A stretch of DNA of 48,195 bases from Saprospiraceae bacterium (lineage in GTDB: Bacteria; Bacteroidota; Bacteroidia; Chitinophagales; Saprospiraceae): the NCBI GenBank assembly GCA_016787285.1, contig JAEUUV010000001.1, positions 1-48,195 of the forward strand, written 5' to 3'. Positions 1 to 48,195 of this stretch are shown here, one piece after another. The notes beneath the pieces were generated by a model. The model had not been told where the DNA came from, made no database searches, and saw nothing but the letters and a program-made list of their open reading frames with translations. A program made the position numbers and the translations under genes. Position 1 is the first letter of the stretch, and every line of letters begins with the position of its first letter.

Positions 1-121
1 CACGAAAAAGGGCACTTGCTGGTGGAGAATTAGGCCTGGTTTGCCGCTTGTAGCCCGGCGCCTGAATTCTAAACACGCCCGTAACTGATTTGGCGTCTTT
101 GCCGAATTGCTCAGGGATACC

Positions 122-1636
122 CTACGATTTTACCACCTTCAAATACTGAAAAACCGCCCCATCCAGGCGCACTTGTATGAAATACGTCCCGGATGGCCAG
201 GCGGAAGTATCCAGTTCGGTAACCTGTTGCGGATCTATCTGTCGTTCGTCCATGACAATCTTTCCCAGGAGGTCGAATACCGCGATTTGGTACCGACCTG
301 CCGGGAGGGGTTTTCCCAACTTGCTGCCAACGATGATGTACGCATTAAACGGCGAGGGGAAAGCGATAAACGGCTTTTCATCTTCCTGAACGCCTGGAGC
401 ATTTTGGGTTGAAGTCAGGATTTGCTCTGTTCCGCAATTTGGAGCAAAGCACCCCATACTGTCTAAGCGAACAACCCATACGTTGTACGGGTAAGGATCG
501 TCCGGCAACGAGTCTGCTATTTCCCCGGCAAAAACCAGATCGCCGTTGTCCAGTTCGGCGCCGGAGTACAAATAATTTTTGTGATCGCCCTGCGAAAAAT
601 CCATGACGCGTCGCTCCCACAGGAGTTCGCCGTCAGGGCGCAGCCTGCGTACATATCCGGCCATTACAGTGCCGATTGGGAGCGCCACAGAAGAGTTATC
701 GTCTTTCCCCGATATAATAATGTCTCCGTTTTTGGCGACAAATACATGATAATAGTGTTGTAAATATTTTGTAATCTCAAACTTCGCCCATTCGATTTGG
801 CCGGTCGCGTCCATTTTGAAGGCCATTTGAGGAGAAAAGCTGTAGCCAAGTACAAAAGTATCAATGTTCCAGATGCCGGCCAGGCTGCCGTCGGGATACG
901 GCTCTATACGCACAAAATCTGCCTCGTATGCTTTTGGGAATGCCGAAGTCCAGAGCACGTTTCCATCTTCATCATACCGAACCACCACTGCGCGGCGATC
1001 AAAACTCTCCACACCGGTATAAGCCAAGGCCGCGCCGCCGTCCGGCATGGCCGTTACATGACTAATGCTACAATTGTTGTGTGCTCCCGGAAACTCCCGT
1101 TCCCACAAAAACGCCCACTTTCGGTCGTAGGCACGCAAACGCCCCCGGTATTTCAAGGTTGTCAGGTCCCGGTACTGGTACACGACATAGATACGCTTTT
1201 CGTTGGCCGATATGTTTCTCGCCCAATTTTTGGTACTTGGAAAACCGTAATCCCTGCGGGAGAGGTAGTTGCCCTGTAGGTCGTAGGCCAAAATGGAAAA
1301 GTATAATGAATCAACATAGAAGTAGCTCACATTCAGGAATATGGTGTCGCCTATGATGGCTGCGGGGCCTAAAGTATTCGTATCCAGAGTATCCAAATAA
1401 ATTGATTTCCACATCAGGTTCCCATCGAAGTCCAGTTTGATAAGCCCCCCACAAATACGTTTGTTTTGATCGCAAAGCCCCGACACATGCACCAGGAGGC
1501 CGTCGGCCATAGGGATAATCTGTGTGGCGTTTTCATTGCCCTGCTGGAAGTCATAGCGTTTGCTCCAGTATTGGGCGGACAACAGGTTTTGGCACAAAAT
1601 GAGGGCGGAAATAGAAAGTATGATCGTGCGAAGCAT
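122..1636 (-). CDS. Secreted protein with T9SS type A sorting domain
   Basis: A 504-residue exported protein of unknown substrate. I start it at the ATG at 1636 because this gives a clean signal peptide (MLRTIILSISALILCQ, then LLSAQYW); an in-frame ATG eight codons upstream would put a polar stretch in front. The body (about 25-400) is rich in short beta-strand repeats with W, Y and DxDGN-like patterns, as in beta-propeller cargo proteins. The last ~80 residues read as a T9SS type A sorting domain: FPSPFN, then a strand-rich segment with VFDLLGKIV, SGTYFIQV and a terminal KVVKS. Known biology of the family: the tail directs export through the T9SS and is normally cleaved, leaving the protein on the surface or released. 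The function of the body is not recognisable. Confidence 0.85.
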   Translation of the reverse strand: MLRTIILSISALILCQNLLSAQYWSKRYDFQQGNENATQIIPMADGLLVHVSGLCDQNKRICGGLIKLDFDGNLMWKSIYLDTLDTNTLGPAAIIGDTIFLNVSYFYVDSLYFSILAYDLQGNYLSRRDYGFPSTKNWARNISANEKRIYVVYQYRDLTTLKYRGRLRAYDRKWAFLWEREFPGAHNNCSISHVTAMPDGGAALAYTGVESFDRRAVVVRYDEDGNVLWTSAFPKAYEADFVRIEPYPDGSLAGIWNIDTFVLGYSFSPQMAFKMDATGQIEWAKFEITKYLQHYYHVFVAKNGDIIISGKDDNSSVALPIGTVMAGYVRRLRPDGELLWERRVMDFSQGDHKNYLYSGAELDNGDLVFAGEIADSLPDDPYPYNVWVVRLDSMGCFAPNCGTEQILTSTQNAPGVQEDEKPFIAFPSPFNAYIIVGSKLGKPLPAGRYQIAVFDLLGKIVMDERQIDPQQVTELDTSAWPSGTYFIQVRLDGAVFQYLKVVKS

Positions 1637-1749
1637 AGCGCGAATGGTTGGTGCAGGCACGCACAGACGTTTTCATCGCAGGGGTTTCCGAAGATACCGG
1701 TCTCCGTTTTCCTCTTGCAGAAAACAACTGCGCGTGCCCAGGGTGGAAA

Positions 1750-1848
1750 TTAGTGGAGAACTACGATTTTACCGGAGTGGATAACCCGGCTACTGTGGTA
1801 CAGACGCAGCCAGTAAGCGCCTGGAGAAACATGAGGAGGGGATGTGGA
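1750..1848 (-). pseudogene. Remnant of a T9SS C-terminal sorting domain
   Basis: Reading the minus strand to the TAA at 1750-1752 gives about 32 codons between two stops. They contain SPGAYWLRL followed by SGKIVVLH. This is the ending typical of T9SS type A sorting domains (PxGxYxLxL, then GKxVxL). No start codon or body precedes it: an in-frame TGA sits at 1849-1851 and the upstream sequence carries a C8 homopolymer. The likeliest reading is the decayed 3' end of a lost secreted-protein gene. Chance cannot be excluded for so short a stretch. Confidence 0.5.
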
Positions 1849-2167
1849 TTTTCAGGTTACGAATTGGTAGATTCAGCCCCCCCCGAAACGAAGGAGACGG
1901 AGGTGTGCTTCAGGCATTCCGTGTGAAGCAGCAGAATGGTTTGCGGCGGCGCTGGGTGTGTGCATTTGGGTACTGCATTCTTTTTTCATGTGCATGAAGT
2001 TTGGTGTGAAAAAATGGTTCGTACTCTTCCTGAAATACTCAGCAAGGCAGACCTCCATGAAAAGCAGCCGGGATCAATGGTGGGGATTACTCGGACGGAA
2101 GCCCGGTCAAGTGCTGGCGCATTGTGCATAATGCACCAAAACTTATGCAATTATCCGTTAATAAACT

Positions 2168-2195
2168 TTAAAAGCCAACCTCGGCTGGATTAAGT
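2168..2195 (-). terminator. Possible weak terminator downstream of purA
   Basis: On the minus strand, 30-60 nt after the purA stop, CCAG and TTGG can pair around a short loop and are followed by CTTTT. The stem is short, so this is only a candidate. Confidence 0.3.
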
Positions 2196-2227
2196 TTTTG
2201 TTTTGCCGATTTTGTACAGCCTAAGTG

Positions 2228-3499
2228 TTACTCCCGCACCAGCAACTTTTCCCGTTCCGGCCCAGTAGACACCATCCGGAACGGCACGCCGAGGTAAGCC
2301 TCCAGTTCATCCAGAAATGCGCGGGCAGCGGCCGGCAAGTCTTCGATGCGACGCACGTCGTCGAGTGAACATTCCCAGCCTTTGAATTTTTTGAACACCG
2401 CCTGCACGTCCACCTGGCACAGGTCATAGGGCAGGTTGGTCGTTTCCTGCCCACCGTAACGGTAGTGGGTGGCTGCTGCGATTTCGGTAAAAGCGTTCAG
2501 CACGTCAATTTTGGTCATGCACAGTTCCGTAGTGCCGGTCAGTTGGATGGTATAGCGGAGCTGGGGCAAGTCTATCCAGCCGCAGCGCCGGGGGCGCCCG
2601 GTCGTGGAGCCGAACTCGTGTCCGGCTTCCCGCAGGCGATCGCCGGTAGCGTCCGACAATTCGGTGGGAAACGGGCCGCTGCCTACACGGGTACAATACG
2701 CCTTGGTGATACCGATGACCCTGCCCACACGTTGCGGCGCCACGCCAAGTCCGGTGCAGACTCCCGCCGTGATGGTGTTGGACGACGTAACGAACGGGTA
2801 GGTGCCGAAATCAATGTCCAGCATGGCGCCCTGAGCGCCTTCCGCCAGTACGTGCTTGCCCTGCCCAAGCGCGTCGTGCAGGTAGTACTCGCTGTCCACA
2901 AATGGCAACGCGCGCAGGGTGTCGAGACTGGCAAACCAGGCGTCTTCGGCGGCTTTCAGGTCGAAATCAATACTCGGGTAAATTTTGAGCAATTCGAGGT
3001 GCTTCTGTTTCAGCGCCTCGTACAGGTCGCGGAAGCCCGGTTGTTCCACATCGCCGAGCCGCAGGCCGTTTCGGCCGGTTTTATCCATGTAGGTCGGGCC
3101 GATACCCTTGAGCGTGGAGCCGATTTTTTCCTTGCCTTTGTGCGCTTCGCTGGCCGCGTCGAGCCAGCGGTGGGTGGGCAAAATGAGGTGGGCTTTTCGG
3201 GAAAGCAGCAGGCGTTTGTGAAATTGTACACCGCTTTGCTCCAGATTTTGCAGTTCCCGCTGGAATACCACGGGGTCGAGCACCACACCGTTGCCGATCA
3301 GGTTGATGAGGTTTGGACGGAAAATACCGGAGGGTACGGTATGCAAAACATACTTATTGCCGCCGAACTTGAGCGTGTGCCCGGCATTCGGCCCGCCCTG
3401 AAAACGGGCGACGATATCGTACTGATCGGCCAGATAATCAACGATCTTGCCTTTGCCCTCGTCGCCCCATTGCAGGCCGAGGATAACGTCAATGCGCAT
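2228..3499 (-). CDS. purA: Adenylosuccinate synthetase
   Basis: Catalyses the GTP-dependent joining of IMP and aspartate to adenylosuccinate, the first committed step of AMP synthesis; cytosolic homodimer in the family. The 423-residue length is normal. The N-terminal motif GLQWGDEGKGK carries the catalytic Asp13, and GGPNAGHT carries the catalytic His41. Other family signatures are present: KGIGPTY, EGAQGAMLDIDFGTYPFVTSSN (IMP and GTP site), GSTTGRPRRCGW, and TKIDVL of the guanine-binding end. The ATG at 3499 is fixed by the conserved N-terminus. It is divergent from the DUF4271 gene; a TACCTTTG box lies at 3553-3560 on this strand, and the space between the two genes holds a 21-bp palindrome. 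No other pur gene is nearby. Confidence 0.97.
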   Translation of the reverse strand: MRIDVILGLQWGDEGKGKIVDYLADQYDIVARFQGGPNAGHTLKFGGNKYVLHTVPSGIFRPNLINLIGNGVVLDPVVFQRELQNLEQSGVQFHKRLLLSRKAHLILPTHRWLDAASEAHKGKEKIGSTLKGIGPTYMDKTGRNGLRLGDVEQPGFRDLYEALKQKHLELLKIYPSIDFDLKAAEDAWFASLDTLRALPFVDSEYYLHDALGQGKHVLAEGAQGAMLDIDFGTYPFVTSSNTITAGVCTGLGVAPQRVGRVIGITKAYCTRVGSGPFPTELSDATGDRLREAGHEFGSTTGRPRRCGWIDLPQLRYTIQLTGTTELCMTKIDVLNAFTEIAAATHYRYGGQETTNLPYDLCQVDVQAVFKKFKGWECSLDDVRRIEDLPAAARAFLDELEAYLGVPFRMVSTGPEREKLLVRE

Positions 3500-3552
3500 G
3501 GTAAGGTGGGTGCTCCGGTGGATGTGCCGGATTTTTTGGTAAAAAAGCGGGT

Positions 3553-3560
3553 CAAAGGTA
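3553..3560 (-). promoter_or_regulatory. purA -7 promoter box
   Basis: Minus strand reads TACCTTTG, an exact match to the Bacteroidota -7 consensus TAnnTTTG, about 53 nt upstream of the purA ATG. It touches the outer edge of the palindrome at 3560-3610. Confidence 0.65.
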
Positions 3561-3610
3561 GGTAAAGAAAACCGGGTGCGACACAGTACCGCACCCGGTT
3601 TTCTTTACCT
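3560..3610. promoter_or_regulatory. 21-bp perfect palindrome between divergent promoters
   Basis: Bases 3560-3580 and 3590-3610 are perfect reverse complements around a 9-nt loop (ACACAGTAC). Each arm runs into a TACCTTTG box: 3553-3560 for purA and 3606-3613 for the DUF4271 gene. Because it lies between two starts and not after a stop, it is better read as an operator or shared promoter architecture than as a terminator. No regulator is identified. Confidence 0.6.
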
Positions 3611-3613
3611 TTG
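3606..3613 (+). promoter_or_regulatory. -7 promoter box of the DUF4271 gene
   Basis: TACCTTTG, an exact match to TAnnTTTG. It ends only five bases before the ATG at 3619, so the transcript would start at or next to the start codon. Confidence 0.6.
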
Positions 3614-3618
3614 CCGCC

Positions 3619-4536
3619 ATGTTTGCGAAGCGGTACTTCTTGGCAATGTTGACTTGGGCGCTGGTGGCACAGGCTGCCGCTCAAAGCATCCCCAACCCGT
3701 TCGACATTGTGCAGCGTCTGCCCGAAAGTCTCCGGGAGGCCGCACAGGTTCCTGCCGATGTGCCGCCTGATGTGGCGGCCAATCCATTCAATATTGTGGA
3801 GCACCAGGCGCCTGGCTCCGTTGTTCTGACCGGCGGCTCCGGTGTGGGCGCCCTGTTCGAGCCGACGGACGTGTTGCCCACCGGCGATGAAATGTCGGAC
3901 ACTGCCGTGTTCTGGTTTCTGGTGGCGCTATTGGCATTTCTTTCGTTTTCCATTGCCGCCAAGCGCAATATTGTCGGCAAGGTATGGCGTGGATTTCTTA
4001 ACGATAACGCCCTGAACATCGCCCAGAAAGAGGCTGCCGGACTGATCGGCAGTACGCCGTACTACCTGCTTTACGGCAGTTTTCTGCTCAATGCAGGCAC
4101 CTTCGCTTTTCTGATCGCCCGACATTTTAGCCCCAAAACGTTCAATAACCCCGGTTTTCTGGTGGTTTGCCTGCTGCTTGCAGGCGTACTTTTTTTAGCC
4201 AAACATATTCTGGTAAATATTCTGGGCGCGTTGTTCCCCGTGGCCAATGAGGCCCGGCGGTATAATTTCCTGATCATGGTATTCAATTGCGTGCTCGGGC
4301 TTTTTCTCGTTCCGTTCAATTTTTTGATCGCTTTTGCCCGTCATTACGGCGACTTTATGGTTTTCTGGACCCTGGCGCTGGCCGGTATTTTTTACCTGTA
4401 CCGCGCCATGCGCGCCACCGCTATCGGCAGCAAATTTTTGAGCGGAAATCTATTTCACTTTTTCTTGTACCTTTGCGCCGTCGAAATAGCACCGGCAGTT
4501 GTACTGGTAAAACTCGCGTTATTGGCTTCGGAATGA
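3619..4536 (+). CDS. DUF4271 family integral membrane protein
   Basis: A 305-residue inner-membrane protein of unknown function. It begins with a signal or anchor (MFAKRYFLAMLTWALVAQAAAQ). A ~75-residue proline-rich segment follows, containing the related motifs NPFDIV and NPFNIV. From about residue 92 there are five to six hydrophobic helices with short loops (FWFLVALLAFLSFSIAA, YYLLYGSFLLNAGTFAFLIA, FLVVCLLLAGVLFLA, FLIMVFNCVLGLFLVPFNFLIAF, MVFWTLALAGIFYLYRAM, and a C-terminal one). This layout and its position directly before a uroporphyrinogen-III synthase are usual for DUF4271 in Bacteroidota. A later ATG at 3646 would remove the positive n-region, so 3619 is preferred although it leaves almost no leader. 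The role is unknown; the hemD synteny is suggestive only. Confidence 0.8.
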   Translation: MFAKRYFLAMLTWALVAQAAAQSIPNPFDIVQRLPESLREAAQVPADVPPDVAANPFNIVEHQAPGSVVLTGGSGVGALFEPTDVLPTGDEMSDTAVFWFLVALLAFLSFSIAAKRNIVGKVWRGFLNDNALNIAQKEAAGLIGSTPYYLLYGSFLLNAGTFAFLIARHFSPKTFNNPGFLVVCLLLAGVLFLAKHILVNILGALFPVANEARRYNFLIMVFNCVLGLFLVPFNFLIAFARHYGDFMVFWTLALAGIFYLYRAMRATAIGSKFLSGNLFHFFLYLCAVEIAPAVVLVKLALLASE

Positions 4537-4636
4537 TTTTTTACTCAAGGACTTATCTAACCTTCGGCAAAAACGCAGGCCAGTACTCCGGGACGACCAT
4601 CCAATCACCGAACAAATTTTAAAACACAACTCCCGA

Positions 4637-5425
4637 ATGTCTGCCACTGCTGCACCTGTACAGGAAGAAACCTACAAAAAGGTCCAGAACATTCTCATTT
4701 CTCAACCTAACCCCAATTCCACACAACGGATCGCCTACGATGAATTGGAAAAGCGATTTGGTGTGCGGATTGACTTCGTCCCGTTTGTGACGGTAGAGGG
4801 CCTGACGGAAAAAGAGTACCGGAAAAATCGGGTTTATCCCAACGACTACACCGCTATCGTGTTCACCAGCCGCACGGCTATTGATCACTTTTTCCGGCTT
4901 TGCAACGAATTGCGCATCAAAATATCGGAGGATACCAAGTATTTCTGTTCCTCCGAAACCGTGGCGAACTACCTCCAGAAGTTCATCATGTTCCGCAAAC
5001 GCAAGGTGTTCAACGGAGCCAAATCCATTCAGGATCTGAAGGCGTACATCCTGCGCAACAAGGACGAACGCTTTTTCCTGCCCTGCAGCGACCCGGGTAA
5101 CCCCGAGGTCACCAAATTTTTTGCCGATCTCAAGGTGCCTATCCAGGAAGCGGTCATGTACCGGACGGTCAATACCGACCTGAGCGACCTGAAGGCCATC
5201 AAGTACGACATCATTGCATTCTTCTCGGCGCTCGAAATCAAATCCATGTTCGAGCAGTTTCCAGACTTTAAGCAGGAAGACCGTCGTATCTGTGTGTTTG
5301 GGAAAGCAGCCCACAAGGCCGTTACCGACAGCGGTATGAATGTGAACATTCAGGCCGGTACACCGGAAGCGCCCTCTATCGCCGTCGCACTCGAGAATTA
5401 CCTGAAGATTTCCAACGCCAACTAA
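4637..5425 (+). CDS. hemD: Uroporphyrinogen-III synthase
   Basis: Predicted to close and invert ring D of hydroxymethylbilane to form uroporphyrinogen III in tetrapyrrole (heme, siroheme) synthesis; soluble and cytosolic. The 262 residues match the usual length. Sequence blocks fit the two-lobed fold of this divergent family: FVTVEGLTEKEYR, NDYTAIVFTSRTAIDHFF, FCSSETVANYLQKF, FFLPCSDPGNPEV, VPIQEAVMYRTV, YDIIAFFSALEIKSMFEQFP and the ending CVFGKAAHKAVTDSGM. The family has few invariant residues, so assignment rests on overall pattern and on the DUF4271 neighbour. The stop codon TAA is the first base set of a palindromic repeat shared with the convergent gene. No other heme gene is in the window. 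Confidence 0.85.
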   Translation: MSATAAPVQEETYKKVQNILISQPNPNSTQRIAYDELEKRFGVRIDFVPFVTVEGLTEKEYRKNRVYPNDYTAIVFTSRTAIDHFFRLCNELRIKISEDTKYFCSSETVANYLQKFIMFRKRKVFNGAKSIQDLKAYILRNKDERFFLPCSDPGNPEVTKFFADLKVPIQEAVMYRTVNTDLSDLKAIKYDIIAFFSALEIKSMFEQFPDFKQEDRRICVFGKAAHKAVTDSGMNVNIQAGTPEAPSIAVALENYLKISNAN

Positions 5426-5549
5426 TTGATTCGATTAAGTCCGATTGATTCGATTGATTCGATTACCCACTTGATGCCGCAGTTATCGCGCTCGGTAATC
5501 GAATCAATCGGATTTAATCGAATCAATCGAATCAATCGAATCAATCAAT
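5423..5549. repeat. Palindromic element A1, stop-to-stop, unit TGATTCGAT
   Basis: Left arm (about 5425-5465) is built from the 9-nt unit TGATTCGAT; right arm (5496-5549) is its reverse complement, differing by one unit and a few bases. It starts at the hemD stop and includes the stop of the convergent ATPase gene, so it fills the whole gap. The loop core 5466-5497 matches, in inverse orientation, the loop of element A2 (28 of 32 positions). Likely roles: bidirectional transcript end or REP-like element. Confidence 0.85.
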
Positions 5550-7164
5550 TATTCGCCGCAAACGCCTGTTCCACTTTTTTCCGGAATTGCTCGTAGGTCT
5601 CTGCCGGTATTTTGTGCCGGATGGACTGAAGAAACTGCCTCAACTTGGTGTATTCGCTCTCGGTGAGCATGTTGTCTTCCATGAACGTGTTGAACAGTTC
5701 AAGGAAGTTCTGGCTCACGTTGCGGGCAAATTCGATGCGCTTGACCTTGTCTTCCACGAAAGCCAGAAAGTATAACCCCTCGGTGTAGTTGAGCCGGCGG
5801 CGCATGACTAAGCCGTCCACCTCGTTTTTGATCGCTTCCAGGCGTTGGGCCGCCACCTCGGCGCTGATGATCTGCATTTCAAATCCGGCATACACTTCCT
5901 GCGCCTGTTCGCCATAGAACCTGATGAGTCGCTCCCGCCGGCGGAACACCCACCAGCCAACCAGAAATGTGAGTAACGCCGTGGTGGCCACCATGGTAAT
6001 TTCCACGAAATACCCCGTATCCTGCAGGTACTGCATCTGCCGATCCCAAAAACTGGATCGTTGCGACAGTCCCCCTGTGCGTGTGGTGTAATCAAGTGGG
6101 CCGAAATCCCGCTCCGTCATTTGTCGGGTGCGGCGCAAGGCATTGATGTGGCCCATGAACGTGCGTTTCAGTTCGGGCAAGTCTTTTTCCAGAAAGTAGT
6201 CGCGCACGCTGCTGCCTTGTCCCAACTGGAAGCCGCTCCCGTAGCGCTCCTCGATGAGCAGGTTCGTTTTCAAAAAATAAAACAAAAATTGCTGCAACCG
6301 CTGGGTGTCGGTCACGGTGGCAGCGCGGAGGCTGTCACGTGAGCGGCCCCATTTGCGGCGCAGGTGTTCGGCCAGTTCGCGGGCATTGGGCTTGAGGATG
6401 TACGGCCAGCCGAGGCGTTTGAAATGCTCGCCGTTGAACTCAACCAACGACCCCGGACCGTGGTGCGTCACGGAGAGCAGGCGGCAGTTGGCCGGCAATC
6501 CAACCATTTTGCCGCCTAATTCAGCCATGTCGCCGGCGCTGCCCAGTGCTTCCCATAAGCCGGGGCCGAAAAAGGTTTCCGGGTTGATTTTGTCAAAGTT
6601 ATCCAGCAAAACCACAAAATGCTGCTCCGGGTACCGGCGACAATGTTCCCAGAAACGCAGCAGTTCACCCGGCACGAAACGCCCCTTATCCTCGTGACCA
6701 ATGTATTTTTTGTGAAATTCCAGATCGAACTGGGGCGAACACTCCACGAGCAAAATATTTTCGGGACGCCCTGTCAGCAAGCGGGCCAAGTGTTTGGTCT
6801 GTTTGGTGGCGCCCACCCCCGTGACACCCGAAATCACCATATTTTTTCGCTGCATGGCTTCCCGGAACAAGTCGCGGAAGGCCATCCATTCGATGGTGGA
6901 AAGGGAAGGCTTCGACGCGATGCGCAGGGCCGTGGAATCGCGGCGGCGATATGGAATCCGGTGCCAGGCGCAGTACAGTTGTTGCAGCGAGTCGGGCACA
7001 TCCTGAAGCAGCAAATGCCGTTGCTGCGCCAGAATGCCGGCTTCATCCCAGACGGGATCAGGCTGGTCCCGCAACCCGAGCCAAATGGCCAGAATGAGGA
7101 GTGGTACCACAAAGAGGAGCGTACGGGTAGGGGAGGAGGATTTAAAATGAGCCGTCTGAATCAC
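5545..7164 (-). CDS. Membrane-anchored AAA-like ATPase with degenerate Walker A
   Basis: About 539 residues from a GTG at 7164; no ATG fits, since the open frame upstream runs into the divergent gene. A hydrophobic N-terminal helix (LLFVVPLLILAIWLGL, about 17-32) would anchor it. A nucleotide-binding region follows: VISGVTGVGATKQTK (about 110-124), where a normal GxxxxGK[ST] loop would be expected, then FVVLLDNFDKINPETFF (about 183-199) as a Walker B with following acidic turn, and LPANCRLLSVTHH, which resembles the sensor-1 region of McrB-type AAA proteins. A second membrane segment (VEITMVATTALLTFLVGWWVF) lies near 375-395, then a helical tail. Family is not firmly recognised; an NTPase role is inferred and the altered P-loop may mean loss of hydrolysis. 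A TACTTTTG box sits three bases upstream of the GTG, so the true start may differ. Confidence 0.65.
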   Translation of the reverse strand: MIQTAHFKSSSPTRTLLFVVPLLILAIWLGLRDQPDPVWDEAGILAQQRHLLLQDVPDSLQQLYCAWHRIPYRRRDSTALRIASKPSLSTIEWMAFRDLFREAMQRKNMVISGVTGVGATKQTKHLARLLTGRPENILLVECSPQFDLEFHKKYIGHEDKGRFVPGELLRFWEHCRRYPEQHFVVLLDNFDKINPETFFGPGLWEALGSAGDMAELGGKMVGLPANCRLLSVTHHGPGSLVEFNGEHFKRLGWPYILKPNARELAEHLRRKWGRSRDSLRAATVTDTQRLQQFLFYFLKTNLLIEERYGSGFQLGQGSSVRDYFLEKDLPELKRTFMGHINALRRTRQMTERDFGPLDYTTRTGGLSQRSSFWDRQMQYLQDTGYFVEITMVATTALLTFLVGWWVFRRRERLIRFYGEQAQEVYAGFEMQIISAEVAAQRLEAIKNEVDGLVMRRRLNYTEGLYFLAFVEDKVKRIEFARNVSQNFLELFNTFMEDNMLTESEYTKLRQFLQSIRHKIPAETYEQFRKKVEQAFAANN

Positions 7165-7167
7165 GCA

Positions 7168-7175
7168 CAAAAGTA
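7168..7175 (-). promoter_or_regulatory. -7 box upstream of the AAA-like gene
   Basis: Minus strand TACTTTTG, exact match to TAnnTTTG, ending three bases before the GTG at 7164. Either the mRNA is leaderless or translation begins further in. Confidence 0.5.
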
Positions 7176-7239
7176 GAAGGATTACCGGGCTTGTGAAATT
7201 CGCTACTTTCGCCGCGCAATTTTTTTCAAACCAGGCACC

Positions 7240-7950
7240 ATGTTCCGATACGTATCGCCCTTGATTCTCGCCATTTTTTGTTGCTACACGGTTCGTCTCG
7301 AAGCCCAGAATTTCCGGGTTCAAGTCGCCGCATTCGCCGATTCCGTGCCGGCGTCCTATTTCAAATCGCGCGGCATCAGCGGCGTGGTGGCCGGCGTGGA
7401 CGACCACGGCATTTACCGGTACTATTTTGGGTCGTACCCCACGCGCCTCGAAGCGGAAAAAGCGCAAAAACAACTTGATGCCAATGACTTCAAAAACACG
7501 GTGATCATTGATCTGGAGGAGCAACGCCTGCTGACCGACCAAAGCCGCTGCGCGTATTTCAAAGGCGGACCGGTGCAGGTAGCCGAAAGCGATACGGTGC
7601 GTTTTGGCTATTTCGATCCGGGCAAGGCCACACTGTCCGACGACGGCAAAACCGATCTGGAATTTTTTCTAAAAAAACTCAAGGAAAAACCCGCGTCCGA
7701 ATTGCGCATCCTCGGCTATTCCGACGCTACAGGTGCCGGCAAGGCCAACCTCGAACTGGCTACCAACCGCGCCCGCGTCGCCCGCAACTACCTCATTGAT
7801 CGTGGCATTGATCCCGCCAGAATCCGGCTGCGCGTGTACGGCGAATCCGTTTCCGGTGGCATCGAAGACCCCGATGAAGTGGAACGCGAAAGCGAACGCG
7901 AGGAATTGCGCAAACTGTTCCGATGTGTAGTGCTGTACTGGAAAAATTGA
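7240..7950 (+). CDS. SPOR-like/OmpA-like envelope protein
   Basis: A 236-residue exported protein. It has a signal peptide (to about residue 21, ending at EAQN). A SPOR-like segment follows (about 23-92, FRVQVAAFADSVPASYF and GIYRYYFGSYPTRLEAEKAQKQL). The C-terminal OmpA-like peptidoglycan-binding domain (about 118-235) has the sequence FGYFDPGKATLSDDGKTDL, then ILGYSDATGAGKANLELATNRARVARNYL and IRLRVYGES. In the family, OmpA-like domains bind diaminopimelate of peptidoglycan and SPOR domains bind denuded glycan strands, so a periplasmic wall-associated role is likely. It is divergent from the ATPase gene with a 75-bp gap; a near-consensus TACTTTCG lies at 7204-7211. Its TGA stop lies inside repeat element A2. 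Confidence 0.85.
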   Translation: MFRYVSPLILAIFCCYTVRLEAQNFRVQVAAFADSVPASYFKSRGISGVVAGVDDHGIYRYYFGSYPTRLEAEKAQKQLDANDFKNTVIIDLEEQRLLTDQSRCAYFKGGPVQVAESDTVRFGYFDPGKATLSDDGKTDLEFFLKKLKEKPASELRILGYSDATGAGKANLELATNRARVARNYLIDRGIDPARIRLRVYGESVSGGIEDPDEVERESEREELRKLFRCVVLYWKN

Positions 7951-8078
7951 TTAGATTGATTCCGATTGATTCGATTAAGTCCGATTGATTCGATTATTCC
8001 GAATACCGAGCGTGACAACCGCGGCATCATGTGGGTAATCGAATCAATCGGACTTAATCGAATCAATCGAACCAATTC
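7945..8078. repeat. Palindromic element A2, stop-to-stop, inverse copy of A1
   Basis: Arms 7963-7996 and 8036-8069 are perfect 34-nt reverse complements composed of GATTGATTC-type units. The element begins in the stop codon of the OmpA gene and ends one base short of the stop of the convergent MBL-rhodanese gene. Its loop core (8004-8035) matches that of A1 at 28 of 32 positions when reverse-complemented, so the two are copies of one element in opposite orientations. Confidence 0.9.
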
Positions 8079-9491
8079 CTACAATTCCGTCGCTTGTTCC
8101 ACATACTGGGAAATGGCTACATTCCCGCTTTCCTTGATCGCTTTGAAACCCGCTTCCACATTCACGAGGTTGTCGAAGCCCCGGTTTTTCAGAATGCTGA
8201 TGGCGATAACCGAGCGGTAGCCGCCGGCGCAATGCACGAGGTATTGCACATCGTGGCGGAGTTCGGACATGTTTTTATTGATGAAATCCAGCGGAAAATT
8301 CTGCGCACCGATGACGTGTTCGGTGTCGTACTCGCTGTGGCGGCGCACGTCGAGTACGGTGTTTTTGCCGGTTTTCATGCGGTTGGCAAAGGTGTCGGCG
8401 CTGATGCTTTCCATCGAGTCAATGTCGTTGCCCGATGCCTGCCAGGCGGCAAAACCGCCTTTCAGGAAACCCAGCGTATTGTCGTAGCCCACGCGCGACA
8501 AGCGGGTGACGGCCTCTTCCTCGCGGCCTTCCGGACAAACCAGCAGGATCGGTTGCTTCAGGTCGGTGATGAGCGTGCCCACCCAGGAAGCAAACTGGCC
8601 GTCCAGCCCGATGAAAATAGCGCCCGGGACGAAACCTTTCGCAAACTCCTGCTCGGTGCGGGTGTCGAGGATGAGCGCCCCCTCAGATTCGGCCACGGTG
8701 ATGAATTCCCGCGGACTGAGCGGGTGCAAGCCCCGGTTGAGCACCGTCTCGATACTCTCGTAACCCATTTTGTTCATCACGGCATTTTTGGGGAAATACT
8801 GCGGCGGATCCACGAGGCCGGTGGTGACTTCTTTCACAAACTCGGCTTTGGTCATGTCGGCGCGCAGGGCGTAGTTGAACTGTTTTTGCAAGCCGATGGT
8901 GGATTCCGTTTCCTTGGCCATTTTTTTGCCGCAGGCCGAACCCGCGCCGTGGCCGGGGTACACCTTCACGTCGTCGGGCAGGGTCATAATCTTGTTGCGC
9001 AGCGAGTCGAACAGGTGCCCGGCGAGGTCTTCGCGGCTGAGGTCGGTTTTCACGGCCAGGTCGGGGCGGCCCACGTCGCCGATGAACAACGTGTCGCCGG
9101 TGAACACGGCTACTTCCTTGCCTGCTTCATCGAGCAGCAAAAAACTGGAGGATTCCATCGTGTGACCGGGCGTATGCAGCACTTTGATCCCAACCTTGCC
9201 GACTTTCAGCACTTCGCCGTCTTTGGCAATATGCGCCTCAAAGTTGGGCTGTGCCGTCGGGCCGAATACGATGGTGGCGCCGGTATTTTTCGCCAGGTCC
9301 AGGTGGCCCGACACGAAGTCGGCGTGGAAGTGTGTCTCAAGCACGTACTTGATTTTGGCGCCGTCCTGTGCCGCACGGTCTATGTACGGCTGCACCTCGC
9401 GGAGGGGGTCAATGATGACGGCTTCGCCGTTGCTTTCGATGTAGTAGGCAGCCTCGGCCAGACAGCCGGTGTACAGTTGTTCAACTTTCAT
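8079..9491 (-). CDS. Metallo-beta-lactamase fold protein with two rhodanese domains
   Basis: A 470-residue cytosolic sulfur-metabolism protein. The N-terminal MBL domain (about 1-240) carries [11 protein letters not shown], giving metal ligands His54, His56, Asp58 and His63, then [22 protein letters not shown] and [12 protein letters not shown], as in persulfide dioxygenase (ETHE1/Blh) proteins. Rhodanese 1 (about 255-355) contains [11 protein letters not shown] and [10 protein letters not shown], an altered active loop. Rhodanese 2 (about 370-460) contains [11 protein letters not shown] and the intact-looking loop HCAGGYRS with the sulfur-carrying Cys. The family oxidises or transfers sulfane sulfur, for example glutathione or other low-molecular-weight persulfide; the natural thiol here is unknown. 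The ATG at 9491 is set by the conserved start. Convergent with the OmpA gene across A2. Confidence 0.93.
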
Positions 9492-9802
9492 AAATGCAGA
9501 TCAATTTTGTTTGTGAACGTTGGTTGGGCGTCCGGAGCGCAAGTAATCCCGAGGGAGCCGCCATGCCGCTTCCGAAACGCAGGACAAAAGTGCGGGGCGG
9601 CACCGCGCAGGCCGATGACGCAGGGCAAGGCAAAGAAAAATGTGCGTCATTTGCTTTTTCAGGGAGAAAATGTATGTATAAGTAAAAAATGCAAAGGGGG
9701 TGGGGATTAGTGCAAAGGCTTGGCAGGAGGAGTGGTCGAGCCGATGGAATACGATTTGGTTGTCGGAGAGATAGCCCTTACTTTTGTCAAAAATTAAATG
9801 CG
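9492..9802. other. Intergenic region upstream of the toxin-antitoxin-like pair
   Basis: About 310 bases between divergent genes. The only clear signal is the promoter at 9755-9786 for the plus-strand genes. CACTTTTG on the minus strand (9585-9592) is a one-mismatch -7 box that could serve the MBL gene. No gene, RNA or repeat was recognised. Confidence 0.6.
9755..9786 (+). promoter_or_regulatory. Promoter of the antitoxin-toxin-TIR gene set
   Basis: TTTG at 9755-9758 and TACTTTTG at 9779-9786 with a 20-nt spacer, matching the Bacteroidota pattern TTTG-N19-21-TAnnTTTG. Transcription would begin near 9792, about ten bases before the ATG at 9803. It is the only good promoter seen ahead of the three closely packed genes. 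Confidence 0.7.
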
Positions 9803-10120
9803 ATGACCATGAATACGAGCGCATCACTTTCGTTGCCATTAAGCAATTTGCAGTTGGAGCTGCTCCAGCTCTACGCAAGCAACGTGTCGGAGGATGATTT
9901 GCTGAAAATTCGCGAGATGCTTGCCCGCTTCTTTCTTGAAAAAGCAAAAGATGCCGCCGATAAAGTTTGGCAGGAGAAAGGTTTGGACGAAAAACAGTTG
10001 CTTCAAAAACATCGTCGGGCACTTATCAACACGGGACAAGAATGGGTTGAAGACGAAAGTGGCGAAAAGCAGCCGCTTCAAAAACAACGTCGGGCAACAC
10101 ATCGCTCCGGGACTGTATGA
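9803..10120 (+). CDS. Putative antitoxin paired with PIN toxin
   Basis: A small (105-residue; 103 if the ATG at 9809 is used) protein whose stop overlaps the PIN-toxin start by four bases (ATGA at 10117-10120), the usual arrangement of an antitoxin. Residues about 10-60 form a predicted amphipathic helical block (LQLELLQLYASNVSEDDLLKIREMLARFF, then LEKAKDAADKVWQEKGL), as seen in small helical antitoxins of Bacteroidota. The C-terminal third is unusual: it contains EKQLLQKHRRA and EKQPLQKQRRA, products of a 32-nt direct repeat (9989-10020 and 10064-10095). The end may have been rewritten by a repeat insertion. No DNA-binding motif is obvious; antitoxin function is inferred from position. Confidence 0.7.
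   Translation: MTMNTSASLSLPLSNLQLELLQLYASNVSEDDLLKIREMLARFFLEKAKDAADKVWQEKGLDEKQLLQKHRRALINTGQEWVEDESGEKQPLQKQRRATHRSGTV
9989..10095 (+). repeat. 32-nt direct repeat pair within the antitoxin gene
   Basis: Copies at 9989-10020 and 10064-10095 share GAAAA[AG]CAG, CTTCAAAAACA and CGTCGGGC; 28 of 32 positions agree by eye. The period of 75 nt keeps the frame. Confidence 0.75.
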
Positions 10121-10542
10121 AAGTCGTTTTGGACACAAATGTGCTTTTGGTTTCCATTTCCCGGAAATCAAGATTCCATCGTGTTTTTCAGGCATTCGAA
10201 GACAAGCGTTACGATTTGCTCGTAACAACAGATATTCTAACCGAATATGAAGAGGTCATTGGTGATGAAATGGGTGAAATAGCCGCTTCGTCAATGCTCA
10301 ATGGTTTGCGCTTGATGCCCAATGTCATTTACCTGACCAAGTACTTTCGATGGCGGCTCATTGTGGCCGACCCCGACGACGATAAATTCGTAGACTGCGC
10401 TATTGCCGGAAACGCTGACTTCATCGTCACAAATGACCGCCACTTCAGGGTGTTGAAAGGGATCAAATTCCCCAAAGTGAAAGTCGTTACTCTTGAAGAG
10501 TTTTTTGAAATGTTGACCGGTGAAAAGTGTATTCTTCCTTAA
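10117..10542 (+). CDS. PIN-domain toxin (putative RNase)
   Basis: A 141-residue PIN-domain protein of the COG1569 type (putative toxin-antitoxin PIN component). Expected metal-binding acidic residues are in place: Asp6 in MKVVLDTNVLL, Glu43 in ILTEYEEV, Asp93 in DPDDDKFVDCAI and Asp107 in FIVTNDRHF. PIN toxins are Mg2+-dependent RNases that usually attack tRNA, rRNA or mRNA; the target here cannot be read from sequence. The start overlaps the antitoxin stop, implying translational coupling. The gene ends 16 bases before the LRR-TIR gene, so the three may share one transcript. All catalytic residues being present suggests an active toxin. Confidence 0.9.
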   Translation: MKVVLDTNVLLVSISRKSRFHRVFQAFEDKRYDLLVTTDILTEYEEVIGDEMGEIAASSMLNGLRLMPNVIYLTKYFRWRLIVADPDDDKFVDCAIAGNADFIVTNDRHFRVLKGIKFPKVKVVTLEEFFEMLTGEKCILP

Positions 10543-10558
10543 ACTTTAACCCACACTC

Positions 10559-13456
10559 ATGTCCGAACTCGCCCTCCGGCTCATCGCTGAAAACAAAAAA
10601 ACGAAAAGCACATACCTCGATCTGGGATACTGTCGGCTTACAGAAGTGCCCGAGGAACTGGGAGAGTGCGTGTGGCTGGAAAAACTTGTGTTGAGCAGTA
10701 TGTGGTGGGAACTGCAACACAACGACAGTTTTGATACTAGAATATCGGCAAATTTTGGGCTTGAAGATAACCATAATTCCATCTCGGACATACCTGAATT
10801 CTTTGAAAGGCTAATCAACTTGAGAAGCCTGATCATGGACAAAGCCGGGTATGGGTTAGATTCCAGCTCGTTTCGATACCTAAAAAACCTGGAAGAACTT
10901 GACATCCGTTCAAATCGTATTTCAGATTTGAGTGGAATCCAACATTTAGCGAAACTCAAACGATTGTATTTAAGGCAGAACAGCATTACCGACTTGTCTC
11001 CTCTTGCTGATTTGGCGGATATCGAAATACTTGATCTTCGATTTAACGCTGTAAAGAGCCTGGAACCGATCAAAAATTTGAGCAGGTTGCGGCAAATTTG
11101 GTTAAATCACAATTATGTTGAGGACTTGTCGCCTATCTCCATTGATATTCATTCAGATTTAGAGATTCTCGATATTAGGTATACTTTAATTGCAAGCCTC
11201 GAACCGGTGCTTCCATTTGTCAAAAAAGGGATGCCTGTTAAATGGGATTGGGAAGAAGGTGGGGGAATATTTGTAGAACAGTGTGCGTTAGTGAACCCTC
11301 CTGTTGAAATCGTCCGCCAAGGCAGTGATGCCATCCTTCGCTACTTTGAAGAACAAGACCGCCTCCAGCAAACCCTCGGCGCCGACAATGCGCTCATCAA
11401 AGTGCGTGAGGCAAAAGTGATGCTTGTCGGGCAGGGTAAGGCCGGCAAAACCACGTTGCGCCGAAAACTCGAAAACCCCGACGCGTCCATGCCCGCACCG
11501 GGCGACACCACGCGAGGCATCGAAATCACCCGACTTGACGAACGTATGCCGCATACCGGTGAACCGTTGCGCCTCAATGTGTGGGACTTCGGCGGGCAGG
11601 ACATCCAGCACTACGCCCACCAGTTTTTTCTGACCGGCAGTTCGCTATACGCCCTCGTGACCAACGAGCGCATTCAGGACAGCGTCCACCTGCCTTATTG
11701 GCTGAACATCATCGAGATGTTGGGTAAAAAAAGTCCTGTCGTGCTCATCCAGAACAAAGACGGCGGGCATTGCCGGCCCCTCAAGGATGAAGCGGCAATT
11801 CGCGCCCGGTTTGCCAACGTCCACAACCGGGTGTTTCAAACCGACCTCTCAAAGGCCAAAACGGAAGATGAGTTTGCGGCCCTTCGCAAAAAAGTTGTCG
11901 AACTCGCATCCGAACTCCCCCACATCGAACGGGAGTATCTGCGCTCATTCAACGACCTGCGCGAAAAACTGGAGACGGAGGCCGATATGGGCAAGCATTA
12001 CCTCCGCTGGGATGATTACCTCGCGCTTATACCCGAACTCGGTGAAGACCTCATGCGCGACTACGCCAACGCACTCACATTCCTCGGCGTTTGCCAATAT
12101 TTTCCGCACGATTCCCTTTTGGCCGACTATGTATTCCTGCGCCCCAAATGGCTGATTGATGCGCTTTTCGAGTTGCTATTGCATCCAAGCCTGGATGCAT
12201 CGCGTGGGCATTTTTCCGAAAATGATACCCGTGCTATCTGGACAGGCTCTGAGTACCGGGGTATGCACAGCCTTTTGGTGCGCATGATGAAAGAGTTTGA
12301 GCTATGCTACCGCGTGGAGGGCGACGGCGAAAACTACATCGTGCCGCAACGACTGCCCGGCGAGAATCAATCATACGGTTGGAACAACGATGGAGACGTG
12401 CCGGTGCAATACAGGTACAAATTCATGCCCAAAGGCATCCTGACTCGCTTGATCTGCCGACTGCATCCACGCCTCGAGAGCGACGCGGAGCGCGGCCAGC
12501 GGGTGTGGAACGACGCGGCAATTTTTGCCCTGCCCGATGGCAAAGGCCGCGTCTTTGCGCGTGAGGTGTACAGCGAAAACATCGTCGAGCTGCGAGCGAC
12601 AGGTGAAAAACATGCCGAAATGCTCAACGAGGTCATCCGGAAAATGGACGACATCAACCGCGATGCCAAGTACGACAACCTACAGGTGGAAAAAATGGTG
12701 CCCTGCCCTTGCGAGGAATGTCGGGCAGCACCTTTTGAAGAACGGTATTTTTTTAAATTCTCGGTGCTGGAAAAAGCCCTCGACAAAAATCTACCCGGAT
12801 TGCGTTGCGACAAGAGCCTTGAAGAAATTCGTGTTGATGCAATTTTTGGGATGTCAGGCGTAAAAAAACCGGCAGCACATCGCCGCTCCGAGCCTGTCGC
12901 CGATGTGGATTCAGACGCGCCAAGCATCCGCGTTTTTATTTCCTACTCGCACGCCCAACGGGAGTATTTCCCCGTTTTTAAACACGATTTTGAGCAATAC
13001 GCACAAATTCCAGGCCTGAAAATCAAGGTGTTTGCCGACGATGAAATCCCTATTGGTTCTGATTGGGACAAGCACCTACAGGATAAAGTCGCCCGTTGCG
13101 ATATGATGCTGTTATTGGTAAGTCAGGAGTTTTTGAATTCCAGATACATTCAAGAAAAAGAGTTTGGCGCAGCGGTAGAACGGCTCAAAGACGGGGCGGA
13201 TTTGTTCGTCGCTCCGGTGTACTTCGCTCCCTGTTCTTTCGATGATGAAGGAGCGTTGCGTCGCTTACAATTTTTCAAACCACATGGAGACGAGTTTGGT
13301 CAGGCCCCGAAAGGCAACAAGTTTTCCTACATTGATCTGGTAAAGTTCCGCGAAACAGACGGCATGCCCATTCCCAATTCCAACCGTCAGCACTACATGA
13401 AAGAATTTTGGGATAAAATTAGGCCACAGTTGGAGGCGCTTGCTGCCAAATTATAA
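10559..13456 (+). CDS. LRR-Roc-COR-TIR protein (bacterial ROCO with TIR effector)
   Basis: A 965-residue multidomain protein without signal peptide or membrane helix. Domain order: leucine-rich repeats (about 18-235, for example LEELDIRSNRISDLSGI and LKRLYLRQNSITDLSPL); Roc GTPase (about 285-445) with P-loop GQGKAGKTT at 291-299, TRGIEI, DFGGQ near 343-347 and QNKDGG near 398-403, an altered NKxD; COR-like region (about 450-750) with WLIDALFELLLHP and a cluster CPCEECRAAPFEERYFF; TIR domain (about 788-935) starting IRVFISYSH, with SRYIQEKEF placing Glu866/Glu868 where TIR NADases have their catalytic Glu. In the families, the LRRs sense, the Roc-COR module switches by GTP and dimerisation, and TIR domains cleave NAD+. 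An abortive-infection or immune role is inferred from architecture and from the adjacent PIN toxin-antitoxin pair. Confidence 0.9.
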   Translation: MSELALRLIAENKKTKSTYLDLGYCRLTEVPEELGECVWLEKLVLSSMWWELQHNDSFDTRISANFGLEDNHNSISDIPEFFERLINLRSLIMDKAGYGLDSSSFRYLKNLEELDIRSNRISDLSGIQHLAKLKRLYLRQNSITDLSPLADLADIEILDLRFNAVKSLEPIKNLSRLRQIWLNHNYVEDLSPISIDIHSDLEILDIRYTLIASLEPVLPFVKKGMPVKWDWEEGGGIFVEQCALVNPPVEIVRQGSDAILRYFEEQDRLQQTLGADNALIKVREAKVMLVGQGKAGKTTLRRKLENPDASMPAPGDTTRGIEITRLDERMPHTGEPLRLNVWDFGGQDIQHYAHQFFLTGSSLYALVTNERIQDSVHLPYWLNIIEMLGKKSPVVLIQNKDGGHCRPLKDEAAIRARFANVHNRVFQTDLSKAKTEDEFAALRKKVVELASELPHIEREYLRSFNDLREKLETEADMGKHYLRWDDYLALIPELGEDLMRDYANALTFLGVCQYFPHDSLLADYVFLRPKWLIDALFELLLHPSLDASRGHFSENDTRAIWTGSEYRGMHSLLVRMMKEFELCYRVEGDGENYIVPQRLPGENQSYGWNNDGDVPVQYRYKFMPKGILTRLICRLHPRLESDAERGQRVWNDAAIFALPDGKGRVFAREVYSENIVELRATGEKHAEMLNEVIRKMDDINRDAKYDNLQVEKMVPCPCEECRAAPFEERYFFKFSVLEKALDKNLPGLRCDKSLEEIRVDAIFGMSGVKKPAAHRRSEPVADVDSDAPSIRVFISYSHAQREYFPVFKHDFEQYAQIPGLKIKVFADDEIPIGSDWDKHLQDKVARCDMMLLLVSQEFLNSRYIQEKEFGAAVERLKDGADLFVAPVYFAPCSFDDEGALRRLQFFKPHGDEFGQAPKGNKFSYIDLVKFRETDGMPIPNSNRQHYMKEFWDKIRPQLEALAAKL

Positions 13457-13581
13457 CCCCCGTCACGCCTTTTATCCCGTCGTTTTTCAGGTAATTCTCC
13501 CCCCTTCGCCGATTTTCCCGCCGCCACACCCGCCGGCCCGCTACTTTTCGCAACCGCAAGTCAATCGTCCTTTTTCATTTC

Positions 13582-13589
13582 TAAATTTG
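13582..13589 (+). promoter_or_regulatory. -7 box of the DUF2911/OmpA run
   Basis: TAAATTTG, an exact TAnnTTTG match, six bases before the ATG at 13596. As with the DUF4271 gene this predicts an almost leaderless transcript. Confidence 0.55.
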
Positions 13590-13595
13590 CAGGCT

Positions 13596-14714
13596 ATGAA
13601 CAAAATCCTCCTCCTTGCTTTGCTGACCCTGAACTCCTGCCTCCCGCTGTATGGCCAGATGCTCTCCCTGCCCGACGGCGGCACCAATCAAAAATCCTGG
13701 GTCGGCCAGCGCTTGGGCGTCACCGACATCGAAATCCGCTGGAACGCCCCGGGTGTAAAAGGCCGCGAAGGCAAAATTTGGGGCACCCCCGTGGCACACT
13801 ACGGCTTTACCGACATTGGTTTCGGCACCGCCAAATCCTCCCCATGGCGGGCCGGCGCCAACGAATGCACCACCCTGTCGTTTTCCACCGACGTGAACAT
13901 CGAAGGCAAGCCGCTGCCCGCCGGCAAATACGGCTTTTTCATTGCCGTGTACGCCGACTCCTGCACGCTCATTTTCAACAAAAATGCCGACGCCTGGGGC
14001 GCCTATTTTTACAAACCGGAGGAAGACGTGCTGCGCGTGACGGTGCGCCAGCAAAAAGACCTGCCACAAAGTCGCGAATGGCTGGCGTACACGTTTTCCG
14101 ATCCGACTCAGAATTCCGTCGTCGTGGCGCTTGAGTGGGAACGCTGGCGCATCCCGTTCCGGGTGTCGGTGGATTTTGAAAAAACAACTCTCGCTTCCGT
14201 GCGCCGCCAACTCAGCACGGGCATGGGCTTCGACGGCCCGAGCCTGCAAGCCGGCGCCCAATGGTGCCTCACCAACAACACCAATACCGAGGAAGCCTAC
14301 CTGTGGATCACCCGCGCTACCTCGCCCTCGCTCGGCAACCTGAACACCTTCGCGGCGCTCTCCACCAAAGCCGGACTGGAACGCAAACTCGGCAAAACCG
14401 CCGAGGCCGACAAAACCATGCAGGCCGCTCTCGAAAACGCGTCCGTCATTGAAATGCATGGCTATGGACGCCAACTGATCGGCCAGAAAAAGGTCACCGA
14501 AGCGCTGGCCGTTTTCCAGAAAAACTTTGAAAAATACAAGGGCGTCTGGCCGACCAACGTCGGTCTGGCACGCGGCTATTCGGCTGTGGGTGACCTTAAA
14601 AAAGCGCTTGAGCACGCCAAAGCCGCCCTGCCGCAGGCACCCGACGACCTGAACCGTACCAGCCTCGAAAGCATGATCAAAACGCTGAGCGAAGGCAAAG
14701 CACTGGCGCAGTAG
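13596..14714 (+). CDS. DUF2911 domain protein with C-terminal TPR-like repeats
   Basis: A 372-residue exported protein; start at 13596 gives a signal peptide (MNKILLLALLTLNSCLPLYGQ), while the frame extends upstream without a plausible start. The Cys in the signal region (NSC) might alternatively make it a lipoprotein. The DUF2911 part (about 30-190) shows EIRWNAPGVKGREGKIWG, SPWRAGANECTTLSFSTDV and GKYGFFIAVYADSCTLIFNKNADAWGAYF. The C-terminal part (about 240-372) is helical with TPR-like pairs (LERKLGKTAEADKTMQAAL, ALAVFQKNFEKYKG, GDLKKALEHAKAAL). The function of DUF2911 is unknown; many are periplasmic. A second family member lies at 46615-47472. Eleven bases separate it from the OmpA gene, suggesting an operon. 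Confidence 0.87.
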   Translation: MNKILLLALLTLNSCLPLYGQMLSLPDGGTNQKSWVGQRLGVTDIEIRWNAPGVKGREGKIWGTPVAHYGFTDIGFGTAKSSPWRAGANECTTLSFSTDVNIEGKPLPAGKYGFFIAVYADSCTLIFNKNADAWGAYFYKPEEDVLRVTVRQQKDLPQSREWLAYTFSDPTQNSVVVALEWERWRIPFRVSVDFEKTTLASVRRQLSTGMGFDGPSLQAGAQWCLTNNTNTEEAYLWITRATSPSLGNLNTFAALSTKAGLERKLGKTAEADKTMQAALENASVIEMHGYGRQLIGQKKVTEALAVFQKNFEKYKGVWPTNVGLARGYSAVGDLKKALEHAKAALPQAPDDLNRTSLESMIKTLSEGKALAQ

Positions 14715-14725
14715 TTCCCTACAGC

Positions 14726-15892
14726 ATGACCTCCCCGCGCGTTATCCTTGTTTATACCCTTGTGGCTGTTCTTTTTGTGACATCGGGTTTTATTTCAGCC
14801 CAAAATCAGCAACCGGCGCCCCGGCCGTCCATCACCATCATGACCGACCGAACCTGGGAGGTCGGGAGTCAAAAAACAAAATTCGGGGAATACCCGCTGT
14901 CTGCCGGACAAATTCCCTCGGCCACCTCTCCGCTGTACGGCGGATCGCACAAGGCTGTGGCTGCCGAGCACCACGAGCGATCGAAAATCATTCCCGGTAC
15001 CGTGCCCATCTGGCGGCGCGCTGTGACCGATAGCGAGGGCGAAGCCTGTCAGTTGCGAAAAACGGTATCGCTTGGCGCCGACCCCATCCGGAAGGCTACC
15101 CTGCAGATCAATTGCGACGACGTGGCGCGGGTGTACATCAACAAGCGCCTCGTCAGTGTCGAGAAACGCGACGGGACGATAAAAGACGGCTACGACGACT
15201 GGTACACCTTCCGCAGCGTGACCGGCTTCACGCAGAGCAGAATTTACACCTATGACGTGACGGACTACTTTTTCACCAACATCGTCAACACCATCGTGAT
15301 CGAGGCCGTCAGCCTGGCATTCGACGGTAGCCATGCCTACGTCAGCGCCAAATTCGTGCTCGAATTCGATCCGCTACCGCTGCCGGCGGAAAAGCCAAAG
15401 CCGAAAGCCACACCAAAACCAAAACCTGAAACGACGGCGAATCCTGCGTCGCCGGCTGTTCCGGTTGCGACGCCTAACAAGTCTGCTGCCCCGGCAAATG
15501 TTGTTTTCGAGGCCGGTCGCGACCCCGAGATTGAATCCCTGCGAGTCGGCAGCGTGCTCGAACTCGGTCATGTGTTTTTCAAGGCCGACGACTACAAACT
15601 CGACTCTGCGTCGTACCGCACGCTCGATGCGCTGGCTGCATTTATGAAACGGCATCCGAAACTGAAAATCGAAGTAGGCGGTCACACCAACCTGCGGCCT
15701 ACCGACAGTTTCGCCGCCCGTTTGTCCGAAAACCGCGCGCGTGCCGTGGCGCGTTACCTGACGGACAACGGCGTCGCCGCCGGCAGGGTCGGTTACAAGG
15801 GCTACGGAAAATCGCGTCCGCGCATCAATGCCGTTTCCAAAGAGGCCGATGCCGCGAATCAACGGGTGGAGGTGAAGGTGTTGGAGAAATAG
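14726..15892 (+). CDS. OmpA-family protein with galactose-binding-like domain
   Basis: A 388-residue periplasmic or outer-membrane-associated protein. Signal peptide to about residue 26 (FISAQ). Middle region (about 90-215) reads like a jelly-roll carbohydrate-binding fold: ATLQINCDDVARVYINKRLV, YTYDVTDYF and NTIVIEAVSL. A low-complexity linker of K, P, T and A (about 217-255) follows. The C-terminal OmpA-like domain (about 275-387) has VFFKADDYKLDSASYRTLDALAAF, IEVGGHTNLRPTDSFAARLSENRARAVARYL and VGYKGYGKSRPR. The family binds peptidoglycan through this domain. It follows the DUF2911 gene by 11 bases and precedes a small membrane protein by 20, as in one transcription unit. The ligand of the middle domain is unknown. 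Confidence 0.88.
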   Translation: MTSPRVILVYTLVAVLFVTSGFISAQNQQPAPRPSITIMTDRTWEVGSQKTKFGEYPLSAGQIPSATSPLYGGSHKAVAAEHHERSKIIPGTVPIWRRAVTDSEGEACQLRKTVSLGADPIRKATLQINCDDVARVYINKRLVSVEKRDGTIKDGYDDWYTFRSVTGFTQSRIYTYDVTDYFFTNIVNTIVIEAVSLAFDGSHAYVSAKFVLEFDPLPLPAEKPKPKATPKPKPETTANPASPAVPVATPNKSAAPANVVFEAGRDPEIESLRVGSVLELGHVFFKADDYKLDSASYRTLDALAAFMKRHPKLKIEVGGHTNLRPTDSFAARLSENRARAVARYLTDNGVAAGRVGYKGYGKSRPRINAVSKEADAANQRVEVKVLEK

Positions 15893-15912
15893 TACACCTT
15901 TGAGGCGGTCTC

Positions 15913-16512
15913 ATGCACACAGAAAAACTCCCCCTCCTCGGTATCGCCACCTTCGCCGCCCTGTACGGCTACGCCACCACCCTGTACCCCGGCGGTAATC
16001 AGGCCGATTTACATGCCTCAGGTTTCGACTGGCAACACAACTACTGGTGCGACCTGCTCGGTAGTTGGGCCGACAACGGTCAACCCAATCCCGCCCGCCC
16101 GGTAGCCGTGTCGGCCATGCTGGTGCTCGGTGTTGCGCTGGCGTTTTTCTGGTACCGGCTGGCCGGGCATCTTCGCAGCAGCCGGTATTGGCGCCGGACG
16201 GTTCGGGTGTCGGGAATCGGTTCTATGGCGGCGACCGGTCTGCTGCTCACGCCCCTGCACGACACGGCGCTCATTGTCTCCGGAGGCGCTTCGCTGGTGG
16301 CGCTGGCGGCTACAATGCTGTTTTTGTACCAAAATAAACACATCGGGTTATTTCGAATCGGCCAGTTTTGTCTGTTGCTGTTGTTTGCCAACAACGCTAT
16401 TTACTGGACCAAAACCGGCCTCGCCTGGCTGCCGTTGCTGCAAAAAACAACATTTGCCGTGTTTCTCTGCTGGATCGCCGCCATCAGTCTGCTCCTGAAA
16501 AAACAGCGCTGA
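15913..16512 (+). CDS. Small polytopic membrane protein (DUF998-like layout)
   Basis: A 199-residue integral membrane protein with about six hydrophobic segments: LLGIATFAALYGYATTLY, AVSAMLVLGVALAFFWYRLA, VSGIGSMAATGLLLTPL, ALIVSGGASLVALAATMLFLY, IGQFCLLLLFANNAIYW and KTTFAVFLCWIAAISLLL. A short outer loop near residue 40 carries FDWQHNYWCDLLG, and LLTPLHDTALIVSGG recalls the DHTIFS region of DUF998-type proteins. I do not recognise a specific function. It starts 20 bases after the OmpA gene; CACCTTTG at 15895-15902 could be an internal promoter. Confidence 0.7.
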   Translation: MHTEKLPLLGIATFAALYGYATTLYPGGNQADLHASGFDWQHNYWCDLLGSWADNGQPNPARPVAVSAMLVLGVALAFFWYRLAGHLRSSRYWRRTVRVSGIGSMAATGLLLTPLHDTALIVSGGASLVALAATMLFLYQNKHIGLFRIGQFCLLLLFANNAIYWTKTGLAWLPLLQKTTFAVFLCWIAAISLLLKKQR

Positions 16513-16637
16513 ACCGGTTTGCCTTTTTTCAAAATGATGAGGAAAATCATTTGGCGAAACCAATTAAAATTGAACACAAAAAACCTAACTTGCCGCCCAT
16601 TCGCCAAACACCTGCCAACATTTCATCCAATATTCCC

Positions 16638-16662
16638 AACTCAAAACTCAAAACTCAAAACT
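16638..16662. repeat. Tandem ACTCAAA repeat (7-bp unit)
   Basis: Three and a half copies of ACTCAAA in the 180-bp gap before the HYR gene. The same array recurs, longer, at 34781-34812 at the end of element B2. Confidence 0.85.
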
Positions 16663-16692
16663 GCTCACCTTTCCCCCAAAAGGCAAATCGGC

Positions 16693-19600
16693 ATGAGGAA
16701 AACTGCTACACCGACCGCACTCCCAATTCTCCTCTTTTGGCTCTACCTCGCCACAACCCTGTTTGCCGAGCCGGGGATGAGGTCCGCCGTTGAGCGGACG
16801 GTTCCCTTCGGGATGACAAACACGGTGGGGCAAAAAATGAGTAGCCAAGGCTCGGCGGTAACGGGACTTTTAATAATCCTCCCGGAAAATCCTCCAGCCC
16901 GTAACCTTCCAACCCGTAACCCCCAAACCTCCCTCCATTATGCTGCCCGCGGCACCGGGCGCACTACGGGGCACATCGCCACGCTGTACGTGTCCAACCC
17001 TACGCCGATGCCGTTGCGTACCGTCGTCGGGGATATATTCATTCCTTCCGATCAGGATTATCAGGGCTATGTGGTGCTGCAAACCTACCCGGTGGAGGTG
17101 CCGCCGTTCAGCACGGTACGGGTGCCGCTCGAAGGCTACTGCACCAACGTGCAGCGCCCGCCTGTGCCTGACGGCGGCGCCATGCCCGACGTGTCGCAGT
17201 GGGTGTCGTGGGTCGAAGCCGACCCCTTGCCGGAGTTGGGCAAAACCCCCGCACCGGCGTTTTTCATCGTGCCCGAGGCGGCGCCCGGCGATCCGCTGGC
17301 ACTCACATACCCGGGCACGACCACTCCCTTTCCCTATCGCATTGATTTCAACCGCAACCCGCGACAGGCAGCCCGGCTCCTGTTGCATACCGCGTGGTCG
17401 GCCGGACAGGCGTTCGACCGGTACCTGCGCGAGGGCAAAATTCGCTTGCCCGAAACCCGGCGCCACGACATGATCCAGCAGATCCTCTGGGCATACGCCG
17501 CGCGACTGGAGGGGAAAACCTACGACAAAGCTGCATTCGCTACCCAGTTGACCGAAGAAGCGGAGCAGCAAATGAACTGCCCCGCCGCTACTTTTCCCGA
17601 AGAAACGCAGCAGCAGGTGGATCGGGAAACGCAGGACCTCTGGGCCGGAATTTCGCTCGTGGGCGCCGGCGCCAAACTGATCCCGCCGGCAACCCAACAC
17701 CCAACCGATATTTTTCAGGAAATCCCTTCCGGCCCGGTGGTACACCCCGCCGACGCCTTGTCCCGGATTTTGGACAATACCGATCCTGCGCAACCGGATG
17801 CCCCGGACAAACTCGTGCCTGCGCTGGTTTTTTTGCAAAAAAACGACACCACTCCGGCGCTGAAAACCTTGCGACTTGTCGCTCGGGAGAAATGGAAAAC
17901 CTGGCTGAATCGCGTTGTCGTGCTAATCAGCGCGGATTCGGACACGGCGTTTCGCGATATTTTTGCCGTTCTGGGCTACCTGCAATCCGCCCCCGGCGGC
18001 GCCCTGCCCGAAGACGAACGCCGTGCCCTGACCACGACGCTTCTCGGCAAACTGACCGCGCACCTGCAAACCCGGGTTGCCGCGCTACGGCCCGACGACC
18101 CGGCGTACCTCGGGCAGTGGCGCACCCTGAAAAGTTGGCAAAGCACCCGCTGGTACGCCGACTATTGCGTCGCCGCCAACCCGCTGAAAACGCTGGGTTT
18201 GCCGCACCCTGCACGCACCGCAGCAGCGTTCAATCCGGCCAATATTGCCCTCGCGGGGGCGTCGTGGAAGCATATCTTCCTGCCTGTTCCCGGCAACGGG
18301 CCGAAAAAATTTCCCTGGTGGATACCCGCGGTAGCCGCAGGCGGCGGAGTCGTATACCTGCTTTTGCAAGACAAAGACGATACGCCGCCTGCGCCCACAC
18401 CGCCTGTGGCAGTAGCGGATGCCGTCACGCTGCCTTGCGGCGGCCAAACTTCGGTAACCGTGCTGGGCAACGACACGGGCGAGGGCATCTCCGTGACCTC
18501 GGCTACGGGCACTTCGGGTATTTCGGTATCGGTATCCGGCACGACTACAGTGCTCGTTGTGAGCGGTGGTTTTCCGGGGGCGTTCACCGCAGCGTACACC
18601 ATCGCCGACAAAGCCGGCCAAACTGCCACGGGCAGCATCGCCGTCACCGTGAACGACCAGACCGCGCCCGTCATCGTTTGCCCGGCCAATCTTTCGCTCG
18701 AAGGCTGCGGCCAACCGCCGGCGCCGGCGGTGTCCGGCCAGGCAACTGCCACCGACGATTGCGGCCCGGCGCCGGCGGTCGGCTTTGCCGACGAACTCTC
18801 CGGCACGCCCTGCGACCGCCTCGTTACCCGCACCTGGTCGGCAGTGGACGCCTCCGGCAAAAACGCCGTTTGCACGCAAACTATCACCATTCGCGACCAA
18901 ACAGCCCCGGTGCTCACGTTTTGCCCGACCGCCGTCACGGTGTCGTTGGGGCAGCAAAACGACCTCGGCCTCACCGGTCAGGCCACGGCGACCGATGCCT
19001 GCCAGCCGCCGGTGGTGGAAACGACATTTGCCGACGACCTGAGCGGGTTCGGCGCCTGCGGCGGTGTTATCGCGCGCACCTGGACGGCCACCGATGCCTG
19101 CGTTAATACGGCTACCTGTGCGCAAACCATCACAGTTCAGGATCAAAATCCGCCGGAAATTACGTGTCCTGGCCCCGTCGAAACAGCGTGCGGGAAACAA
19201 ACCGACCTGACGGTCACAGGCCAGGCGACTGCCACAGACGACTGTGCCGGGCCGCTCACGCCGACATTCGCCGACACGCCGCCGGTGTTCAGCGGCTGTT
19301 CCGGCCCGATCATCCGCACCTGGACGGCCGCCGAACCGGGCGGCAATACGGCCACTTGTGTGCAGGACATTACCGTCGTGGACAAATCCGGTCCGGTATT
19401 CACGACCTGCCCGCCCGCCGTGACGGTACCTTGCGGACAACAAAACAACCTTGACATCACCGGGAAAGCCGTGGCTCAGGATGCGTGCAACGGCGCTACT
19501 TCACCTACCCACACCGACAACACGAGCGGGTTCAGCGGCTGTTCGGGGGTAATCGTACGCAGGTTTTCATCGGCAGACAGTTGCGGTAACTCGGCTACCT

Positions 19601-20922
19601 GCCAGCAGAACATCACCGTGTTCGACGACATGCAGCCGGTTTTTACCGCTTGTCCACAGGCGGTATTTGCGAATTGCGGCCAGCAAAACAACCTAAACAT
19701 CACGGGTCAGGCCGTGGCGGTGGATGCCTGTTCCGGCCCGGCAGTGGTGACCCACACCGACGACCTGAGTGAATTTTCCGCCTGCGAGGGCCTGATCTGG
19801 CGCACGTTTCTGGCTACCGACCTCTGCGGCAACACGGCTACCTGCCTGCAGCCGATCACAGTGGTGAACGTGCCCTGCGGATTTACGCCTCTGTTTGCGT
19901 TCAGCCCTGCGGTGTGTGGCGACTGCAACGGTGCGGTCAGTACCACCATGACGCCGCCCGGTTCGTATACCTTCGAATGGGAAACCGGCGATGCCGGCCC
20001 CAATGTGCCCGGCCTGTGCCCAGGCCCCATTTCGGTAACGATCACGGACAATGTGAACGAGTGCACCGATATTTTCACGCCGGAAGTGCCCGATATGCCG
20101 ATGCTGATCCTGACCGTTTTGCAAACGATCCCGCCCAGCGGGCCGTCGGCAAACGACGGGCGCGTGGTGCTGCAAGTGGGGCCGCCGAGTGCGCAACTGC
20201 CGTTTTTAGTGTTTGTGAACGGCGCTCCGGTGGGTACGGCCAATACATACACGTTTCAGATCACGAATATGCCGGCCGGGGAGTACGAAATTTTTGTGGT
20301 GGACGAGGGCGGAGAGGGGTGTCCTTCCAACACGGTCTTTGTGGTGCTTTTGCCGCAGGAGCCGCCGCCCGCAGGGCCGGAAGCCGGATTTGTGTCGCCC
20401 TGGTTTTCGCCGGGCTTGCCGGCTCTGCCCGAACAACCGGGAAGCGCATCGGCTGCTGCGCAAGTGGCCTGGGGAACGCCCGTGGGCATTTCGGCGGGTC
20501 TGCCCTTGGGCAATTTGTGGCAACTCCGCGTGGAGGTGGCCAACCTGACCGGTCGGCTGTACCGGAACGGGGCCGGCATTTCAGAAGCGATTTCGGTGCG
20601 AGCCGACCGCTTGACGGCAGGGGTGCGCCGGTACTTTCCGCAGCAGTCGTCGCGATGGGTGTTTTTTCAGGAAAACAGCGTGTCGCATGCGGTACTGCAG
20701 GCGAATATGCCGGTTCCAACACCTTCGCGGCGGCAATGGAGACTGAACGCCGGCGGCGGCCTGCGCTTTTCGCCGGCAAACACCTTGCAGATAGACCTGA
20801 GCGGTAGCCTGGGGCTGGATTTCGCCCCGGGAGGACTGCGCCTTTTGCCGGCTTTTCAGGTGCAGGCGCAACTGAATTTTGGAAGCGAGAAGTTGCCTCG
20901 TCGCAGATATGGAGACAAATAG
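16693..20922 (+). CDS. Large HYR-repeat surface protein with novel N-terminal module
   Basis: About 1409 residues from the ATG at 16693, which gives a signal peptide (MRKTATPTALPILLFWLYL, ATTLFAEP); the frame opens earlier but with no signal. Parts in order: a segment encoded by a repeat-like sequence (about 26-45); an unnamed beta-rich module (about 85-175) with TGHIATLYVSNPT, FIPSDQDYQGYVV, VPLEGYC and PPVPDGG; its helical partner (about 217-330); a hydrophobic stretch WWIPAVAAGGGVVYLLL near 541-557; five Cys-containing HYR-like repeats of about 80 residues (about 655-1058), each with TAP/PxxxxCP, QATATDxC and T-C-Q-ITV; an Ig-like part; and an outer-membrane-strand-like C-terminus (about 1310-1409). 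HYR domains are adhesion-type modules. The ending suggests attachment to the outer membrane. No T9SS tail. The next gene, 24 bases on, carries two copies of the same N-terminal module. Confidence 0.83.
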   Translation: MRKTATPTALPILLFWLYLATTLFAEPGMRSAVERTVPFGMTNTVGQKMSSQGSAVTGLLIILPENPPARNLPTRNPQTSLHYAARGTGRTTGHIATLYVSNPTPMPLRTVVGDIFIPSDQDYQGYVVLQTYPVEVPPFSTVRVPLEGYCTNVQRPPVPDGGAMPDVSQWVSWVEADPLPELGKTPAPAFFIVPEAAPGDPLALTYPGTTTPFPYRIDFNRNPRQAARLLLHTAWSAGQAFDRYLREGKIRLPETRRHDMIQQILWAYAARLEGKTYDKAAFATQLTEEAEQQMNCPAATFPEETQQQVDRETQDLWAGISLVGAGAKLIPPATQHPTDIFQEIPSGPVVHPADALSRILDNTDPAQPDAPDKLVPALVFLQKNDTTPALKTLRLVAREKWKTWLNRVVVLISADSDTAFRDIFAVLGYLQSAPGGALPEDERRALTTTLLGKLTAHLQTRVAALRPDDPAYLGQWRTLKSWQSTRWYADYCVAANPLKTLGLPHPARTAAAFNPANIALAGASWKHIFLPVPGNGPKKFPWWIPAVAAGGGVVYLLLQDKDDTPPAPTPPVAVADAVTLPCGGQTSVTVLGNDTGEGISVTSATGTSGISVSVSGTTTVLVVSGGFPGAFTAAYTIADKAGQTATGSIAVTVNDQTAPVIVCPANLSLEGCGQPPAPAVSGQATATDDCGPAPAVGFADELSGTPCDRLVTRTWSAVDASGKNAVCTQTITIRDQTAPVLTFCPTAVTVSLGQQNDLGLTGQATATDACQPPVVETTFADDLSGFGACGGVIARTWTATDACVNTATCAQTITVQDQNPPEITCPGPVETACGKQTDLTVTGQATATDDCAGPLTPTFADTPPVFSGCSGPIIRTWTAAEPGGNTATCVQDITVVDKSGPVFTTCPPAVTVPCGQQNNLDITGKAVAQDACNGATSPTHTDNTSGFSGCSGVIVRRFSSADSCGNSATCQQNITVFDDMQPVFTACPQAVFANCGQQNNLNITGQAVAVDACSGPAVVTHTDDLSEFSACEGLIWRTFLATDLCGNTATCLQPITVVNVPCGFTPLFAFSPAVCGDCNGAVSTTMTPPGSYTFEWETGDAGPNVPGLCPGPISVTITDNVNECTDIFTPEVPDMPMLILTVLQTIPPSGPSANDGRVVLQVGPPSAQLPFLVFVNGAPVGTANTYTFQITNMPAGEYEIFVVDEGGEGCPSNTVFVVLLPQEPPPAGPEAGFVSPWFSPGLPALPEQPGSASAAAQVAWGTPVGISAGLPLGNLWQLRVEVANLTGRLYRNGAGISEAISVRADRLTAGVRRYFPQQSSRWVFFQENSVSHAVLQANMPVPTPSRRQWRLNAGGGLRFSPANTLQIDLSGSLGLDFAPGGLRLLPAFQVQAQLNFGSEKLPRRRYGDK
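16782..16820 (+). repeat. Copy of the B-family core inside a coding region
   Basis: GAGCGGACGG followed by a TCCC-TTC-GGGA hairpin and ATGACAAA. Against the loop of element B1 (30612-30627), 24 of 29 positions agree, and the small stem is kept by paired changes. It falls directly after the signal-peptide codons of the HYR gene and is translated in frame. Confidence 0.6.
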
Positions 20923-20946
20923 AACAACTCATAAACATATACGACT

Positions 20947-23900
20947 ATGAAAAACATATTCTTGTTGCTGACCGTGTTGCTGTGCTCCATGTCGGTGGCG
21001 CTTGCCCAAAAGACCGCTGATGAGTGGGTAAAAGAAGCGGAAACAGCCGAGCAGGAAGGCCGTTGGGGGGACGCAGGTGCAGCTCGATCGAGTGCTGCCC
21101 ACGAACATAAGGCAAAGGGCGACTACGATGCTGCTGCTGAAAACTTCAAAAAGGCAGCGGAACATTTCAAAAAGGACAACCGACCGGCCCAGGCCGACGC
21201 AGAGCATATCCACGCAGGCGATGCGTACGAGCAATCGGCAAAAAAGGCAGCCGATCATGCTACTGCGGCTAAGCGCTATGAGCAGGCCGTTGCCGAGTAC
21301 GAAGCCGCGGGTAAGACCGGCTCCGCTGAAAATGCCCGAAGACAAGCGGAATACCATCGGGGCCAAATGGCTAACATCGCCTCAAGCGGCCTTCCTGCCG
21401 GGGTATCGGTATTTGCCAAATGTATAGGTCGGCCCACCGGCCATGCATTTACCCTGTACGTCCAGAACGATGCCGGGTTTCCTCAAAAGGTTACCATACC
21501 TGCGGTGGCTATCCCCTCGGAGGGAGGGAGGCAGGGTTATGTGGTGCCCGAACCGGTGACGGTGACCGTACCGGCAAACGGTTCCGAGATGGTGCCGATT
21601 CGCGCGTACTGCACCGAGCATTTTCTACCCGCGCCGGCGGAAGGCATACTGCTGCCGCGATCGAACACCTGGAACCCGCAATCGCCCTTAGTGACCACCG
21701 TGCAGCAGATCATCCGCACGACCATTGATTTGCAGAGCGGCGGGCAACTCACGACACCTTATAGCGGCGACCCCGGAAAAGAGTTGGAGTCGGTGGTGCA
21801 GCAAGTCGTTTGGGTCGCCACTGCGCCGCCCGACCAGCCGTACACGGCTGCCGATTTTTGCGAACGTACGAAACGGGAATTTACAACGGCTACCGGTACA
21901 CCCGCATCCGCCCTGCCGCCTGCGCTTGGCCACGGCATGGCACAAATTTGGGATGCGGTGACCCAGGTGGGGCGAAAAATCGGCATTCCGGAACTGATGC
22001 CTCCTGTCCTACCACCTGCCGCTTCCTACCTGCCGGACGCGCCGCCGCCGGAGATGCCCGAGGTCACGAACACCGCGAGAGCCACTGGTACCGGGCGTAC
22101 CACCGGACATATTGCCGACCTCGCCCTGCACAATCCGACCGGCCAACCGGTCACGGTTCAGTTTGGCCCCACGGTGCCTTCAGCCCCCGGCACGCCGCCG
22201 GGTACGGCGCTGTTCATTCCATCTGACGGACAATACCAGCCCTACGTCATTCCATACCTGCCGCATGTGTCACTGGCGCCGGGCGAAACGAAAACTATCC
22301 CGGTGCAAGGGTATTGCGTGGATGTGCGCATGCCACCCGTGCCGGAGGGTGGAGGTATGCCGCCGGTTGGTACCTGGGTGTGTAGTGGGCCGCTGATCCC
22401 GGAGCCGATCAACCCGCCGGGCTACCCTTCAACCGTCGCGGTGCCTACCCGAATGGCGCCATCGCTTTCGAAAGCGCTGGACATGCTGTCTGGAACAACA
22501 AAGCCGAAGCCCAAACCTTCTCCGGGCATGCCGTCGCCCGGGCACACTACCCTGAGGGTGGACTGCCCTGACGGGTTGCTTGCGCCTTTACCGACGATCC
22601 CGGATACCGACATCCCACTTCCGACCCCGGTTTCGCCCGACAAGCACCCGGCGGTGGCTGTGCCCTTGCTGCTCGATGCTATTCAGCGTGTCATCCGCAC
22701 CTACGACGAACTGAAACCCAAGGGCGCGATCACCACGCCGTTTAGCGGCAACCCGGACAAGGAACGCGAGGCGGTGATTCAGCAAACCTTCTGGATGTAC
22801 ACGGCTGCCCTGCGCGGCGAACCTTACGCGAAGCCGGATTTCCGGGCCAACACCATCCGGCAGTTTGAGCAAAACACGGGCAAGACCTTTGCGCAAACGC
22901 CGCCGCCCCAGCAGGAAAAAATGGACAAGGGCGTGGACGATTTCTGGAATTCGTTCGAGGCTGTGGGCGCCGAGGCCAAAATTTTGCCGCGGGCGCCCGA
23001 ACCGCCAAAACCCGTGCCGGGCGTGGATGAGTTTTTCAATTCAACCATACCGGGCGGGCTGAAACCCGGGGGCAACCCGACTGCGCCGGTACCGACCAAC
23101 CCGCGCGAAACGGTAGCCAACCCGACCGAGCCGCCGGTGTTGATCAAGGATGAAAAAAACAAGGACGCCAACTGCGGGTGCGGCAAGATCAAGTTTGACC
23201 TGCATTTTTTTGAAATGGAACAAACGGCGGGCGGCGGCTGGAAAAGCAAAGACGGCTCCATGACTTCCGCTCCGGTAAACACGGACGGAACTCCCGGCCC
23301 GGCCTCGCACGAGGTGAAAGGAGGGCAAAAAAACCTGAAAAAAGGCACGCGAATCGGGGTGAAACTGCGGAACGTGGTGCTGGATTGTCCTTGCTCGGAC
23401 GGGTCGGCTTGCACCATTTACACCGACGAAAAAGAAGCTGCCTCACATGCCGCTGCACAAGCCGAACTTGAAAATCTGAAAAAACGACTCGAAAAAGACC
23501 TGGAGAAAGCGGAAGGAGAGCTGGAAAAAGCGAAAGAGGATATAGCCGGTAACGCCAAAAAACAGGCAGATATGGCTGAGGCTAAAACCAGTCTGGACGA
23601 ATCAAAAAAATCCTTGGAGGCGGCACAGGCGGCGAATGAAAAAGTGAAAAAAGCGCAGGAAGCATACGATGCAGCAGCGGCAGCAGAAAAAACCGCCAAA
23701 GGCAAGGAGGCAAAAGCCGCTGCAAAAGCGGCCAAAGAACAAGCCAAGGCCGATCTGGATGCCGTAAAAGGAGAAAAGGTGAGCGACGCGAAGGTGGCCG
23801 ATCTGGAGCGGAAAGTGAAGTCTGCTCAAGAAAAAGTAGACAAAATTGAAAAACCGGTGCAGGATGCCCAGGCCAAAGTAGACAAACTGAAAAAGCAACT

Positions 23901-24138
23901 GGAAGACGCGGAGAAAAAAGCAGCCGACAGCATTTCCGGACACCCGAGCATCAAGGACAAGGCAGGGGGGAAAGACATTCCGGTGGATTGGGACGGCACC
24001 CGTACCGATTTTAACCAAACGAAAGACGCCGACAACAAGAAAATCGAGTTCAGTTTCTACCTCGGTTTTTATTGCAAAAGTAGCACATGCAAGCCGGTGG
24101 AATGTGGCCGTACCTTTGTGGTCAAGGTGGAAGAGTAG
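20947..24138 (+). CDS. Exported repeat/coiled-coil protein sharing the HYR-gene module
   Basis: A 1063-residue exported protein with no family I recognise. Signal peptide to about 21 (MKNIFLLLTVLLCSMSVALAQ). Residues about 22-145 are an Ala-rich helical region with TPR-like pairs (DYDAAAENFKKAAEHF, AAKRYEQAVAEYEAAG). Then come two copies of the module also seen in the preceding gene: beta-rich A (about 152-238 and 377-480) with TGHxxxLxxxN, GY/PYV and xGYC/AYC motifs, each followed by helical B (about 250-345 and 572-690) with TPYSG/TPFSG, QQxxW and DF. A Cys-rich segment starting CGCGKIKFDLHFF (about 740) ends at CPCSDGSACTIY (about 825). A Lys/Glu/Ala coiled coil (about 835-990) follows, then a short beta-rich end with CKSSTCKPVECG. 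It probably works with the HYR protein at the cell surface; this is inferred from shared domains and a 24-bp gap. Confidence 0.8.
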   Translation: MKNIFLLLTVLLCSMSVALAQKTADEWVKEAETAEQEGRWGDAGAARSSAAHEHKAKGDYDAAAENFKKAAEHFKKDNRPAQADAEHIHAGDAYEQSAKKAADHATAAKRYEQAVAEYEAAGKTGSAENARRQAEYHRGQMANIASSGLPAGVSVFAKCIGRPTGHAFTLYVQNDAGFPQKVTIPAVAIPSEGGRQGYVVPEPVTVTVPANGSEMVPIRAYCTEHFLPAPAEGILLPRSNTWNPQSPLVTTVQQIIRTTIDLQSGGQLTTPYSGDPGKELESVVQQVVWVATAPPDQPYTAADFCERTKREFTTATGTPASALPPALGHGMAQIWDAVTQVGRKIGIPELMPPVLPPAASYLPDAPPPEMPEVTNTARATGTGRTTGHIADLALHNPTGQPVTVQFGPTVPSAPGTPPGTALFIPSDGQYQPYVIPYLPHVSLAPGETKTIPVQGYCVDVRMPPVPEGGGMPPVGTWVCSGPLIPEPINPPGYPSTVAVPTRMAPSLSKALDMLSGTTKPKPKPSPGMPSPGHTTLRVDCPDGLLAPLPTIPDTDIPLPTPVSPDKHPAVAVPLLLDAIQRVIRTYDELKPKGAITTPFSGNPDKEREAVIQQTFWMYTAALRGEPYAKPDFRANTIRQFEQNTGKTFAQTPPPQQEKMDKGVDDFWNSFEAVGAEAKILPRAPEPPKPVPGVDEFFNSTIPGGLKPGGNPTAPVPTNPRETVANPTEPPVLIKDEKNKDANCGCGKIKFDLHFFEMEQTAGGGWKSKDGSMTSAPVNTDGTPGPASHEVKGGQKNLKKGTRIGVKLRNVVLDCPCSDGSACTIYTDEKEAASHAAAQAELENLKKRLEKDLEKAEGELEKAKEDIAGNAKKQADMAEAKTSLDESKKSLEAAQAANEKVKKAQEAYDAAAAAEKTAKGKEAKAAAKAAKEQAKADLDAVKGEKVSDAKVADLERKVKSAQEKVDKIEKPVQDAQAKVDKLKKQLEDAEKKAADSISGHPSIKDKAGGKDIPVDWDGTRTDFNQTKDADNKKIEFSFYLGFYCKSSTCKPVECGRTFVVKVEE

Positions 24139-24177
24139 TACTACAACGCCTCTCTTGAAAAAAAACATGCCGTCTGT

Positions 24178-26406
24178 ATGAAGTGGATCACGCTGTTGCT
24201 CGCAGCCTGTTTTGTATTGTTGGCGCAACAAGCGCTGAAATCCCAGTCGTGGACGGTGCAAACCACCGGCCTGCCGTTTTACAACGTCTGGATGCTCAAC
24301 GCCTCCACCGGCTGGGCGGTGGGCGCCGACGGGGCTATTTTTCACACTTCCGACGGCGGCGACACCTGGTCGGCACAGCCTTCCGGAACCACGCAACTCC
24401 TCGCCGCCGTGTGGGGTTACGATGCCGGCAATGTGTGGGCGGCAGGCGCCAACGGGATAATTCTGAAATTTGACGGTTCGTCATGGACGCCCCAGACCTC
24501 GGGCACCACGCAGTTTCTGCGCGGCATCTGGGGCGCCGATGCCGCCAACGTCTGGGTGGTTGGAAACAACGGCACGATCCTGAAATACAACGGCTCTTCC
24601 TGGTCGGCACAAACCTCAGGTACCACCCTGACCCTGTCCGACGTGTGGGGTACGAGTGCCGGCAATGTATGGGCGGTAGGGTGGAGCGGCGTGATTCGCA
24701 AGTTCGACGGCTCGTCGTGGACGGCTCAATCCTCCGGAACTTCCAATTCCCTCTGGCGCGTGTGGGGCGCCGACGCCGCCAATTTATGGGCAGTCGGCGA
24801 CGACGGTACCCTCCTGAAACACGACGGCTCCAACTGGACGACTCAGACCTCGGGTACCTCGCAAAATCTGCGCGGTGTGTGGGGCAGCAGTGCTTCGAAT
24901 GTGTGGGTGGTCGGGGACATCGGTACCGTCCTGAAATACGACGGCGCCAACTGGTCCCCCCAGAGTTCCGGTTCGCCGAACACGCTCTGGTGCGTCTGGG
25001 GCGCCGGTGCTTCCGATGTGTGGGCGGTGGGGTTGTTCGGTACCATCCTGAAACACGACGGCTCGTCGTGGGACACACAAATGACCGGGCCGACAGCCGA
25101 GACGCTCAACCATGTATGGTGCGCCGATGCGGCAAATGTGTGGGCGGTGGGGCAACTCGGTACCATTTTGAAGTACAATGGCTCCTCCTGGACAAGCCAG
25201 GCGTCGGGTACGGCCAACAACCTGAACGGCGTCTGGGGCGCCGGTGCGTCCAGCATCTGGGCCGTCGGCGACAACGGCGCCATCCGAAAATACAGCGGCA
25301 GCACCTGGTCGGCCCAAACCTCCGGCACCTCCAATGCCCTGAAAAGCGTGTGGGGCGCCGATGCGACCAACATCTGGGCTGTCGGGAATAACGGCACCAT
25401 CCTGAAATACAACGGCAGTTCCTGGTCAACCCAAATCTCGGGCACCACGCAGCACCTGCTGAGCGTCTGGGGCGCCGATGCCGCCAACGTGTGGGCCGTC
25501 GGCAACGGCGGAGCAATCTTGAAATACAACGGCAGCACCTGGTCGGCCCAAACATCCGGCACTTCGCAAAACCTCCCCGGAGTCTGGGCGGCCGACGCGT
25601 CCAACGTATGGGCCGTCGGGAATGCCGGAACGATCCGCAAGTACAACGGCAGCACCTGGGCCGGCCAAGTCTCGGGTACTTCGAAAAGCCTCCGTTGTGC
25701 CTGGGGCGCCAATGCCGTCAATGTGTGGGCCGGCAGTTCGGGTACCATCCACCAGTACAGCGGGTCGGCCTGGTCGGAGCAGGAAATCGCGCCGGCTTTT
25801 GTCGCCAACGGAATCGCGGGCGCCATGCCCGAACTGTGGGCCGTAGGCGCTTGGGGTACGGTTTTCCATTCGCTCGACCAGCCCTTGCCCATCGAACTGC
25901 TGCATTTCTCAGCACAGCGCGAAAGCCAATCGGTTAGCCTGCACTGGGCGACGGCCACGGAGTTTCGAAACGACCATTTCCGCATCGAGCACAGTGCGGA
26001 CGGTGTGGTGTTCGATGCCGTCGGCCAGGTGGCCGGACAAGGGAACAGCCACACAAGGCGCGACTATGACTGGCTGCACCGCCACCCCGTTTCAGGCCCA
26101 AATTATTACCGCCTGCGGCAAACCGACTTCGACGGGGGCTACTCCCTCTCGCCCGTTGTTTCCGTTTTTTTTGAAAAAAATGCCTGTCGCGTTTTCCCCA
26201 ACCCGACCGGCGGCATGGTGCAGGTCGGTGTGCCGGAGGAATGGTCGGATGTCACATACCGGCTTGCCGACCAATGGGGGCGCACGGTCCGCAACGGCTC
26301 TCTAACGGGAAACCGACTGGATTTGAGCGGCCAGCCTGTCGGGATGTATTTTTTGATTTTAGAAAACACCTGCGGCACTGAAGTGCTTCGGATCGTTCGG
26401 GAATAA
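24178..26406 (+). CDS. T9SS-exported beta-propeller protein with 14 WAVG repeats
   Basis: A 742-residue secreted protein. Signal peptide to about 23. From about 28 to 565 it consists of repeats of about 41 residues with consensus NVWAVGxxGTILKYxGSSWxxQTSGTxxxLxxVWGxDA; I count 14 WAVG-type positions. Such repeats build beta-propellers like those of Ycf48/BNR proteins. Next comes a beta-sandwich-like part (about 575-655; IELLHFSAQRESQSVSLHWATATEFRNDHFRIEHS), which is common just before T9SS tails. The C-terminus (about 665-742) is a T9SS type A sorting domain: VFPNPTGGMVQV, YRLADQWGRTV and a final VLRIVRE. Substrate or partner unknown. It starts 39 bases after the coiled-coil gene and is convergent with the TonB receptor. 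Confidence 0.88.
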   Translation: MKWITLLLAACFVLLAQQALKSQSWTVQTTGLPFYNVWMLNASTGWAVGADGAIFHTSDGGDTWSAQPSGTTQLLAAVWGYDAGNVWAAGANGIILKFDGSSWTPQTSGTTQFLRGIWGADAANVWVVGNNGTILKYNGSSWSAQTSGTTLTLSDVWGTSAGNVWAVGWSGVIRKFDGSSWTAQSSGTSNSLWRVWGADAANLWAVGDDGTLLKHDGSNWTTQTSGTSQNLRGVWGSSASNVWVVGDIGTVLKYDGANWSPQSSGSPNTLWCVWGAGASDVWAVGLFGTILKHDGSSWDTQMTGPTAETLNHVWCADAANVWAVGQLGTILKYNGSSWTSQASGTANNLNGVWGAGASSIWAVGDNGAIRKYSGSTWSAQTSGTSNALKSVWGADATNIWAVGNNGTILKYNGSSWSTQISGTTQHLLSVWGADAANVWAVGNGGAILKYNGSTWSAQTSGTSQNLPGVWAADASNVWAVGNAGTIRKYNGSTWAGQVSGTSKSLRCAWGANAVNVWAGSSGTIHQYSGSAWSEQEIAPAFVANGIAGAMPELWAVGAWGTVFHSLDQPLPIELLHFSAQRESQSVSLHWATATEFRNDHFRIEHSADGVVFDAVGQVAGQGNSHTRRDYDWLHRHPVSGPNYYRLRQTDFDGGYSLSPVVSVFFEKNACRVFPNPTGGMVQVGVPEEWSDVTYRLADQWGRTVRNGSLTGNRLDLSGQPVGMYFLILENTCGTEVLRIVRE

Positions 26407-26490
26407 CCAAAACCCCTGCCTGATCTCTACTTGCCAAGCCCTGAAAGGGCGAAATACACTATCGCAGGGTGTAGTCCTGCGGGTTTGGAG
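26407..26490. repeat. REP-like double hairpin between convergent genes
   Basis: Two hairpins, GCCCT-GAA-AGGGC at 26438-26450 and CGCAGG-N7-CCTGCG at 26463-26481, enclosed by an outer imperfect pair (CCAAAACCCC at 26407-26416 with GGGTTTGG at 26481-26488). The CCCTGAAAGGGC core resembles REP-type palindromes that I know from Bacteroidota. It fills the gap between the propeller gene and the TonB receptor and may end both transcripts. Confidence 0.65.
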
Positions 26491-26492
26491 CG

Positions 26493-28691
26493 TCACAGCC
26501 GCACCTGTACCGTAAACACCACGCTCCGCCCGTCGGACGGCCACACGCCCGGCCCGGGGTAAAACGCCGGGCGTTTGGTGAAATACTGCCGGTCGGTCAG
26601 GTTGTTTGCGCTGATGCGCAAGATCAGGTTTTCGGTAGCGCGGAACGAGGCGTTCAGATCGAGCAGGGAATAAGCCGGCACTAAGCCCACGGCGCCCGTG
26701 GCGTTGGGCGTCGCCGTATTGAGCGGGTCGGCAAAAGATGCGCCGGTGTAGCTGTACAAGAACGATACGCTGAGTTTTTTGAACTTGATATTCAGCCCGT
26801 TTCGGCTGATCCACTCCGGCACGCTTTCGATTCGGTTTCCGGCTATGCTGCGGTTTTCAGAACTGCCGACCCGGACGGAGTCCCCAAGGTATTGCGCGTC
26901 CATGTACGCCGTGGAGGTAAACACGGAGGCGTGCAGGTTGTCGGAAATCCGAAATCCGTATTCGGCAAAGAACTCAAGGCCGTTGGTGCGGGAATCACCG
27001 ATGTTCGTGCGGAACAGGATGACGGTATCCAGCAGGTCGGAGTAGGACGTCAGGCTGCCGGGGCGGTTGTTGTACTCCAGGCTGAATGCGCTGAAGTCCC
27101 ACTTGAGCGGGCCGGCCGCGCCACGCCAGCCCAGTTCGAGGTTGTAGCCCTTGGCGTCTTTCATATTCGGGTCGGTGCGTTCGTAGAAATTGCCGGGAAT
27201 GATGTCCTTGAACAACACGGGCCTGTACGCCTGCGACCAACCGGCATACAGGCTTTGCTGCTCGTTGATCGCAAAACCGGCATTTACTCCGAAAAGCGGA
27301 AAGTTTCGCGGGATGGAAGTCGCCACATCTGCCGGGGGCAGGTACGACACGCTCCCCGACATGTCGGACTTGCCCAGTTCCACCCGCACCCCCGGGCTGA
27401 CGAAAAGGCGCGGGCTGATCTGGAATTTATTTTCCAGAAAAAAAGCCGTGTTTCGGGTATTGAACGTCAGATCGCGGCCCCAGCCGGCAGCCGAAATCGT
27501 CAGATCGTAGTCCGAACCGGTGCTGCCTTTGCCCTGCTGGCGGCGGCTCATGTCGTTGTGGATGTACTGGATGCCAGCGGAAAGCACGGATTTTTCTCCA
27601 AAAAGTATGTACTCCTGCAGCAGTCGGAGTTCGGTCGTAAAACTGTTGAACCCGTCAATGTCTACCTGCCGTTCGCCGTAGGCAAGCGTGGCGGCATTGA
27701 TCGTGTCGCGCACGGTGGCCGGGCGGTCGAACTGCACGCTGCGGCGTTCGCCCAGTACAGCGGAGGCCGTCCATGCCAGCCGCGTCTGGGGGCCGATCTG
27801 CCATTCGAGCGACAACGCGGGCAGGAGCAGTTCCGGGTTGAAATAGTTGCGGGAACGGGTAGCCTGCCGCGGGTTTTCGGCAAACTGTGCATCGGTGAGC
27901 GGGCCGGGAATCCGGTACAGGTAGTTGGAGCGGAACACTTCGGCTTTCAGGGTCAGGTTTTCCGCCGCTGAAAACTGGAGTACAAGGCCCTGCCCATTGT
28001 AGTCGGAAGCGCTGTTGTCGCGGTATCCGTCGGAAATGCGTTTCGAATAAAACGCGTAGTACTGCCACTTCCCGATTTTTCCACCGACGGCGTTATAGGT
28101 GCTGAGCAGCCCGAACGAGCCGGCGGAATTGATGGATTCCAGCCCAAACGCCCGGGTGGTATCGGGTCGTTTGAGCACGTAGTTGAGCATGCCGCCGAAC
28201 TGCGCGCCATATTGCAGTGCACCGGTGCCGCGTACCAGTTCGATACGTTCCACCGCCTCGAAGGGCAGGCTGAAATGGCTGGCCGGGTAGCCGTACAGGT
28301 CGGAGTTGGTCATCAGGCCGTTGGTGTGGATGTTGTATTCCCAGCCGCGGTGCGGGTCGAGGCCGCGCGTGGCGATGTTGGTCTGGTTGCCGGCGCCGTC
28401 CATGTCGTACACAAACAGTCCGGGCACTTTGGCGAATACCTGCCGCGGCGTTTTTTCGGCAATGTTTACGTCCATGTTTTGCAGGCTGACGACCTCGGTT
28501 TTTTTGCCGGCCCACAAGTAGGCGCCCTGCACGGCGGGCATACGCAGGATGGTTTCGCGCGGCGCTTTTACAGCCACCTCGCGCAGGGTTTGATTTGACA
28601 AAGAATCCGTGGAGATTTGGCCAAAAACCGGGGAGGCTGCGAACAAAATGACGGAAGTCAGGGCAGTTAGAAACGAGACAGGATTTTTCAT
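26493..28691 (-). CDS. TonB-dependent outer-membrane receptor (FecA-like)
   Basis: A 732-residue outer-membrane transporter. The ATG at 28691 gives a signal peptide (MKNPVSFLTALTSVILFAASPVFGQ); the open frame further upstream crosses the promoter. It has no carboxypeptidase-like N-terminal domain and goes directly into the plug (about 30-160): TLREVAVKAPRE, TPRQVFAKVPGLFVYDMDGAGNQTNIATRGLDPHRGW, and VERIELVRGTGALQYGAQFGGMLNYVLK. The rest is a 22-strand-type barrel with repeated aromatic strand ends, finishing VVFTVQVRL with the canonical hydrophobic end. The plug resembles ferric-dicitrate/siderophore receptors, so iron-chelate uptake is probable; the ligand is not certain. No FecI/FecR pair is adjacent. 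A TATCTTTG box lies at 28746-28753. Confidence 0.92.
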   Translation of the reverse strand: MKNPVSFLTALTSVILFAASPVFGQISTDSLSNQTLREVAVKAPRETILRMPAVQGAYLWAGKKTEVVSLQNMDVNIAEKTPRQVFAKVPGLFVYDMDGAGNQTNIATRGLDPHRGWEYNIHTNGLMTNSDLYGYPASHFSLPFEAVERIELVRGTGALQYGAQFGGMLNYVLKRPDTTRAFGLESINSAGSFGLLSTYNAVGGKIGKWQYYAFYSKRISDGYRDNSASDYNGQGLVLQFSAAENLTLKAEVFRSNYLYRIPGPLTDAQFAENPRQATRSRNYFNPELLLPALSLEWQIGPQTRLAWTASAVLGERRSVQFDRPATVRDTINAATLAYGERQVDIDGFNSFTTELRLLQEYILFGEKSVLSAGIQYIHNDMSRRQQGKGSTGSDYDLTISAAGWGRDLTFNTRNTAFFLENKFQISPRLFVSPGVRVELGKSDMSGSVSYLPPADVATSIPRNFPLFGVNAGFAINEQQSLYAGWSQAYRPVLFKDIIPGNFYERTDPNMKDAKGYNLELGWRGAAGPLKWDFSAFSLEYNNRPGSLTSYSDLLDTVILFRTNIGDSRTNGLEFFAEYGFRISDNLHASVFTSTAYMDAQYLGDSVRVGSSENRSIAGNRIESVPEWISRNGLNIKFKKLSVSFLYSYTGASFADPLNTATPNATGAVGLVPAYSLLDLNASFRATENLILRISANNLTDRQYFTKRPAFYPGPGVWPSDGRSVVFTVQVRL

Positions 28692-28745
28692 AATAACGAA
28701 AGAGTGTAGGTACATAACCGACAACCCGAAAAAAAAATACAGGCA

Positions 28746-28753
28746 CAAAGATA
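28746..28753 (-). promoter_or_regulatory. -7 box of the TonB receptor gene
   Basis: Minus strand TATCTTTG, exact TAnnTTTG match, about 55 bases upstream of the ATG at 28691. Confidence 0.6.
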
Positions 28754-28879
28754 CCCCGGTATGGCTGGGGGGCATTTGTAGCGCGATTAAAGAGTGCTTA
28801 AAATCAGGTCGTTTCGTGGGATGCACCCGTGTATAAAAAAGCCGTTGGCCAATAGCCAACCGCCAACAGCAATATTTTC

Positions 28880-28887
28880 TACCTTTG
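28880..28887 (+). promoter_or_regulatory. -7 box of the 28960 gene
   Basis: TACCTTTG, exact match. The next candidate starts are a GTG at 28918 and an ATG at 28960. Confidence 0.6.
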
Positions 28888-28959
28888 CCGCTCAAAGAAA
28901 ACCAAAGGAAATAAATCGTGTTTTTAGAGCGTCGAACAAACCGTTTCAACACACAGCAA

Positions 28960-29412
28960 ATGCCGGCAAACGAACAAGTTGATCTGTTTATCTACCGGGT
29001 GCGGGAATCCGGCCTGGAAGTATTTTTGGTAAAAAGTGAAGACCAGCCGGTAGTGGCGGAGGAATTGAACTGGCAAACGCCGACAGCCGGCGAGGACGCT
29101 CCGGAAAAACTGTTTTCGGCAAACTGCATCGAACTGGAACCGGTGACCGACGAAAACGGCGCTTCGCGCAAAGCCATCGCCATCGAGGCCGACTGGCACG
29201 AACTTCCCTCCCTGCGTGCCCTGATCTACGAAGACTACCGGGTAGCCAAGGAAAAAGCCCGGGAGCGCATCCGCAACTTGCTTCCTGATCTGGATCGCGG
29301 GGCGTTTTTTGCCGTCAAGGAAGCGTTCAAACGCGTACTTCCCGAGCAGTATGTTTTTCTGAAAGAACTCAAGGAGGTGCTCGTGGAGAAAAACTCCACC
29401 AAGTACTTGTGA
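28960..29412 (+). CDS. Conserved hypothetical protein, Nudix-like N-terminus without Nudix box
   Basis: A 150-residue soluble protein from the ATG at 28960 (164 from the GTG at 28918). The first strand block VDLFIYRVRESGLEVFLVKSED resembles the opening of Nudix hydrolases. I find no GX5EX7REUXEEXGU motif, so hydrolase activity is doubtful. The C-terminal half is helical and charged (LRALIYEDYRVAKEKARERIRNLL, FFAVKEAFKRVLPEQYVFLKELKEVLVEK). Its own promoter box is at 28880-28887. It precedes PorP/SprF by about 95 bases. No function is assigned. Confidence 0.75.
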   Translation: MPANEQVDLFIYRVRESGLEVFLVKSEDQPVVAEELNWQTPTAGEDAPEKLFSANCIELEPVTDENGASRKAIAIEADWHELPSLRALIYEDYRVAKEKARERIRNLLPDLDRGAFFAVKEAFKRVLPEQYVFLKELKEVLVEKNSTKYL

Positions 29413-29507
29413 TAATGAAACGCGTCGAACCTGCGTTCTTGCTCCCAACTGATTACGGTGGCTGGTGCACACGTTGACGCTCGCCGCCTAAACCTTAGCC
29501 CAAGCGC

Positions 29508-30542
29508 ATGAAGAAAATTTTCCTTTTCGCCTCCTTCCTGGCGACTCTACTCCCCAACCTCGTTGCCCAGGATCAGCATTTTACCCAGTTCTACGCGTCC
29601 CCCCAAATGCTCAATCCGGCTCTGACAGGGGCCTTCGAGGGCCGTTACCGGGTGAGCGCCATCTACCGCGATCAGTGGCGTAAGGTGCTCGATGAACCGA
29701 TCCGGACCTTTGCCGTAGCCGGCGACCTGCGTTTTGATCCGCCCGGCAAAACCACGACCAACGACGCGATTGGCCTCGGCCTGTCATTTTTCAACGATAA
29801 GGTCAATGTGGTGGATTTCAGCACCACCCAGATTGCCATTTCGCTCGCTTACCACAAAGCGCTTGATGTGGACGCCAGGCAGTTTCTTACCCTCGGTGTA
29901 CAGGGGGGGCTCACCCAGCGGAATATCAACTACGCCTCGCTGAATTTTCAGGACGAATTCAACGGCTCCACCGGCTACGAACTGCCTACCGGGGAGGTAC
30001 TTCCGGCCAATAACTTCGCTTATCCCGACCTGAATGTCGGCCTGAACTACTCCGCACGCTTTGGCCGCAGCGGGGCACTGTTCGCCGGCGTGGCCTTGCA
30101 CCACATTATCGAGCCGGACATCTCGTTTTACCGCCAGGGCGTGGAAGGGGAAAAATTGTTCAGAAAGATTTCGGGCCATCTCTCGGCCAATATCCCCTTG
30201 GGTAGCACCCGTGCGTCGCTGCTGCCCCGGGTACTGTATTCCCAGCAAGGCCCGCACGCGCAGGTCAATGTAGGTACCAACTTCCGCACCGCCATCGGCA
30301 AGTACGGCAGTTCGGCGCTGCACCTCGGCGGCTGGGTACGTCCGGTGCGCAACAACGACGGTTTTGGAATCGACGCCGTGGTGGCGCTGGTGGGCTTTGA
30401 GGTCAGCAATGTCGTGTTCGGCATAAGTTACGACATCAACCCGCGCGCGCTTGGCTTCAGCCAACGGCAGGGCGCTTTCGAAATTTCAGTGGCATACCTC
30501 GGCGAGTACGAAAACGAGGAGATTCTGTGCCCGAAATTTTAA
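29508..30542 (+). CDS. PorP/SprF family type IX secretion membrane protein
   Basis: A 344-residue outer-membrane protein. The signal peptide (MKKIFLFASFLATLLPNLVAQ) is followed immediately by the PorP/SprF hallmark DQHFTQFYASPQMLNPALTGAFEGRYR. The rest is strand-rich, with YRDQWRKV, NVGLNYSARFG and a glycine/aromatic barrel pattern, ending EENEEILCPKF-like (Cys near the end is common). Family knowledge: PorP works with PorK/L/M/N in T9SS cargo handling, and many Bacteroidota have several paralogues tied to particular adhesins. The lone copy here, with no porKLMN genes, is probably an accessory paralogue. It is convergent with murI across palindrome B1. Confidence 0.93.
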   Translation: MKKIFLFASFLATLLPNLVAQDQHFTQFYASPQMLNPALTGAFEGRYRVSAIYRDQWRKVLDEPIRTFAVAGDLRFDPPGKTTTNDAIGLGLSFFNDKVNVVDFSTTQIAISLAYHKALDVDARQFLTLGVQGGLTQRNINYASLNFQDEFNGSTGYELPTGEVLPANNFAYPDLNVGLNYSARFGRSGALFAGVALHHIIEPDISFYRQGVEGEKLFRKISGHLSANIPLGSTRASLLPRVLYSQQGPHAQVNVGTNFRTAIGKYGSSALHLGGWVRPVRNNDGFGIDAVVALVGFEVSNVVFGISYDINPRALGFSQRQGAFEISVAYLGEYENEEILCPKF

Positions 30543-30549
30543 GAATAAA

Positions 30550-30700
30550 TGTCACAGAGGCTCACAGAGGCTTAGAGGACACAGAGTTATTCCCGATTTA
30601 GAGCGGACGGATTCCTGCGGAATGACAAAAAAACTCTGTGTCCTCTAAGCCTCTGTGAGCCTCCGTGACACTTCTACTCTACGCAGGCGCAACACTCACA
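30550..30700. repeat. Palindromic element B1 with 39-nt arms, stop-to-stop
   Basis: Arms 30550-30588 and 30632-30670 are reverse complements at 38 of 39 positions; the units are variants of TCACAGAGGC. The 43-nt loop holds GAGCGGACGG and a small hairpin ATTCC-TGC-GGAAT (30611-30623). The tail (30671-30700) runs into the stop codon of murI, and the left end lies eight bases from the PorP stop. The right half aligns with element B2 over about 100 bases. Probably a bidirectional transcript end or a mobile palindrome. Confidence 0.9.
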
Positions 30701-31514
30701 ACTCAAAGTGCCGTGAGCGCACTTCCTTCCCGTAAAAAATGCCGGCTTTGGTATCGAATACCTCGGGCGTTTCCGTGGTAAAAAACGCGCGTTGCCCGGT
30801 TTTCCGGCAGAGCACTTCCATCTCCGGGTGGCGGATCAGGTAGTCGGCCAGGCGGTCGGCCACGATCTGCCCCTGAGCGAGCATGTGGATGTGCGCCGGA
30901 ATGGCCTGCCGGATTTTGTCCCACATGAGCGGGTAGTGCGTGCAGCCGAGGATGACAGCATCAATATGGCTGGACTGCATGAGCAACTCCTGCACATATT
31001 TTTCCACGAAATAATCTGCGCCGGCGCTTTCGTGTTCGTTGTTTTCAATTAGCGGCACCCACATCGGGCAGGCCTGCTGAAACACCTGAATCTGAGGAAA
31101 AAAGTGGTGAACTTCGAGCACGTACGACTCCGACTGCACGGTGCCCGGTGTGGCCAATACGCCTACGTGTCCGCTGTGGGTGATCCGGCCAACCAGTTCG
31201 GTGGTGGGCCGGATCACACCCAGCACGCGGTAGCCGGGGGCAAGGTGCGGCAAGTCCTGTTGCTGAATGGTGCGCAGTGCCTTGGCCGATGCCGTGTTGC
31301 AGGCCAGAATAACAAGCCGGCAATCCATCTTGAACAGGTGCCTGACGCACTCCAGGGTGTACTTGTAAATCGTGTCAAACGACCGGACGCCGTAAGGCGC
31401 GCGGGCATTGTCGCCGAAATAAATGTAGTCGTACTCCGGCAATCGGGCTTCGATCTCGCGAAACACCGTGAGGCCGCCGTATCCGGAATCGAAGATGCCG
31501 ATAGGGCCGGGCAT
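30696..31514 (-). CDS. murI: Glutamate racemase
   Basis: Converts L- to D-glutamate for peptidoglycan stem peptides; cofactor-independent, cytosolic. The 272 residues are of normal length. Motifs: GIFDSGYGGLTVFREI with Asp9, DNARAPYG, the first catalytic Cys72 in LACNTASA, GVIRPT and GVLATPGTVQS, and the second catalytic Cys191 in ILGCTHYPL. The start overlaps the stop of the upstream ompH-like gene by one base (TAATG at 31512-31516), indicating translational coupling. The OmpH-OmpH-MurI order is common in Bacteroidota, linking wall precursor supply with outer-membrane protein folding. Confidence 0.97.
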   Translation of the reverse strand: MPGPIGIFDSGYGGLTVFREIEARLPEYDYIYFGDNARAPYGVRSFDTIYKYTLECVRHLFKMDCRLVILACNTASAKALRTIQQQDLPHLAPGYRVLGVIRPTTELVGRITHSGHVGVLATPGTVQSESYVLEVHHFFPQIQVFQQACPMWVPLIENNEHESAGADYFVEKYVQELLMQSSHIDAVILGCTHYPLMWDKIRQAIPAHIHMLAQGQIVADRLADYLIRHPEMEVLCRKTGQRAFFTTETPEVFDTKAGIFYGKEVRSRHFEL

Positions 31515-32023
31515 TACTTGATGCCGAGTTTGGCTTTAACCATGGGCGTGACGTCGAATGCCGGATCGCCGTAAAGCAGAATTTGGGTGCCGCTGTCGAA
31601 CACCATCAGGAAGCCGTTTTCTTTGGCGACATCCTGCATGGCGGTATTCACGCGGTCGAGGATGGGCTTGTATTCCTCTTCGCGTTTTTTGGCTAATTTA
31701 TCGTACACTTCTTTTTCATACGCACCAATTTTTGCCTCTTCTTCTTGGAGTTTGGCGGCCTGATCCTGGTAGTCTTTGGGCGAAATAGTGCCTAATTCTT
31801 TTTTCCGTTCCAGTTCGGCAGCCTTGTCCTGAAGTTCTTTCACCAACTCCTGGCCGCGTTTGGTGAGTTGAGTCTGGAAGGCTTTCAGGTTGCTGTCGGC
31901 CTGTTTGACTTCCGACAGTTCGGACAGCAACGCCACAGAATTCAGGTAGCCGAATTTTTGGGAAAATCCGCCCACAGCAAACAACATAACAAGGCTGAGG
32001 GTGGGCAAAAGGGTCTTCTTCAT
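31514..32023 (-). CDS. OmpH/Skp-family periplasmic chaperone (second copy)
   Basis: A 169-residue periplasmic protein. It has a signal peptide (MKKTLLPTLSLVMLFAVGGFSQ), then KFGYLNSVALLSELSEV, the typical first strand of OmpH/Skp. A long charged helical region follows (about 45-125; QTQLTKRGQELVKELQDKAAELERKKEL and further) forming the tentacle-like coiled coil. The final strand is MVFDSGTQILLYGDPAFDVT. Skp trimers escort unfolded outer-membrane proteins through the periplasm. The gene is coupled to murI by a one-base overlap. Upstream is a 350-bp gap with palindromic element C, then a paralogue. Confidence 0.93.
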   Translation of the reverse strand: MKKTLLPTLSLVMLFAVGGFSQKFGYLNSVALLSELSEVKQADSNLKAFQTQLTKRGQELVKELQDKAAELERKKELGTISPKDYQDQAAKLQEEEAKIGAYEKEVYDKLAKKREEEYKPILDRVNTAMQDVAKENGFLMVFDSGTQILLYGDPAFDVTPMVKAKLGIK

Positions 32024-32054
32024 AGATGCAAATAGATTCAGGTGAAAAAAAAGG

Positions 32055-32379
32055 TTACTGGTTGATTGGTTGGCTGGTTGATTGGTTGATTGGTTGACTG
32101 GTTGGCTGGTTGACTGGTTGGCTGGTTGATTGGTTGGCTGGTTGATTGACTGGTTGATTGGTTGATTGGTTGACTGGCTGGTTCAGCCGCCATTGGCGTT
32201 ATAGTCATCAACAACGCAACGCATGATACTCAACCCGACAACGACATAATCTACATGGCTTCAACATCAAATTGACAGATTAAGCAGTTAATGGAGATAC
32301 GCTGCTTCTGCCGGCGTTCTCCCCAACATCCGTTGAGCCAGTCAACCAATCAACCAGTCAACCAGTCAACCAATCAACC
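32055..32379. repeat. Element C: palindrome of 8-bp TGGTTGAT-type units
   Basis: Left array (about 32057-32185) is about 15 units of TGGTTG followed by AT, AC or GC; the right array (32334-32379) is the reverse complement in about five units. They enclose a 150-nt centre with no homology that I can see to the other elements. The right array contains the TGA stop of the upstream ompH-like gene. This explains most of the 350-bp gap between the two chaperone genes; no gene was found in the centre. Confidence 0.85.
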
Positions 32380-32889
32380 TTTTTTCAGCATGGCTTTGAG
32401 GTCTTCGGTTTTGTCAAATTTTTTATCGGCGAAGAGCATGCCGGAGGCGCTGCCTTTTTCGAAGATGTATTCGAAGCCGCGGTCGGTGGCATAGCGCTCG
32501 ATGGCCGTGTACACTTTTTCCTGGATGGGCTTGACGAGTTCCTCGCGTTTTTTGAACAGGTCGCCTTCAGGGCCGAATTTGCGGCGCTGGATTTCGCGCA
32601 CTTCTTTTTCCTTGTTCAGGATTTCGTCTTCGCGTTGTTTTTTCATCTCCTCGCTGAGCATTACCTGCTCGGCCTGGTACTTGCTGTACAGCCCCTTGAT
32701 CACGTCTTGCTGCTGGGCAATTTCCTGCCGCCATTGGGTGGCGATTTTGTCGAGTTGTTCCTGGGCTTTCTGATATTCCGGTATGCTTTCCAATACGGCG
32801 TTGACGTCCACGTAGGCGATACGTTGGGCGAGCGCAAAAGTGGTGAAAAACAGGGCGATAAAGGCGGTTGACACAAATTTCTTCATCAT
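32374..32889 (-). CDS. OmpH/Skp-family periplasmic chaperone (first copy)
   Basis: A 171-residue paralogue of the next gene. Signal peptide (MMKKFVSTAFIALFFTTFALAQ), then RIAYVDVNAVLESIPEYQ, a charged helical hairpin (about 45-125; KIATQWRQEIAQQQDVIKGLYSKYQAEQ and on) and the strand FEYIFEKGSASGMLFADKKFD. The family role is holding outer-membrane proteins on the way to the BAM complex. Its final codon and stop are formed by the first repeat units of element C. A TACTTTTG box is at 32952-32959. A bamA gene, often found upstream in related genomes, is absent here; a divergent histidine ammonia-lyase occupies that side. Confidence 0.93.
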   Translation of the reverse strand: MMKKFVSTAFIALFFTTFALAQRIAYVDVNAVLESIPEYQKAQEQLDKIATQWRQEIAQQQDVIKGLYSKYQAEQVMLSEEMKKQREDEILNKEKEVREIQRRKFGPEGDLFKKREELVKPIQEKVYTAIERYATDRGFEYIFEKGSASGMLFADKKFDKTEDLKAMLKKG

Positions 32890-32951
32890 GGTAGTAGCGT
32901 GTGAGTGGTGTGTGTGGTTTGTTTGTAAAAAAGGGTCCGGTTTTTTCAGCG

Positions 32952-32959
32952 CAAAAGTA
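32952..32959 (-). promoter_or_regulatory. -7 box of the ompH-ompH-murI set
   Basis: Minus strand TACTTTTG, exact match, about 63 bases upstream of the ATG at 32889. Confidence 0.55.
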
Positions 32960-33150
32960 GCGGATTTGCAGTGTTTGAACGGAGTTCTGACGGATTGTGT
33001 CCCGGTTCAGTTGCACCGCCGGTTTAAAAAAATTTGCTTAATGAAATCCAACTTGTTGATTGTGTATGAGTTCAAATTTCGGTTGCGGTAAAATGTTTGT
33101 TCGTTTAACCGGCGCTTAACGCCCCCTTAAACGATTTTAACGGTACGCAG

Positions 33151-33158
33151 TACCTTTG
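33151..33158 (+). promoter_or_regulatory. -7 box of hutH
   Basis: TACCTTTG, exact match, 25 bases before the ATG at 33184. Confidence 0.65.
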
Positions 33159-33183
33159 CCGCCCACCACACCTGAAACACGCT

Positions 33184-34668
33184 ATGCACCTGATCGGCCC
33201 GGACCACCTGTCGCTCGAAACCATTGCCGCCATTGTGCGCGATAACCTGCCTCTTGCACTTTCCGATGAAGCCCGCCTGCGCCTGCGACGTTGCCGTAGC
33301 TACCTGGACGACAAGCTACAGCACGACCACGCCCTTTTTTACGGCATCAACACCGGCTTCGGGTCGCTTTGCAACATTCGTATTTCGGATGCCGACATTG
33401 AGCAGTTGCAGCATAACCTGCTCGTGTCGCACGCTGCCGGCATGGGTGATCCGGTGCCGCCGGAAGTGGTGCGGCTGATGCTTTTGCTGAAGATTCAGAG
33501 CCTGTGCTACGGCTTTTCCGCCGTGCGGGAAGAGGTGGTGGAGCGGCTGGTGGATTTTTTCAACGCCGGCATTTCTCCGGTGGTGCTCGAACACGGTTCG
33601 CTCGGCGCTTCGGGCGACCTGGCGCCGCTGGCCCACCTGAGTCTGCCCCTTGCAGGTATAGGCGAGGTTTGGTACGAAGGTCGCCGCCAACGCGCCGATG
33701 TGGTGCTGCAATTGTTCGGCTGGGAACCACTCGCTTTCCGCGCCAAAGAAGCGCTGGCGCTACTCAACGGCACGCAGTTTTCGACGGCCTACGCGGTGTG
33801 GTGCCTGCTCGAAAGCCGCCGTTTGACCGGCCTTGCCGACCTGAACGCCGCCATTGGCTACGACGCCTTTGATTGCCGTACGGCGCCCCTGGATGAGCGT
33901 ATTCACCGCATTCGTCCGCACGCAGGGCAGTTGGCCGTGGCCGAAAACCTGCGCGAATGGCTGGCCGGAAGCGCCATTGCCGCCCGGGAAAAAACCAGCG
34001 TGCAGGATCCGTATTCGTTCCGTTGCGTGCCGCAGGTGCATGGTGCAAGCCGCGACGCGCTGGTCCATGTGGAGCAAATGGTGCTGACAGAAATCAACAG
34101 TGTGACCGACAATCCCAATGTGTTTCCAGACGGCGATACCATCCTGTCGGGCGGCAATTTCCACGCCCAGCCGGTAGCTCTGCCGCTCGATTATCTGGCG
34201 CTGGCGTTGTCCGAATTCGGCAGCATCGCCGAGCGGCGTATTTACCAACTCATCGGCGGACAACGCGGCCTGCCGGCTTTTTTGACCGAAAATCCGGGGC
34301 TGCACTCGGGCATGATGATTGCCCAATACACGGCTGCCGCTATCGCCAGCCAGAACAAATCGCTCTGCACACCCGCTTCTGCCGACAGTATCGTGAGTTG
34401 CAACGGCCAGGAAGACCACGTGAGCATGGCCGCGAATGCCGCTACCAAGGCGCGCCGGGTGGTGCTCAATCTGGAGCGGTTGCTTGCCATCGAATTCATG
34501 GTGGCCATGCAGGCACTCGACTTCCGGCTGCCGCTGCGCTCCTCACCCCGCATCGAGGCGATCAGGGAGCAATACCGGGAAGTGGTGCCCCGGCTGACCG
34601 ACGACCGGGTGTTGAGCGCGGATATGGAGCGGACGCGGGAGTGGCTTGGCAACGTAAATATCACATAG
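33184..34668 (+). CDS. hutH: Histidine ammonia-lyase
   Basis: Deaminates L-histidine to urocanate, the first step of histidine degradation; cytosolic tetramer. The 494-residue length is normal. Key motifs: FYGINTGFGSL (substrate-side Tyr53), and GSLGASGDLAPLAH, in which Ala142-Ser143-Gly144 condense to the MIO electrophile. Others are YSFRCVPQVHG, SVTDNPNVF, GGNFHAQPVAL and QEDHVSMAANAA. Phenylalanine/tyrosine lyases share the fold, but the HAL pattern is the better fit. No other hut genes (hutU, hutI, hutG) are in the window, so it may act alone or with genes elsewhere. Its TAG stop lies within the first bases of palindromic element B2. Confidence 0.92.
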   Translation: MHLIGPDHLSLETIAAIVRDNLPLALSDEARLRLRRCRSYLDDKLQHDHALFYGINTGFGSLCNIRISDADIEQLQHNLLVSHAAGMGDPVPPEVVRLMLLLKIQSLCYGFSAVREEVVERLVDFFNAGISPVVLEHGSLGASGDLAPLAHLSLPLAGIGEVWYEGRRQRADVVLQLFGWEPLAFRAKEALALLNGTQFSTAYAVWCLLESRRLTGLADLNAAIGYDAFDCRTAPLDERIHRIRPHAGQLAVAENLREWLAGSAIAAREKTSVQDPYSFRCVPQVHGASRDALVHVEQMVLTEINSVTDNPNVFPDGDTILSGGNFHAQPVALPLDYLALALSEFGSIAERRIYQLIGGQRGLPAFLTENPGLHSGMMIAQYTAAAIASQNKSLCTPASADSIVSCNGQEDHVSMAANAATKARRVVLNLERLLAIEFMVAMQALDFRLPLRSSPRIEAIREQYREVVPRLTDDRVLSADMERTREWLGNVNIT

Positions 34669-34812
34669 GCTCATGGAGGAGCATGAGACTCACAAAAAAC
34701 GGATTCCTGCGGAATGACAAAAGAACTCTGTGAGCCTCTTTTTCTCTGCGAGCCTCTGTGACACTCCACTCTACGAGGGCAACTCAAAACTCAAAACTCA
34801 AAACTCAAAACT
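34656..34812. repeat. Palindromic element B2, stop-to-stop, plus ACTCAAA array
   Basis: Left end TCACATAGGCTCATGGAGG is a degenerate form of the B1 arm and contains the hutH stop. The right half (ACGGATTCCTGCGGAATGAC, then AACTCTGTG, GAGCCTCTGTGACACT and ACTCTACG) aligns with B1 over about 100 bases. The element ends in four and a half ACTCAAA units (34781-34812) that run into the stop of the convergent ATE-like gene. Confidence 0.85.
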
Positions 34813-35512
34813 ATCTTTCCCTCCCCACCGGCACCCGGGCCTGCGGCGCCCATCGGCCTGTTTTCCAGTCCATGGCTTCGAGGTTATGGAAGTTCAGTTT
34901 GTAATCAAATTCGGACGGCACATCGTAGCAGTAGCCGTGGTAGTAGTACTGTTTGCCGAGGCGCTGGGCAAGTTGTAATTCGAGCAGCAGGGTGAACGTG
35001 CCCAGACTGCGGCGGGTGTACGCCGGATCGAAAAAACAATAGGTGCCGGACACGGCTTGCTCGCCGATATGCACAAAACTGCATGCGATTAATCGCCCTT
35101 CTTCAAAAACCGAAAATTCAAGCCCCTCCACAGGAACTTCATAAGCCCTGGGGTGCAAAAAAGAGTAGACCGACAAGGGCTGCCGATCCTGAAAACGTTT
35201 GGAGTGGAGCAGGAAGAGGGCTTCTTTTTCCGGAGTGATGAAAATCGGAGCGCAGCGCACATCCAGGCCCGCATGGCGGCGCAATGCCTGACGCTGGCTT
35301 TTGGAAAAAACAAGGGGTTTGTCCAATCGTATCCGAAGTGGAATGGTTCGGCAAATACGCCCTTTGGAAACAGCAAAATTGTGCCGGATCACGGAGTACC
35401 CCAGCAAACGCCAGCCGGCGACGAGCAACGCGTCCAGTTCCCCCGGCGCCATGGGCGCCATTTCGATGCTTTCGTCAACAACGTCTTCGAGAAACGACCG
35501 GTGGGTTTGCAT
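34811..35512 (-). CDS. Arginyl/leucyl-tRNA-protein transferase family protein (ATE/Bpt-like)
   Basis: A 233-residue protein resembling the C-terminal GNAT-fold part of arginyltransferase ATE1 and bacterial Bpt. The shared patterns are GWRLLGYSVIRH near the start, RIRLDKPLVFSKSQRQALRRH, then FEEGRLIACSFVHIGEQAVSGTYCFFDPAYTRRSLGTFTLLLELQLAQRLGKQYYYHGYC and DYKLNF. The FFDP-x-RRSLG-TF and YYYxGY signatures are characteristic. Family members move an amino acid from aminoacyl-tRNA to a protein N-terminus and so mark it for degradation by the N-degron route; ClpC-type unfoldases are encoded nearby. The Cys-rich N-terminus of eukaryotic ATE1 is absent, so donor and acceptor specificity are unknown. 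It lies 25 bases downstream of the STAS gene on the same strand. Confidence 0.7.
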   Translation of the reverse strand: MQTHRSFLEDVVDESIEMAPMAPGELDALLVAGWRLLGYSVIRHNFAVSKGRICRTIPLRIRLDKPLVFSKSQRQALRRHAGLDVRCAPIFITPEKEALFLLHSKRFQDRQPLSVYSFLHPRAYEVPVEGLEFSVFEEGRLIACSFVHIGEQAVSGTYCFFDPAYTRRSLGTFTLLLELQLAQRLGKQYYYHGYCYDVPSEFDYKLNFHNLEAMDWKTGRWAPQARVPVGRER

Positions 35513-35537
35513 AACGGCTGGGGAAACGCGAAAAAGG

Positions 35538-35909
35538 CTATTCCTCTTTTAGTTCGCGTTCAATTTCTTCCATTTTCACGTAATCCACGGCCTCACTGAG
35601 GGAGGGCACGATCGTCAGGATGGTGTCGAGCCGGGAAATTTCGATCAGTTTGGTGACCATAGGTTGCAGCTTGCCTGCAATTACAAACGAGCCGGTGCCT
35701 TTCCAGAGGCGGTGGGCTGTCAAAATGGCGCTCAATCCGCTGGAGTCTACAAACTTCACTTGCGACAAATCAAAGATCAGGTTGCGGATACCCTCCTGAT
35801 TTAGAATAATGAAATCGCTTTTCAGCCCGGGCGCAATGACCGAATTCAGATTTTCCTCTTCGAGCGTGAGCACGGCATATTGATCTTGTTTGTCAATATT
35901 GTATTTCAT
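35538..35909 (-). CDS. STAS-domain protein (anti-sigma factor antagonist type)
   Basis: A 123-residue single-domain STAS protein. I start it at the ATG at 35909 (MKYNIDKQDQYAVLTLEEENLNS); upstream codons do not fit the family. The core IFDLSQVKFVDSSGLSAILTAHRLWK contains Asp55-Ser56-Ser57-Gly58, the site phosphorylated in SpoIIAA/RsbV-like antagonists, and VIAGKLQPMVTKLIEISRLDTILTIVPSLSEAV completes the fold. The family controls anti-sigma kinases by reversible phosphorylation. No partner kinase or phosphatase is adjacent. The last ~10 residues (EEIERELKEE) are acidic. A TACATTTG box is at 35982-35989. Confidence 0.92.
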   Translation of the reverse strand: MKYNIDKQDQYAVLTLEEENLNSVIAPGLKSDFIILNQEGIRNLIFDLSQVKFVDSSGLSAILTAHRLWKGTGSFVIAGKLQPMVTKLIEISRLDTILTIVPSLSEAVDYVKMEEIERELKEE

Positions 35910-35981
35910 GACGGTCTGATTTTCAATAATAAATAAACTTGCCGGCAACCTTTTGCTTTTTGGCGCCTTCAAAAGTGTCGG

Positions 35982-35989
35982 CAAATGTA
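35982..35989 (-). promoter_or_regulatory. -7 box of the STAS gene
   Basis: Minus strand TACATTTG, exact TAnnTTTG match, about 73 bases upstream of the ATG at 35909. Confidence 0.5.
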
Positions 35990-36224
35990 GGCAATGCCCT
36001 GTTGAAAGTGTCAAGATTTTTGCCGGCCCTTTTGTGTTGAAAAAGCAAGCGCCTGACAACACGGCAGGAAAAAACCGTCTGGCATTGTTTTTCGGAGATG
36101 TATCCCGGTGCACCCACTATTGAAAATGCCCGTCTGCTCTTCTCCCAAAAACCGGCGGCGACTTTTTTTGTTAAAAACCCGTCCGAACCGAAAATAAAAA
36201 TTGAGTAATTCGCTCCGATAAGCC

Positions 36225-36232
36225 TAAACTTG
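36225..36232 (+). promoter_or_regulatory. -7 box of clpC
   Basis: TAAACTTG, one mismatch to TAnnTTTG, with TTGA about 21 bases upstream. Leader to the ATG at 36314 would be about 75 bases. Confidence 0.45.
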
Positions 36233-36313
36233 CCCCGTGATCGGGCAAACGCCGCTAACCGGATCGGCCCGTCACACCGTATCATTCCTGATCCTTCCAT
36301 TTCTGGTACATAC

Positions 36314-38911
36314 ATGAACAAAAAATTCTCGCCCGTCGTCAAGCAGATCATCCAGCAAAGCGGACAGGAAGCCCGACGGCTTGGGCACGACTACATCGGC
36401 GCCGAACACCTGCTGCTCGGCATTATCGCCGAACGGGACTGCTTGCCGATCCGTGTGCTCGATGCGCTGCTCGTGGATGTGTTCGATCTGAAAAAACGCC
36501 TCGAACGCTCCATCCCGCGCCGCAGCGCCTACCCGCCTGCCGAAAACCTGTTTGTCGGCGAATTTCAGGTGACCACGCAGGTACAACGCGTGCTCAAAGT
36601 GACATTCCTCGAAGCCAGACTACTCAAAAGCGAAGAAATCTTTCCCGAGCACCTGATGCTTTCCCTGCTCAAACACCCGGATACCTTCGCTACCAAACTT
36701 TTAAACGAATACGACGTGGACTACGACAATTTCAAAAAAGAACTCGAATATGTGCGCTCCGAACAGGACCTCGCACACCCCAACCTCTTCGCTGCTGCTG
36801 CCAATGAAGGTTCCGGCGACTACGACGACGACGACGACCGCAGCGGCTACCGATCCGGAAGCCAAAAAGCCCAGCAAAAAAGCCGCACCCCTGTGCTGGA
36901 CAACTTCGGGCGCGACATCACCAAACTCGCCGAAGAGGGCAAACTCGACCCCATCATCGGCCGTGAAACCGAAATTGAGCGGGTCAGCCAGATTCTCAGC
37001 CGCCGCAAGAAAAACAACCCCATCCTCATCGGCGAACCCGGTGTGGGTAAAACCGCCATCGTGGAGGGCCTCGCCCTGCGCATTATGCAGAAAAAAGTGA
37101 GCCGCACGTTGTTCAACAAACGCATCGTGATGCTCGACCTCGCCGCTCTTGTGGCCGGCACCAAATACCGCGGACAGTTCGAAGAGCGCATCAAGGCGAT
37201 TATGAATGAACTGGAAAAAAGCCGCGACGTGATCCTGTTCATTGACGAAATCCACACCATCGTGGGCGCCGGCGGCGCGACGGGTTCGCTCGACGCGTCC
37301 AATATTTTCAAACCCGCTCTCGCCCGCGGCGAACTCCAGTGCATCGGCGCCAGCACCCTCGACGAGTACCGCCAGTACATCGAAAAAGACGGCGCCCTCG
37401 ACCGCCGCTTCCAGAAGGTTATGGTGGATCCGCCCAGCCAGGAAGACACCATCCATATCCTCAAAAACATCCAGTCCAAGTACGAGGAATTCCACAACGT
37501 GCAGTACACCGAGCCGGCCATCGTGGCCTGCGTGCGCCTCAGCGACCGGTACATCACCGACCGCTTCCTGCCGGACAAGGCCATTGACGTGCTCGACGAG
37601 GTGGGTGCCCGCGTACACCTGAAAAACATCAATGTGCCCAAGCATATCGAAGACCTCGAAAAACGCATCGAGGCCATCAAGGAGCAAAAAAACAGGGCCG
37701 TCAAAGACCAGCAGTACGAAGACGCCGCCAACCTGCGCGATCAGGAAAGCAAACTCGTGCGCCAGCTGGAGTTTTCCAAAGTGGAGTGGGAAGAAGAAAG
37801 CAAAACGAAGCGCTATCCCGTCGAGGAAGACGATATTGCCGAAGTGGTGGCCATGATGACCGGCATCCCGGTGAAAAAAGTGGCTACCAGCGAGAGCAAA
37901 AAACTCGTCCACATGGCCGACGACATGCGCAAAATGGTCATCGGGCAGGACGATGCCATTGTGAAAATATCCAAAGCCATCCAGCGCAACCGCGTGGGCC
38001 TGAAAGACCCGAAAAAGCCCATCGGCTCGTTCATTTTCCTCGGCCCCACCGGCGTCGGCAAAACGGAACTGGCCCGTGCACTGGCTCGCTACCTGTTCGA
38101 CAGCGAGGACTCCCTCGTGCGCATTGACATGTCGGAATACATGGAAAAATTCTCCGTGAGCCGGCTTATCGGCGCGCCTCCCGGCTATGTCGGCTACGAA
38201 GAGGGCGGCCAACTCACCGAGCGCGTGCGCCGAAAACCCTACTCCGTGGTGCTGCTCGACGAGATCGAAAAAGCCCACCCCGACGTGTACAACATCCTCC
38301 TGCAAGTGCTCGACGACGGCCAACTGACCGACGGCCTGGGCCGCCGCGTGGATTTCAAAAACACGCTCATCATTATGACCTCCAACATCGGCGTGCGCCA
38401 GTTGAAGGACTTTGGTCAGGGCGTCGGCTTCGCCACCAAAGCCCGCCAGGAAGCCGCCGAGGACAATTCCAAAACGGTGATCCAGAATGCGCTCAAACGC
38501 ACGTTCTCCCCGGAATTCCTCAACCGGGTGGACGACGTGGTGGTGTTCAACGCGCTGGGCCGTGAAGAAATTTTCAAAATCATAGACAACGCCCTCGGCG
38601 GCCTGATGAAGCGCCTGAACAACCTGAAAATCGCGCTCACGCTCTCCGACGACGCCAAGGAATTTGTGGCCGAAAAAGGCTATGACCCACAGTTCGGCGC
38701 CCGTCCGTTGCACCGCGCCATTCAGAAATACATCGAGGATCCGCTCGCCGAGTTTATCCTGAGCGAAAACCCCGGCGAAGGGGCAGCGCTGCAAGCCACC
38801 ATGAATGAGGATAAAAGTGGTCTGGTGATCGCGTTTGAGGCTACCGAGAAGAAAAAGACGAAGCAAAAGGAGAGTACGGAGAGTAAGGAAAACGACCCGA
38901 CGCTGTCGTAG
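36314..38911 (+). CDS. clpC: ATP-dependent Clp protease ATP-binding subunit ClpC
   Basis: An 865-residue Hsp100 unfoldase that feeds substrates to ClpP. I use the ATG at 36314 because [38 protein letters not shown] is the standard N-domain start. The N domain has two repeats (about 1-150). An acidic linker (DYDDDDD, near 175) precedes AAA1, with Walker A GEPGVGKT at 240-247 and Walker [10 protein letters not shown] near 306. The middle region carries a UVR-like motif ([14 protein letters not shown], about 466-479), typical of ClpC and not ClpB. AAA2 has Walker A GPTGVGKT at 577-584 and [18 protein letters not shown] tripeptide in [10 protein letters not shown] near 707 is the probable ClpP-docking loop. 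It stands alone and is followed by a strong terminator. Confidence 0.95.
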
Positions 38912-38939
38912 ACCAGCCGCCGACGATATTCAAAACAAG

Positions 38940-38996
38940 AGCCTATGCAGGCATCCCAGATTATGAAATGGGTGGCCAGCATAGGCTTTTTCTTTT
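38940..38996 (+). terminator. Rho-independent terminator of clpC
   Basis: AGCCTATGC (38940-38948) pairs with GCATAGGCT (38979-38987), with partial inner pairing (GGCATCCCA with TGGGTGGCC), followed by TTTTCTTTT. It lies 29 bases after the clpC stop. Confidence 0.8.
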
Positions 38997-39035
38997 GCGG
39001 GCATCACTTTCAGCCTTAACTTCGTTCTGAACAAC

Positions 39036-41231
39036 ATGGCAAAATCATCCTTCTTCTTCCTCTGCTTTTTTGCCGGGCAAATCCTTTATGCCCAGAGCTG
39101 GTTTACCACTGGCCAGAACGCCGACTTGATGCTGTCGGGCGTAGACTTCAACAACACCGGCGGTGCAAACCGCTTCAACCACCCTAACGGCCTTGCGTCC
39201 GACGGCACCCGGTTGCTGGTGTGCGACCGGTTCAACAACCGGATCCTGGTCTGGAATGCCTTGCCGACCGCCTGGGACACACCACCCGACCTTGTGCTGG
39301 GGCAACCCGATTTTACCTCCAACAACCCCGGAACAGGGAAACATCAACTCAACTGGGCCGGGAATGCTTCTTTGGCAACAACCGGGAAACTGGCTGTGGC
39401 CGATACCGAAAACGACCGGATATTGCTCTGGCAAACATTCCCGACCAGTAATGGACAGCAGGCGGATGTGGCACTTAACCTGGGCAATTTATCCCCGGCC
39501 GGCAACCCGCTGACGTACGGCTGGCCCTGGGGCGTCTGGACCGACGGTACGCGCCTCGCCGTGGTGGCTACGACAGGCAGCGCGATTTTGTTCTGGAATA
39601 GTTTCCCGACGGTGGATGATGCGAAACCGGATTACGTTGTCAAACTGCCTCAGTTCGGTACCCCGCGGAACATCTCCACCGACGGCAGTACCTACTTTTT
39701 TGTGGGCGACCACAACGCCAAAGTCAATGGCACCCCCGGCACCTTTTTTTGGAACGCCTACCCGACTGCAGCCAACCAACCCTACGACTTCTACCGGGAC
39801 GAGTGGATCAAAGGCGTCAAATTGCCCGGCGAAAAACTCGTTGCCGGAGGTCTGTCCAGTATTTACCTCTGGGATAACTTGCCGACCACAGCCGGTCATG
39901 CGCCAAATTTGGTACTCAAGCCCCCCATGTATAAAAACGGCGACGGTGTGGATGTGCTCTGGGCAGGAGGCCGACTTTTCGTGAACAACTACAACGGCAA
40001 CAACGTACTGGTATTTAACGGCCTGCCCGACAACGCAGGGCAATTGCCGGATTTCGCGCTCGGATCGCCAACGATTTACGCGCAAACCCTGGACTCGATT
40101 CATTACATCCAAAATCCCGTACTCGCCTCGGACGGCACAAGGCTGGTCGCCACTTCCGATTTCGACCGCACCATCCACATCTGGAATACCATTCCCATCC
40201 ACTCCGGCCAAAAATCCGATCAGCAAATCAAGGTTTCACCAGGTGTCGATATTTGGGCGAACGCCGTGCATGGTAGCACGATGGTTGTGGCCGGACGCAA
40301 GGCGGTATCCGTCTGGACAGATCTGTCCCAGATTTCGGCTACGCCCTCGTTTCAGTTCATCAACAATATTGGCACGGCCACCTTTACCGACCTGAGGGGT
40401 GTGGCGCTGGATGCGCAATTTTTTTATTTAGCCGACAATAACGGAAAAATCTACGGCTGGAAAGGGATGCCGGTCTCGGCAGCCACCAACCCCGATTTCG
40501 TCATTGACAACCCTGGGACGCAATACGGATTTCTGCACAGCAACGGCGAATACCTCTGTGCGACCAAACCTGAACCTCCCGCAGCGGTGTACATCTACCG
40601 TGTAACCGACCTGGCTGCCGGGAATACAACACCCTTCAAAACCATAGGCAACAACATGGCCTTTCAGATGAACCAGCCTTCGCAGGCCATGATCTTCGGG
40701 CAATCGCTGGCTATTGCTTGCAGGGGCGGGCACTCGGTTTATCTGTTTGACAACCTGGCCGATGCCGGCAGCCTGAACCACGTCGTGACGCTCGGCCAAC
40801 CGTTTGCAACGTCACATGAAGCCGGTATCGGCATCAACCGCCTGTTTATGCCGGCGTCCTTGCTCTACCTCGACAACAGCATCTGGGTAGGCGAATTCAA
40901 GTTTTCCAGCCGGATATTGAAATTTTCCCCCGGGAGTACCACTGACGTCTCCAATATTGACGCAAATGCGCCGACGGTGCTGGTGTACCCGAATCCGATC
41001 GCCGGTGACGCATTTACCCTGTACTTCGAAGCAACCCACGACGGTGTGTTTACCCTGGACTTGTTCGACTCGAAAGGTCGGCTGCTGAAATTCCTTGACG
41101 CTCCATCGCTGCATGCTGGAGATAATTACCGGAACAGGTTTCCTCTGACGGATACTCTGTTGCCGAAAGGCATATTGTTGGTGCGCATCGTTTCGCCAAG
41201 CGGCCAAGTTTGGGCGAAAGTAGTTCGATAG
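39036..41231 (+). CDS. T9SS-exported protein with NHL-like propeller repeats
   Basis: A 731-residue secreted protein. A signal peptide (MAKSSFFFLCFFAGQILYAQ) is followed by repeats resembling NHL blades: FNHPNGLASDGTRLLVCDRFNNRILVWNALP, GKLAVADTENDRILLWQTFP and others, spaced about 50-60 residues apart to about residue 630. Each blade often carries a D-NRIL-W core. The C-terminus (about 650-731) is a T9SS type A sorting domain: VLVYPNPIAGDAFTLYF, LDLFDSKGRLLKF, KGILLVRI and a final VWAKVVR. Ligand unknown. The frame of repeats is even along its length, with no sign of truncation. Its stop is three bases from that of the convergent aminotransferase fusion, with no palindrome between. Confidence 0.87.
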   Translation: MAKSSFFFLCFFAGQILYAQSWFTTGQNADLMLSGVDFNNTGGANRFNHPNGLASDGTRLLVCDRFNNRILVWNALPTAWDTPPDLVLGQPDFTSNNPGTGKHQLNWAGNASLATTGKLAVADTENDRILLWQTFPTSNGQQADVALNLGNLSPAGNPLTYGWPWGVWTDGTRLAVVATTGSAILFWNSFPTVDDAKPDYVVKLPQFGTPRNISTDGSTYFFVGDHNAKVNGTPGTFFWNAYPTAANQPYDFYRDEWIKGVKLPGEKLVAGGLSSIYLWDNLPTTAGHAPNLVLKPPMYKNGDGVDVLWAGGRLFVNNYNGNNVLVFNGLPDNAGQLPDFALGSPTIYAQTLDSIHYIQNPVLASDGTRLVATSDFDRTIHIWNTIPIHSGQKSDQQIKVSPGVDIWANAVHGSTMVVAGRKAVSVWTDLSQISATPSFQFINNIGTATFTDLRGVALDAQFFYLADNNGKIYGWKGMPVSAATNPDFVIDNPGTQYGFLHSNGEYLCATKPEPPAAVYIYRVTDLAAGNTTPFKTIGNNMAFQMNQPSQAMIFGQSLAIACRGGHSVYLFDNLADAGSLNHVVTLGQPFATSHEAGIGINRLFMPASLLYLDNSIWVGEFKFSSRILKFSPGSTTDVSNIDANAPTVLVYPNPIAGDAFTLYFEATHDGVFTLDLFDSKGRLLKFLDAPSLHAGDNYRNRFPLTDTLLPKGILLVRIVSPSGQVWAKVVR

Positions 41232-41234
41232 CGT

Positions 41235-42746
41235 TCACACCACCGTATTCCACCCATGCACATCCGACTCCACCCCGGAACGGATACCTTCCAGGTGTTT
41301 TTTTACCCGCAGCGCGAAAGAATTCTCGTTCACCGGCGCCAACTGCAGCGCATGTTCCCGCACCTGAATCAGTTCGATGGGCGCCGTGACGGCAGCCGTA
41401 CCTACGCCGAAGGCTTCCTGCAACTTGCCGGCCCGATGTGCCTCTACCAGTTCGAGCGCGCTGATGCGGCGCTGTTCGGTGGCATAGCCCATGTCGCGGG
41501 CGAGGGTCAGGATGCTGTCGCGCGTGATGCCGTCGAGGATGGTGTCGGACACCGGTGGCGTGACGATCTTGCCGTCGAGCAGGAACATCACGTTCATCGT
41601 GCCCGATTCTTCCAGATTCAGGTCGGGCGAGCCGTCGGTCCAGATCACCTGATCGAAACCGGCTTCGCGGGCCAGTTGGGTCGGGTACAGCGAGCCGCCG
41701 TAGTTGCCGGCACATTTGGCCGCGCCGGTGCCGCCGGGTGCTGCCCGCACAAAACTTTCTTCCACTTTCACTTTCAGTGGTTTGGCGTAGTATGGCGGCA
41801 CCGGCCCCGTAAAGGTGATGAAGCGGTAGGTGTCCGAAATTTTCATCCCGAAACGAGCGTCGGCAGCGAAAATGATAGGGCGGATATACAGCGCCGACCC
41901 CGGCGACGAAGGTACCCAGTCGGCGTCGAGGGCCACGAGCGCCCGGATGCAGGCTTCGAAATAGTCCGCCGGCATTTGCGGCATAGCCATCCGTTTTAAC
42001 GAGCGGTTAAGGCGCAGGGCGTGGCGATCCATGCGGAAAATCGCCGGACGACCGCTACTTTGCCGGAAGGCTTTCATGCCCTCCCACACGATCTGGCCGT
42101 AGTGCAGGCCCATTAAGGAGGGCGGCAGCACCAGGTCGGCGTAGGGCACGATCTGCGGATCCGTCCAGGCGCCGTCGCGGTATTCGGCAGTGAGCATGTG
42201 GTCGGATACCGTTTCGCCGAAAACTAATCGGTCAAAGTCGGTTTCAGCCAGGCGGCTATGCGCTGTTTTTGTAATCGGAATGGCTTGTAGCATTTTTTCC
42301 ATCTTGATGTTTGCTCGTTTGTAAACGCCCTGTTCGAGCGGTATTTCCTGAAAACCCATTTTCCGGTACAGTTCCACGGCCGGCCCGGAGGTGTTGGTGT
42401 TGGAGTACAAAATGATTCGGCGGGCGCCCAAAGCCTCTCCTTCCCGAATAGCGGCCTCCATCAGCAGCCTGCCGATGCCGCGACCGCGCCAAGGTACGTC
42501 AACCGCCATTTTTGTCAGCTCAAACTCGGCACTTCCTTTTGGGCGCAACGCCACTACTCCCACGACACGGTTTTCGGCCACAGCCGAAAGAATGCTCCCG
42601 CCGCCTGACAAGATATGGCTTTCAGGATTGCTGAGCACGTCAATATCCACTTGCTCCAGCGGGTAGTCCGCCTCAATCCAGGCGCGATTCAGGTTGAAAA
42701 ATGCTTCGCGATAGTCGGGGTTCCAGCGTTCGATCCGAATGGCCAT
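41235..42746 (-). CDS. GNAT acetyltransferase-branched-chain aminotransferase fusion
   Basis: A 503-residue in-frame fusion. Residues 1-148 are a GNAT domain: acetyl-CoA loop RGRGIGRLL at 87-95, ILYSNTNTSGPAVELYRKMGF at 112-132. Residues 152-503 are a class IV aminotransferase of the IlvE type: RLVFGETVSDHM, LHYGQIVWEGMKAFR, RMDRHALRLNRSLKRMAMP, ALYIRPIIFA, Lys344 in GAAKCAGNYGGS as the PLP-binding lysine, and EAFGVGTAAVTAPI. The family interconverts branched-chain amino and keto acids. The junction (KMEKMLQAIPITK) coincides with where a free-standing BCAT starts, with an internal ATG. A run of six A at the junction means a sequencing or mutational frameshift must be ruled out. It is divergent from a MocR-type regulator, with a palindrome between. 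Confidence 0.88.
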   Translation of the reverse strand: MAIRIERWNPDYREAFFNLNRAWIEADYPLEQVDIDVLSNPESHILSGGGSILSAVAENRVVGVVALRPKGSAEFELTKMAVDVPWRGRGIGRLLMEAAIREGEALGARRIILYSNTNTSGPAVELYRKMGFQEIPLEQGVYKRANIKMEKMLQAIPITKTAHSRLAETDFDRLVFGETVSDHMLTAEYRDGAWTDPQIVPYADLVLPPSLMGLHYGQIVWEGMKAFRQSSGRPAIFRMDRHALRLNRSLKRMAMPQMPADYFEACIRALVALDADWVPSSPGSALYIRPIIFAADARFGMKISDTYRFITFTGPVPPYYAKPLKVKVEESFVRAAPGGTGAAKCAGNYGGSLYPTQLAREAGFDQVIWTDGSPDLNLEESGTMNVMFLLDGKIVTPPVSDTILDGITRDSILTLARDMGYATEQRRISALELVEAHRAGKLQEAFGVGTAAVTAPIELIQVREHALQLAPVNENSFALRVKKHLEGIRSGVESDVHGWNTVV

Positions 42747-42776
42747 TGTTTCTGTGTTTGTTGTGAAAAATCGGGG

Positions 42777-42793
42777 CAAAGGTGGCACCTTTG
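42777..42793. promoter_or_regulatory. Perfect 17-bp palindrome overlapping two -7 boxes
   Basis: CAAAGGTG-G-CACCTTTG reads CACCTTTG on both strands, a one-mismatch -7 box for each of the divergent genes (starts at 42746 and 42840). It could be a shared promoter, an operator of the MocR-type regulator, or both. Confidence 0.55.
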
Positions 42794-42839
42794 TTCTGGC
42801 AAAAAACAGATTCAGTTTTTAAAAAATCAAGCAGAACAG

Positions 42840-44273
42840 ATGCTGAATGGCAACGACGAATTTTTGTACTACCAAATTGCCGAACGCCTTGAAGGCATGG
42901 TGGCGCAGGGGGTCTGGAAAACAGGCGACAAACTGCCTTCCGTGCGTGCGCTGAGCCGCGAACAGGGCGTGAGCATGAGCACGGTGTTCAAGGCGTATTC
43001 GGCATTGGAGAGCAAGGGCCTGATCGAAGCGCGCCCGAAGTCGGGATATTTCGTGCGGTTTCGGGCACGACGTGATACGCCTGCCGCGCCGCGCGCGCTG
43101 CGGTTTTCGGCACCGCCGGAAGCCATGTCGGTAGACGACATGATCGCCACCGTGTACGCCAACCTGACCGAGGCCGGGGTGGTACAATTGTCGCTGGCAG
43201 CGCCGGGGTACGAGTTGTTGCCTGCGGCAAAACTGAACAAGTGCCTGCTCGAAGCCCTGCGCAGCAGTCCGACAAGTTGCCTGCACTACGAACACATCGC
43301 CGGCAGCGAGGACCTGCGCCGCCAATTAGCCCGGCAGGCATTCAACTGGGGTGGTCAATGCACGGCGGAGGAAGTAGTGGTCACGCAGGGCTGCATGGAG
43401 GCGCTGTCGTTTTGCCTGCAAACTGTGACCCGGCCCGGCGACACCGTAGCTATCGAACGGCCCACGTATTTCGGGATTTTTAGTTTGCTGAAAAACCTGG
43501 GCTTGCGCGCGCTCGAAATCCCCACCGACCCGAAAACCGGCCCCGACCTGAATTTTTTACAAAATGCCGTCCGGAAGCAGCAGATCGCGGCTGCGTTATT
43601 CGTCCCGAATTTCAACAACCCTTCCGGCAGCCTGATGCCCGAAGCAGACAAGCAGGCGCTGGTAGCCATGCTGGCCGAGCATGAAATCCCGCTGGTGGAA
43701 GACGATATTTATGGGGAAATGTATTTCGGAAAAACGCGGCCGGGTACCTGCAAAAGTTATGACACGGAGGGACTGGTTTTGTACTGCTCGTCTATGTCCA
43801 AGTCGCTGGCGCCGGGGTATCGTGTCGGCTGGTGCCTGCCGGGGCGTTTCCGCGAAAAAGTGCTCCAGCGAAAACTGACGCACTGCATCACCTCGGCTAC
43901 GCCTACCCAGGCGGCTATTGCGCGGTTTTGTGCTAACGGGCGTTTTGACCTCCATTTACGCAATCTCCGCAAGGCGCTGCATACCCAATGCTTGCGCTAC
44001 TGGCAGGCGATTTCGGAATTTTTCCCGCCCGAAACCCGCGTGTCGCAACCGCAGGGCGGCTATGTGCTCTGGCTGGAATTGCCCGAAACCGTGGACGCCT
44101 TTCACCTGTACCACCACGCGCGCCGGCATCGGATCAACATCGCGCCGGGGCAGATTTTCAGTACCGCCGGGGCATTTTCGCATCATATCCGGCTGGGTTT
44201 CGGGGCGCCGTACAGCCTGGAAATTGAGGGGAGTTTGCGCACGCTTGGGAGGTTGGTAAGGGAGATGGGATGA
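42840..44273 (+). CDS. MocR/PdxR-type GntR regulator with aminotransferase domain
   Basis: A 477-residue regulator. The ATG at 42840 starts directly before the GntR winged helix: FLYYQIAERLEGMVAQGVWKTGDKLPSVRALSREQGVSMSTVFKAYSALESKGLIEARPKSGYFVR (about 8-75). A linker follows, then a fold-type I aminotransferase domain (about 110-470). That domain has NPSGSLMPEADKQ and SSMSKSLAPGYRVGW, where Lys321 should bind PLP, then PQGGYVLWLELPE. In the family the aminotransferase part senses PLP or an amine and the wHTH binds operator DNA; some members are genuine 2-aminoadipate-type aminotransferases. The divergent BCAT fusion and the palindrome at 42777-42793 make local control plausible, but this is inferred. 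Confidence 0.9.
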   Translation: MLNGNDEFLYYQIAERLEGMVAQGVWKTGDKLPSVRALSREQGVSMSTVFKAYSALESKGLIEARPKSGYFVRFRARRDTPAAPRALRFSAPPEAMSVDDMIATVYANLTEAGVVQLSLAAPGYELLPAAKLNKCLLEALRSSPTSCLHYEHIAGSEDLRRQLARQAFNWGGQCTAEEVVVTQGCMEALSFCLQTVTRPGDTVAIERPTYFGIFSLLKNLGLRALEIPTDPKTGPDLNFLQNAVRKQQIAAALFVPNFNNPSGSLMPEADKQALVAMLAEHEIPLVEDDIYGEMYFGKTRPGTCKSYDTEGLVLYCSSMSKSLAPGYRVGWCLPGRFREKVLQRKLTHCITSATPTQAAIARFCANGRFDLHLRNLRKALHTQCLRYWQAISEFFPPETRVSQPQGGYVLWLELPETVDAFHLYHHARRHRINIAPGQIFSTAGAFSHHIRLGFGAPYSLEIEGSLRTLGRLVREMG

Positions 44274-44637
44274 TTCTTGGAATATACCCTGAGATTGCCC
44301 CGTTTGGCTCTGAGTATTCGCCTCCTTCTCAGCCCAGGGGTTTAATTCTCAGCCCAGGGGTTTAATTCTCAGCCCAGGGGTTTACCCCTGGGCAAACGAA
44401 AAATTAACATACCGCCCGGCCCAAGGGTAAACCCCTGGGCTGAGAATTAAACCCTCCGGTTTAAAAGCCTGTTATGGAGCAAGGAGTTATCTAATTGATA
44501 ATCATAAAGATACAGCCACAATTTCCCATATTCAATTTATAAAAATATCTAACAGCACCGAGGCTAAGGTGCAGTATTCGTTTGTGTCAGAATAAATTCG
44601 CTTCTTTCACAACCGTTAACCACTACACCCTGCCACC
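44274..44637. other. Gap upstream of the Y1 transposase
   Basis: About 360 bases. The first part holds the REP-like D repeats (44326-44451). The remainder (44470-44637) is AT-rich, unlike the flanking genes, and shows no gene; it is probably the transposase's own leader. Confidence 0.6.
44326..44451. repeat. REP-like D repeats: three direct copies and one inverse
   Basis: The 20-nt unit TTCTCAGCCCAGGGGTTTAA occurs at 44326-44345 and 44346-44365, and again from 44366 with its last base changed. The third copy leads into a 9-bp hairpin (44372-44380 with 44385-44393, loop TTTA). An inverse copy of the core lies at 44428-44451. The repeats sit about 190 bases upstream of the Y1 transposase gene, and CTGAGAATT recurs just downstream of it. 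Confidence 0.85.
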
Positions 44638-45081
44638 ATGTCTCATTCCAAAGTTCGTATATGGATTCATGCAGTTTTTGGTACCAAATACCGGGAGGCG
44701 CAAATTTTGCCATCCATTGAATCTGAAATTCACCAGATACTTTTCAGGCAATTTGTAGCGTACGACTGTTATGTAGATTGCATAAATGGCATGCCCGATC
44801 ATGTCCATACCCTGTTCTTGCTTAGTCCCAAGAAATCTGTTTCAGATGTGATTGGCTTTGTAAAAGGCGGCAGCTCACACGAAGTCAACCAAAGTCTGAT
44901 GCTTCCCAGCAAATTTGCCTGGCAGTCCGGCTATTCAGCATTCTCCGTAAGTGAATCAAAAGCGGTCAATGTCCGGCGGTATATTGAGCGCCAGAAGATT
45001 CACCATTTGGGAAATAATTTTGCTGAAGAACTCGAATGGCTGGAACGAATGAACGGGATCGTACCGGATACCCACGGATAA
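44638..45081 (+). mobile_element. tnpA: IS200/IS605-type Y1 (HUH) transposase, RAYT-like
   Basis: A 147-residue single-strand transposase of the REP-associated/IS200 type. The HUH pair is in MPDHVHTLFLL, and the catalytic Tyr is in RRYIERQ (YxxxQ) after GYSAFSVSES. All catalytic residues and the full length are present, so it may be active. It nicks and joins single-stranded DNA at hairpins. REP-like hairpins flank it: D repeats at 44326-44451 upstream, and a CACGGAT-AA-ATCCGTG hairpin (45073-45088) followed by CTGAGAATTCCCAGG downstream. No tnpB is present. Surrounding DNA is more AT-rich than the window average, consistent with recent arrival. Confidence 0.9.
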
Positions 45082-45110
45082 ATCCGTGTGCTGAGAATTC
45101 CCAGGGGGGC
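45073..45110. repeat. Hairpin and REP-like motif after the Y1 transposase
   Basis: CACGGAT (45073-45079) and ATCCGTG (45082-45088) form a tight hairpin that includes the transposase stop region, followed by CTGAGAATTCCCAGGGG, which shares CTGAGAATT with the upstream D unit. Likely the right end of the element or its REP site. Confidence 0.6.
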
Positions 45111-45132
45111 AGACGGGCCGATAAAGGAGGCC

Positions 45133-46392
45133 TCACATCCGCACCAACTTACTCCACCCCAACACCTTACCCCTCTCCACCAAACCCACCGAATACGCCC
45201 CCGGCGCCAGCCCGGTCAGCGATACCGTTTGCACGCCCTGCCGGATATTTTCAGAGCGCAGTACCTCCCGCCCGTTCAGGTCGTGAAAAACTACTGTAGC
45301 ATCCCCATCGAACGTCGGGATACGGACGGTACACACGTCATGCTGCACCGGATTGGGGAAAATCGCCCATTCGATCCCGGAACCGGCAGATTGTTCCACC
45401 ACCGGTGTGGCGATTTGCGGCAGCGTATCCACAAAGCAAGTCAGGTGTTCGAGCAAAGCGGTGGCCCGCATCCAGTAGTTATCCAACTGCACGGCGTATT
45501 GGGGCTGGTCATAAATGTTGCCATGGCCACCGCCGGGCACTTTTTTCAGGTATGTCCAGACGCCGGTAGACAAAGCATACGGGTGCAGCACCCCGGTGCC
45601 TTCCAGATAGGCAATATTGGCGGCTACACCCGTCAGAAACGGCACGGTGCCGTCGGCGGTGCCGTGAATGCCGGCCATGGGCGGCTCGCCGTCGCTGATC
45701 CAGCCGCGGCGGTACAGGCCGCCCGACATGTTTATGACGGCTCCGATTTTGGAAGAAAAGGTTTTGTTGGAAGCAGAGCCGGTATTGCCTTCGAATCCGC
45801 CGTTGTTGGCGATGATGGTTTGCATAAACAGCGGGAGGTTATCCGTTTCGTCGAGGTATGTGGCGTGCAGCGCAGCCACTGCGCCTGCGGAATAGCCGCC
45901 CACGTAAATATGCTCCGGATCGGCGCGAAACAGGTTGGCCGTGGCGGCATCCTCGCGGAAGTAGCGCACGGCTGCTTTCATGTCGCCCACGGCTTTTACC
46001 GCCGTGTCCATTATTTTGGTAGAATCCGGGATGCCAAGCGGGAACACAGGAAACAGGCGGTACTGAATGGACGCCGCCACGTAACCGCGTTTGGCCAGCA
46101 GTTCGCACCACTGGGCCATGTCGGACTTGTTGCCGAAAACAAAACTGCCACCGTGCTCCAGCACCACCACCGGTCGGCGTGATGTGGTGTCGCCCTCCGG
46201 TTCATACACGTCCATCGAGAGCGTAATGGGCTGGCCAAGATGGCTGGTAGCAGGTGCGTAGGGTAGGGTAGTCTTCTTCACCGCTGCAAAAACGGGCTGC
46301 TTGTAGCGGATGCCGTCGCAGGCGGGGTTTTGGGAAAAAAGGGCCGCAGTGCAGCCAAGTGTAAGCGTTGCAATCCCAAAGAGTAGTTTCAT
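45133..46392 (-). CDS. Secreted alpha/beta-hydrolase (esterase) with T9SS tail
   Basis: A 419-residue secreted hydrolase. A signal peptide (MKLLFGIATLTLGCTAALFSQ) is followed by an alpha/beta-hydrolase domain (about 45-330). It has HGG (80-82) for the oxyanion hole, nucleophile Ser168 in GGYSAGA, GIHGTADGTVPF with the probable acid Asp, and PGGGHGN with the probable catalytic His. The C-terminal ~75 residues are a T9SS type A sorting domain: AIFPNPVQHDVCTVRI, VVFHDLNGREV, PGAYSVGLVERGKVLGWSKLVRM. It may act on esters of polysaccharide, polyester or small molecules; substrate specificity cannot be read. Upstream lies the palindromic element A3; I see no good -7 box. Confidence 0.88.
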   Translation of the reverse strand: MKLLFGIATLTLGCTAALFSQNPACDGIRYKQPVFAAVKKTTLPYAPATSHLGQPITLSMDVYEPEGDTTSRRPVVVLEHGGSFVFGNKSDMAQWCELLAKRGYVAASIQYRLFPVFPLGIPDSTKIMDTAVKAVGDMKAAVRYFREDAATANLFRADPEHIYVGGYSAGAVAALHATYLDETDNLPLFMQTIIANNGGFEGNTGSASNKTFSSKIGAVINMSGGLYRRGWISDGEPPMAGIHGTADGTVPFLTGVAANIAYLEGTGVLHPYALSTGVWTYLKKVPGGGHGNIYDQPQYAVQLDNYWMRATALLEHLTCFVDTLPQIATPVVEQSAGSGIEWAIFPNPVQHDVCTVRIPTFDGDATVVFHDLNGREVLRSENIRQGVQTVSLTGLAPGAYSVGLVERGKVLGWSKLVRM

Positions 46393-46402
46393 ATACAGCG
46401 CA

Positions 46403-46614
46403 TTTTCGATTGATTCGATTGTTCAGATTGATTCGATTAATTCGAATGAGAAAAAAAATCGGGGCTGGGCTTTCAGGTGCGATATGCCCAACAAATGTAT
46501 GAAACATGTTGTCGCCATTTAACGCAGTATCTGAAAGTCCCGCCCCAATCGAAATAATCGAATCAATCGGCTCAATCGAACCAATCGAATCAATCTGATC
46601 AATCGAACCAATCC
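46403..46614. repeat. Palindromic element A3 with nested hairpin
   Basis: Outer arms (46403-46446 and 46556-46614) are made of the same TCGATTGAT-type units as A1 and A2, reverse-complementary but imperfect. Inside is a nested pair, GGGGCTGGGCTTTCAG against CTGAAAGTCCCGCCCC. The centre (about 46476-46530) is unlike that of A1 and A2. It lies in a tandem gap: the right end abuts the stop of the DUF2911 gene, the left end the start side of the esterase gene. Confidence 0.8.
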
Positions 46615-47472
46615 TTACATCTTCTTCTTCCACTCCGCAATGGACTCTTCGTTCATACGCGGGTAGTCGGAGTTGCCGTCGGCTTTGGCCAGTTCGGTGC
46701 TGCGGTTGGCAGTGGCGATGGCGTCTTTGTACTTGCCGAGTTTAGCCTGAATGTTGGCCTTGAGGCGCAGCACCCAGAATTTTTCGCCGGCCATTTCCAG
46801 GTTTTTGTTCACCCAGTCAAGGGCTTGCTGGGCGTCTTTGCCTTCTTCAAAATAGTAGCGGGCGGCGGAGTAGTAATCGTTGGCTTTGGGTCCGGCCATC
46901 GTGGATTTGATATCGGCCATAACTTTGGAGTCGGTATCCATCTTGATCGGGATCACCACTTTGGTTTTTTCCCACGAGATTTCGAGGTCGGCGACGTCGT
47001 TTCCTAAGTTGCCGATGCCGATGGTGAATGTTTCTACCATGTCGCTCAGCATTTTCACCGGCACATTAAAGCGGGCAGCCACGTCTTCTTCTTTGAACGA
47101 TTTTGCGTCCGGAACACCCCAGAACGTGGTGTTTTTGTAAAAAATGATCGTCCACTCTTTTTCACCGGGAATGGTGTACAGGGCGTACGAGCCTTTGTCG
47201 AGGGCGTTGTAATTCACCTGCACATTGTCGCTGAACGTCACTTTGGTAGCAGCGTTGGCGCCGGTACGCCACATGTCGCCGTAGGGCACGAGGCCTCCGA
47301 AAATTTTGCGGCCTTTGGCGCTGGGGCGGGAGTATTCCACGTCAATTTTAATCAGACCGACTGCCTGGCTGAACGAGCCTACCGGACTGGGTTGCGGGGT
47401 TTTGATTTGTGCGAAGCCGATGCTTGCAGTTGCGAAGAATGCGAGTACGAGAGAACAGTACGATTTCATCAT
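46615..47472 (-). CDS. DUF2911 domain protein
   Basis: A 285-residue exported protein. The start is one of two consecutive ATG codons at 47472/47469, with a signal peptide (MMKSYCSLVLAFFATASIGFAQ). The DUF2911 core is textbook: IDVEYSRPSAKGRKIFGGLVPYGDMWRTGANAATKVTFSDNVQVN, then GSYALYTIPGEKEWTIIFYKNTTFWG. The C-terminal part (about 200-285) is helical with TPR-like pairs ending AEWKKKM. Function is unknown; many DUF2911 proteins carry a helical C-terminus as here. It is a paralogue of the gene at 13596-14714 but retains the canonical RPSxKGR motif that the other has changed. A TACCTTTG box is at 47539-47546. Confidence 0.92.
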   Translation of the reverse strand: MMKSYCSLVLAFFATASIGFAQIKTPQPSPVGSFSQAVGLIKIDVEYSRPSAKGRKIFGGLVPYGDMWRTGANAATKVTFSDNVQVNYNALDKGSYALYTIPGEKEWTIIFYKNTTFWGVPDAKSFKEEDVAARFNVPVKMLSDMVETFTIGIGNLGNDVADLEISWEKTKVVIPIKMDTDSKVMADIKSTMAGPKANDYYSAARYYFEEGKDAQQALDWVNKNLEMAGEKFWVLRLKANIQAKLGKYKDAIATANRSTELAKADGNSDYPRMNEESIAEWKKKM

Positions 47473-47538
47473 GGACAAGTAATAGTTGATAAGGAAAAAT
47501 GTTTGGCGGTTGAACAACCGTTTTTCAAAAAAGGTTGG

Positions 47539-47546
47539 CAAAGGTA
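47539..47546 (-). promoter_or_regulatory. -7 box of the DUF2911 gene
   Basis: Minus strand TACCTTTG, exact match, about 67 bases upstream of the ATG at 47472. Confidence 0.6.
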
Positions 47547-47616
47547 AACACCTCGTGGTACTTTTTGCCGCACGGAGTCGCATTTGAACACTCCCGCCGA
47601 TTTTGGCACGAAGTAC

Positions 47617-47624
47617 TACTTTTG
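47617..47624 (+). promoter_or_regulatory. -7 box of the ElaA-type gene
   Basis: TACTTTTG, exact match, 14 bases before the ATG at 47639; the leader would be under ten bases. Confidence 0.6.
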
Positions 47625-47638
47625 GGCAAAAAATCCGC

Positions 47639-48094
47639 ATGCTTCGATTTTCCTGTCTCCTCTTCGATACCCTCAGCCCTCGCGAACTGTACGAGATCAT
47701 GGCCCTGCGTCAGGAGGTTTTTGTGGTGGAACAAAACTGCCCCTACCTCGATGCCGACGGCAAAGACCTGCAGTCCTGGCACCTGATGGGCCGAAATGCG
47801 GAAGGCGTCTTGTTGGCGTACACACGTCTGCTGCCCGAGGGTGTATCGTATCCGGGATATATTTCCATCGGACGGGTGGTCAGTTCGCCGGCAGCACGCG
47901 GCACCGGCGCCGGGAAACTGATTATGCAACGCAGTATTGATCTGTGCCGGCACTTGTTCGGCCCTTTGCCAATCAAAATCGGAGCACAGTCCTACCTGCT
48001 GAAGTTTTACGAAAGCCTCGGCTTCATCTCCACCGGTGAAGAATATCTGGAAGACGGAATTCCGCACACCAAGATGGTGTTGGGCGACCGGTAA
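47639..48094 (+). CDS. ElaA-type GNAT acetyltransferase
   Basis: A 151-residue GNAT protein. The ATG at 47639 is chosen over one 36 bases upstream because it gives the standard ElaA start (LRFSCLLFDTLSPRELYEIMALRQEVFVVEQNCPYLDADGKD) and fits the promoter box. The FVVEQNCPY motif is the ElaA hallmark; the acetyl-CoA binding region is IGRVVSSPAARGTGAGKLIM and the C-terminal strand is KIGAQSYLLKFYESLGF. The acceptor is not known with confidence for the family. It is divergent from the DUF2911 gene and is followed directly by a tandem CCCAATCA array. Confidence 0.9.
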   Translation: MLRFSCLLFDTLSPRELYEIMALRQEVFVVEQNCPYLDADGKDLQSWHLMGRNAEGVLLAYTRLLPEGVSYPGYISIGRVVSSPAARGTGAGKLIMQRSIDLCRHLFGPLPIKIGAQSYLLKFYESLGFISTGEEYLEDGIPHTKMVLGDR

Positions 48095-48099
48095 ATTTC

Positions 48100-48195
48100 C
48101 CCAATCACCCAATCACCCAATCACCCAATCACCCAATCACCCAATCACCCAATCACCCAATCACCCAATCACCCAATCACCCAATCACCCAATCA
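48100..48195. repeat. Tandem array of 12 CCCAATCA units (element E, cut by window end)
   Basis: Twelve exact copies of the 8-nt unit CCCAATCA beginning five bases after the ElaA stop and running to the last base of the window. By analogy with elements A and C this may be one arm of a palindrome whose other arm lies outside. Confidence 0.9.

Follow-up and report, generated by a model that had tools for sequence, protein, structure and literature searches.

Palindromic repeats of many unrelated kinds are scattered through the intergenic DNA of an uncultured Saprospiraceae-like bacterium, and the feature of their placement that generalises is a position on the gene's 3′ side; the niche between convergent genes, in which they were noticed, is mostly local to one 48,195-nt window (the whole stretch analysed: Saprospiraceae bacterium contig JAEUUV010000001.1 of assembly GCA_016787285.1, positions 1 to 48,195, forward strand). 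We consider it fairly probable that these are dispersed intergenic palindromes added to ordinary gaps, with arms kept by template switching, and that they are not selected for transcript ending. The source assembly is a metagenome bin of 345 contigs; the sample for gap statistics comprised 98 contigs (1.10 Mb; 121 convergent, 126 divergent and 503 co-directional gaps), and contigs L098 and L099, chosen for known matches, were excluded from its counts. For inverted repeats, the minimum arm length was set at 20 nt in this sample and at 14 nt in the window.

Palindromic elements of the window

Seven convergent gaps lie in the window, and five of them, all those longer than 80 bp, are filled by an element (Table 1); the two short ones, between 41231 and 41235 and between 45081 and 45133, hold none. 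Gene calls, in a set that includes 7240–7950, and coordinates bear out the sequence-only reading that A1, A2, B1 and the REP-like site fill such gaps and that B2 covers most of its own, leaving 41 nt free on the side away from hutH (33184–34668), whose stop codon it overlaps by 16 nt. The hairpin design ascribed to all of them holds for A1, A2 and B1, whereas neither the REP-like site nor B2 yielded an inverted repeat in the window scan, whose minimum arm length was 14 nt. Stop codons at A1 and A2 vary (TAA, TGA and TAG), and the 26-nt loop of A1 is the reverse complement of that of A2 (22/26 identical). The gene to the right of A2 (8079–9491) encodes a metallo-beta-lactamase/rhodanese protein; for the supposed ATPase gene at 5545–7542, Pfam gave nothing at E 0.001.

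Three further elements were said to abut a stop codon. This is so for C, where the right array extends over the stop at 32374, and for A3, whose end is a single nucleotide away from the stop at 46615, both in co-directional gaps, but not for E, where some 50 bp separate the first unit from the stop at 44273. Together with its Y1 transposase, E is of RAYT/REP-like type. The core of the REP-like site, or close variants, occurs at 14 places in sample and window together; the 26-mer of the ACTCAAA array recurs identically at 16637–16662; and an octamer array runs from 48100 to 48195, the contig stopping inside it. No Rfam family (4,227 searched) matched the window at gathering score.

Table 1 Elements and associated features of the window, with the gaps that they occupy
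Feature	Coordinates	Strand	Description	Gap
Perfect 21-nt inverted repeat	3560–3610		Absent from the list of the sequence-only reading	Divergent
A1	5426–5544		Nonamer-unit (GATTGATTC-type) palindrome; arms 5425–5455 and 5497–5527, 30/31 paired	Convergent, 119 bp, between 5425 and 5545; filled
A2	7946–8077		Family of A1; arms 7963–7996 and 8036–8069, 34/34 paired	Convergent, 128 bp, between 7950 and 8079; filled
REP-like site	26407–26492		Hairpin core GCCCTGAAAGGGC at 26438	Convergent, 86 bp, between 26406 and 26493; wholly occupied
B1	30544–30678		CACAGAG family; arms 38/39 paired; loop with GTCATTCCGCAGGAATCCGTCCGCTCT module; model match 144 bits	Convergent, 153 bp, between 30542 and 30696; filled
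C	32046–32385		Two inverted octamer arrays (GGTTGATT) flanking ~150 bp; arms 40/42 paired	Co-directional (−,−)
B2	34653–34769		Degraded family B copy; model match 46.8 bits	Convergent, 142 bp, between 34668 and 34811; mostly covered
Heptamer array ACTCAAA	34780–34805	+	Between B2 and ATE-like gene	
E	44325–44467		CCCAGGGGTTTA palindrome adjoining Y1 transposase gene; arms 35/36 paired	
Y1_Tnp (IS200-like) gene	44638–45081	+	147 aa; PF01797, E 4.4e-24	
A3	46405–46613		Nonamer arrays; arms 38/43 paired; loop 120	Co-directional (−,−)

Distribution across gap types

Several unrelated repeats sharing one niche and one hairpin design had suggested a class of transcript-end elements, a proposal that equal frequency in divergent gaps and within genes would undo. 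Real gaps of the sample held 82 inverted repeats that reached the 20-nt arm limit, and dinucleotide-shuffled gaps (of at least 40 bp, 10 rounds) held none. Taken per gap, the class as a whole is about as frequent in divergent as in convergent gaps (13/126 vs 17/121, p = 0.44; co-directional, 49/503), which on this count goes against the proposal, 104 of the 121 convergent gaps being without such an element; per kb of gap the frequencies do differ (1.33 convergent vs 0.52 divergent), and family B, treated below, departs from the class. Motif clusters, whose family labels F2–F17 stand for motifs picked by eye, gave 21 convergent and 18 divergent among 141, and the relative G009 gave 4/55 convergent and 3/53 divergent gaps. 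Called genes held 13 inverted repeats, as against 82 in gaps, and 27/141 of the short-motif clusters, where gene calls were not checked one by one.

What stands of the shared niche is the broad architecture and a preference for 3′ ends, not specificity for convergent gaps. In co-directional gaps 41/49 elements lie closer to the stop than to the start; 20 of the 49 sit no more than 10 nt from the stop, where uniform placement predicts 12.2 (p = 0.001), 7 are as close to the start, and for 8 the distance falls below zero, the arm running into the stop codon. Classing of arms by fixed period placed 32/95 beyond the shuffled 95% limit, 17 as self-complementary and 46 as neither; it could not separate families because units recur at uneven spacing, and, because only those 32 arms passed, arms of short tandem units are measured for one third of the set. 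The four self-complementary (class I) repeats of convergent gaps sit in very long gaps (p = 0.007). Patterns of family A matched 231 times, a reversed control 0 times; of 26 exact-pattern places, 25 (C340:32828 was left out) comprise 6 convergent, 16 co-directional, 1 divergent and 2 gene positions.

Family B and the length of gaps

Family B numbers 49 copies, 5 model matches that hold the loop module alone having been excluded, with 18 copies in convergent, 24 in co-directional and 5 in divergent gaps. Its copies favour convergent gaps, by a factor of 3.7 over divergent (p = 0.008) and of 3.1 over co-directional ones (p = 0.001), and convergent enrichment persists when A and B are taken jointly (p = 0.0016). 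With start codons called inside an element moved past it, B lies nearer the stop in 18/24 co-directional gaps, but in 13/24 with starts as called.

Subtracting the B element leaves gaps of ordinary length: 28 bp against 27 in element-free convergent gaps (p = 0.78), 58 against 61.5 in co-directional (p = 0.61) and 203 against 167 in divergent gaps (p = 0.64). The 'stop-to-stop' appearance therefore comes from DNA added to short gaps. When inverted repeats of every kind are pooled, co-directional gaps remain longer after subtraction than element-free ones (98 bp against 61.5 bp, p = 0.014). The 46 B flanks examined revealed no shared target sequence and no target-site duplication, the latter sought as 3–8-nt matches at nine boundary offsets against shuffled partners, with boundaries themselves uncertain.

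Among 40 genomes, the own one included, a B 17-mer (at most one mismatch) was present in the own genome alone, while family A was plentiful there and in G009, G015 and G024, sparser in G007 and G021, and reached at most four matches in any other. A search of the 40 genomes with the A2-flanking protein (seven loci viewed, the own one included) yielded no orthologous pair of filled and empty sites; the closest relatives (79–83% identity) do not keep gene order around that gene.

Arms and loops

Within a B copy, left and right arms agree beyond what the family shares. In the 43 copies used for pairing (6/49 shorter than 115 nt were excluded), the variable block paired at 7.91 of 10 positions, compared with 4.95 when right arms were permuted among copies and 5.91 in the largest of 2,000 permutations; overall arm pairing was 0.86 against 0.738. 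The 33 best-paired copies, a subset selected on pairing itself, gave 9.27 against 5.45 and 0.946 against 0.804, and up to four Watson–Crick pair types occur at single stem positions. Loops occur in both orientations relative to gene sense (7 same, 10 opposite). Both orientations are also expected from insertion of whole elements in either direction. Taken together, the arm matching, the two loop orientations and the lack of a G·U excess described below fit homogenisation by template switching during replication better than selection on RNA.

Origin and maintenance of the elements

That the palindromes are bidirectional terminators or 3′-end protectors, kept to stop converging polymerases or shield mRNA ends, would sit well with the very stable predicted folds of A1, A2 and B1 (−51.5, −66.4 and −81.7 kcal/mol), with the convergent enrichment of family B and the 3′ bias, and with the A-tract/stem/T-tract outer ends of many B copies, 23/43 of which end in a T-run (4 or more T among the final 6 nt, in model orientation). 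Room for another signal exists, canonical short terminators being rare in our own scan of the genome (18/745 gene ends: convergent, 8/208 element-free and 1/34 element-bearing; co-directional, 8/454 and 1/49). Yet divergent gaps are as rich per gap over all families, most convergent gaps do without an element, and the strand signature expected if termination were selected, as the sequence-only reading suggested, did not appear. The sense side of 49 co-directional elements shows no T-tract bias (2.10 T in 8 nt, against 2.29 antisense), and the sense 5′ A-run of co-directional B copies (2.76/6) is not weaker than the 3′ T-run (2.38/6). Bacillus cereus terminators are described as having G·U as their most frequent intermediate (PMC5381666), but B has no sense-strand excess of G·U, with 30 G·U against 32 A·C over all long copies in co-directional gaps and 9 against 9 in the best-paired ones (positions 6–43). 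With bidirectional intrinsic terminators as reported there, the elements share a palindromic form, a place between convergent genes and arms that pair and compensate; they differ in their far longer stems. We regard this explanation as quite unlikely.

Mobilisation of each family as a REP/REPIN by its own Y1 transposase is unlikely too, though it has a real chance. A search of the genome with the PF01797 profile found nine matches, most of whose loci carry private palindromes, E and the window's gene included. Two such palindromes are repeated in the sample (7 places for the TTGGCGTCCCGCCAA type, 5 for GACGAACAAGTTCGT); those of L001, L003 and L006 were found at no further place there. Among the inverted repeats listed for the nine loci, units of A, B and C are absent apart from those of the window's A3, over 1 kb distant from the Y1 gene there. 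A and B do resemble REPs and REPINs in being high-copy extragenic palindromes in inverted pairs, and intergenic, paired inverted units behind ORFs that may supply stops are reported for those systems (PMC3733652, PMC3116915), GTAG-type termini being credited with providing the stop codon (PMC3733652). E, which lies beside the window's Y1 gene, and the REP-like site fit; a GC-rich hairpin unit of 20–40 bp is seen in form in E and, at the REP-like site, in the core alone. A, B and C differ in being larger (about 120–350 bp), with a loop of their own, AT-rich or mixed arms of repeated short units (31–50 nt; 30–50 nt for A and B) and no RAYT among the nine loci.

A mobile element with a preference for stop codons or transcript ends could account for the excess of co-directional elements within 10 nt of a stop and for the arms that overlap one; against this stand the differing stop codons and the bare B flanks, and since gaps are ordinary after subtraction, purifying selection suffices. 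We judge the shared insertion preference that had been offered as an alternative improbable. An assembly artefact, for which the fragmentation of the bin and the contig end inside the octamer array might speak, is scarcely credible: the flanks of the elements are unique, their arms are varied yet consistent within themselves, and G009, sampled from contigs of up to 1.6 Mb, shows the same architecture.

The favoured explanation, that of palindromes added to ordinary gaps, treats the elements as inserts of 70 to 350 bp, of many unrelated families, joined to gaps of ordinary length. We infer insertion rather than see it because neither an empty orthologous site nor a target-site duplication was found. 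Inserts would accumulate where they do least harm, behind stops, at a distance from promoters and start sites, and purifying selection of this kind may underlie the 3′ bias; in a compact genome, with an element-free convergent median of 27 bp, they consequently look 'stop to stop'. Avoidance of promoters would account for the excess of B in convergent over divergent gaps, and less easily for that over co-directional gaps. This excess tells against the explanation, as do the co-directional gaps that stay long after subtraction over all inverted repeats, the very long convergent gaps of the four class I repeats and the T-runs that end many B copies. Complementarity between a copy's arms is probably upheld in the DNA itself, through template switching in replication (quasipalindrome correction), which would also invert the loop; arm homogenisation with spacer inversion is described in PMC8604942, and hairpin maintenance through template switching in PMC8794818. 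As in the inverted repeats treated in those sources, arms match within a copy more closely than between copies and the spacer occurs both ways; here, however, the pattern is seen among dozens of copies dispersed through a single genome and not along a species tree. Folding into hairpins would take place in any crossing transcript, so that transcript ending or protection may be a side effect, though nothing observed points to selection for it.

ERIC and NEMIS are MITE-like, non-coding palindromes of ~100–150 bp, intergenic and often transcribed. Our elements are likewise non-coding palindromic intergenic inserts with terminal inverted repeats, but no target-site duplication was seen and no parent transposase emerged from the Y1 search. 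Cyanobacterial STRRs are reportedly short intergenic direct repeats. The TAACTGA arrays described from Beggiatoaceae, Cyanobacteria and Bacteroidetes (PMC4679880) are also species-specific intergenic arrays of 7–9-nt units with no known mover, a few of which overlap stop codons; in the Guaymas genome they are placed mostly just upstream of start codons (PMC4679880). Unlike either kind of array, the repeats here mostly form palindromes by inverse pairing, and a single genome holds many unit sequences side by side. Tentatively, and with some doubt, we suggest that such 7–9-nt intergenic arrays may become 'palindromised', that is, made into inverted pairs and kept perfect by template switching without a transposase, their units turning over between species while architecture and post-stop place persist.

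Covarying stems are the usual proof of selected RNA structure, yet the 49-copy family B covaries strongly without a sign of RNA-strand constraint. The impression of a hairpin in every convergent gap of a compact genome can arise from inserts in short gaps, and controls both per gap and per base are needed before a terminator class is named. Family B offers a natural data set for how often DNA copying alone makes and keeps hairpins; were the class of palindromised arrays real, it would combine strong covariation with no RNA function and so provide a counter-example to covariation as proof of selected RNA structure.

Results

The sequence-only reading had taken stop-to-stop palindromes between convergent genes as a possible class of transcript-end elements. 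By our gene calls the window contains seven convergent gaps; the elements of that reading fill all five of 86–153 bp, one each, and the two shortest (3 and 51 bp) have no element inside. A1 and A2, palindromes of nonamer units (family A), share a 26-nt loop in opposite orientations (identity 22/26). The window is one complete contig (C332) of a fragmented genome (5.56 Mb, 345 contigs) and stops in an octamer array, so what broke the assembly was a repeat broadly similar in kind to the elements. The nearest hutH homologues are 69–82% identical and lie in metagenome-assembled genomes mostly labelled Saprospiraceae or Bacteroidota; the closest (82%, L170) is on a contig binned as Thermoanaerobaculia, which may be Bacteroidota DNA in the wrong bin.

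Palindromic elements and other repeats of the window
Feature	Position	Arm pairing	Gap type
A1 (family A)		30/31	
A2 (family A)		34/34	
A3 (family A)		38/43	co-directional
B1 (family B, CACAGAG family)		38/39	
C (inverted octamer arrays)		40/42	co-directional
E (palindrome beside Y1 transposase gene)		35/36	co-directional
Inverted repeat, 21 nt	3560-3610	perfect	divergent
Y1 transposase gene	44638-45081		
Gene with coding repeats of 240-243 nt at 18945-19862	16693-20922		
Gene with about eleven repeats of 117 nt (39 aa, VWGADAANVWAVG-like) and a Por secretion tail	24357-25730		
Contig end, within perfect CCCAATCA octamer array	48100-48195		

We sampled the genome across 98 contigs (those numbered 3 mod 6 to 345 and 0 mod 6 to 240, first 20 kb each; 1.10 Mb excluding N, 841 called genes). 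Inverted repeats whose arms reach 20 nt with at least 85% pairing occurred in 17/121 convergent, 13/126 divergent and 49/503 co-directional gaps (convergent versus divergent p=0.44, versus co-directional p=0.19), and shuffled gaps yielded none at the same criterion. By place, 82 lay in gaps, 13 in called genes and 5 at contig ends; per kilobase of gap, convergent gaps held 1.33, co-directional 0.99 and divergent 0.52. Motif counts for 17 families gave 21 convergent, 66 co-directional, 18 divergent, 27 in called genes and 9 at contig ends (convergent versus divergent p=0.61). In 400 kb of a second species (G009), elements occupied 4/55 convergent, 3/53 divergent and 20/201 co-directional gaps, their unit sequences mostly different (for example GTTGATAA) with some A nonamers. 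The earlier observation is largely right within the window, and the convergent niche does not hold for the class as a whole; family B is the exception.

A covariance model built from ten aligned B copies and run on both strands of the genome gave at least 99 matches (150 of 2,331 candidates scored), collapsing to at least 54 places, at least 49 of which carry B arms. From the outside inwards, a copy reads CGTAGAG-N5-GTGTCACAGAGGCTCACAGAG, about 9 nt of variable block, GGACACAGAGTTTTT and a loop module, GTCATTCCGAAGGAATCCGTCCGCTCTTAATCGG, found in both orientations, followed by the mirror image. The 49 copies found fall in convergent (18), co-directional (24) and divergent (5) gaps, one called gene and one contig end, an excess in convergent gaps over the genome sample's gaps (p=0.008 versus divergent, p=0.001 versus co-directional). 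Families A and B together show the excess (p=0.0016 and p=0.0019, respectively); A alone gives p=0.12. The loop module (GTCATTCCGAAGGAATCC...) also stands free as inverted pairs (L282:1501-1700, L330, L331, L333, L335), and B's outer CTCTACG recurs in it, making the modules nested.

The A pattern matches 231 times in this genome, against 0 for a reversed control, and among 40 genomes it is abundant in G009, G015 and G024, present in G007 and G021, and rare or absent elsewhere. The B pattern occurs in this genome alone of 40, and a looser version (CACAGAGNCNCACAGAG) in 9 of 395 Bacteroidota including this one, with at most nine matches in any other; these narrow distributions make both families lineage-specific. 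Private palindromes adjoin most of the genome's nine Y1 transposase matches (L001-L009), and E belongs with these. The genome thus holds many small RAYT/REP-like pairs, the palindrome mostly differing gene by gene. Among the inverted repeats listed at the nine loci, none has A, B or C units except A3, and A3 is over 1 kb away from the Y1 gene of the window. In 46 B flanks we saw no target-site duplication. We found no open paper on Saprospiraceae intergenic inverted or tandem repeats of this kind, a weak sign that they are novel.

Among the 43 B copies that reach 115 nt, stem positions 6-43 pair at 86% within a copy versus 73.8% with permuted right arms (maximum of 2,000 permutations, 78.8%), and the variable block keeps 7.91 of 10 pairs versus 4.95. 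In 33 copies selected by pairing (at least 36/44 pairs), the values are 94.6 versus 80.4% and 9.27 versus 5.45. Several stem positions show three or four Watson–Crick pair types among copies. Were the transcript's fold selected, sense-direction G.U should exceed A.C among non-Watson–Crick pairs; B copies in co-directional gaps show no such excess (30 versus 32 in all, 9 versus 9 in the best-paired). Read by loop orientation over all 44 positions, an apparent excess (59 versus 31) comes largely from the outermost six and drops to 26 versus 21 once these are removed. Loops run with gene sense in 7 copies and against it in 10.

Co-directional elements of the genome sample favour the 3′ side of genes: 41/49 lie closer to the upstream stop than to the downstream start (p=2e-6), 20/49 within 10 nt of the stop (12.2 predicted by uniform placement) and 7/49 within 10 nt of the start. 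The stop side holds 15/21 in G009 (p=0.08) and 13/24 family B copies with starts as called; shifting the seven starts called within an element to the first start codon past it gives 18/24 (p=0.02). Unpaired A-type arrays occupy entire short co-directional gaps (41-63 bp) from stop codon to ATG at L023, L024 and L335:281-340.

Discussion

Selection for bidirectional termination hairpins finds some favour in the very stable predicted folds and in the terminal T-runs of 23/43 B copies. Behind the stem, 49 elements show no sense-side T excess (2.10 versus 2.29 of 8 nt). Canonical short terminators, found by our scan at 18/745 gene ends, are rare at all ends, so the scan cannot show whether elements replace them. 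Nor does the stop-to-stop look require a special rule, because gaps with B subtracted equal element-free ones (medians: convergent 28 versus 27 bp, p=0.78; co-directional 58 versus 61.5, p=0.61; divergent 203 versus 167, p=0.64). With all inverted repeats subtracted, convergent (36 versus 27 bp, p=0.51) and divergent gaps (181 versus 167, p=0.47) also agree; co-directional ones stay longer (98 versus 61.5, p=0.014), which would fit more inserts going into longer gaps. Of the elements in convergent gaps, four are self-complementary and occupy very long gaps (p=0.007). PMC3733652 places REPs chiefly between unidirectional and convergent ORFs, 3′ of genes, their GTAG-type ends frequently supplying a TAG stop; a preference of dispersed palindromes for gene 3′ ends is thus already known.

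Template switching between inverted repeats, according to PMC8604942 and PMC8794818, yields homogenised arms and inverted spacers. From matching arms and inverted loops, we infer that this mechanism keeps B arms matched: palindromes would have been inserted between genes and their arms then maintained by switching. The elements are best read as inserted palindromes kept by template switching; they may act as terminators as a side effect.
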